Origin: an uncultured Arenicella sp.
GTDB taxonomy: Bacteria; Pseudomonadota; Gammaproteobacteria; Arenicellales; Arenicellaceae
Assembly (NCBI GenBank): GCA_937922925.1
Contig: CALAKU010000034.1
Span: 1-36,397 of the forward strand
Reading direction: 5' to 3'
Length of the DNA: 36,397 nucleotides
The translations under genes and the position numbers were made by a program. The notes beneath the pieces were generated by a model. That model worked only from the letters and a program-made list of their open reading frames with translations, was not told the DNA's origin and did no database searches. Within the stretch, counting starts at the first letter, position 1, and each line of letters begins with the position of its first letter. Shown piece after piece: positions 1-36,397 of this stretch.

Positions 1-1512
1 GCCTTTGGGGGATTTATCTTTGGCCTGGACGCTGCGCTGATTTCTGGCACGGTTGGGTACGTAACTGCCGAATTTGGTTTGAATGACTTCCAAATCGGAG
101 CCGTGGTCAGTGCGCCTGGCTTTGGGGTTTTGGGTGCCTTATTGGTCACAGGTTTGATTTGCGATCGCATTGGCCGCAAAAAAACATTGCTGCTGATTGC
201 TTCGCTTTACTTTATATCCGCACTCACGTCAGCTTTTGCCCCGAGTTTTGAAACATTAGTACTGGCGCGCTTGCTCGGCGGCTTTGCGTTTACCTCGCTC
301 TCGCTTGCGTCTATGTACATCGGCGAAATTGCGCCGGCGTCGATGCGAGGCAAGCTGGTTTCAATGAACCAGCTCACCATTGTGATTGGCCTTTCGGCGG
401 CGTATTTTTCTAACTACTTGTTGCAGCAAATGGCGGGCGCGCCAGCACAATGGATGTTGGATTTGGGCTTTGCCGATAATGTGTGGCGATGGATGTTGGG
501 CGTTGAAATCTTACCCGCTTTGCTATGGCTTTTACTGCTTTTGCTGATTCCTGAAAGTCCACGCTGGTTAGCTCTTAATAATCGTGATCACGATGCTAGA
601 GAAGTGCTCAGTAAGATTTACCCAGCATCGGAAGTGGATGAACAACTCAATAAAATAAGCAACTCGGCAGAGGAAGTCACGCTAAAAGAACAGTTCAAAC
701 AACTGATCTCTTCCAAATATCGCGTGGCCTTAATCATTGGTGTGACCATTGCCATTGTGCAACCGGTAACGGGTATCAACGCCATTATGTTTTACGCGCC
801 CACCGTATTTGAACAAGTCGGCATTGGTACCGATGCGGCTTTTCTACAAGCGGTGATTGTTGGGTTGCTTAGTATCGTCGCAACTGTCTGCGCGCTACTA
901 ACGATCGATCGACTCGGCCGACGGCTTATTGTGATTGGTGGTTTAAGTGCGGCGGCCATTAGCCTATTAATATGTGCTTATGGCTTTTCCAGCGCCACCT
1001 ATCAGCTTGATCAAGAATCAGTACTAGTTGTCCAAAGCACGCAGGAAGAAAACTTACAGTCGTTAGACGCACTTATTGGGCAAGAGTACGAGACTGATGT
1101 GGCCTTCAAACAAGCCTTGCGCGATGCCGTCGGCCCGCAAATGGCTAAGTCAATTGAAGCCAGCGCCATCCAAAATGCGATAGATATCAATGTGGTGTTA
1201 GTCTTGTTTGGCTTGCTCGCTTTTATCGCGGCCTTTCAATATTCAATCGGCCCGGTGATGTGGGTTGTCTTTTCTGAGATTGTGCCCACCACCATTCGCG
1301 GCATTGCGATTCCGTTTTTTGCCTTTTTTACCAGCCTGTTTAGTTGGTTTATCCAACAGTTTTTCCCATGGCAACTTACCGTAATGGGTGTTGGCCAAAT
1401 CATGTTGTTTTATGCCACCATGGTCATTATTGGTTTAATCGCCTTGGCTAAATTGTTGCCCGAAACTAAGAACCGCACGATTGAAGAAATCGAAGCCGAA
1501 TTAGCGCGATAG
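1..1512 (+). CDS. Sugar porter family MFS transporter (5'-truncated by window edge)
   Basis: Inner-membrane sugar:proton symporter of the sugar-porter family (XylE/GalP relatives), probably importing galactose or another agar-derived neutral sugar. The frame is open from base 1 (reads AFGGFIFGLDAALISG, matching the TM1 motif of the family), so the true start lies upstream; the TTG at 79 is not the start. Visible family motifs are CDRIGRKK after TM2, PESPRWL after TM6, QPVTGINAIMFYAP in TM7, DRLGRR after TM8 and the terminal PETKNRTIEEIE. A hydrophilic stretch of about 75 residues (roughly bases 990-1185) lies between TM9 and TM10; XylE lacks such a long loop there, although I recall similar loops in marine sugar porters. 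The gene is followed 71 bp later by an SDR and then galactonate dehydratase on the same strand, which suggests galactose uptake. The exact substrate is inferred from context only. Confidence 0.9.
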   Translation, partial: AFGGFIFGLDAALISGTVGYVTAEFGLNDFQIGAVVSAPGFGVLGALLVTGLICDRIGRKKTLLLIASLYFISALTSAFAPSFETLVLARLLGGFAFTSLSLASMYIGEIAPASMRGKLVSMNQLTIVIGLSAAYFSNYLLQQMAGAPAQWMLDLGFADNVWRWMLGVEILPALLWLLLLLLIPESPRWLALNNRDHDAREVLSKIYPASEVDEQLNKISNSAEEVTLKEQFKQLISSKYRVALIIGVTIAIVQPVTGINAIMFYAPTVFEQVGIGTDAAFLQAVIVGLLSIVATVCALLTIDRLGRRLIVIGGLSAAAISLLICAYGFSSATYQLDQESVLVVQSTQEENLQSLDALIGQEYETDVAFKQALRDAVGPQMAKSIEASAIQNAIDINVVLVLFGLLAFIAAFQYSIGPVMWVVFSEIVPTTIRGIAIPFFAFFTSLFSWFIQQFFPWQLTVMGVGQIMLFYATMVIIGLIALAKLLPETKNRTIEEIEAELAR

Positions 1513-1583
1513 CTTTTATCGGCACTCGCAATTCGGTCTAAATCAAATACCAATGCTTTGGCGACGAGGCCAGAGCCATCATA

Positions 1584-2372
1584 ATGACAAAGCAAACAAC
1601 ATTACTAAACAACAAAGTAGTCATCGTGACGGGCGGCAGCGCCGGTTGCGGTTGGGGATTCACTTTGTCTTGTTTAAAGGCTGGCGCTAACGTTATCGTC
1701 GCAGACTTAAATCCTCTGTCGGATGACAAACAGGCCATCTTAGACGAACACAGCTATTCGGTTGACTACGTCAAAACCGACGTAAGTAGCAGTAGCAGTA
1801 TCGAGCAGTTAGTCGAGCAAGCTAAGGCCTTGCATGGCCGCATTGATGGCTTAGTGAACAATGCGGGTCTAACGATTACTGGCGATTTTATGGCCTTCGA
1901 TTTAGACACGGTTGATCGGCTTTACAAAACCAATTTGCGCTCGGTATTTTTAATGAGCCAAACGGTCGCCAAGGTCATGATCGAGCAAGGCGGCGGCGTT
2001 ATCGTTAACGTTGCATCCAACCATGCTCAAGCCAGTGCCGCCGAGTATGAAATGTACGCGGCGACCAAAGGTGGAATTTGCGCGATGACCCGCGCCATGA
2101 GTTGGAGCCTGGGTAAGCATGGCATCCGCGTCAACTCACTCTGCCCCGGCCTAACCCGCACTGAACCCATCGATGAGATGGTTAAGAACGACCCAACGCT
2201 AGAACAGACATTCAATGCTTTGCATGCCACACGCACGTTTAATAGCGTTGAACAACTGGGCCAAGTCGGCGTATTTTTGTTATCTGACATGTCCGCTTCA
2301 ATGACCGGCACCGAAGTGGTGGCCGATCAAGGCTTGTTAGCGGGCTTGGTTAACTCTGATGTTTTAAGCTAG
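1584..2372 (+). CDS. SDR family oxidoreductase, candidate D-galactose 1-dehydrogenase
   Basis: Classical short-chain dehydrogenase/reductase of 262 residues, cytoplasmic. It shows the Rossmann glycine motif TGGSAGCG (16-23), an Asp (D41) closing beta-strand 2 that favours NAD over NADP, NNAG at 92-95, and the catalytic triad S145, Y158, K162 (YAATK). The C-terminal substrate loop after PGLTRTEP is unremarkable. It lies 71 bp after a sugar porter and 25 bp before galactonate dehydratase in an apparent operon. That neighbourhood makes oxidation of D-galactose to galactono-lactone, first step of the De Ley-Doudoroff pathway, the best guess. SDR sequence alone does not fix the substrate, and another sugar or sugar-acid dehydrogenase remains possible. 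No strong Shine-Dalgarno sequence precedes the ATG. Confidence 0.85.
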   Translation: MTKQTTLLNNKVVIVTGGSAGCGWGFTLSCLKAGANVIVADLNPLSDDKQAILDEHSYSVDYVKTDVSSSSSIEQLVEQAKALHGRIDGLVNNAGLTITGDFMAFDLDTVDRLYKTNLRSVFLMSQTVAKVMIEQGGGVIVNVASNHAQASAAEYEMYAATKGGICAMTRAMSWSLGKHGIRVNSLCPGLTRTEPIDEMVKNDPTLEQTFNALHATRTFNSVEQLGQVGVFLLSDMSASMTGTEVVADQGLLAGLVNSDVLS

Positions 2373-2397
2373 GCCAAATTATAGAAAACGAACCACG

Positions 2398-3552
2398 ATG
2401 AAAATCACTGATATAAAGGCCTACCCGGTATGGGTTGGGCAACGTAACTTGCTTTTAGTCAAAGTCGAAACCGAAGATGGTTTTTACGGCTGGGGCGAAT
2501 CGGGTTTATCTAGCCGCGAGCTCGCCGTTAAAGGTGCCGTTGAACATTATCGCGATTTTCTATTAGGTAAAGACTCGCGTCACATTGGCGCACTCTGGCA
2601 AGAGATGTATCGCAGCCAATACTTTGAAGGCGGGCGGGTTTTATCGGCTGCCATTGCTGCCATCGACATCGCACTGTGGGACATCGCAGGCAAACGCCAA
2701 GGCTTACCCGTTCATCAATTATTGGGCGGGCAACACCGTCACGAAATCCCCTGCTTTGTCACCACCACCAAAGCCATGGGCGACGACCTTATCGAAGACG
2801 CCAAAGCCAAAGCCAAAGAAGGTTGGAAGGTGATTCGCGCAACCACCGGCGAACACGGCAATGGCGATGCGCCCACCGTTTTTGATGTGCGCAAATCCAT
2901 CGCCCGCGCCGCCGCCTGTTTAACCGAGTTACGCCATGAACTGGGCAATGAATACGTGTTGGGTATCGATTACCATCACCGCTTGAGCCTAGCGGAAACC
3001 GCCTCCTTTTGCGCACAGATGCCAGCAGGCACGCTCGACTTTTTAGAGGAACCGATTCGCGACCAAACCCCAAGCGCTTATCAAGCTTTACGAGGCATGG
3101 TTGACGTGCCCTTCGCCATCGGCGAAGAATTTTCAAGCAAGTGGGATTTCAGGCCCTACATCGAAGACGACATCACCAACTTTGCCCGCATTGACATTTG
3201 CAATGTCGGCGGCTTTACTGAAGCCATGAAGATCGCCGCTTTGGCCGAAACGCATTACATCGATTTGATGCCGCATGACCCCCTCGGCCCCATCTGCACC
3301 GCCGCGACCATACACATGTGCGCTGCTGTCCCCAACCTAGCTTGGTGCGAAGTCGACCCCTATGAATCCGCCACGCCAGATCACGATAAGTACTTTATCA
3401 ATCGCCCCATCCACAAAAACGGCGTCTTCAATGTGGGCCAAGAACCGGGCTTAGGTGTCGATGTTCACGAAGACTTAGTTAAAGAACAAAGCTTTAAGTT
3501 TTGGGAAACACCAAGGCTGATCAAGCCAGATGGCTCTTATACGAATTGGTAG
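2398..3552 (+). CDS. dgoD: D-galactonate dehydratase (enolase superfamily)
   Basis: Enolase-superfamily dehydratase of 384 residues that removes water from D-galactonate to give 2-keto-3-deoxy-D-galactonate. The N-terminal capping domain is followed by the barrel, with metal ligands and catalytic residues at D191 and H193 (GIDYHHR), E217 (LEEP), E243 (IGEEFSSKWDF) and H293 (PHDPLGP). As I recall the E. coli galactonate dehydratase residues (D183, H185, E209, E235, H285), each sits exactly eight positions later here, which is strong support for the subgroup. It is last in the plus-strand group with the sugar porter and SDR, while its downstream partners dgoK and dgoA sit about 15 kb away on the other strand. 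Other acid-sugar dehydratase activities in the same subgroup cannot be excluded. Confidence 0.88.
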   Translation: MKITDIKAYPVWVGQRNLLLVKVETEDGFYGWGESGLSSRELAVKGAVEHYRDFLLGKDSRHIGALWQEMYRSQYFEGGRVLSAAIAAIDIALWDIAGKRQGLPVHQLLGGQHRHEIPCFVTTTKAMGDDLIEDAKAKAKEGWKVIRATTGEHGNGDAPTVFDVRKSIARAAACLTELRHELGNEYVLGIDYHHRLSLAETASFCAQMPAGTLDFLEEPIRDQTPSAYQALRGMVDVPFAIGEEFSSKWDFRPYIEDDITNFARIDICNVGGFTEAMKIAALAETHYIDLMPHDPLGPICTAATIHMCAAVPNLAWCEVDPYESATPDHDKYFINRPIHKNGVFNVGQEPGLGVDVHEDLVKEQSFKFWETPRLIKPDGSYTNW

Positions 3553-3642
3553 ATAGTATTAGTAGGTCGAACTAATAGAGCTAAGGCGTGATCAACCTTC
3601 GCGGAAAAAACCGAGCCTCTATTTATTTTGTCAGCCAACTCC

Positions 3643-4023
3643 CTATTTTCCAGATGGAGTTTGTATCTCTTCTGTTCCTGGGTAGGTCGTTGGTGGCGCA
3701 TTATCGCAGCTGTAGCTTTGTTGTCCGCAGTAACAAACCCCGCCCGGTTGAATCGAACATACTTCTGCACAAAATTCCCAACATCCTTCAAAAGTATCGT
3801 CATCAGCCGATTCGGTTAGTTTAGTGAGTCGACTGATGTGTTCTTTAATTCTGCCGATCTCGACTTTCGTTGGACGGCTTTCAATGAGTTTGCCCTTAGT
3901 CCATTTTTGATGCTGGCTACTCTGTTTTGCTTCTTTGATTTCATGACTGTGAACGGAGTCATTTTTCACGAGGAGAATCAAGGTGAGAAGAATAGCGATG
4001 ATTAGCGAGTTGCGGATTGGCAT
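3643..4023 (-). CDS. Small secreted cysteine-rich protein of unknown function
   Basis: A 126-residue protein I do not recognise. The N-terminus (MPIRNSLIIAILLTLILL) is a positively charged hydrophobic signal or anchor segment, followed by a charged, Lys/Glu-rich middle. The C-terminal third has six cysteines in about 25 residues (spacing pattern CWEFC, AEVC, GGVC, YC, SYSC), consistent with a disulphide-stabilised periplasmic or extracellular knot. A good ribosome binding site, GGAG five bases before the ATG, supports a real gene. It lies alone between dgoD (converging on it) and the large surface protein, whose terminator separates the two. The Cys-rich tail recalls, without clear homology, the Cys-rich repeats of the protein at 11422-13806. 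Confidence 0.6.
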   Translation of the reverse strand: MPIRNSLIIAILLTLILLVKNDSVHSHEIKEAKQSSQHQKWTKGKLIESRPTKVEIGRIKEHISRLTKLTESADDDTFEGCWEFCAEVCSIQPGGVCYCGQQSYSCDNAPPTTYPGTEEIQTPSGK

Positions 4024-4178
4024 ATGATCTCCAATTAGTAAACTTTGAATTTCATCATAGCATCGGCCAAGGTGGTTTATAAACGGGCCATATGGCTGGT
4101 TTCCTAAGGCTGTTTAAGTCCATCCGAGAAACCCATAAATAGAAAACAATAGGATTTAGACTAGAGTTAGGACGAAAA

Positions 4179-4211
4179 AAAGCGCCAAGCCTTTTACAAC
4201 ATTGGCGCTTT
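4179..4211 (-). terminator. Rho-independent terminator of the large FG-GAP/VWA gene
   Basis: The inverted repeat AAAGCGCCAA / TTGGCGCTTT (4179-4188 with 4202-4211, 13-nt loop) is followed on the minus strand by a run of seven T (plus-strand A run at 4175-4181). It lies 26 bp past the stop of the minus-strand gene ending at 4237, so it most likely ends that transcript. On the plus strand only three T follow. Confidence 0.75.
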
Positions 4212-4236
4212 AAATCGCTTTATTAAATCTCGTTAT

Positions 4237-7200
4237 CTAAGGCTGACGGATTAGCCAAATAATAATGAGTATCAATATCAGCATAAGGATAATCGCGAGC
4301 CAGAACCAGAGTTTGAGCTTGTCTTGGTCAATGCAGTGGTCGCTGCAATTGGCATCAGGATTATCCGTTGCTGCATCCATATCCGTACCGCGATTTTGCG
4401 GATCGGTTGGATCCGTTCCAGCGTCGACTTCATCGCCATCTATTACTCCATCATTATCGCTGTCGCGATCTTCGGGAGAGGTGCCGAGCTGACATTCACT
4501 GGCGTTGCTTAGGCCGTCGTCGTCTTTGTCTAAGGCACCGTCGGCAGGGTCGTTGATATCAAAGCCCCAACGAAGTTCGCAATTGTCGCTCATGCCATCG
4601 CCGTCGCTGTCTAGCCGCGCTTCGTTGTCGTCATGAGGGCTAGTTGGGTCAGTACCACCAGCCAACTCCTCGCCGTCGTCAACGCCACCGCCGTCGGTGT
4701 CGGCCGTGAACGGATCGAGATCGAGTTCAATCTCTTTCCAGGTGGGTACGCCATCGCCATCTGGGTCGGCAGTCGCGTCGCCTGGATTATTCGGGTTGGT
4801 GCCGTGCTGTTCTTCATCAAGATCGCTGATGCTGTCGCCATCTGAATCTCGTTCTTGAATTGGCACTGATAGTGGAAACACGCGTTGGCGAGCAACTCCA
4901 TCGCTGCCAGTCCAACTGGCCTCGACACTAATGTCGAAAACGCCGCCTTTATCAGTTGCACTGAGCACACCACTATAGATACCGTCTCCCGCTCGGTTAT
5001 CGATGCCTGCACCGTTATCTAGCAACGTAAATTGCTGCGACTGATTGCCAAGACCTTGGGCTCTTGCGACCACATTCGCGCCCAGCACCGGAGTATTACC
5101 GGCCAAAACGAGGTGAATAGGAACGCTGTCGCCCGGCGCGGGTATGGCTGATACAGTATAGCTTCCGTTCTCAAGGCTACGATACGATTCGCCAGTAACC
5201 GCTCGAGCAAACCCTCTCTCGGAGCTAATACCGCTCACCGTAATCATCACTTCGGTGCCCTTCACGTGCGGTAAACCTAGCTGCCATTCGCCCTCTTGAG
5301 GGGAGGCAATTTGAAATACCGTGTTGGTATCACCGCGCACGACTTTGACATCTGTGCCGCTCTGCCCAGCTGGAGGCAAGGCACCGACAAAGCTGTTTCC
5401 AGAAGGCCAGTTAACGGCAATCACCGCGTAGTCTAAACCTGGTTCTATCGGCACTACGACTCGATCGCCGCGCAGGCCGGTTATACCAATCCCTTCATTT
5501 ATTGCCGCGGCCGCTGCGATGCCTTGTTGCCCTCCGCCCGTGGCGGTATGAAAGTGCTGCCACAAACGTTGCTGGTAAGAAGCCGAGTTATGATGGTGCT
5601 CATAAATATTAGCCAAGGCGTTTTCCAGAGCAATCGAAAGGTCGGTTTGTGCATGCGCTACCGGAATCAATACCTGAAGCGGTTGATGGATGTTGCCCGT
5701 ATCGTCTGGCGATGGCATGACATTCACGACTAGGTCATCGCCATCCGTTGCATTGGCGATGGCTTGCATCAGATCAGGCTGTGCATCAGGGCCAAGCGAC
5801 ACCGTATTGATTTTGACATTCGTTTCAGGATTGCCGTCTTCATTCAAGGATTCAAAAGTGGTAAACACTGGCGGCATCGTGGGTTCTACGATACAGCTAC
5901 TATCCGGCGGGCTATCCCAAAAAGGCGCCACGTTTTCCATACCGTCACTGAGCAACACTAGGTTGCGGCGAACGTTACGCGCGCCAGCGCCGATGGAGTT
6001 AAGCTGATTTAAACCGGCAAGAAGCCCCAAACCCATTGGCGTGCAACCATCGGGAACAATCGCTTGTGCTGCGTCCGCCGCCGCTTCTCGATTATCTACC
6101 ACGGGCGGGCCGGGGTCGGCCACATCACCAGCGATATCCACGTCGAATACATCATCTGCCGTGCTGCCAGCATAACTGACCACGCCAATGTGCTCTGGAT
6201 CGCGCACGACATTGGCATAAAGCCGGGCCGCGTTGACTGCCGATTGCATTTTGCGATCGTCTTCCATACTGCCTGAGGCGTCGACGACTAATACCGTGTC
6301 ACTCAGTAACACATCGTCGTCATAAAAAACGGCATTGGTTTCGGTTATCGATGAAGCAACATGATTGCAAAAACGATAGTTAACTTGAATATCGTGTGCG
6401 CCAACTGGGCCAGAGGGCGGCACGACCGCTAACCAGAACTCGTTGGCCACACGCTCGCCAGTGACGACTTGGGCGGCATCGCCATTGATGATGACTTCAA
6501 ATTGATCGGCCTGAGGAATCATATTGAGCGGCGTATAAGCGACACGAATTAACAAGCGACCAGTGCCGTCGTTGGGTACGAGCACATTAGAACCTTCGGA
6601 CGGTTCCAGTATCTCTAAGTTTAAGCTTGTGCTGCCAATGTTGCTAAAGCCGCCGACGAGATTCGGTGCGCCGCTGTCGGTGCTGGCCGAGTTAGCCGAA
6701 TTACCTGCAAGATCGGTCGCGGCAATTTGCCAGGCAAAGCCAGTGATGGCTTCGGATGCACCAAAGCCTGCTCGCAAATCACTGCACGATAATCGCGCTT
6801 GGTAGTGATCCACTGCGGCCCATTCTAAATCGGCAGAACCAATGTTATTGCCGCCCGCGCTTCCCGATGCAGACCACTGCATACTGGCAGAAATCTCATC
6901 GATGTCTTGCACGCGATCTCGAATACGAACTGCAAATACGGCGGCAACATCACCTTTGGCTTCAAGAAACACCGCTGGGTCGTTAATGACCGGCGCGGTG
7001 GAATCGCTTAGGCCAGCCGTTGTATTCATGGTGACGGTCGGCCATTCGTTGGGCGGGTCGCCTGCGCCAACACGACCATCACTGCCCCAGATAATATCGA
7101 GCTTTTCGTCGTTATTGACATCGGCAATCGCCGCCGTGACTTGAAACGGGCGAGCAGACCAATCCGAGCAAGCACCTGAATTACATTCAGGATTAATCAC

Positions 7201-8487
7201 TGAATCGTTAGATCGCTCGAAAGCCAACGAGCCGGTTGCCGTGTCATTTAAAAATATCTTATTTGCCCGGCGAAAAGAACCATCACCATCGGGCGCAACA
7301 ATGTCTTGCCAACCGTCGTCGTTCAGGTCACCAACCACCACGTCGTAGGACACACTGGTAATCGGCATAGTGCCCACTTGCGCTGGAATGCCTCCGGCCA
7401 AGGTATCTACATTATTGGCACCACCAAAGGTGCCATCGCCATTGCCTAAGCGGATTTCATCGGCGCCAAATTGGGCTAGGTACATATCAAGATTGCCATC
7501 GTTATTGACGTCGAGCAGCGCCATGTTCATCACATATTCGGTGCTGGTTAAAGAGCTTTGACTCCAATCAACACGGCCATCATCAGTAGTACCCATATTT
7601 AAATAGATCTCCACTTCTGGCGCCGACGGGCTGGGCCGACTGATGTAATTGCGAATATGGCTGATCACCATATCCATACGACCATCGTTATTTAAATCGC
7701 CCAACTTGGTTGAATGACTCGCTGACTCTAGTTCGCCTTCAAAAGGGCTGTCAGACTCAACGCCAAACAAATCGTAGTTGGTCGAAATATCACCGGGCGC
7801 TTGATTAAAAAACCCATTGCCGTTGTTGTACAACAAAATGGTTGGCCCCCAATTCGAAGGGTCTGGGAAGCCGGGGCGATCGCCTAAATCAAAGGTTCGA
7901 TTAGCGAAGATCAAATCCATATCGCCATCACCGTCAACGTCACCAACAACCACATCGTCCCAGACGTCTTGAAGGTCGGTACGAATGATCGGCGGGAACC
8001 GCAGATCGGATTCGTCGCTGAAACTGTCGCCCGATTTTATATAGAGAAAGTTGCCGTGCGGCGATGAATGCACCACGTCGTAATCGCCGTCGCCATCGAT
8101 ATCTACGAAATCAACATCGTAGGTATCGCGCTTTGAATCTTCATTTTGAAACGCTAAGGCGGTGCCTGTTATGTCAACAAACTCGCCGTCGCTGCCTTCG
8201 CTTGGATCCCAACGGAACATAGCTGCTAAGTGTTTGCCGTCGACTGGCCGAGTGACCGGTAAGTACATCATCAAGTTACCCGCCGCATCGAACGGTGCTA
8301 ACTGCACGTCTTTGTACTCGGCGTTACGTGGGTAGTCGGCGGGCCAATTGATGCGAGAATCATCAACATCAAGCGTAATATCTGTCGCCGCTGACGCCGT
8401 CGAAGAGAAAAACAGGCTTAAACACAAACCCGAAACCGTCATTATTTTTGAGACCACGGTTAACCGGTCTTGGAGTGAGTGATACAT
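4237..8487 (-). CDS. Large exported FG-GAP/VCBS, VWA and thrombospondin type 3 repeat protein with C-terminal membrane anchor
   Basis: A 1416-residue exported protein. Order of parts: N-terminal signal segment (about 15-34, ending STASAA); FG-GAP/VCBS-like beta-propeller repeats with calcium-loop motifs such as DIDGDGDYD, DVDGDGDMD, DLNNDGRMD and DVNNDGNLD (about 70-500); Ig-like stretches; a von Willebrand A domain with the MIDAS motif DASGS at about 732-736; further beta-rich region; thrombospondin type 3 calcium repeats (DSDGDSISD, DPDGDGVPT, DKDDDGLSN, DSDNDGVIDGDE; about 1212-1370); and a final hydrophobic segment (LWFWLAIILMLILILIIIWL) with a three-residue RQP tail. Most likely it is held at the envelope by the C-terminal helix with calcium-stabilised adhesive domains outside. 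An AAGGAGGT Shine-Dalgarno sits five bases before the ATG, behind a structured leader. Adhesion or matrix binding is inference; partners are unknown. Confidence 0.85.
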   Translation of the reverse strand: MYHSLQDRLTVVSKIMTVSGLCLSLFFSSTASAATDITLDVDDSRINWPADYPRNAEYKDVQLAPFDAAGNLMMYLPVTRPVDGKHLAAMFRWDPSEGSDGEFVDITGTALAFQNEDSKRDTYDVDFVDIDGDGDYDVVHSSPHGNFLYIKSGDSFSDESDLRFPPIIRTDLQDVWDDVVVGDVDGDGDMDLIFANRTFDLGDRPGFPDPSNWGPTILLYNNGNGFFNQAPGDISTNYDLFGVESDSPFEGELESASHSTKLGDLNNDGRMDMVISHIRNYISRPSPSAPEVEIYLNMGTTDDGRVDWSQSSLTSTEYVMNMALLDVNNDGNLDMYLAQFGADEIRLGNGDGTFGGANNVDTLAGGIPAQVGTMPITSVSYDVVVGDLNDDGWQDIVAPDGDGSFRRANKIFLNDTATGSLAFERSNDSVINPECNSGACSDWSARPFQVTAAIADVNNDEKLDIIWGSDGRVGAGDPPNEWPTVTMNTTAGLSDSTAPVINDPAVFLEAKGDVAAVFAVRIRDRVQDIDEISASMQWSASGSAGGNNIGSADLEWAAVDHYQARLSCSDLRAGFGASEAITGFAWQIAATDLAGNSANSASTDSGAPNLVGGFSNIGSTSLNLEILEPSEGSNVLVPNDGTGRLLIRVAYTPLNMIPQADQFEVIINGDAAQVVTGERVANEFWLAVVPPSGPVGAHDIQVNYRFCNHVASSITETNAVFYDDDVLLSDTVLVVDASGSMEDDRKMQSAVNAARLYANVVRDPEHIGVVSYAGSTADDVFDVDIAGDVADPGPPVVDNREAAADAAQAIVPDGCTPMGLGLLAGLNQLNSIGAGARNVRRNLVLLSDGMENVAPFWDSPPDSSCIVEPTMPPVFTTFESLNEDGNPETNVKINTVSLGPDAQPDLMQAIANATDGDDLVVNVMPSPDDTGNIHQPLQVLIPVAHAQTDLSIALENALANIYEHHHNSASYQQRLWQHFHTATGGGQQGIAAAAAINEGIGITGLRGDRVVVPIEPGLDYAVIAVNWPSGNSFVGALPPAGQSGTDVKVVRGDTNTVFQIASPQEGEWQLGLPHVKGTEVMITVSGISSERGFARAVTGESYRSLENGSYTVSAIPAPGDSVPIHLVLAGNTPVLGANVVARAQGLGNQSQQFTLLDNGAGIDNRAGDGIYSGVLSATDKGGVFDISVEASWTGSDGVARQRVFPLSVPIQERDSDGDSISDLDEEQHGTNPNNPGDATADPDGDGVPTWKEIELDLDPFTADTDGGGVDDGEELAGGTDPTSPHDDNEARLDSDGDGMSDNCELRWGFDINDPADGALDKDDDGLSNASECQLGTSPEDRDSDNDGVIDGDEVDAGTDPTDPQNRGTDMDAATDNPDANCSDHCIDQDKLKLWFWLAIILMLILILIIIWLIRQP

Positions 8488-8492
8488 GGTAG

Positions 8493-8573
8493 ACCTCCTT
8501 CATGCATTCCTTTTGACTACAGGGCGGTCGAATCTGCCTGGATTCACTGCAACAGTGGTAAGCCTGCCCCGCA
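8493..8573 (-). promoter_or_regulatory. Structured 5' leader of the large surface protein (possible cis-regulatory RNA)
   Basis: On the minus strand the leader can fold as a three-way junction. The closing stem pairs UGCGGGGC (8573-8566) with GCCCUGUA (8525-8518; two G-U pairs). Inside are a hairpin CACTG-TTG-CAGTG (8557-8545) and a second hairpin GAATC-CAGGCA-GATTC (8545-8530, one base shared). Eighteen bases later comes the AAGGAGGT ribosome site (8500-8493). I tested it by eye against c-di-GMP-I and cobalamin riboswitch consensus and found no match. Pairing could be accidental; no function is assigned. Confidence 0.35.
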
Positions 8574-8723
8574 ATATCAATAAACAATGAATCCTTTATG
8601 TTTATTAGATTAGATCAATGAATTTTACTTTACTATTGTCTAAAAGGACTAGATCAGAAGCGAAACACGTAAGGCCTTGATAGTCAGCAAATTCTAATGC
8701 GTTACTCGCATTGTGAGAGTCGC

Positions 8724-9746
8724 CTATTCTCCTGATGAATAGTCTGTTGCCGTTTTCAGGTTATCAAACAAGTTGTCAAGTTCTTGGAAGTGTTGATCTA
8801 CCGTAGTCGGTTTACTCAGCTGGAGTGCCGGGGTTAAGGTAACTAGGTCTAGAGTACCGCCTGAGCGCCATTTTTTATGATCTTCTTGGAATACATCATT
8901 CTTGTAAGTTGATACAAACATCGTCGCGACGAGCACCAATGCCCACGCGAACTTGCTGCTTGTCTTTAGGCTGGAAGAAAACGTGAATACGCAATACAGG
9001 AAGGCGATACTGGCAATAGCAACGATCAAATTAAAACCAACTTCCAGAGACAAAGCGTCATGTGCGTTGAATTGAGCTAGGCTGTAAATCGGCACCAATA
9101 CATTGACGACGATCACTGCGATGCATGCGAGTATCCAGTGAGTTCTGATCGCCGACTCAGCACGAAACAATCGACTGGCAAAGCCAAATAATACAGCCCA
9201 ACCCAGTAATGCAACACCAAGTGAAATCACATCGGTTAAGCCTTGTTTGACATCATACACAATCGGGCTGCTTAACCACTTGCGCAATAAAACAGCGGCG
9301 ATCGCGGCGGCCGTGATCAGCAAAAGTGCTCGTATTGAGTCGACCGTTTTGACGAAGGCAAACAGCCGTGATCGAATTCGAGTTGGCGCAAGAGCCAAAG
9401 CGGTATCAAAAATCTCTATGCTGGTATCACCGATTTTGATTCGCTCATTTTGTGTGTAATTGTGATTCTCCAGCGTTAACCGTTTGCCATTAATCGTACT
9501 CCCGTTCGTTGAACCTTTGTCGCTGAGCAATAAAGCTGAACGACTATTACTTAGCTCTAAATGAAAACCGTCAACGTATTCGTCTTGCACAACGATATCG
9601 CAGCGCCAATCGCGACCAATTGAAAGGGTTTGACCTTCGGCTAATTGAACGCGCTCTGTTCGATATGAGCCGCGGTCATTGATTCGCAAAACGAGCTGCT
9701 TTGCTGGAGCTGCGCTCACATCATTGAAGTCTTTGGCCTTATTCAT
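8724..9746 (-). CDS. FHA domain protein with five predicted transmembrane segments
   Basis: 340 residues. The N-terminal forkhead-associated domain (about 38-115), a phosphothreonine-binding module, shows IGRDWRCDIVV (43-53), H62 and GSTNGS (78-83). The usual Ser before the His is replaced (VDGFH instead of a VSRxH-like motif), so phosphopeptide binding may be altered. Five hydrophobic segments follow at about 137-155, 172-193, 203-223, 235-256 and 265-281, putting the FHA domain in the cytoplasm and the C-terminal tail (ending TDYSSGE) in the periplasm if the topology is simple. The start overlaps the end of the upstream protease gene by 8 bp (ATGAATAA) and is preceded by AAGGGG, so the two are translationally coupled and probably cooperate. 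No kinase or phosphatase is seen in the window. Confidence 0.82.
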   Translation of the reverse strand: MNKAKDFNDVSAAPAKQLVLRINDRGSYRTERVQLAEGQTLSIGRDWRCDIVVQDEYVDGFHLELSNSRSALLLSDKGSTNGSTINGKRLTLENHNYTQNERIKIGDTSIEIFDTALALAPTRIRSRLFAFVKTVDSIRALLLITAAAIAAVLLRKWLSSPIVYDVKQGLTDVISLGVALLGWAVLFGFASRLFRAESAIRTHWILACIAVIVVNVLVPIYSLAQFNAHDALSLEVGFNLIVAIASIAFLYCVFTFSSSLKTSSKFAWALVLVATMFVSTYKNDVFQEDHKKWRSGGTLDLVTLTPALQLSKPTTVDQHFQELDNLFDNLKTATDYSSGE

Positions 9747-11055
9747 AAGACGCCCCTTCTTTCACCGCGACGTTGTTCACCGCTACATTGTTTGGGGTTT
9801 CGTCGTATAAGGCCTCGGCTACGAATTTGCGATTCAATTTCACGATTTGATCTTGTTCAGCGCCCGCAATCGATAGGTGACTGGCGAGAGCTTCGCTGTC
9901 ACTGATTTTCTCTAAAATAAGTAAAGAATCGAAAAGGTCTTCCAAGCGCTTGTACGCTCGAACGCACGTCACTAAGCGCGTATAGGCCCCTTGAGATTTA
10001 TCAACAAAATCGCTCTTACATTCATAGTTAGTCGAGTTATCGAAATTCGAGCGGTTGTCGGCCCACATTTTATTGGTATTTCGAGCGGCAAATTGGCTGG
10101 GCAAGAGTTTGAGAGAAGTTTCTTTGCGAAACGAAAAATTGATTTGGCCGGTATCTAAATTGCCAGCCAAATACACGTAGTTGGCTGCTCGGCAGCTTTT
10201 GTCAACCGCTTCAATACTGCGTTGTTGATTGGTCTCGTTAGTGCCGCCCCAACATTGAAAATCGTTGCGGATTTCACCAAACAGCGAATGCCCTGCAAAT
10301 GATTCGGTTGGCCAATCAATCGAAAGTAAGTGATCGATTCGCGGGCGTTGCCATTGCTTTATCTGTTTGGCGATCTCACTTTGGTATTGAGTTTTTTCGA
10401 GCTTCCCGGGCTTACGTAACAGTATTCGCGCCTTTTCAACCGGCACCAAAAAGCTCAAGGCCGCGCCCGCCGTCGCCACATTCACACCAACAACATCGCC
10501 GCTTGAATTAACTGCGGGGCCGCCGCTCATACCGGGGTTTAGACTGCCGGAAAACAAGACTTGATCATTGTAGCTGTGCTCAACCATGCCGTTATTGGGG
10601 CCGGGAACTAAGGTAACGCCATAGTCGCGCGGGTTGCCAAGGGCGAAAACTTCTTGGCCTTTAACCATCGGCGTTTCACTTAAGGCAAAGAAACGCGTGC
10701 TTGGTTCAGACAATTTGAGGCTGGCTAGATCATTGACCACATCGAAATGCAGTAGCTCGAGAGAGCCTGACTGCCCGGTGTTTGAATGGTATTCAATTTT
10801 GTGAGTATCCGGCGACTGCACAAAACCAGAAACAACATGATAGTTGGTGATCAGTACGCCATCAGCCGATACTTGAAAGCCAGAACCGATAGACGACTTA
10901 CTCGTCGCTTGCGGAGAAATGACTCGAATCTGATAAACCAAATCGTAGAGGTCGGTAAATTGTTGCTCATCGGCTTTGACAAAGCTCGAGTTCAGTAGAC
11001 ATAACCATAAGACAAACTGCAGCGACTGACGCGCTGGGCGCAATACATTAACCAT
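9739..11055 (-). CDS. Exported trypsin-like (HtrA-type fold) serine protease without PDZ domain
   Basis: 438 residues with an N-terminal signal peptide (hydrophobic about 12-22, cleavage near VKA-DE). The S1C/trypsin-like domain (about 35-210) carries the full catalytic triad H73 (TNYHVVSG), D109 (VNDLASLKL) and S177 (NPGMSGGPAV). No PDZ domain follows; instead residues 210-438 form an unrecognised, cysteine-containing region (cysteines in FQCWGG, KSCRAA, YECKSD, VTCVRA) that may be disulphide bonded. It is therefore not a standard DegP/DegS. The last 8 bp overlap the FHA-membrane protein gene. Inferred role: periplasmic processing or sensing linked to the FHA protein, perhaps acting on the large surface protein encoded next. 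The start chosen has a weak GGAAG about 13 bases upstream. Confidence 0.85.
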   Translation of the reverse strand: MVNVLRPARQSLQFVLWLCLLNSSFVKADEQQFTDLYDLVYQIRVISPQATSKSSIGSGFQVSADGVLITNYHVVSGFVQSPDTHKIEYHSNTGQSGSLELLHFDVVNDLASLKLSEPSTRFFALSETPMVKGQEVFALGNPRDYGVTLVPGPNNGMVEHSYNDQVLFSGSLNPGMSGGPAVNSSGDVVGVNVATAGAALSFLVPVEKARILLRKPGKLEKTQYQSEIAKQIKQWQRPRIDHLLSIDWPTESFAGHSLFGEIRNDFQCWGGTNETNQQRSIEAVDKSCRAANYVYLAGNLDTGQINFSFRKETSLKLLPSQFAARNTNKMWADNRSNFDNSTNYECKSDFVDKSQGAYTRLVTCVRAYKRLEDLFDSLLILEKISDSEALASHLSIAGAEQDQIVKLNRKFVAEALYDETPNNVAVNNVAVKEGASYE

Positions 11056-11421
11056 TAGACATTGCGCGACTTCCTACACGCTTAATAAACCAACCAATTA
11101 ACACCACTATTGAGAATAAACCCAAACGAGGAAAATCGCACCAGAGTTAACGCATGTTTAGAAACTGAACAGTCTTAAACTCAATTTTTTGATCAGCGGT
11201 TTAAAGCTAATCATCAAGCCACGGTTCCAGATCAAAGCAAACTCAGTTTGATTTATCGCGTATTCCTTTTATTTGATTCCCAAATATTTATTTGACAAAT
11301 GAATGTTAAATAGCTCAATATAACTTAGGCAATAGAGCCCAAAAGGATTGGCTCTTTCAAGGGGAACAAACTTAACCGATTAATCATTAATCGAATTTAT
11401 ACAAAAATAGGAGGGGGCATT
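11056..11421. other. Intergenic region between divergent protease and Cys-rich repeat genes
   Basis: 366 bp, AT-rich, no gene seen. It holds a TTGACA -35-like hexamer at 11292-11297 on the plus strand without a convincing -10 at the right distance, a small hairpin AGAGCC / GGCTCT (11334-11339 with 11350-11355), a perfect 17-bp palindrome CGATTAATCATTAATCG (11377-11393) and a strong GGAGGGGG ribosome site just before the ATG at 11422. The palindrome could be an operator or an mRNA hairpin in the leader. Confidence 0.5.
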
Positions 11422-13806
11422 ATGAATCGCAAAAGCGTCATTCATTATTACATTGCAGTCTGTGTACTGTGCGTTATTGCATTAAACCAAGGCATACATG
11501 CGCAAGAACTAAAAGAACTACAAGAAGACCCAATTGCTTTTATCGGGCATGGCGCCATGTTTGACAAGAGTGGTCGCGTCATCGAACCAACACTTGAATT
11601 CATTCGGTCGGCTCAATCATTCTATATCAAGGATATCAAGCGCAAACTGTCTACGCAGAAACGCGCGCGCGCCAGCACCATTGCCAAAACATTGACCGAT
11701 GGCTCACCACGCAGGCTAAAGCCCGACGTGCGAGACGTAGTTTCTAATTCTTTACTGATGGATTGGCTATCAAACAACAACGATGAACAGCTTAGCCATC
11801 GAAGGCAAGGCAAGATGATCATGCTCAACAGCAAGATTATTGATCTATCACCTGACATTAAGTTTGATCAAAAGCTGATTGACGAATTTAGTGTGCCTCG
11901 AAGTTTGAAACGAGAACTAAACCGAAGTCTGCTCAGGAAAAAACCACGCGACCCCTTGTCTATGTCTTGGTTCGTTCAATCCGCGCACGCGATTGCAACC
12001 ACAGCTTCAGGGCAGGCTTATATCGATGAATGCAGAGCCGCGGGCGTGCCCATTCCGCCAGATTGGGGCTCTAATAGTTGGGTTGAGCGAGGCACACTGA
12101 AAAATGAGTTTATCTCAAAACCGCAAAGAGCACAGGTGCATACGTTTCGCAGCACTAACCCAGAGGGCACCTGCATTGCCCTGCCGCGTCGCGGCACGTT
12201 TGGCACCATTAAACTGCTTGGCATTATTTGTTTGGGCGTCGAAAGTTCCAACGCGTGTTTTTGGGATAACCAAGAAAATGGCCGCACCTTTGAGATTGGT
12301 AAAAACGAAGATGTACCCCTGTCTGACTTTGCTGGTGGAGCCGAATTAGTTGGTGGCCAAGGCGGCGCTTGTACCTCTTGCCATGCTGGAGAGAACCCTT
12401 TTGTCATCCATCCTGACACCGTATTAGGTTTACCACAATTAAGCGATGTCGCTCTCTTTTCTAATGAGTACTATCGGCCCATCGTGGGTAGCCAGTGGTA
12501 TCAGAACGAACAAATTCTTCCAAGCACGGGCGAGTGTGCAGCCTGTCACGGATCCACTTCTCGCGGTGTCGCGGGTCGCTTCCCAAGTTTTACAGACGCT
12601 GAAAAAGTCGATTATTGCGGCGCTATTGTGCGTAACGCCATCGACATGACGATGCCGCCGGCAAACCCTGGCGAAGGCAGCCGGGTTGCTGAAGTCATTG
12701 ATATGTGTTTTGAAACACTGAATGCGAGTTGCTCTATCAATGAAGAATGCGCCACAGGAAAATGCCAAGGCGGCCAATGCGTTTGCGGCGGCGATAATGA
12801 TTGCGCTGCAGGGCAGTATTGTAATAAACGCCCACTAGCACCAAATCGATGTCTTGCCGATGCCACACTGGATATTGGCCAAGCCTGCACCAAAAATGCA
12901 GAATGCAGCACTAACAAATGCCAAGGTAGCGGCAATGCACGGCAATGCGTCTGCGCCGATGACGGTGACTGTGATGCCGGAGAATTTTGTAATAATCGTT
13001 TAGGGCAAAACCGCTGCCTGGTCGATGGTTCACTCAACCTTGGGCAAGCCTGTTTTAAAAACGCGGAGTGTAGCTCCGGCAAATGCCAAGGCGACATGTG
13101 CGTGTGCGCTGACGATGGCGATTGCAGCGCTGGCCAATTTTGCAACAATCGGCCATTAGCGCCCAACCGCTGCTTGGCCGACGCCTCTCTTTCCGTCGGT
13201 CAGTCGTGCAATAAAAATGCGGAATGCTCTAGCAACAAGTGCCAAGGCAGTGGTGGTGATAGGCAGTGTGTTTGCGCTGATGATGGCGACTGTGGAGCTG
13301 GTCAGTTCTGTAATAACCGCTTAGGGCAAAACCGGTGTTTGGTCGATGGTTCTCTTGATGTTGGCGACTCTTGCATCAAGAACGCCGAGTGCGATTCGAA
13401 CAAATGCCAAGGTGGTATGTGTGTTTGCGCAAATGATAGCGACTGCGGTACCGGTCAGTTTTGCAACAACCGCTTAGGCCAAAACCGATGTTTGGTTGAT
13501 GGCTCCCTTGATGTCGGCGACTCCTGCGTTAAGAACGCTGAGTGCGATTCGAACAAATGCCAAGGCGGCATGTGCGTTTGCGCCAACGATAGCGACTGCG
13601 GTACAGGACAATTCTGTAACAATCGCCTAGGGCAAAACCGTTGTTTAGTCGATGGTACAAAAGACGTTGGCCAGTCGTGTGTGAAAAAGCAGGAATGCGA
13701 ATCGAATAAATGCTCAGGCGGCCAATGCGTCTGTAAAGAGGATCGACATTGCCCGGGCAACCAGCAATGTAAAAAACCGCTGTTTGGGACTAATCGATGC
13801 GAATAA
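11422..13806 (+). CDS. Secreted protein with two CxxCH motifs and seven 8-cysteine repeats
   Basis: 794 residues. A signal peptide (about 10-28, ending GIHA-QE) precedes a 290-residue region I do not recognise. Two haem-binding-type motifs follow, CTSCH at 317-321 and CAACH at 372-376, with a possible distal ligand in MTMPP; a di-haem c-type domain is plausible but the sequence is not clearly a known cytochrome family. From S436 to the end run seven units of about 51 residues, each with eight cysteines and a core like NAEC-SxKCQGG-CVCADDxDC-GQFCNNR-NRCLVDGSL, resembling eukaryotic-like EB/Dickkopf-type cysteine modules. GGAGGGGG precedes the ATG. It is divergent from the protease and FHA genes and tail-to-tail with kdgK (12 bp, no terminator seen). 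Extracellular or periplasmic location is expected because the cysteines need oxidation. Confidence 0.85.
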   Translation: MNRKSVIHYYIAVCVLCVIALNQGIHAQELKELQEDPIAFIGHGAMFDKSGRVIEPTLEFIRSAQSFYIKDIKRKLSTQKRARASTIAKTLTDGSPRRLKPDVRDVVSNSLLMDWLSNNNDEQLSHRRQGKMIMLNSKIIDLSPDIKFDQKLIDEFSVPRSLKRELNRSLLRKKPRDPLSMSWFVQSAHAIATTASGQAYIDECRAAGVPIPPDWGSNSWVERGTLKNEFISKPQRAQVHTFRSTNPEGTCIALPRRGTFGTIKLLGIICLGVESSNACFWDNQENGRTFEIGKNEDVPLSDFAGGAELVGGQGGACTSCHAGENPFVIHPDTVLGLPQLSDVALFSNEYYRPIVGSQWYQNEQILPSTGECAACHGSTSRGVAGRFPSFTDAEKVDYCGAIVRNAIDMTMPPANPGEGSRVAEVIDMCFETLNASCSINEECATGKCQGGQCVCGGDNDCAAGQYCNKRPLAPNRCLADATLDIGQACTKNAECSTNKCQGSGNARQCVCADDGDCDAGEFCNNRLGQNRCLVDGSLNLGQACFKNAECSSGKCQGDMCVCADDGDCSAGQFCNNRPLAPNRCLADASLSVGQSCNKNAECSSNKCQGSGGDRQCVCADDGDCGAGQFCNNRLGQNRCLVDGSLDVGDSCIKNAECDSNKCQGGMCVCANDSDCGTGQFCNNRLGQNRCLVDGSLDVGDSCVKNAECDSNKCQGGMCVCANDSDCGTGQFCNNRLGQNRCLVDGTKDVGQSCVKKQECESNKCSGGQCVCKEDRHCPGNQQCKKPLFGTNRCE
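12727..13803 (+). repeat. Seven tandem coding repeats, about 153-165 bp each, 8 Cys per unit
   Basis: Units 5, 6 and 7 start exactly 153 bp apart (Cys codons at 13372, 13525 and 13678). Units 1 and 3 share a PLAPNRCLAD variant and units 2 and 4 share a GSG-RQ insertion, so units 1-2 and 3-4 look like copies of a two-unit block. Unit 6 looks like a single-unit copy of 5. Between units 5 and 6, over about 45 codons, I count about 18 synonymous codon changes but one amino-acid change (Ile/Val), meaning old duplication under strong protein-level constraint. Confidence 0.85.
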
Positions 13807-13818
13807 ATTGATCAGGAA

Positions 13819-14757
13819 CTAAGCAAGCGTGATCTGCTCGCGCACAGCTTGATAGGCGGCTTTGTCTACGATTGCGCCTGGATGCTGAACCACGAGAGCG
13901 GCGATGGCCATCGCCGCCTCTATTGCGAAGTCAGGTGCGTGCTGTTGGGCGCGCGCCGCCAAGTAGGTTCCAGCAAACGAATCACCAGCGGCGGTTGAAT
14001 CAATTTGTGTTGGCGCAGGTGCAAAAGGCTTGTGGGCTTTTTGTTGCTTGCCTTGATACACATACACGCCATCAATGCCCCACTTAAGGACTATCTCTTT
14101 TTGCTCACCAATAGTTGCTAGGTAGTCGATAACCTCTAGTTGATTTTGATGTTGATAAAGGGCGCGGTGATCTTCATCTCCCGGAAAAACGATATCGGCC
14201 AATTGATAGGCTACGTCATTCCAATAGACGGCGTGCTCCAGATCGCGCCACATTTTTGGCCGATAGTTTGGATCATACGCAATCTTGCAGCCGCGCGATT
14301 TGAGCGTCTTTAAGTAATTGGCGAGGGCTTGTTTGTCATCGTCATCAAGAATGGCAAAAGAGATTCCTGAAACATAGGCGTAATCAAAGACGGCATTGCT
14401 TTGATCTTGGTCGGCTAGCAAACGCATCATTTTGCGCGCGGCAGAATCGTTACGCCAATAGGTAAAACTGCGTTCACCGTTGACGTCGACATTGATGGAA
14501 TAAATCCCGGGCGACTTAGTTTTACTGCGAAGTACATGCCGACAATTTAGGCCATGGGCCTGCCAGGCTTCGAGCATTTCCTCACTGATGGCGTCACGAC
14601 CGAGCGCCGTGAAATAGGCCACGTCTAATTCGGGCGCCCACCATTTTGCGTATATGGCAGAGTTATAGGTATCGCCTGCAAAGTCGCGCGCGTAATGGTG
14701 CGCGCCACTTTTGCGCAACTCAAGCATGCACTCGCCGATAAACAACAATGAACTCAT
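13819..14757 (-). CDS. kdgK: 2-keto-3-deoxygluconate kinase (PfkB family)
   Basis: 312-residue PfkB/ribokinase-fold sugar kinase that phosphorylates 2-keto-3-deoxy-D-gluconate (KDG) to KDPG in the cytoplasm. It has an N-terminal GECMLEL start typical of KDG kinases, the YDPNYRPKMW segment (161-170), and the PfkB signature DSTAAGDSFAG (253-263) with the catalytic base D259. In this locus it would receive KDG formed from 3,6-anhydro-L-galactose through the cycloisomerase, Zn-dehydrogenase and KduD enzymes. It is last in the minus-strand run, 54 bp after the GntR regulator gene, and meets the Cys-rich repeat gene tail to tail. The relevant kinase for galactonate-derived KDGal is instead DgoK, so the two branches have separate kinases. 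Confidence 0.88.
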   Translation of the reverse strand: MSSLLFIGECMLELRKSGAHHYARDFAGDTYNSAIYAKWWAPELDVAYFTALGRDAISEEMLEAWQAHGLNCRHVLRSKTKSPGIYSINVDVNGERSFTYWRNDSAARKMMRLLADQDQSNAVFDYAYVSGISFAILDDDDKQALANYLKTLKSRGCKIAYDPNYRPKMWRDLEHAVYWNDVAYQLADIVFPGDEDHRALYQHQNQLEVIDYLATIGEQKEIVLKWGIDGVYVYQGKQQKAHKPFAPAPTQIDSTAAGDSFAGTYLAARAQQHAPDFAIEAAMAIAALVVQHPGAIVDKAAYQAVREQITLA

Positions 14758-14774
14758 ACCGACGCGATGCTTCC

Positions 14775-14803
14775 AGTAGGCGTAAAACTAGTAGGCGTGA
14801 AAC
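14775..14803. repeat. Short direct repeat AGTAGGCGTRAAAC, two copies
   Basis: Copies at 14775-14788 and 14790-14803 differ at one base and have a 15-bp period. They fill the gap between the gntR stop and the kdgK ribosome site. Probably a slippage duplication; no function is proposed. Confidence 0.5.
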
Positions 14804-14811
14804 GAAACCGT

Positions 14812-15420
14812 TTAGCGAATATTCGCGCGCAACGCTTGGATTGCACTGCGATAGTCTTTGCTCTTTAAGCTATCGATAATCGCTCGGTGTTCGTTTTCAC
14901 AATCTTGCGCTGAATCCACTCGTTGATAGTCCATTCGCATGCGCATAACTACCGATTGCCAGATATTTGATAGGTCTTCACCACCAGCAAGGTTGACCAA
15001 ATAGTGATGAAACTCGATATCGTCTTTGGTGACTTGCGTAAAATCTTTGTTTTTAAAGGCCTCTCGAATTCGCAAAATGACAGACTCAAGGTAGTCGAAA
15101 TCGATTTCGTCCATTCTATTCTTAAGCATTTTAATTGAATGCTCTTCTATGCGACGACGAATATCGATCATCAAACTTTGCACTTCCGGGTCAAGCTGGT
15201 CGTTCACAAAAGAACCCACGTTGCTTTTGGAAATCACCAGGCCTTCTTGCGTGAGTTGCAATAACACATCCCGGATTGGCCCACGCGAAACACCAAAGCG
15301 TTCAGCAAGATTTTGCTCGTTTAATTTGGTACCTGGCTTGAGGTCGCCAGCAATGATATCCGAGCGAATTTGGCTCGCAATTTGTTCTCTAACAGGAATA
15401 ATTTTGTTTGTATTTAACAT
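14812..15420 (-). CDS. GntR family transcriptional regulator, FadR/FCD subfamily
   Basis: 202 residues. The N-terminal winged helix-turn-helix (about 8-75) includes LNEQNLAERFGVSRGPIRDV (33-52), typical of GntR proteins. The C-terminal helical FCD ligand domain has the D-x-x-x-x-H pattern (DDIEFHHYLVNLAGG) and a later ENEHRAI His, the metal/ligand site of FCD proteins. It sits between the halogenase-like gene and kdgK. Four intergenic sites in the window fit the TNGT-type half sites used by FadR-subfamily regulators (one, at 24219-24233, fits TNGTNNNACNA exactly), so this is the natural candidate for the locus regulator, with a pathway acid such as KDG, galactonate or anhydrogalactonate as inducer (inference). 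It is slightly short for the subfamily but looks complete. Confidence 0.9.
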   Translation of the reverse strand: MLNTNKIIPVREQIASQIRSDIIAGDLKPGTKLNEQNLAERFGVSRGPIRDVLLQLTQEGLVISKSNVGSFVNDQLDPEVQSLMIDIRRRIEEHSIKMLKNRMDEIDFDYLESVILRIREAFKNKDFTQVTKDDIEFHHYLVNLAGGEDLSNIWQSVVMRMRMDYQRVDSAQDCENEHRAIIDSLKSKDYRSAIQALRANIR

Positions 15421-15507
15421 GCCCTACCGTCTCCTGTGCGTGTTTAATTTTTTATTTTTATCATTTGTCTTTGAATTTAAATTGCTTGGTTGTCGAGGCC
15501 AAACAAA

Positions 15508-17064
15508 TTATACGGTCTGTAAGCCGTATTGATGAATCTTATTAATCAAGCTGCGATGGCTGGGTAAGTATTGGGTTAACTTATCAGTGCGAGCTTGATT
15601 AATTTTATGCTGTTGCCCATAGAATAAATCGTCTTTTTGGGTTTGACCATGAAACGTGGACAGCGTTTCATACTCCATACCGTACAACACATATTGGTAA
15701 CTCGCCGAGGGAAACACCTCATCACGCTGCACAAAGTCTGATTGCCATGGCGCTTGATACTTCCAAAGTTCGAGTAGCTCAAGTAACGAGTCAGGAATCG
15801 TATCCGGGTCTCGATTGTCGACCCAAAACGCATTGTCTTCTCGTTTGCTGATGCAATAGTGTAGCTTTAGAAAGTCAATGATACGCTGCCAGCGATAATG
15901 AAATACGTCATTAAAACGACGTTCAATAACCTGCATTGCATCTCTATTGACCGGCATTTGTTCAGCAAGCATTTGTGCCGACATTTCGACCAGCACAATC
16001 GCGGAGGCTTCCAGCGGCTCTAGAAACCCGGCTGAAAGCCCAATGCCTACCACATTTTTCTTCCAAAACTGACTGCGATGGCCAGAGCGAATGGGAATGT
16101 GGCGCACTTCTAACTCATCTAGGTTCGCGCCCAAACCATCTATGTAGTGAGCCAGCTCATCTTCGGCGCTTTGCTTGTCTGTATGTCGGCTCGAATACAC
16201 ATGACCTATGCCGCGACGTGTAGACAAACCGATGTCCCAAATCCAACCAGCGGATTGCGCTGTTGAAATAGTTTGCGAGGCAATTTCTTGGTCGTCGCTT
16301 GAGTACGGGCATTGCACGGCCAGTGCATTGTCAATGAACAACACGTCACTGCAATCGTGAAATTCGGTATCCAATGCTTCGCCTAAGAGTAAAGACCGAA
16401 AGCCTGTGCAATCGACAAACAAATCGCCGTCAATGATACCGGCTTGTTTTGTATCAATGCTCACTACATAGCCGTACTCGTCTTTATTGACCTCGCTCAT
16501 GTCGGCATAGATGTGGTTTACGCCCAAATTTTCGACTACATGCTTTTGAATAAAGGCGGAGAACTTACCCGCATTGAGATGGTAAGCATAGTTCAACTCG
16601 CCCACGTATTCCGGCGTAGTAATGGCCTTGGGGCCAAGAGATAAATCGCAGACTTTGCCTTGCGGGCACACCGCGTCAGTGAATGAGTCTTGGCGTGCGC
16701 TGCGTAACCAATCGTTCGCGAGATTGCCCTCAAAAAAACCTTGAGGCAGTACCAGTGGATGATAGTAAGCGTCGTCTTCAGCACCGGTAACCCATTTGGC
16801 AAAACGAGCACCTTGTTTAAAGGTGGCGTCGCACTCACGAATGAAATCCGTTTCTCGGATTCCCATGTTTTTAAGAGTACCCCGCAAGGTCGGCCAAGTG
16901 CCCTCACCAACCCCAACGGTTGGCACATTAGGTGACTCAACCAGCACGACTTCAAGGCTTTGTTCTTGCGGCAAACCTTGGTATTTAGCCGCAAGAGTAC
17001 CCGCGGTAATCCATCCTGCGGTACCACCGCCAACAATCACGATTTTGCGGATACGATCATCCAT
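15508..17064 (-). CDS. Tryptophan-halogenase-family flavoprotein (function unknown)
   Basis: 518 residues. N-terminal FAD-binding GGGTAGW (12-18), the GVGEGTWP motif (51-58), and a Lys (K83, in FKQGARF) aligned by context with the catalytic lysine of PrnA/RebH-type halogenases. The C-terminal GFLEPLEASAI motif is also family-typical. The tryptophan in the family's WxWxIP signature is followed by Asp-Ile-Gly here (WIWDIGL), so the motif is degenerate. This variant group is known mainly from genes near TonB-dependent receptors and SapC in marine and oligotrophic bacteria, with no settled reaction. It stands 89 bp after the SMP-30 gene, with its own operator-like site at 17094-17108 and GGTGAAG before the ATG, and probably heads a halogenase-gntR-kdgK unit. 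Halogenation of tryptophan should not be assumed. Confidence 0.85.
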   Translation of the reverse strand: MDDRIRKIVIVGGGTAGWITAGTLAAKYQGLPQEQSLEVVLVESPNVPTVGVGEGTWPTLRGTLKNMGIRETDFIRECDATFKQGARFAKWVTGAEDDAYYHPLVLPQGFFEGNLANDWLRSARQDSFTDAVCPQGKVCDLSLGPKAITTPEYVGELNYAYHLNAGKFSAFIQKHVVENLGVNHIYADMSEVNKDEYGYVVSIDTKQAGIIDGDLFVDCTGFRSLLLGEALDTEFHDCSDVLFIDNALAVQCPYSSDDQEIASQTISTAQSAGWIWDIGLSTRRGIGHVYSSRHTDKQSAEDELAHYIDGLGANLDELEVRHIPIRSGHRSQFWKKNVVGIGLSAGFLEPLEASAIVLVEMSAQMLAEQMPVNRDAMQVIERRFNDVFHYRWQRIIDFLKLHYCISKREDNAFWVDNRDPDTIPDSLLELLELWKYQAPWQSDFVQRDEVFPSASYQYVLYGMEYETLSTFHGQTQKDDLFYGQQHKINQARTDKLTQYLPSHRSLINKIHQYGLQTV

Positions 17065-17093
17065 TGTGGTGCTTCACCAAACTATTTTGTTTT

Positions 17094-17108
17094 TTGTTAA
17101 CAATTTAC
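17094..17108. promoter_or_regulatory. Operator-like site A, upstream of the halogenase-gntR-kdgK group
   Basis: Contains the perfect palindrome TTGTTAACAA (17094-17103) and extends to TTGTTAACAATTTAC, matching the pattern TTGTNNACAATNNAC shared with sites at 24253, 28418 and 32208. It begins 29 bp upstream of the ATG at 17064, a position suited to repression. Autoregulation of the GntR gene would follow. Confidence 0.55.
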
Positions 17109-17153
17109 AACAGAATACCGTAAAACGACTCTCAGCAAAAGCTTAGCCAATCA

Positions 17154-18038
17154 TTACTGTGGGCCCAGCACTGGCGTAAAACGAGGCTGCTCGATACCTT
17201 GGCGATCGGTTTTGTAAATAAACACATCGCCAGCGCCTTTTTGATTTTGCCCTACGGCGGCTGAAGTCACGCACAGCAAGTCCAAATTCGCCCCGCCAAA
17301 GGCAACACAGGTGGGTTGCTTGACTGGCATAATTAAGTCTGCGTCAACTGCGCCGGTTGATGAATAGCAGCGTATTTTCCCTCCGCCCCATTCGGCATTA
17401 TAAACCCGCCCTTGAATATCCGTGGTTGAACCGTCGGGGAAGCAATCTTCATCGGTATTTGCAAAATCAATCACAGAACCTAGATTACCTTGCGCATCGT
17501 TAGAAAACTGGCGAATCGTTTGAGTGGGCGTGTCGGTATGATACATACGCCGCCCATCTGCACTCCAACACAAGCCGTTTGAAATCTCGATATCGCTCAT
17601 CATTCTATGCAATGTCAGGTCTGCATCAAGCCTATATAAAGCTGTTTTTGAAACGCTTGCTGACGTGTCTTCCACCACGCCGCCAACCCAAAAACGGCCG
17701 GACGGATCTGTTTTACCATCGTTTAAGCGGCTGGCTGGGTTGGATGCCTCAATCTTGTGAAGCCAATCTACTGTGCCAGCGTCTGGGTTGTACCAGGCCA
17801 AGCCCGAAGCGAAGGCGGCGAGCAGTCGTTGGCGACCTGTTACCAACGCAAAGGAACACAGCGGTTCAGGGGTTTGCCATTGGCTTAGTTCATCGGCCTC
17901 AATGTCATAGCGAAACAAACTTTGCCCAAGGATATCAACCCACCACAAGGCTTCGGTTTGCGCATCCCAAATAATACCCTCACCGAGTTGGTTCGCAACC
18001 GGCAGCTGGCGTATCAACTCAGCTTGCATGGCTAGCAT
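17154..18038 (-). CDS. SMP-30/gluconolactonase family sugar lactonase (cytoplasmic)
   Basis: 294-residue six-bladed propeller lactonase with no signal peptide. Family signatures visible are LGEGIIWD (17-24), ending the first strand with the metal-binding Glu, then RLNDGKTDPSGRFWVGG, ISNGLCWSADG with the metal-binding Asn, YHTDT and PDGSTTDIQGRVYNAEW with the catalytic Asp. It follows dgoA with a 20-bp overlap (11 bp if the second Met is used), last in the seven-gene run from 24099. With a galactose dehydrogenase and galactonate dehydratase at the left end of the window, hydrolysis of galactono-lactone to galactonate is the likely job. A role on another aldonolactone cannot be excluded. Confidence 0.88.
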   Translation of the reverse strand: MLAMQAELIRQLPVANQLGEGIIWDAQTEALWWVDILGQSLFRYDIEADELSQWQTPEPLCSFALVTGRQRLLAAFASGLAWYNPDAGTVDWLHKIEASNPASRLNDGKTDPSGRFWVGGVVEDTSASVSKTALYRLDADLTLHRMMSDIEISNGLCWSADGRRMYHTDTPTQTIRQFSNDAQGNLGSVIDFANTDEDCFPDGSTTDIQGRVYNAEWGGGKIRCYSSTGAVDADLIMPVKQPTCVAFGGANLDLLCVTSAAVGQNQKGAGDVFIYKTDRQGIEQPRFTPVLGPQ

Positions 18039-18675
18039 TGACAGCCGCGACCACGCGACGTGTTGCTTGAAACACTTGCTTAGCAGTCATGCCTGGTTTG
18101 AAAATCTCACTGCCGAACCCAAAGCCTGTTGCGCCCGCTTTCTTCCAAGTTGTTAGCTCTGATAGCTTGACTCCGCCAACTGCGTACACCTGAGCTGAGT
18201 GTGGTAGCACGGCCTTCATCGCCGCGAGGTGGCCACTGCCAACGGTAGAGGCGGGAAAGAGTTTCAGCTGCGTTGCGCCGGCGTGCAAAGCCGCGAAGGC
18301 CTCGGTCGGTGTCATGCATCCGGGCATGGGCAAAAGACCAGCATCGAGACACTCTTTAATCAAGTCTGGCTGAGTTGAGGGCGTTACCGCCAACTCGGCA
18401 CCAACCTCGACTAATTTAGGAATATCACTTAACTGGGTAAGAGTGCCGCAGCCCACCATACAGTGCGCTTTTAACTCGTCGCTTAATAGACGAATGCACT
18501 CAAATGCATTTGGCGTATTTAGTGGCACTTCGATGACACGAACGCCCGCTTCATAAATGGCATTGGCAATATCGGCCACTTCGGCAAGTTGAACACCTCG
18601 AATGATGGCGACCACCGGCATCTCACCAATGGCGGCAGTTAACTTATTTTCCAATGGATTGTTATTAGGCATCAT
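18019..18675 (-). CDS. dgoA: 2-dehydro-3-deoxy-6-phosphogalactonate aldolase (KDPG/KDPGal aldolase family)
   Basis: 218-residue class I aldolase that splits KDPGal into pyruvate and glyceraldehyde 3-phosphate. Motifs: AIIRG (23-27), IEVPLNTPNA (48-57; the PLN[ST]P form is that of DgoA), VGCGTL, VTPSTQPD, PGCMTPTEAF and the Schiff-base lysine K138 in QLKLFPAS, then GGV and GFGSEIF phosphate-binding loops. It overlaps dgoK by 11 bp and the lactonase gene by 20 bp, so translation is coupled. No separate KDPG aldolase (Eda) is seen here although kdgK would generate KDPG; this enzyme may serve both branches, or Eda is encoded elsewhere. Confidence 0.9.
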   Translation of the reverse strand: MMPNNNPLENKLTAAIGEMPVVAIIRGVQLAEVADIANAIYEAGVRVIEVPLNTPNAFECIRLLSDELKAHCMVGCGTLTQLSDIPKLVEVGAELAVTPSTQPDLIKECLDAGLLPMPGCMTPTEAFAALHAGATQLKLFPASTVGSGHLAAMKAVLPHSAQVYAVGGVKLSELTTWKKAGATGFGFGSEIFKPGMTAKQVFQATRRVVAAVNASHAS

Positions 18676-19636
18676 TAGTGGATTGGGCTGCTAGCTTATA
18701 TTCTGTGTTAAATAAAATGGGGTAAGCGTGTTTAAACACCTCATCAGGATCAGCAAGAATTGCACGCACGCCAAAAAGCGTTAGCGCTGTTTGGTAACTT
18801 TGGCTAATGCCCGAACGACCAATTACCACCATACTTGAAAGGTTTTTTTGAATGGGTTCGATGAGGGCTAAACCACTTTTTAGATCTTGGCCGACGATTA
18901 ACCCGAGTAGATAACTCGACGCACAAGTTGGAGCTTTTGTATCCACAAGCTGTTTGGCACGCACGCTAAAAAGTAAAGACATCGTATCGGCTTGAGTATT
19001 GCGCGCAGTTTTCACGCCATCGATAAAACTGTCTTGTTCGAGGCGTTCAGATTGATCCGTCGCCGTCAGAATCGAATATTGATCAAGTACCGAATACAGC
19101 TCACCGGTGTAGTTAGTAAAAAAGGTATCGACCCGCCCGCCGTTGATGATTGACCATTTGTTGTGGGTACCGGGCGTGATGGCCACGACATTTTTTTGTG
19201 CATCGGTATGCGCGCCGTACAAAGACGACACGCCCAGAAGCTGCACTTCTTCGCCGCGCATGGTGTCGCACAAACCTAAGGGATTACGTGTTTTCAATCC
19301 GCCCAATATTGTGATTTGCAAACTACGCGCAGTGAAGCGCACGCTCTGGGCAAGAAAGTCGTCTTGATCTGCCGGGCAGACCGCGTAGCCCGCTTCTTGC
19401 CAACCAATTGATGACCCAACCATGCCCGATAAAACGACATACTTAATCGGGTATTGGTTTAACCAATCTGCTACTTGTTTAAAAAAATAGGCTTCGATGT
19501 CTTGGCCCTTCAATTTAGCGGCGCCAAGTGCATTTTTTTGATCTATAGCTCGGGATTGTTGCGGGCCGTTTTCAAATAGATACAGGCAACAAGACGATGT
19601 TCCCCAGTCTCCGGCGATGAAATAGCGTGGCTGCAT
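18665..19636 (-). CDS. dgoK: 2-dehydro-3-deoxygalactonokinase
   Basis: 323-residue ASKHA-fold kinase that phosphorylates 2-keto-3-deoxy-D-galactonate. The N-terminal GDWGTSSCCLYL (9-20) is the first phosphate-binding motif of DgoK proteins. TPGTHNKWS in the middle is the second family hallmark, and the C-terminal part has the VVIGRSGISQSY loop. It sits between the aldehyde dehydrogenase (52 bp gap, no evident ribosome site) and dgoA (11-bp overlap). Together with dgoA, the SMP-30 lactonase and dgoD at 2398 it completes the De Ley-Doudoroff route from galactose to pyruvate and glyceraldehyde 3-phosphate. Confidence 0.9.
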   Translation of the reverse strand: MQPRYFIAGDWGTSSCCLYLFENGPQQSRAIDQKNALGAAKLKGQDIEAYFFKQVADWLNQYPIKYVVLSGMVGSSIGWQEAGYAVCPADQDDFLAQSVRFTARSLQITILGGLKTRNPLGLCDTMRGEEVQLLGVSSLYGAHTDAQKNVVAITPGTHNKWSIINGGRVDTFFTNYTGELYSVLDQYSILTATDQSERLEQDSFIDGVKTARNTQADTMSLLFSVRAKQLVDTKAPTCASSYLLGLIVGQDLKSGLALIEPIQKNLSSMVVIGRSGISQSYQTALTLFGVRAILADPDEVFKHAYPILFNTEYKLAAQSTNDA

Positions 19637-19688
19637 AATAAATCGGCTTTTGCCAACGCAAGCGCAGGCAAGATTGCTTGGATCGTGC

Positions 19689-21146
19689 TTAGGCTTCGTT
19701 CATGTAAACGGTTTTCTTTTCCAAGTATTGATACAAACCATACTTGCCGTCTTCACCGCCATAACCGCTTTGCTTCCATCCGTTGTGAAAGCCTTGGTGC
19801 TGCTCGCCCATACCACGATTCACATACACTTCGCCGACTTCAAGTTGATCGATGGCTTGGTTAATGTAGTCAAAGCGTTTGGTAAACAAATACGCCGACA
19901 AACCGTATTCGCTGTCGTTACTGAATTCGATGGCTTGGTCTAAGCTGCTGACTTTTACGATTGGCAAAATAGGCCCAAAGGTTTCTTCTTGCACCAGCGT
20001 ATTATTTTGATCGACGTTAACCAGTAAAGTTGGCTCGTACCAGCAGCCGTTTTCAAAACCGTCGACGGTCGCTGGTTTGCCGCCACAAACCAACTCGGCA
20101 CCTTCGCTCACGCCTTTATCAACCAAGCTTTGAATATGCGCAATCTCGGCTTGGTTTACCTTGGGGCCAATGTCTGTAACATCCAACATGGGGTCGCCGA
20201 TTTTCAGCGCTTTAACCATGGGAGTGAAGATCGCTAAAAATTCACCGTATACCGATTCGTGTACGTAGAGGCGTTCAGCACAGGTGCAAACCTGACCACA
20301 ATTGGCGTAGCGGGCCGCTAAGGCTTGTTCAGCCGCATAGTGAAGATCGGCATCTTCCATGATGATCAGGGGCGCCTTGCCACCAAGCTCGAGCATCACC
20401 GATGTCATGTTGTCGGCACAGGCTTTAAAAATGCGTTTACCGGTTGGCGTGCTACCGGTCATGGTGACCATTTTGGTGATGGGGCTAGAGCACAATTCAT
20501 TACCCACACCTGAGCCAGTGCCGTTAATGATGTTCAATACGCCAGCCGGAATACCCGCTTCATTCGCAAGCTTACCCAACTCTAAAGTCGCCAACGGCGT
20601 TTCTTGAGTGGGCTTTACCACAATTGTATTGCCCGTAATCAACGCGGGCCCAATCTTGCGGCCCGCTAAAGCCAATGGAAAGTTCCAAGCCGTAATCGCC
20701 ACCACCACGCCTTTGGGCACCATGTGGATATAAATTTTTTCGTTCTCATTATCCGAAGGCAATATGTCGCCTTCGATAGTCAAGGCATGATCGCAGGCAT
20801 ACTCGATAAATGTCGCCGTTGCGCCGACCTCGGCGTTGGCAACTGACAACAGCTTGCCTTGCTCGTGTACCAGCATTTCGGCTAAGCGATCCGTATTGCC
20901 GCGAATCAAGTCTGCGAAGCGACGCAGAATACTTGCTCGCTCTCGTGCGGTTTTTTTTGCCCACGGTGCTTGCGCCGCTTGCGCTACCTTAAGCGCATGT
21001 TGAGCATCGCCCACGGTACCGGCTGGAATGGAACCCACGGCTTCACCGGTGCTTGGCGAGAGCACTGTAATTTGTTCATCACTTTCAGAATTACAATACT
21101 GGCCGCCCACAAAATTAAGGTTGTTGTACTCGCTTATTTGTTTCAT
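19689..21146 (-). CDS. Aldehyde dehydrogenase, candidate 3,6-anhydro-L-galactose dehydrogenase
   Basis: ALDH-superfamily enzyme of 485 residues, close in style to lactaldehyde/AldA-type dehydrogenases. Catalytic features: AWNFP with N155, LELGGKAP with general base E253, and the nucleophile C287 in [11 protein letters not shown] place the start at 21146, giving the typical ATGA overlap with the SDR stop. An in-frame ATG at 21158 exists, but it touches its GGAGG directly. It is fourth in the operon begun by the putative AHG-acid cycloisomerase, so oxidation of AHG to 3,6-anhydrogalactonate, first step of the AHG pathway described in Vibrio and Streptomyces, is the best assignment. Substrate assignment rests on context. 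Confidence 0.85.
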
Positions 21147-21907
21147 CGGCCCATCCATCCTCCGTCAACGGTGACGGTGCTGCCGTTCATGTAATCGGAT
21201 GCTTCAGACGCCAAGAATACAACTGGCCAAGCCAGATCTGACGGCGTCCCCCAACGCCCCTGAGGTATTCTTTCGAGAATCGATTTCGAACGATTCTCAT
21301 CAGCGCGTAAAGCAGCCGTATTGTCAGTGGCAATATACCCTGGCGCTACCGCATTTACATTTACCCCACTCGCCGCCCACTCGTTCGATAATGCCATCAC
21401 CAATTGGCCGATGCCCCCCTTACTAGCTGCATAACCCGGCACCGTGATTCCCCCCTGGAATGCCAATAGTGAACTGGTAAAAATAATCTTGCCGCGGCCG
21501 CGTTCGACCATGCCTTTGCCAATTTCTCGGCTGAGAATAAACTGAGTAGATAGATTCACATCGATCACGCGATCCCATAATTCATCGGGATGCTCTGCCG
21601 CCGGCGCACGCTCAATCGTGCCTGCGTTGTTAACCAAAATATCAATCACCTTGTGCTCGGTATTAAGATCATTGATAAATCGATAAACATCATCGCGATC
21701 ACTGAAATCACATTGATACGCACTAAACGCCTGCCCTGTTTTTTCTACGGCCTGAGCCGCATCAGAACCTTGCGCGGCCAAACTTGCCGACACGCCAATA
21801 ATATCCGCACCGGCCTGCGCCAAGGCGACGGCAATTTCTTTACCGATACCGCGGCTGCATCCGGTCACCAGCGCGACTTTGCCGCTCAGGCTAAATTTAT
21901 CTAACAT
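21143..21907 (-). CDS. kduD: KduD-type SDR: 2-keto-3-deoxy-D-gluconate 5-dehydrogenase / 2,5-diketo-3-deoxy acid reductase
   Basis: 254-residue classical [11 protein letters not shown] (15-22), NNAG (93-96), catalytic S146, Y159 and K163 (YAASK). The segment [19 protein letters not shown] and [12 protein letters not shown] are hallmarks of KduD proteins. In the AHG pathway this enzyme would reduce 2,5-diketo-3-deoxy-galactonate to D-KDG, the partner step to the Zn-dependent dehydrogenase encoded just upstream (11-bp gap). Its stop overlaps the start of the aldehyde dehydrogenase. In pectin or alginate pathways KduD runs a related interconversion, but no uronate-lyase genes are seen here. Confidence 0.88.
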
Positions 21908-21918
21908 GATGTTCTCGT

Positions 21919-22941
21919 TTAAGCGTGGTTACAGGCGATAACCGCCTTCATACCTTTAGGATTATTATCCATATTTGCAAAGGCATCACCAATGTTGGGC
22001 AAGGCAGTGGTAAAAGTGATAAATGAATCAATATCGATTTTATTATTGGCTACAAGCTCGATGGCTTTCTCGAAATCACTGGCTTCGTAAACGCGCGCGC
22101 CTAAGAGCTCTAACTCTTTCCAAAAGAATTGAAACAAATCGATGGGCTGCTTTTCAGAATGGATTGCAACCATGCAGATGCGTCCGCGCACAGCGGCGAT
22201 CTCCGTCATGGCGTCTATCGCTGGCGCCACACCCGAGACTTCATAGACCACATCGGCACCTTTTCCATGAGTCCATTCATTAACAACCGCTTTGATGTCT
22301 TGCTCTACGGGATTGACGGTTTTGATGCCATGTTCTTTAGCAAAGGCTAAGCGCGATTCATTCAATTCAGAAATCATGACCTCGGCGCCCAAGGCTTTGC
22401 CCACTTGCGCAATTAATTGACCAATCGGCCCGCCACCGATGACCACCGCTTTTTCACCTACCTTTAAACGTGAGCGAGCAACATCATGGCAAGCTACGGA
22501 GAGCGGCTCAATCAAGGCACCACTTTTTAGACTCACGTGCGCTGGTAATTTGTGCAGAGTTTTAACCGGCACCGTCCATGAGCTTTGAAAGCCACCAGCC
22601 GAATCAATGCCCATAAAGTTTAAGTTGTGACAAACATGGCTATTACCTGCGTCGCACGCTGGGCAATCACCGCAGTAATCTAGAGGTCGCACCACCACTT
22701 TGTCGCCAATCGCATAGTCGCTAACACCAGAGCCTAACTCGACGATGGTGCCAGAGACTTCGTGGCCAATGACTTGTGGCGGCGCGACGCGTTGGTCCAT
22801 CACGCCATGATATATGTGCATGTCGGTGCCACAGATACCAACGTAACCAACATTAAGGCGAACCTCGCCTGCTTGTGGGGCAATGGCGTGGCCTTCGCCA
22901 ATCTCAAATGATTTATTGCCGATGTAGTGTGCTGCTTGCAT
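21919..22941 (-). CDS. Zn-dependent medium-chain dehydrogenase, candidate L-2-keto-3-deoxygalactonate 5-dehydrogenase
   Basis: 340-residue MDR alcohol dehydrogenase. Catalytic zinc ligands C37 (GICGTD), H60 and E61 (GHEVSG); structural zinc cysteines C90, C93, C96 and C104; cofactor motif VIGGGPIGQLIAQ followed by an acidic residue (ISE) that favours NAD. It is second in the operon, 6 bp after the cycloisomerase gene and 11 bp before kduD. Expected reaction: oxidation at C5 of L-2-keto-3-deoxygalactonate, product of the cycloisomerase, to the 2,5-diketo acid that KduD then reduces to D-KDG. General sorbitol/threonine dehydrogenase annotation would also fit the sequence; the operon decides. 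Confidence 0.85.
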   Translation of the reverse strand: MQAAHYIGNKSFEIGEGHAIAPQAGEVRLNVGYVGICGTDMHIYHGVMDQRVAPPQVIGHEVSGTIVELGSGVSDYAIGDKVVVRPLDYCGDCPACDAGNSHVCHNLNFMGIDSAGGFQSSWTVPVKTLHKLPAHVSLKSGALIEPLSVACHDVARSRLKVGEKAVVIGGGPIGQLIAQVGKALGAEVMISELNESRLAFAKEHGIKTVNPVEQDIKAVVNEWTHGKGADVVYEVSGVAPAIDAMTEIAAVRGRICMVAIHSEKQPIDLFQFFWKELELLGARVYEASDFEKAIELVANNKIDIDSFITFTTALPNIGDAFANMDNNPKGMKAVIACNHA

Positions 22942-22947
22942 AGTCTA

Positions 22948-24099
22948 TTACTGTGTAAGGTGTGGGCGTAGCGCCTCAAGATCAAAATCAACACCAGTGC
23001 CGATGAGTTCTGGCGCAATGGCTTGGCCACACGCACTTAACTTAAGTGGTGCTGATGTGTATTGATCAATTGGGAAGGAATGTACTTCTAAATAGCCGGC
23101 GTGAGGCTGAGCAGCCATTAAAGAAACATGCAGCTCGTGCATGCCATGACTGCAAATCGGTAAATTGGCTTGCTTCGCCAAATCAGCAATGTGTAACCAT
23201 CCTGTGATACCGCCAATATTAGACGCATCCGGTTGTAAGAAGCCGAGTTTAGATTGCGCTATGGCATAACCAAACTCAAATGGCGTGTGCAGGTTTTCGC
23301 CCATGGCGAGAGGAATACGAGTGTTCTCTGCGATACGTGCATAACCTAGATAATCGTCTGGCACGGTAGGTTCTTCAAACCACACCAAGTTATTGGCTTC
23401 AACCGCTTTGGAAAAATCAATGGCTTGATCGACATCCATGGAATAGTTGGCGTCGACCATAAATTGCGTGTTTGCGCCGATTAACTCACGCACTGCGGTA
23501 ACTCGGGCGACGTCTTCCAGATAATCTTCCTTACCAACTTTGATTTTTACCGCGCCAAAACCTCGATCTAAATAGCCTTGCACATTTTGCAATAAGCGGT
23601 CCTGATCAAAATTCAGATCAATGCCACCTGCGTAACAACGAGCCATTGGAGACTCACCACCAATGTATTTGTAAAGAGGTTGCTCGGCCCGCTTGCATCG
23701 AATGTCCCACAGGGCAATGTCGATAGCAGAAATAGCAAAGCTGACTAAGCCGCCCCGACCCACGTAATGCATGTGCCAATTCATGTCGTGCCATAAGGCC
23801 TGAATATCACTGCACTCGCGGCCCTTAATAAAGCCAGCCAAATCATAATCGATTAGGCATTTAATCGCATGGCCACCACGACCACCAGTATAGCTATAAC
23901 CAGTCCCTTTAAAACCGTCACTGGTTTGGATGTCACAAACAATCAATTCAAAATGCGTGTGATCGCCATGCTTGGCATCACTAAGCACTTCGGCCAGTGG
24001 CACTGCATAGTGACGCACCGATACATCCTCGATATACGACTCGGAACTCAGCTCAATATGGCCAAAAGAATTGGGATTGTTTACTGCGTGGTATTTCAT
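22948..24099 (-). CDS. Enolase-superfamily 3,6-anhydro-L-galactonate cycloisomerase
   Basis: 383-residue mandelate racemase/muconate lactonizing enzyme-type protein. Visible catalytic set: KIK motif with K185 and K187, metal ligands D216 (VDANYS), E242 (FEEPT) and E268 (MGEN), and H318 (CSHGMHE). The N-terminal capping domain carries a longer than usual lead (about 22 residues) before the first strand. This MLE-like subgroup within an agarose locus corresponds to AHG-acid cycloisomerases, which open the anhydro ring to give L-2-keto-3-deoxygalactonate. It heads the seven-gene minus-strand operon. A near-consensus promoter overlaps operator-like sites about 130-175 bp upstream. The paralogous dgoD at 2398 has different active-site residues (D-x-H instead of K-x-K), matching a different reaction. 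Confidence 0.86.
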   Translation of the reverse strand: MKYHAVNNPNSFGHIELSSESYIEDVSVRHYAVPLAEVLSDAKHGDHTHFELIVCDIQTSDGFKGTGYSYTGGRGGHAIKCLIDYDLAGFIKGRECSDIQALWHDMNWHMHYVGRGGLVSFAISAIDIALWDIRCKRAEQPLYKYIGGESPMARCYAGGIDLNFDQDRLLQNVQGYLDRGFGAVKIKVGKEDYLEDVARVTAVRELIGANTQFMVDANYSMDVDQAIDFSKAVEANNLVWFEEPTVPDDYLGYARIAENTRIPLAMGENLHTPFEFGYAIAQSKLGFLQPDASNIGGITGWLHIADLAKQANLPICSHGMHELHVSLMAAQPHAGYLEVHSFPIDQYTSAPLKLSACGQAIAPELIGTGVDFDLEALRPHLTQ

Positions 24100-24218
24100 C
24101 AGTCGTTTAAATCTGGGATAGAACCTGATTCGAAATCAAGAGAAGGCCTTTTCGAAAATTGTTAAAGCGGCCATCTAATCTAGTAGTGCGATAGCCCATG
24201 ACCCATAAGGTCTTGCTT

Positions 24219-24233
24219 ATTTGTACGACAAAT
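24219..24233. promoter_or_regulatory. Second operator-like palindrome at the AHG operon promoter
   Basis: ATTTGTACGACAAAT is a 15-bp palindrome (six-base arms around ACG) that fits the FadR-subfamily pattern TNGTNNNACNA. It covers the predicted start of transcription and three bases of the -10 box of the minus-strand promoter, a classic repressor position. Its 3-bp centre differs from the 2-bp centre of sites A-D. Confidence 0.5.
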
Positions 24234-24259
24234 ATAAAGTCCATTTTGTTTATTGTCAA
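24231..24259 (-). promoter_or_regulatory. Sigma-70-like promoter of the AHG/galactose catabolic operon
   Basis: Minus strand: -35 TTGACA (24259-24254, perfect), 17-bp spacer, -10 TATATT (24236-24231, five of six). Predicted start near 24224, giving a leader of about 125 nt before the ATG at 24099. Both boxes overlap operator-like palindromes, so the promoter is strong but probably repressed without inducer. Confidence 0.6.
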
Positions 24260-24274
24260 CAATTTACTGTTGAC
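24253..24274. promoter_or_regulatory. Operator-like site B between back-to-back promoters
   Basis: TTGTCAACAATTTAC (24253-24267) matches the shared pattern TTGTNNACAATNNAC. It also forms an inverted repeat GTCAAC / GTTGAC (24255-24260 with 24269-24274, 8-bp spacer). The left arm contains the -35 of the minus-strand operon promoter and the right arm adjoins the -35 of a plus-strand promoter, so one bound regulator could control both directions. Confidence 0.6.
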
Positions 24275-24298
24275 GAAAACAGGTTTAAATGCGATTAT
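24270..24298 (+). promoter_or_regulatory. Putative plus-strand sigma-70 promoter for the candidate small RNA
   Basis: -35 TTGACG (24270-24275, five of six), 17-bp spacer, -10 GATTAT (24293-24298, four of six). It is divergent from the AHG operon promoter. No protein gene follows before the strong terminator ending at 24462. Confidence 0.4.
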
Positions 24299-24304
24299 TA
24301 GATG

Positions 24305-24462
24305 GTGCTATTAAGCGACAAATATTTCATTGCCAACCCAACCACAATGAAACGTTTTTTTACTTAACCTCAAGTACTTCTTAGCTTACAAAAACGCGTA
24401 CGCGATAAGTACAAACTCCTTCTTCACCATGCTCTTCGACTTGCTCGAAGAGCTTTTTTTTG
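24305..24462 (+). ncRNA. Candidate small RNA divergent from the AHG operon
   Basis: About 155 nt between a plus-strand promoter-like sequence and a strong plus-strand terminator, in a 492-bp gap without protein genes. It holds a stem-loop TTTCATTG / CAATGAAA (24325-24332 with 24345-24352) whose 12-nt loop is the C-rich CCAACCCAACCA, a T run just after it, the self-complementary GCGTACGC (24396-24403) and the terminator. The only reading start (ATG at 24345) encodes six codons without a ribosome site. A C-rich exposed loop would suit pairing with G-rich ribosome sites. Prediction only; no known family was recognised. Confidence 0.35.
24432..24462 (+). terminator. Strong Rho-independent terminator, plus strand
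   Basis: Stem GCTCTTCGA / TCGAAGAGC (24432-24440 with 24446-24454), loop CTTGC, then eight T (24455-24462). On the minus strand no T run follows, so it does not serve sapC. It implies a plus-strand transcript in a region without a coding gene. Confidence 0.8.
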
Positions 24463-24591
24463 CCTGATTAATTTGCACCCATTTACCAGTGTTTAGTTAA
24501 TCTGTTTATACGCCCAAAATCAGCGCTAGCCCTTTATGATTCGCTCAATATACAAGGCTCGTTTCCCTTGCTTAGGTAAGTACTTTAAAGG

Positions 24592-25329
24592 CTAATTGCG
24601 CGCCGCTTTCCACTCAATCAATTTGGGCAAATGCCCTTGAGAATGAATCAGCGCATAGATGGCTTGAAAATATCCTTTACGGTGAAAGTCTAGGACTTGC
24701 GCTTGCGCTAGCTTACTTAGTTGGTCAGGATCAATACTATAAAGGCCATCGAAACTGGTTTTCTCTTGGCCTTTAAGCTGCACATCCAAGGTAGCTGGCA
24801 CAATCAACTCAAGAGCGCTTAAGCGTTCGAGGAACGCCTTCGTGGTCTTAAAACCTTGTAATAGAGTATTCAGGATGCCAAAAACCGACTCTACATAGGC
24901 ACTTGGCTTACCATCCGGCTGAAACAGAGCTTCGCCGACATTAGTGCTCAATCGGCTGTTTTCGATATCAACGCCCAGCTTTAGCTCATCTCCTGGCTTG
25001 ATGTCGTCGATGGTTGAAGCGCCGCTGTCGCTGACCACACAGGCCTGGAACGGTTGGCGTTGTAGATCAAGAGGAATATAAGCGGCTCGCCAAGCACCGT
25101 CTTGGACAAAGAGATTTTCTTTGGCATTTAACCCCAATAAAGCACTCAGCTCGAATTGACCTGTATGCGGATGCTTCGTAATAAAGATAGGGTAATCAAG
25201 CGCTAGCTGCGGCAACTCTTGTGCGGTGGCAATCGCCACCGGGCCGATCTCGTCAAAATAGTTGGCCAGACGATTATCAAGCTTTAGATCTGCATGTTTA
25301 CTAGCACTGAGTATTTCAATTTTTGGCAC
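24592..25329 (-). CDS. SapC family protein
   Basis: 245 residues, cytoplasmic-looking, no signal peptide. The sequence matches SapC-family proteins (for example the PIFITKHPHTGQFELSALLG region at about 48-67 and the aromatic WRAAYIPLDLQRQPF stretch), which in Alteromonadales, Caulobacterales and Xanthomonadales are encoded beside TonB-dependent receptors and tryptophan-halogenase-like genes. Biochemical function is not established. The GTG start at 25329 is five bases after GGAAG. It lies 116 bp after the receptor gene, with an intrinsic terminator between them and only 28 bp from that terminator to the start codon, so expression probably depends on readthrough. Confidence 0.85.
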   Translation of the reverse strand: MPKIEILSASKHADLKLDNRLANYFDEIGPVAIATAQELPQLALDYPIFITKHPHTGQFELSALLGLNAKENLFVQDGAWRAAYIPLDLQRQPFQACVVSDSGASTIDDIKPGDELKLGVDIENSRLSTNVGEALFQPDGKPSAYVESVFGILNTLLQGFKTTKAFLERLSALELIVPATLDVQLKGQEKTSFDGLYSIDPDQLSKLAQAQVLDFHRKGYFQAIYALIHSQGHLPKLIEWKAARN

Positions 25330-25357
25330 GGGAACTTCCGGTTTTTTAGTGTATTAA

Positions 25358-25388
25358 AAAAGGCTCGCTAGAGTCTAGCGAGCCTTTT
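25358..25388 (-). terminator. Intrinsic terminator between the TonB receptor gene and sapC
   Basis: Perfect 13-bp stem AAAAGGCTCGCTA / TAGCGAGCCTTTT (25358-25370 with 25376-25388), extendable by one G-C pair, followed on the minus strand by a T run (six T from 25360 down to 25355). It sits 57 bp after the receptor stop. Partial readthrough would set the SapC:receptor ratio. Confidence 0.8.
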
Positions 25389-25445
25389 AAAAGTGTCAAT
25401 GTTCTACGCTATTGTGGAACACAACACCTGCTTTTGTAAAAGGGT

Positions 25446-28271
25446 TTAGAAGTTACCTCTAAAACCTACCGAAAAGCGAGGGCCACTGCTGAATGCGCGA
25501 TCCAGTGTGCGGCTCGAACGACCATGTCGGCGCGTGGTTTCATCAGTAATATTTAAGCCTTCAACAAACACCGAGTAGGTATCGCTGATATTGTAACTTG
25601 CAGAGAAATCAACTTGACTGAAGGCTTCAGTGAAAATAGGCTCAGCACCGGAGACCAATAGGAAATCGTCTCTCCAGTTCCAAGCAACTCGAGCCGACCA
25701 TGGGCCTTTTTCATAGAAACCCACCACATTCGCTGAGTCGCTCAAACCAGTTAATGGAGCTGGTGCTTGCGTTTCAAAATCACCAAGGTCGAACTCAATA
25801 TCACCATCGGTATAGGTATAGTTAAGAACGAAGCCAAAACCATTATCAAACACGTGCTGCCAAGCGAACTCAGCACCGCGAACAGTGCCTTCATCTGGCG
25901 AATTAAAGTCACGTTGTACGTCAAAAATGATCGGCGTGTCACCAGCCATCGATAAACAACCGGCACCCGGGCAACCTGGGCGAGTAAAACCCGGGTTGGC
26001 AATTGGGTTACCCGCAGAATCAGGTAGCGTTTGACGCTCAATGTCGGTGGCAGTAAACGCTAAAACATCTTTGTTAAACAACCCTAACGACGCATAGCTC
26101 CCTGGCTTGTAATACCACTCTAGCGAGAAATCGAGATTCTCGGCCTCGGCTGGTTCTAAACCAGCGTTACCTTGAACAGCGATAAAGCTTCCCGTACCGC
26201 CGTCGGTTGCGGGGCGCAGCGCATTAAAGCTGGTTGAAGGTGTTAACGCAGCAATCGGTTGGCGAGTGATGGTTTCGCTGTAAGAGAAACGTGCCACTAA
26301 GTTTTCGTTCACATCGAGTTTGAAGTCAACGCTAGGCAAAATGAAATCGTAGTTGCCTTCAACCGTGTCAAAAACAAAACCGTCGCCACGAACGAGTCGC
26401 AGCTCGGCATCGTTGATGAACTCAGTCGCTAAAATTGGCTGCTCAGCAGTTTGACCAACCACGTCGGTTTCTTCATAACGAACACCGACGTTAATCGCCA
26501 ACGGCATGTTACCAATTGCTGTTTGGAAATCAGCCGATGCAAATAACGAAGTAGTCTCTTCTAAGACACGCTCAACCGCCTCGGTGGGCTCGGTGAAGAA
26601 CCCTTGTGCTTGGGCAGCAGCAACAGCGTCACGCGGGTCGTAGCGGAACAAACTCGGGAATAAACCTGGGCCACCGCCACTAAAATCACTAAAACGGCTA
26701 CCCCGTGACTCGGCGATGATGTTGACCCCAGAGGCGTCAAAATCAGGCACGCCGTCGGTGACACCATCAATTAAGAAAAAAGTTTGCGTTTCTTCATTGC
26801 GGTAGGAGTAGTCTTGATAAGACGCACCAAACGTAACGCGTTGTAGAGCTGTTTCATTATCAAACAGGTATTCACCTAAAATTTTGAACTCGTCGACTTC
26901 GTTCAAGATTTGGCGACCACGTTGCTGACCAATGTCGGGCGTTAAATTTGCAGGATCAAAGGGGTCAAAACCAGCGGCTTCAACGAGCACATTTGGAATA
27001 TCTCCGTCGCCAAAATCAGCTCCAACCAAATCAACATTTGGCGAATGGAAGTTAATCACTAGCTCCGCCGTTTCATTGCCAGGCTGCGATTCAGACTGAG
27101 AACTGTGGGCATCCACATTAAGGCGAAAGTTATCACTGACATTCCAATCAATATTGATACCAAACGAATCATTATCGGTGACTAAATCTTGTGCGAAGCC
27201 AAAGGCATCAACATCAATGTTATTGCCCGCGTCACGCAAGCTAACCACACCATTAGCATCTGAAACGCCTGAGCGTTGGCCATCAAAACCAAACCAAAAC
27301 CCCGTTCCATTTCGCAAGGTCAACTCGTCGAAACGTGACAAATGGTAATCAATATCAATCTCAAGGTTATCAGTAGGTGCTAACTGTAATACAAACTGGC
27401 CATTTACGCGCTCGCGTTGAACATCGGCAGTTTCAAGAATGAAGTTACGTGCCAAGAATAAGGCGTTTCTGGGATTTGTATTGGCACCAAAATCAATCGC
27501 TGATTCAACTGCACCGTCAAAGGCACGTTGGGTTAAGTCTACCAATCCCGTTTCTAATCGACTGTCACGTTCTTGATAAGAGAGCGATGCCAGAAAACCA
27601 ATTTTTTTGTCATTCCAGTGATCGCTCACCAAAAATGAGACGTCCGGCGTAAAATCAGAACCGGTTTCGTTGGTTGTGTCGTGTACCGCTTTGACATTCG
27701 CGACAAATTTAAAGTCGTCATAATCGAATGGCTTAGCCGTACGAATATTCACGGTAGATCCGATCCCACCCGTTGGTAAGTCAGCACGGCCCGTTTTAAA
27801 GACTTCAACCCCCGATACGCTGGAAGAGGCGAGCTCATTAAAGTTAAAGCTACGATCCAAAAAGCGTGAAAATAATGCGTTAGAGGTCGGCAGGGTTCGA
27901 CCATTTAAGGTGACAAGATTAAAACGTGGGCCAAACCCTCGAACAGTGATTTGGTTGCCCTCATTGTTCTCGCGGTCGATCGAGACACCTGTAACGCGTT
28001 GCAATGATTCAGCCAAGTTGGCATCTGGGAACTTGCCAATGTCTTCTGCCGAAATCGCATCTACAACACCGGATGCGTTTCGTTTTATTTCCGAAGAACG
28101 TTCTAATGATGAACGAATACCCGTGACCACTAATTCTTCAAGCGGATCACTCGATGTCGTTTGTGCAGTTGCTTGCTGCGCAGATACGCCAAGCATCGCC
28201 GTTGCAACGGCGGTTAATGCAAATCGACCTGCACCTCGAAAATTAGAATTGGGCATGTTTGCCTTCTTCAT
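25446..28271 (-). CDS. TonB-dependent outer-membrane receptor, probably for agaro-oligosaccharides
   Basis: 941 residues. Signal peptide (hydrophobic about 16-34, cleavage near ATA-QT), TonB box LEELVVTG (about 44-51), plug domain with the typical DIGKFPDANLAESLQRVTGV and VRGFGPRFNLVTLNGR segments, then a long 22-strand-type barrel rich in aromatic residues and ending in Phe (SVGFRGNF). It belongs to the large gammaproteobacterial/Xanthomonas-Caulobacter carbohydrate receptor type rather than the SusC type; no SusD partner is present. AGGAGAGG lies just before the ATG. The neighbouring GH50 genes and shared operator suggest agaro-oligosaccharide uptake. SapC follows on the same strand. Confidence 0.92.
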   Translation of the reverse strand: MKKANMPNSNFRGAGRFALTAVATAMLGVSAQQATAQTTSSDPLEELVVTGIRSSLERSSEIKRNASGVVDAISAEDIGKFPDANLAESLQRVTGVSIDRENNEGNQITVRGFGPRFNLVTLNGRTLPTSNALFSRFLDRSFNFNELASSSVSGVEVFKTGRADLPTGGIGSTVNIRTAKPFDYDDFKFVANVKAVHDTTNETGSDFTPDVSFLVSDHWNDKKIGFLASLSYQERDSRLETGLVDLTQRAFDGAVESAIDFGANTNPRNALFLARNFILETADVQRERVNGQFVLQLAPTDNLEIDIDYHLSRFDELTLRNGTGFWFGFDGQRSGVSDANGVVSLRDAGNNIDVDAFGFAQDLVTDNDSFGINIDWNVSDNFRLNVDAHSSQSESQPGNETAELVINFHSPNVDLVGADFGDGDIPNVLVEAAGFDPFDPANLTPDIGQQRGRQILNEVDEFKILGEYLFDNETALQRVTFGASYQDYSYRNEETQTFFLIDGVTDGVPDFDASGVNIIAESRGSRFSDFSGGGPGLFPSLFRYDPRDAVAAAQAQGFFTEPTEAVERVLEETTSLFASADFQTAIGNMPLAINVGVRYEETDVVGQTAEQPILATEFINDAELRLVRGDGFVFDTVEGNYDFILPSVDFKLDVNENLVARFSYSETITRQPIAALTPSTSFNALRPATDGGTGSFIAVQGNAGLEPAEAENLDFSLEWYYKPGSYASLGLFNKDVLAFTATDIERQTLPDSAGNPIANPGFTRPGCPGAGCLSMAGDTPIIFDVQRDFNSPDEGTVRGAEFAWQHVFDNGFGFVLNYTYTDGDIEFDLGDFETQAPAPLTGLSDSANVVGFYEKGPWSARVAWNWRDDFLLVSGAEPIFTEAFSQVDFSASYNISDTYSVFVEGLNITDETTRRHGRSSRTLDRAFSSGPRFSVGFRGNF

Positions 28272-28771
28272 TTTTCCTCTCCTAATATTTATTCGGTTCG
28301 TTTGTTAGAAATTTTCTGTTTGCTTTACCAAATAGTCGAAACGGAACCAGCGATATAACTTTGGACTATCAACTATCAAACTCAATGTTATATGTACTTT
28401 GAAAATAAAACAATATATTGTTAACAATTAACAGTTAAATATTTAAGAGGTAGATTCGATAGGCCTGTTGCGTAGACCAAACTTAAATCACTTGCACCGC
28501 CGATACGGAAATTTGACAGTAACCATATCTATTTGAAAATTAAAGAATTTCTTATTGTGAGAGAGACACAGCCTCAATCAAGACGGCTGCATATCAAAAT
28601 AAAAGCCAACTGAAATTCCAGATCTGATTTTGCAAACTGATTCCAAAACTTCGTAATAAATTTTGAAAAAGCACAGAAATTAAAAATAAATAGCCGCTTA
28701 GATTTACCAGTTATTCCATAAAATCATGCCTTAACCGCTACAATCTCACCCTAACCCAAAACACTAAACTC
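28272..28771. other. Divergent intergenic region, TonB receptor / GH50 agarase
   Basis: 500 bp, AT-rich, no gene recognised. It holds operator-like site C (28417-28432). On the plus strand a TACAAT -10-like hexamer (28739-28744) stands about 20 bp before the region preceding the GH50 ATG, without a convincing -35. The GH50 leader from there is A/C-rich with no Shine-Dalgarno. No clear promoter was found for the receptor gene. Confidence 0.5.
28417..28432. promoter_or_regulatory. Operator-like site C upstream of the TonB receptor gene
   Basis: Perfect palindrome ATTGTTAACAAT (28417-28428), extending as TTGTTAACAATTAAC (28418-28432), which matches the pattern TTGTNNACAATNNAC. A second GTTAA element at 28434-28438 gives the same spaced-arm layout as site B. 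It lies about 147 bp before the receptor ATG and about 340 bp before the divergent GH50 ATG. Confidence 0.55.
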
Positions 28772-31237
28772 ATGGCTTTCAATAATAAAATAACTCTCAC
28801 CAACCCGCTAACTTTGAAGGTGCACTCACTTCTTCTTGGCTTGATTTGCCTTTGCCTAGCGGCTTGTGATGATTCACCTGAGTCAGATCAACAAAGCAAA
28901 CCGCCTGCTCGGTCTTTAGATAGAGAAATCATGCTTGCGGATTTTAATAACGGGCTTCTTCCTTCTTATATAAGTGCAAACAACGGCGATGTCTCCATCG
29001 TTGCGTTTGACCAGACGGCACGTAACGACAAGTCACCCGACGCATCAACACCAGACACGCAAACGACACAACAAGCCGAAAGATCCAAAGCCCTGAAAGT
29101 CAACTTGTTCTCGAAAGACAACTGGTCTGCGGCTTTAAATTTACAGCCTGACACACCGTGGGATTGGAGCCAGCATCGTGACTTCAACCTCGCTTTTGAC
29201 GTCGCCAATTACGGCAGTGAATCAGTACAAGTTGATTTGGTCATTACCGACATAAATGGCGATGCCTACACGCGCGTCTTTGTCATACCCGTCGGCGATG
29301 CCACCACAGTGTACGCAAAAATGGATGGTCATGACCAAACTCACCCTGATGGCACTCCGATTAATGAGTTTAATTTCATTTCAGGGTTGCGCTCTAATCC
29401 ACCAACGTGGCAATCGACAGATCGGCAGGTTTATTCGCTGTGGGGGAAAAAGTCTTTAGCCCTTGAGGGCATCACCGGCGTTAACTTTAATGTCTCAGGC
29501 AATTTGAGTGACCGAGAGTTCATTCTAGATAACCTTAGACTTCGCCCTAACCCACCGATGGACCCGAATTTTCTTGTTGATATTGTTGACGAATTCGGCC
29601 AATTCACACGGGCTAATTATTCAAGCAAAATATCAAGCTTAGAACAGCTCAAAACAATCGCCGACCAAGAGATGAGCGAACTCGCAGGAACGACTTGGCC
29701 TAATCGAAGCCGCTTCCACGGCTGGAAAGGCGGCCCCAAACAGACCGCCACCGGTTATTTTCGTACCGAAAAAGTGAATGGCAAATGGTGGTTAGTGGAT
29801 CCTCAAGGCTATCTCTACTTTTCGACAGGCTTGGATATCATTCGCCTATCAAACTCGTCGACGATTACAGGTTACGACTTCGACGCGTCAACGATTCAGG
29901 CTCGTGATGTCAATGAGATTATCTCCGAAGACGATCAACCTCTAAATCGTGTCAACGAAGACGCTATTCCTAGCCGTACGTTAATTAATCAAACTCGTGC
30001 AAATATGTTTAGCTGGCTACCCAAATACGACGACCCGCTGGGCGATCATTTCGGTTATCGACGGTCGGTGCAATCTGGCCCCATGAAGCATGGCGAGACC
30101 TTTAGCTTTTACAGCGCAAACTTAGAACGGCGTTATGGAGAAACGTATCCTAAATCGTATATGGATACCTGGCGAGACGTTACTATCAAGCGCATGATCG
30201 ACTGGGGTTTTACCTCGTTTGGCAATTGGGCTGAGCCTGAGTTTTACGCAAATACTCAAATCCCGTTTATCGCTTTTGCCGACATCAACGGTGACTTTGG
30301 CACCATTACCAGCGGCTTTGATTTTTGGCATCCATTGCCCGATCCTTTTGATCCTAAGTTTTATGATCGCGCGCTGGTCTCTGCTCAATTTGTGGCTGAA
30401 CAAATCAACGCGAGCCCTTGGTGCATGGGTATATTTTACGATAATGAACAAAGCTTTGGCCGCCCAGAAACAGATAAACTCTACTTTGGTTTGGTATTAA
30501 ATACACTCAAAGAAAATGCCGAGACGACGCCAGCTAAAGCCGCATTTACTAAAATTCTACAAGAAAAATATCGCAACATTGCCGATCTAAACTCTGCGTG
30601 GCAAACGAGCTTTGGTTCTTGGGATCAATTCGCAACCATGGCCGACGCTGGCTTTACGACACCCGAGCAACGGCAAGACTATTCCGACCTACTGTACGCT
30701 TTTGGCAAGCAATATTTTGGCTCTATTCGTCGGGCCACCAAAAAAGTTCTACCTAATCATTTGTACCTAGGTGCGCGTATGGCCGACTGGGGTCGACCTG
30801 ATGAAATCGTGCGCGCCGCCGCTGAGGAATCAGACGCATTATCGTTTAACTTATACGAAGACGGTTACAAAGCCAGTCACTGGCAGATCTTAGACGAACT
30901 CGATAAGCCAACATTGATTGGCGAATTTGGATTTGGCGCCGATGACGCTGGCCACTTTCATCCAGGTATTGTGGTCGCCGCTGACCAAAAGGATCGTGCG
31001 CGCAAGTACAAAGCCTACATGCATTCAATTATCGATAGCCCACACTTTATAGGCGCACATATGTTTCAGTATATGGATGGGCCAATTACAGGGCGCGCGT
31101 ACGATGGAGAAAATTATAATTTCGGCTTTGTATCAATTACCGACATTCCATATGCGCCTTTGGTTGAGGCTGCCAAAGAAGTACACGGCGAACTGTATAC
31201 GAGACGGTTTGGCGCGCCTTCAGAAAAAAACCAATAA
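28772..31237 (+). CDS. GH50 beta-agarase, lipoprotein
   Basis: 821 residues. Type II signal with lipobox LAAC and modified Cys at position 32. The +2 and +3 residues are Asp-Asp, which in E. coli retains lipoproteins in the inner membrane (periplasmic face). A CBM-like beta-sandwich (about 45-260) precedes the TIM-barrel catalytic domain, with ATGYFRTEKVNGKWWLVDPQ marking its start. Predicted acid/base E559 (FYDNEQS) and nucleophile E718 (LIGEFGFG) are 159 residues apart, close to the spacing I recall for Saccharophagus Aga50D. GH50 enzymes act mostly as exo-agarases releasing neoagarobiose. A paralogue lies at 33628 with the same catalytic spacing. No Shine-Dalgarno is seen before this ATG. 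The gene is divergent from the TonB receptor and convergent with the PhyH gene. Confidence 0.9.
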   Translation: MAFNNKITLTNPLTLKVHSLLLGLICLCLAACDDSPESDQQSKPPARSLDREIMLADFNNGLLPSYISANNGDVSIVAFDQTARNDKSPDASTPDTQTTQQAERSKALKVNLFSKDNWSAALNLQPDTPWDWSQHRDFNLAFDVANYGSESVQVDLVITDINGDAYTRVFVIPVGDATTVYAKMDGHDQTHPDGTPINEFNFISGLRSNPPTWQSTDRQVYSLWGKKSLALEGITGVNFNVSGNLSDREFILDNLRLRPNPPMDPNFLVDIVDEFGQFTRANYSSKISSLEQLKTIADQEMSELAGTTWPNRSRFHGWKGGPKQTATGYFRTEKVNGKWWLVDPQGYLYFSTGLDIIRLSNSSTITGYDFDASTIQARDVNEIISEDDQPLNRVNEDAIPSRTLINQTRANMFSWLPKYDDPLGDHFGYRRSVQSGPMKHGETFSFYSANLERRYGETYPKSYMDTWRDVTIKRMIDWGFTSFGNWAEPEFYANTQIPFIAFADINGDFGTITSGFDFWHPLPDPFDPKFYDRALVSAQFVAEQINASPWCMGIFYDNEQSFGRPETDKLYFGLVLNTLKENAETTPAKAAFTKILQEKYRNIADLNSAWQTSFGSWDQFATMADAGFTTPEQRQDYSDLLYAFGKQYFGSIRRATKKVLPNHLYLGARMADWGRPDEIVRAAAEESDALSFNLYEDGYKASHWQILDELDKPTLIGEFGFGADDAGHFHPGIVVAADQKDRARKYKAYMHSIIDSPHFIGAHMFQYMDGPITGRAYDGENYNFGFVSITDIPYAPLVEAAKEVHGELYTRRFGAPSEKNQ

Positions 31238-31272
31238 AAAAACCGCAGGGCGTTCCCCCGAACACCCTGCGG
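31236..31272 (-). terminator. Rho-independent terminator of the PhyH gene, overlapping the end of the GH50 gene
   Basis: Stem CCGCAGGG / CCCTGCGG (31243-31250 with 31265-31272) continues past a bulge into GTTC-CCCC-GAAC (31252-31263). On the minus strand it is followed by seven T (plus-strand A run 31236-31242), so it ends the minus-strand PhyH transcript 26 bp after its stop. The T run reaches into the GH50 stop codon. Plus-strand termination would be weaker. Confidence 0.75.
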
Positions 31273-31297
31273 CTTCACCCCGAACAGCGATTAATCA

Positions 31298-32182
31298 TTA
31301 CGCAGTGGCTTGATACAGAAGAGGGAAATACTTCGACTCCATTTTCTCGCCCTTTGGCACACGAATATCGGTGCCACGCAGCATGATGTCTTCTGTATCA
31401 CTTTTAGTACCGTCAGCAAATACATTCAATACCAAGGCACGACGGCTGCGTTCAGAAGTATTAGCATAAGAACCATGAATCATCAGAGGATGATGAAACG
31501 CGGCATGCCCCTTTTTCAGCTCTATTGGCACCGGTTTAACTTGTTTTTTTTGATCTTCGTTTAACTGCTCAAGCAAGGCATCCATCTCACCTCCCAGCTC
31601 AAGGCGCTTTAGTAAACCCCACCGATGACTACCAGGAATGTATTGCAAACAACCATTTTCCTGCGTCGCGTCGTCAAGGCCTATCCAACAAGTTAGGTGC
31701 TGCATCGGTACGGTACGAACCCAATACGAGTAATCTTGATGCCAAGCGACGACACCGCCATGTTTGGCCGGCTTACAAAACAGTTGGTCGTGCCAAAAAC
31801 GAACTGAACGATCACCAAGCAGCTGACTGGCTGGTTTGACAAACGCCGGATGCCAAAGCACATCGTGAAAGCCCTCAGCAATACGCCAATGCCCTAGAGA
31901 GTGAAACAAAACGGTATTCGGGTCAGTGGATTGATTCGCGTGTATTTCGTAAAACAAATCGCGCTTAGGATGATCGGGTTCAGCAATTTCATTTAGTTCT
32001 TTGCGCAACAATTCAACTTGCTCGTCATCCAAAATTTTGATGTTGCTGACGTAACCATATTCGTGAAAATGGTCGATCTGTTCTGCACTTAACTTAAAGG
32101 GCAGAAAATCGCTCTCGTCTTGTGTCTTCGGAAAATGGTTGGCTACGGGCTCGTGCCAGTTTGCAAAGTCGTGTGAACTCAT
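31298..32182 (-). CDS. Phytanoyl-CoA dioxygenase (PhyH) family Fe(II)/2-oxoglutarate oxygenase
   Basis: 294 residues, cytoplasmic. Iron ligands are H148 and D150 (WHQDYSYW) and H236 (MIHGSYANTS), with R247/R248 positioned for 2-oxoglutarate. The frame extends to a TTG at 32224, but that region overlaps the operator, so I choose the ATG at 32182. It has no Shine-Dalgarno, yet lies exactly six bases after a CATAAT -10 box, fitting a leaderless transcript. PhyH proteins hydroxylate varied small molecules; the substrate here is unknown. Position between two agarases and under the shared operator suggests a decorated agar sugar or a product such as a methylated galactose (speculation). Transcription ends at the hairpin 31243-31272. 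Confidence 0.85.
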   Translation of the reverse strand: MSSHDFANWHEPVANHFPKTQDESDFLPFKLSAEQIDHFHEYGYVSNIKILDDEQVELLRKELNEIAEPDHPKRDLFYEIHANQSTDPNTVLFHSLGHWRIAEGFHDVLWHPAFVKPASQLLGDRSVRFWHDQLFCKPAKHGGVVAWHQDYSYWVRTVPMQHLTCWIGLDDATQENGCLQYIPGSHRWGLLKRLELGGEMDALLEQLNEDQKKQVKPVPIELKKGHAAFHHPLMIHGSYANTSERSRRALVLNVFADGTKSDTEDIMLRGTDIRVPKGEKMESKYFPLLYQATA

Positions 32183-32188
32183 AGTAGG

Positions 32189-32217
32189 ATTATGATACAA
32201 ACTCAAATTGTATACAA
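32189..32217 (-). promoter_or_regulatory. Promoter of the PhyH gene, embedded in operator D, predicted leaderless
   Basis: Minus strand: -35 TTGTAT (32217-32212), 17-bp spacer, -10 CATAAT (32194-32189, five of six). Six bases separate the -10 from the ATG at 32182, so the predicted start of transcription coincides with the start codon. The -35 lies inside the operator-like sequence 32208-32225. Confidence 0.45.
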
Positions 32218-32225
32218 TATACAAT
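32208..32225. promoter_or_regulatory. Operator-like site D between the PhyH and MFS-GH50-lactonase genes
   Basis: TTGTATACAATATACAAT contains the perfect palindrome TTGTATACAA and matches TTGTNNACAATNNAC at its first 15 bases, the same pattern as sites A-C. It is 26 bp from the PhyH ATG and 62 bp from the MFS ATG, so it may control both directions. Confidence 0.6.
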
Positions 32226-32286
32226 TTTCAATATATGATGCCCAAGCGTTTCACAAGACCATCGAGCCAATAGCTCATACTCATCA

Positions 32287-33594
32287 ATGACAACTCAGGC
32301 GGTAGGCCGTTCAAGGCAAGGCAAGTACTCGATTCTTACGTTGATCTTCATCAGCGTGGTAATCAATTACATGGATCGCGCGAATATCTCGGTGGCAGCA
32401 AGCGCTCTATCGTCTGAGCTAGAGCTGAGTAAAGTACAAATGGGTTATATCTTCTCAGCCTTTGCCTGGACCTATTCGTTCATGCAGATTCCAGGCGGCA
32501 TACTTGTTGACTCGATCAAGACGCGAATTCTCTACCCGTTTATTTTGGTCGCTTGGTCTGTCGCCACGTTGATTCAAGGTTTGGTTAGTTCCTTGGCGGC
32601 GATCATCGGCTGCCGCATGGCCATTGGTTTGTTCGAGGCACCGTCGTATCCCGCTAACAATAAAATTGTGACCCACTGGTTCCCGCCGGAAGAGCGCGCG
32701 AGTGCAATTGCCGTTTATACCTCGGGGCAATTTATTGGTTTAGCGTTCTTATTGCCGGTGCTAACCCTCATCCAATCGGCCTTTGGCTGGCGAGGCCTCT
32801 TTATAATTTCAGGCTTGATCGGCATTGTATGGGCGGTGTTCTGGTACATATTGTATCGCGACCCACAAGATCTCGAACAAAGCACCTCACCTGAGAATAG
32901 CCAAAACAACTCACAGGCGAACAGCGTAGTCGAACAAGACGCTTTTGATTGGAGTAAGGTGTTATTGGCCTTTTCAAGCCGAAAACTCTGGGGCGTCTAC
33001 ATCAGTCAATTCTGCTTAGGCGGCACCTTTATTTTCTTCTTAACCTGGTTTCCAAGCTACCTTGAAGAAACCCGAGGTTTGAGCTTATCGAGCACGGGCT
33101 TAGTGGCGTCCATTCCCTTTATCGCCGCATTTTTTGGCGTACTGCTCTCTGGCTTCGCATCCGACGCTTTAGTTCGCCGGGGTTTTTCTAATGAGTTCGC
33201 ACGAAAAGCGCCCGTTATCACAGGCTTGGCCTTATCAAGCTGTATTGTCGGTGCGAACTATGTCGACACCACCACTGGGGTCACGCTGTTTTTATCCATC
33301 GCCTTTTTTGGCAATGGCTTGGCGTCGATCAACTGGGTTTTTGTATCACTGCTGGCGCCTAAAAATATGGTCGGCGTCGTTGGCGGCTGCTTTAACTTTA
33401 TTGGCGGCCTATCGGCAGTCATCGTCCCTATTGCCATAGGCTATCTCGCTAAAGACGGCGATTTTAAACCCGCCCTTGCACTCATTGCAGGCTTGGCAAT
33501 GCTTGGCGTTTGTTCATATTTATTTTTAGTTGGCAAAATCGAAACTGTCGATCTTGGCGGTCGCCAACAAGTGAACAAACCATCTCAACCCTAA
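32287..33594 (+). CDS. MFS transporter, anion:cation symporter (hexuronate/galactonate type)
   Basis: 435 residues, 12 predicted transmembrane helices. The N-terminal INYMDRANISVA segment, the FSAFAWTYSFMQIPGG loop 2-3 region, RMAIGLFEAPSYPANNKIV and WFPPEERASA are hallmarks of the ACS family (ExuT, GarP, DgoT). These import sugar acids with protons, so a galactonate or anhydrogalactonate-like substrate is plausible, unlike the neutral-sugar permease at the left edge. It heads an operon with GH50 (33 bp gap) and an exported SMP-30 lactonase, which could supply such an acid in the periplasm. No clear Shine-Dalgarno is seen at the ATG. Confidence 0.88.
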   Translation: MTTQAVGRSRQGKYSILTLIFISVVINYMDRANISVAASALSSELELSKVQMGYIFSAFAWTYSFMQIPGGILVDSIKTRILYPFILVAWSVATLIQGLVSSLAAIIGCRMAIGLFEAPSYPANNKIVTHWFPPEERASAIAVYTSGQFIGLAFLLPVLTLIQSAFGWRGLFIISGLIGIVWAVFWYILYRDPQDLEQSTSPENSQNNSQANSVVEQDAFDWSKVLLAFSSRKLWGVYISQFCLGGTFIFFLTWFPSYLEETRGLSLSSTGLVASIPFIAAFFGVLLSGFASDALVRRGFSNEFARKAPVITGLALSSCIVGANYVDTTTGVTLFLSIAFFGNGLASINWVFVSLLAPKNMVGVVGGCFNFIGGLSAVIVPIAIGYLAKDGDFKPALALIAGLAMLGVCSYLFLVGKIETVDLGGRQQVNKPSQP

Positions 33595-33627
33595 TCAAAT
33601 TATCATCTGGAATCGGAATTCTTAATT

Positions 33628-35919
33628 ATGTTTTCATCTCGTTTTAAGCTTCTCGCACTCACACAATTTGCACTCGCGATGGTTGGATCAACCGTCTTGC
33701 CCGCCAATGCGGCGGAGCTGATTCGAACCATCGACGACTTTAATACATCTCAATTCAACAGTCGCATAAGTCTTGGGCGCGCAGATGCCCAAGTCATCGA
33801 TAAGGGCCAGAGTAATCAAGCAATCCAAATCGACTTTAACAGCAAAGCCAACTACGACTCGCGCTTTACGTTCAAACCTCAAGATGTTTGGGATTGGAGC
33901 GAGGTGGGCGATTTTGCCTTGGCCTTAGACATTGAAAATACACAAGACACGTCGCTATTTATTTATATGCAAGTCGGCGACACCACCGGCCAAACCCACA
34001 ATCGCAGTATTGTTCTGCCGCCGGAATCCAACCAAACGTATTATGTTGAACTCGCCGGCCCGGATCTAAACCGAGAAACGGGTTTGCGCGCCAACCCCAA
34101 AGACTGGAAAACCGACTACACACCTGCCATTTGGCGTTGGGGCGTTAAGAAACTCGAGCTCGATAAAATCAGTCATTTCACTATTAATATCAATACGCAG
34201 GTAAAGGATCGCCAAGTGGTAATCGATAACTTGCGCTTGATTGAGGCGGCTGAGTTTGATGACACCGTTCTCGTCGGTCTGGTCGATAAATTCGGCCAGG
34301 CAAGCAATGTCGATTTCCCAACTAAGATAGAGAGCGACGCTGAACTCAAAGCGTTGGCTGATCAGGAACTCGCGGAACTGGTCTCAAAACCTTGGAAAGA
34401 TCGCTCTCAATACGGCGGTTGGAAACAAGGCCCCAAGCTAAAAGCCACTGGCTACTTTAGAACGGAGAAAGTAGATGACAAATGGTGGCTGGTTGACCCA
34501 GAGGGCTACCTCTTTTTCTCCAACGGCTTAGCCAATGTGCGCATGGCCAACACGACCACCATTACGGGTTATGATTTTGATCATTCCAAAATCAAAGAGC
34601 GCAGCGCCGACGACTTAACGCCAGAAGATTCAATCGCCGTAAATCGTGTGAGCGATGAAGCCCTCGCCACACGCAAGGTCGCCTCTGAACTGCGCGCTAA
34701 TATGTTCACTGAACTGCCAGACTACGACAGCGCTATGGGCAAGCACTATGGCTATCGTCGATCTACGCACGTCGGCGCGCTTGAGCGTGGCGAAAGCTAC
34801 TCCTTCTATCAAGCAAATTTAGAACGCCGTTATGGCATCACCGACAAAGCAAAATTGTTTGATAAATGGCGTGATGTCACAGTCGATCGCATGATGAGCT
34901 GGGGTTTCACCTCGTTTGGCAATTGGATTGATCCCATGTTCTATCAACTCAATCGCTACCCCTATTTCGCCAATGGTTGGATTATCGGCGACTTTAAAAC
35001 GGTGAGCAGCGGCAATGATTATTGGAGCCCACTGCCTGATCCATTCGACCCACTGTTTGTTGAACGAGCGAATAAAACCATTGAGCAAATCGCCAAAGAA
35101 GTACAAAACAACCCATGGTGCATTGGTGTCTTTATCGACAATGAAAAAAGCTGGGGGCAAATGGGCAAGGTTGAAACGCAATACGGTGTTGTGATCGACG
35201 CTATTAAACGCGACGCGAAAGACAGCCCCACAAAAGCCGAGTTTGTGCGTCTTTTGAAAGACCAATACCAACGCATAGAGAACTTGAATCTCGCGTGGCA
35301 GATCAGCGTAAAAGACTGGGCCGAGTTTGAAAATGGTATTACATTGGATAACTTTCCAGACACATTGGTTGAAGACTTCTCAGTACTACTTGAGCATTAC
35401 GCGAGTGAGTATTTTCGAGTTGTTGCCAAGAGCATTAAGGAGCAAATGCCAAATCATATGTACCTTGGAGCGCGCCTTGCTTCGTGGGGCATGACACCTG
35501 AGATTCGTGCAGCGCAGGCCAAGCATACCGAAGTCATGTCGTATAACTTTTATCGCGAAAGCATTCACCCAGATTCATTTGAGTTTTTAGCGGAAATCGA
35601 CAAGCCGAGTATCATTGGTGAATTCCACATGGGTTCGGCCGACAGTGGGCTGTTTAACCCAGGTTTGATTATGGCCACCGATCAAACTGATCGTGCGCGG
35701 TTGTATACCCAATATGTTGACTCGGTATTAGCCAACCCCTATCTCGTAGGCGCGCATTGGTTTCAATATATTGATTCGCCGGTGACCGGTCGCTCGTACG
35801 ATGGAGAAAATTACAATATTGGTTTTGTTAGCACGACCGACGTGCCTTACCCACCAATGATTGATGCCGCCAAGGCTGTTAACAAACGCATCTATACTGA
35901 TCGTTATAAAAACAAATGA
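33628..35919 (+). CDS. GH50 beta-agarase, exported by type I signal peptide
   Basis: 763 residues. Signal peptide with cleavage near ANA-AEL (about residue 29), with no lipobox, so it is a soluble periplasmic or secreted enzyme. A CBM-like domain (about 30-210) is followed by the GH50 barrel starting near ATGYFRTEKVDDKWWLVDPE. Predicted acid/base E506 (FIDNEKS) and nucleophile E665 (IIGEFHMG) are 159 residues apart, as in the paralogue at 28772; the two are clearly similar throughout (for example TITGYDFD, LERRYG, WGFTSFGNW). GGAATCGGAA precedes the ATG. The stop overlaps the ATG of the following lactonase gene (ATGA), so translation is coupled. Inferred role: conversion of agarose or oligosaccharides to neoagarobiose. 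Confidence 0.92.
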   Translation: MFSSRFKLLALTQFALAMVGSTVLPANAAELIRTIDDFNTSQFNSRISLGRADAQVIDKGQSNQAIQIDFNSKANYDSRFTFKPQDVWDWSEVGDFALALDIENTQDTSLFIYMQVGDTTGQTHNRSIVLPPESNQTYYVELAGPDLNRETGLRANPKDWKTDYTPAIWRWGVKKLELDKISHFTININTQVKDRQVVIDNLRLIEAAEFDDTVLVGLVDKFGQASNVDFPTKIESDAELKALADQELAELVSKPWKDRSQYGGWKQGPKLKATGYFRTEKVDDKWWLVDPEGYLFFSNGLANVRMANTTTITGYDFDHSKIKERSADDLTPEDSIAVNRVSDEALATRKVASELRANMFTELPDYDSAMGKHYGYRRSTHVGALERGESYSFYQANLERRYGITDKAKLFDKWRDVTVDRMMSWGFTSFGNWIDPMFYQLNRYPYFANGWIIGDFKTVSSGNDYWSPLPDPFDPLFVERANKTIEQIAKEVQNNPWCIGVFIDNEKSWGQMGKVETQYGVVIDAIKRDAKDSPTKAEFVRLLKDQYQRIENLNLAWQISVKDWAEFENGITLDNFPDTLVEDFSVLLEHYASEYFRVVAKSIKEQMPNHMYLGARLASWGMTPEIRAAQAKHTEVMSYNFYRESIHPDSFEFLAEIDKPSIIGEFHMGSADSGLFNPGLIMATDQTDRARLYTQYVDSVLANPYLVGAHWFQYIDSPVTGRSYDGENYNIGFVSTTDVPYPPMIDAAKAVNKRIYTDRYKNK

Positions 35920-36397
35920 AGTCGCTGTTCTTTTTGGTCGCAGCGCTTGCTCTCTTTACAGAGCAAGCGCTGGGCGAAATCACTGTTAAAATTTTCGACG
36001 ATCGCGCACGAAGTGTGATCGCAGAAAAGCCCAAGACCAAAGTCCTTGCCCAAGGCTTTGAATGGTTGGAAGGCCCACTCTGGTTGCCCGAACAAGACTG
36101 TTTGATTTTTTCTGATATTCCATCGCATCGAGTGATGCGTTACTGCGAGGCGAATGGCGTTGAAACCTATCTCGCCGAGAGCGGCCATTCAAACGGTTTG
36201 ATTCTAAATGCCGAGGGAGAATTAGTACTTATGCAATCGCGCTCGCGCCAAGTGGCCAAAATGAGTGCGCCACTCGATGCTCCAAAAGCCGAGTACCAAA
36301 TTCTAGTAAGCGAGTTTGAAGGCCAGCGCTTAAATAGCCCAAATGATGTCACGCGACACTCGAATGGCAGCCTATACTTTACTGACCCACCCTATGG
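35916..36397 (+). CDS. Exported SMP-30/gluconolactonase family lactonase (3'-truncated by window end)
   Basis: Open from the ATG at 35916 to the last base (160 codons). It starts MKSLFFLVAALALFTEQALG, a signal peptide, so unlike the lactonase at 17154 it acts in the periplasm. Family motifs: EWLEGPLWLP (metal-binding Glu), SDIPSHRV, SNGLILNAEGELVL and NSPNDVTRHSNGSLYFTDPP, which corresponds to the substrate and metal-binding loop of gluconolactonases. It shares ATGA with the GH50 stop. A periplasmic aldonolactone hydrolase beside an anion-type MFS permease suggests a periplasmic oxidation route. The C-terminal half is outside the window. Confidence 0.85.
   Translation, partial: MKSLFFLVAALALFTEQALGEITVKIFDDRARSVIAEKPKTKVLAQGFEWLEGPLWLPEQDCLIFSDIPSHRVMRYCEANGVETYLAESGHSNGLILNAEGELVLMQSRSRQVAKMSAPLDAPKAEYQILVSEFEGQRLNSPNDVTRHSNGSLYFTDPPY

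Follow-up and report, generated by a model that had tools for sequence, protein, structure and literature searches.

A conserved 20-bp palindrome predicted as the operator of a GntR-family regulator of agar and anhydrogalactose utilization in Arenicella and other bacteria

Among the open-licence papers listed in our searches, we found no regulator of an agar or L-anhydrogalactose pathway in Proteobacteria. In Streptomyces coelicolor, the LacI-family protein DagR was proposed to repress the agarolytic pathway, a proposal retracted over a fabricated figure (retraction notice PMC9178413, in the available part); the likeness to the present case lies in the proposed role, whereas the protein family is different. 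The carrageenan regulon of the flavobacterium Zobellia is governed by CgrA which, like the regulator considered here, controls the use of a red-algal galactan with anhydrogalactose catabolism but is an AraC-family positive regulator serving the D-enantiomer pathway (PMC5698469, in the available part, where GntR-like factors are named as well, in a legend, for some carrageenan loci). Groups within the FadR subfamily of GntR proteins resemble our case in their TKGT/ACMA boxes, the GT-N2-AC arrangement, and additional, weaker boxes lying 7-12 nt away from the centre, but none of the groups named in the accessible part of PMC4494728 is an agar or anhydrogalactose regulator. A GntR-family PrpR of the methylcitrate cycle has been predicted in Shewanella (PMC3223726, in the part available). 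The kind of system described below is ordinary, and this particular operator appears to be undescribed.

Four sites and one palindrome in the window

The window is the whole analysed stretch of 36,397 nucleotides from an uncultured Arenicella sp., a marine bacterium. The original prediction placed four copies of an asymmetric pattern at 17094, 24253, 28418, and 32208, all intergenic and in the same orientation. A pattern search of the window recovered all four; a fifth match, found at 24248 on the opposite (minus) strand, represents the second half of the site at 24253. The claim that they are non-random holds: these five matches compare with 0.04 expected from dinucleotide shuffles, and none of the 100 shuffles reached five. 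All four sites are intergenic provided that the PhyH gene starts at ATG 32182 (294 aa); the mechanical open reading frame with a TTG start would overrun the 32208 site. The shared orientation is found as described but says little, given the palindromic core, ATTGTNNACAAT; the fixed bases of the original pattern make up most of this core plus one arm. Likewise, the extra bases previously read as a third half-site are real but form the outer arm of a symmetric element. The asymmetric pattern was replaced by this 20-bp palindrome, GT-N2-ATTGT-N2-ACAAT-N2-AC, that is, GTNNATTGTNNACAATNNAC, against which mismatches are counted below. A matrix trained on other genomes only, without the window sites, recovers exactly these four sites (scores 21-29, the next being 4.1); the scan found no hidden fifth operator anywhere in the window, nor any ahead of the KDGal kinase gene, where the related genome G014 has a site. 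The putative operators and the genes around them are as follows.

13819..14757, minus strand: PfkB kinase resembling KDG kinase, located downstream of gntR (PF00294; NF052444 266.5 bits, under the 400-bit cut-off)
14812..15420, minus strand: GntR/FCD regulator, 202 aa, the proposed operator binder (PF00392 2.2e-19, PF07729 4.5e-14)
15508..17064, minus strand: tryptophan-halogenase-family protein (PF04820), first gene behind operator 1
17089..17108, no strand: operator 1, GTTTTTTGTTAACAATTTAC (matrix score 25.6; 1 mismatch)
17154..22941, minus strand: remaining AHG operon, namely, Zn-ADH, SDR (KduD-like), ALDH, KDGal kinase, KDPGal aldolase, and SMP-30 lactonase
22948..24099, minus strand: 3,6-anhydro-L-galactonate cycloisomerase (ACI; phmmer to PDB 5xd7, E 1.1e-139), first gene behind operator 2
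24248..24267, no strand: operator 2, a perfect 20-bp palindrome (24248, 0 mismatches; matrix score 28.9) in which lies the predicted -35 hexamer, TTGACA, of the cycloisomerase operon
25446..28271, minus strand: TonB-dependent receptor (TIGR01782 above cut-off)
28413..28432, no strand: operator 3, between the TonB receptor (minus) and a GH50 gene (plus) (matrix score 27.1; 1 mismatch)
31298..32182, minus strand: PhyH-family dioxygenase (PF05721)
32203..32222, no strand: operator 4, between divergent PhyH (minus) and MFS-GH50 (plus) units (matrix score 21.0; 2 mismatches)
32287..35919, plus strand: MFS transporter and beta-agarase behind operator 4 (agarase to PDB 4bq2 'B-agarase', E 8.6e-247)

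The beta-agarase behind operator 4 is presumably a GH50 enzyme, as it was also labelled originally. The core of operator 1 ends 28 bp before the halogenase ATG, and this operator probably also drives the downstream gntR. Uptake, AHG/galactose catabolism, PhyH, and GH50 had been proposed as joint targets, and sites are indeed present for uptake, AHG catabolism, PhyH, and the MFS-GH50 unit. Control of the GH50 gene at 28772 (plus strand), which adjoins operator 3, by the 28418 site is uncertain because the corresponding site in G014 sits between two TonB genes, in front of TonB; the TonB receptor is the more secure target.

The regulator and its predicted mode of action

The sites are observed directly, as are their conservation and the presence of this regulator alongside them; we infer that the four sites very probably are operators of the local FCD-type GntR, which would repress the agar/AHG units until released by an agar-derived sugar acid. 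A GntR dimer would bind the 20-bp palindrome through the inner GT/AC half-sites and the outer GT/AC arms. It would repress the halogenase-gntR operon, that is, its own, as well as the AHG catabolic operon, where the operator covers the predicted -35 hexamer, and the TonB receptor, PhyH, and MFS-GH50 units. The likely releasing ligand would be 3,6-anhydro-L-galactonate or 2-keto-3-deoxy-galactonate.

The window GntR belongs to the FadR (FCD) subfamily, with matches to PF00392 and PF07729 that exceed the respective cut-offs (69.3 and 53.4 bits), and the TKGT/ACMA boxes 2-3 nt apart that characterize this subfamily occur as TTGT-N2-ACAA at all four window sites. It scores below the curated cut-off for PhnR (TIGR03338, 108.4 vs 271.5 bits), and no prpB, prpC, or acnD lies beside it, its neighbours in the window being agar/AHG genes. 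The DgoR-type GT-AC spacing of 3 nt (PMC4494728, in the available part) is not seen, the spacing being 2 nt as judged from the four window sites; the other loci provide no test of it because the search pattern fixed the spacing at 2. Arg 38, Pro 40, and Asn 59 of the helix-turn-helix (numbered by manual mapping, starting at the conserved Arg) are present in all 12 agar GntR proteins and fit TTGT/ACAA by the trends given in the accessible part of PMC4494728, where the Asn trend is non-significant. Arg 38 and Pro 40 are common to PrpR as well, which, unlike agar GntR, has Pro at position 28 and mostly His at 59. In a tree built without the GntR of locus L154 and without 8 of the 16 PrpR rows, the agar GntR clade is separate from PrpR.

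Occurrence with the regulator across genomes

The own genome (2.69 Mb, 87.6% complete), scanned as proposed with the original prediction, contains six pattern matches, five of which fall on the four sites of the window; as a control, the reversed pattern gives two. Own-genome cores on contigs C60 and C91, inside mechanical open frames, and on C73, by a UTRA-type GntR, were not counted as regulon members. A pattern match at C22:60102 lies upstream of a gene read as hemE from its translation. A GH50-like gene on contig C63, outside the window, has the core without arms. Among the 109 genomes of the order, GntR matches at E 1e-30 or better were found, besides the own genome, in G013 and G014 only. 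The three genomes with a GntR orthologue, out of 21 in the family, are those with the most pattern matches (6, 12, and 17); the other 18 have at most five each, G004, with five and no GntR, coming close to the own genome's six. The perfect 20-bp element also precedes the cycloisomerase gene in G013 and G014, and in G013 the PhyH and MFS genes each have a site of their own in front. The 15 pattern sites of G013 include four inside open frames, two by non-agar genes, and one at the PrpR gene (gene context covered 15 of 15 sites in G013 and 8 of 11 in G014, all but those on C1, C3, and C8).

Nine GntR loci from outside Arenicella (Agaribacterium, Catenovulum, an Alteromonadaceae, and two sphingomonads) contain 15 exact cores vs 0.47 in shuffles, a number reached in none of 200, and the reversed pattern is absent. 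The GT/AC arms occupy 18 of 30 half-positions in these loci; none of 8 other offsets exceeds 3 of 30. In a second set of 12 GntR loci, there are 7 exact cores vs 0.125 expected (40 shuffles), 11 loci have a core at no more than one mismatch vs 2.9 in shuffles, and one has no site within 1.5 kb; the arms are weaker in this set (4 of 14 half-positions, p 0.009). Rows L091 (Arthrobacter, 21% identity), L156 (a second, distant paralogue in G475), and L143 (a duplicate of L084) were left out of the counts.

The perfect 20-mer is found in 5 of 13 GntR genomes, being absent from the other 8, vs 7 of 381 genomes without GntR (Fisher p 1.2e-5), and in 4 of 12 when the fresh GntR genomes are taken alone (p 1.5e-4). 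Each of these four fresh genomes has a copy directly upstream of the ACI gene; in the seven genomes with the perfect 20-mer but no GntR, no agar gene of the window type lies within 1.5 kb of it. Whole-genome counts of the bare core fail as a marker, not separating genomes with GntR (5, 20, 21, 12, 18, 20, 6, and 2 in eight genomes; reversed control 2, 5, 9, 13, 3, 2, 0, and 0) from those with ACI and no GntR (3, 9, 5, and 1 in four genomes; reversed control 0, 2, 0, and 1).

Altogether, the sequence comparisons favour the original reading of a GntR-run agar/AHG regulon: the GntR clade and the motif co-occur in Arenicella, Catenovulum, other Alteromonadales-type genomes, Agaribacterium, and sphingomonads, the same pathway genes adjoin, the consensus is of the GntR/FadR type, and the ACI loci of genomes without GntR contain no core in four of four cases. 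Because the operator recurs together with this regulator gene, next to similar genes, in other bacterial groups, the agar pathway is probably switched on and off by a single repressor; formally, as the loci were anchored on the agar GntR, another co-inherited factor could underlie the sites. The analysis thereby names a regulator, defines its putative 20-bp operator, and lists candidate targets in genera that are named and in culture (Catenovulum and Agaribacterium).

Alternative readings and the PrpR paralogue

That the sites are chance AT-rich palindromes might be argued from the choice of the pattern after the fact and from the bare TTGTNNACAA, of which the window holds 4 vs 1.03 expected, a weak excess when taken alone (2 of 100 shuffles reach 4); this origin is ruled out for practical purposes by the shuffles, the independent loci, the matrix trained elsewhere, and the perfect 20-mers upstream of ACI in four fresh genomes. 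As for the mode of action, the ACI promoter match, TTGACA-17-TATATT or TATTAT (11 of 12 bases), has its -35 hexamer inside the operator in all three Arenicella genomes, which suggests repression; promoter matches overall are at chance level (22 found vs 26 expected). GntR might instead be an activator or a dual regulator, given that 119-456 bp separate the end of several cores (ACI in Arenicella, TonB genes, and the MFS gene of G013) from the annotated start codon, as may be the case for activators. With the -35 hexamer at ACI itself within the operator and many other cores ending 4-69 bp before the start codon, we consider this unlikely (distances refer to annotated starts rather than transcription starts and do not include the rows of the window PhyH, G013 PhyH, and Agaribacterium GntR). 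Local FCD regulators are mostly repressors, which also counts against activation.

The paralogue PrpR, a 231-aa protein of the methylcitrate cycle, might bind the sites in place of, or along with, GntR, the core being a PrpR box. The own PrpR gene (contig C6) adjoins those of methylisocitrate lyase and methylcitrate synthase, with AcnD ~4 kb off, all three above NCBIfam cut-offs; the core at this prpR, ATTGTCAACAAT, has the same sequence as the one at window position 24252, and among 16 loci whose PrpR orthologue is a near one (at least 64% identity), 14 have the exact ATTGTNNACAAT core. Both proteins are FCD GntR regulators and, in Arenicella, have the same 12-bp core, which by itself therefore does not tell which protein binds. 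However, PrpR shares only 28% identity with the agar GntR, falls in a separate clade, and has other neighbours, and the GT/AC arms are mostly absent from its sites, occupying 2 of 34 half-positions at PrpR-locus cores (a count without L130, a row cut by the contig end, which does have the right AC) vs 18 of 30 in agar loci. Furthermore, PrpR is present in 16 of the 21 family genomes (E 1e-60), whereas the excess of sites goes with the agar GntR, and the agar sites adjoin agar genes in other bacterial groups too. Binding by PrpR thus seems quite improbable. More distant PrpR-like paralogues (L140-142), left out of the counts, have no core in any of three loci.

With the local GntR as the preferred binder, we tentatively consider, as a possibility rather than an expectation, that two paralogous FCD-GntR repressors coexist in one cell with a common 12-bp core and that the outer GT/AC arms, placed seven bases outside the inner half-sites, distinguish between them; at armed sites, additional subunits may sit on the arms, and competition from PrpR may couple agar metabolism with that of propionate. 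GntR and PrpR form a natural paralogue pair for the study of GntR operator specificity.

Probable operators of the agar-utilization locus

The original prediction placed a pattern of eleven fixed bases at four intergenic sites and named the FCD-type GntR protein encoded in the same locus as their probable binder. Pattern search recovered the four sites, the gene layout puts all of them between genes, and a scan of the whole 2.69-Mb assembly, in which the window makes up an entire contig, yielded 6 matches, 5 of these inside the window, where the fifth represents the minus-strand half of the 24253 palindrome; 0.04 matches are expected in shuffled windows. The relevant features are:

14812..15420 (-), FCD-type GntR protein, the proposed binder
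17089-17108, operator 1
24248-24267, operator 2
28413-28432, operator 3
32203-32222, operator 4

Read symmetrically, the sites form a 20-bp palindrome, GTNNATTGTNNACAATNNAC, which comprises a 12-bp core and outer GT/AC arms and has a perfect copy at 24248-24267. The bases previously interpreted as a third half-site are the right arm of this palindrome; the left arm is found at two of the four window sites. The inner motif TTGTNNACAA alone is less striking (1.03 expected in the window), and the strength of the signal lies in the longer element, not in bare TTGTNNACAA. A weight matrix trained on 33 sites, all from other genomes, gives the window sites scores of 28.9, 27.1, 25.6, and 21.0, with 4.1 for the next-best place in the window. 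The pattern match at C22:60102 (contig C22, locus L001, of the same genome) is not agar-linked; its neighbours are an oxidoreductase gene and a gene read as hemE.

The gene set of the window is that of agar use, with a cycloisomerase matching the solved structure 5xd7 of 3,6-anhydro-L-galactonate cycloisomerase (E 1.1e-139), an agarase matching solved beta-agarases, a KDGal kinase (domain match), a KDPGal aldolase (above its cut-off), a TonB receptor, an MFS transporter, a PhyH protein, and a halogenase-family protein, the gene of which is followed by that of GntR. Near the contig start (79-3552) are sugar transporter, SDR, and galactonate-dehydratase-like genes; the equivalent operon in G013, an Arenicella relative, starts with a core, and the window operon may have its own site off the contig. 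A 794-aa protein (11422-13806) contains a cysteine-rich Dickkopf_N match (PF04706, 5e-19), odd in a bacterium.

Joint occurrence of GntR and the sites

Within the family, the GntR orthologue is present in 3 of 21 genomes, and these contain 6, 12, and 17 pattern matches; none of the remaining 18 has more than 5. In both Arenicella relatives (G013 and G014), sites precede the halogenase gene and the cycloisomerase operon; the TonB, PhyH, MFS, GH50-like, and sugar-transporter genes are preceded by sites in one or both. Among the 15 pattern sites of G013, 5 precede orthologues of window agar-locus genes, 3 precede other candidates (an ADH, a lectin-domain protein, and a DUF6786 protein), 1 is at the gene of a paralogous GntR (PrpR; see below), 2 are by non-agar genes, and 4 are within open frames.

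A scan of the species-genome collection produced 11 loci, ten of them from true relatives: two Arenicella, Agaribacterium haliotis, four Catenovulum, an uncultured Alteromonadaceae, Sphingopyxis jiangsuensis, and Sphingomonas turrisvirgatae. All eight non-Arenicella loci contain homologues of window-locus genes, and six contain the cycloisomerase or a GH50-like agarase; within the stretch examined, C. maritimum and C. agarivorans DS-2 have TonB, halogenase, and SapC homologues only. A ninth locus, on a Catenovulum adriaticum plasmid, has a divergent operon annotated as 2,5-didehydro-3-deoxy-L-galactonate 5-reductase. These nine loci contain 15 exact cores, compared to 0.47 in shuffles, with GT or AC arms at 18/30 half-positions, as opposed to no more than 3/30 at each of eight other offsets. 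At locus L088, an exact core was not found; two single-mismatch cores flank its GntR gene. Four cycloisomerase loci of genomes without GntR, 20 kb each, contain no cores; their G+C content is 52-65%, and sphingomonad loci at 60-64% do carry sites. By contrast, whole-genome counts of bare cores fail to separate genomes with GntR (2 to 21 in eight) from those without (1 to 9 in four); for the reversed pattern, the counts are 0 to 13 and 0 to 2, respectively. The signal is place and arms, not the number of bare cores.

In the order to which Catenovulum belongs, a search of 394 genomes identified 12 new genomes with GntR and one known before. No more than 1.5 kb separates each of the 12 new GntR genes from a GH50-like gene (8 cases), a cycloisomerase gene (2), or a TonB-receptor gene (2, one of these matches being only 35% identical). 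In the 3.6-kb loci around them, exact cores number 7 (0.125 expected); when one mismatch is allowed, 11 of the 12 loci have a core (2.9 expected). The arms are weaker here (4/14 half-positions). Of the 12 new genomes, 4 carry the perfect 20-mer, as does the known one, vs 7 of 381 genomes without GntR; the reversed 20-mer occurs in 0/13 and 9/381, respectively. A 20-mer copy precedes the cycloisomerase match by 18-52 bp in all 4 fresh genomes having it; two of these carry another copy, which lies elsewhere and away from any window gene. In none of the 7 GntR-less genomes is a window agar gene found within 1.5 kb of the 20-mer; one of these has a 27% GntR match.

A core shared with a paralogous regulator

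The 12-bp core is found at 9 places in the genome (1 for the control): the window accounts for three, contig C6 for two, and contig C63 for one, leaving three others. On C6 (L092:5733 and 13267), the core ATTGTNNACAAT precedes acnD and the paralogous GntR gene. The latter adjoins the methylisocitrate lyase (prpB) and methylcitrate synthase (prpC) genes, and the paralogue is therefore named PrpR; in other genomes, this name is assigned by similarity only. Because the Arenicella PrpR loci show the same core with arms at only 2/34 half-positions (excluding one cut PrpR row, which has one arm), the core is common to both sets, and it is the arms that tell agar sites from PrpR sites.

On C63 (L071:5357), the core ATTGTTAACAAT lies about 105 bp upstream of the start of a GH50-like agarase. 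This agarase is a possible member of the regulon, its place being less sure because the site lacks both arms.

Putative mode of control

At the cycloisomerase operon, the operator includes TTGACA, followed 17 bases later by TATATT or TATTAT in all three Arenicella genomes; in the window, this pair scores best among the promoter matches of the region, promoter matches in general being at chance level. Since a protein bound to an operator that includes such a -35-type element would block RNA polymerase, the mode of GntR action is most likely repression. Two arrangements suggest self-control: operator 1 is followed by the halogenase gene and then gntR, and in Agaribacterium an operator lies about 65 bp upstream of gntR.

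FCD-GntR regulators with boxes of this type are a known kind, and section 17 of PMC4494728 describes additional ones for them, 7-12 nt from the centre. An agar or L-anhydrogalactose regulon of an FCD-GntR protein did not turn up in searches of open-licence papers; in two of the closest papers, the GntR mention in PMC7953866 concerns Thermotoga UxaR, and that in PMC5698469 is in a figure legend on carrageenan loci. Positions 38, 40, and 59 of the helix-turn-helix domain are tied to base choice in PMC4494728, and the residues Arg 38, Pro 40, and Asn 59 fit T/A over G/C beside GT. We infer that the effector is a sugar acid of the pathway. The stretch MRMRM(N/D)Y (residues 159-165 of GntR) is conserved throughout the 12 agar GntRs compared, and none of the 16 PrpR rows has it; its two arginines could hold an acid ligand.
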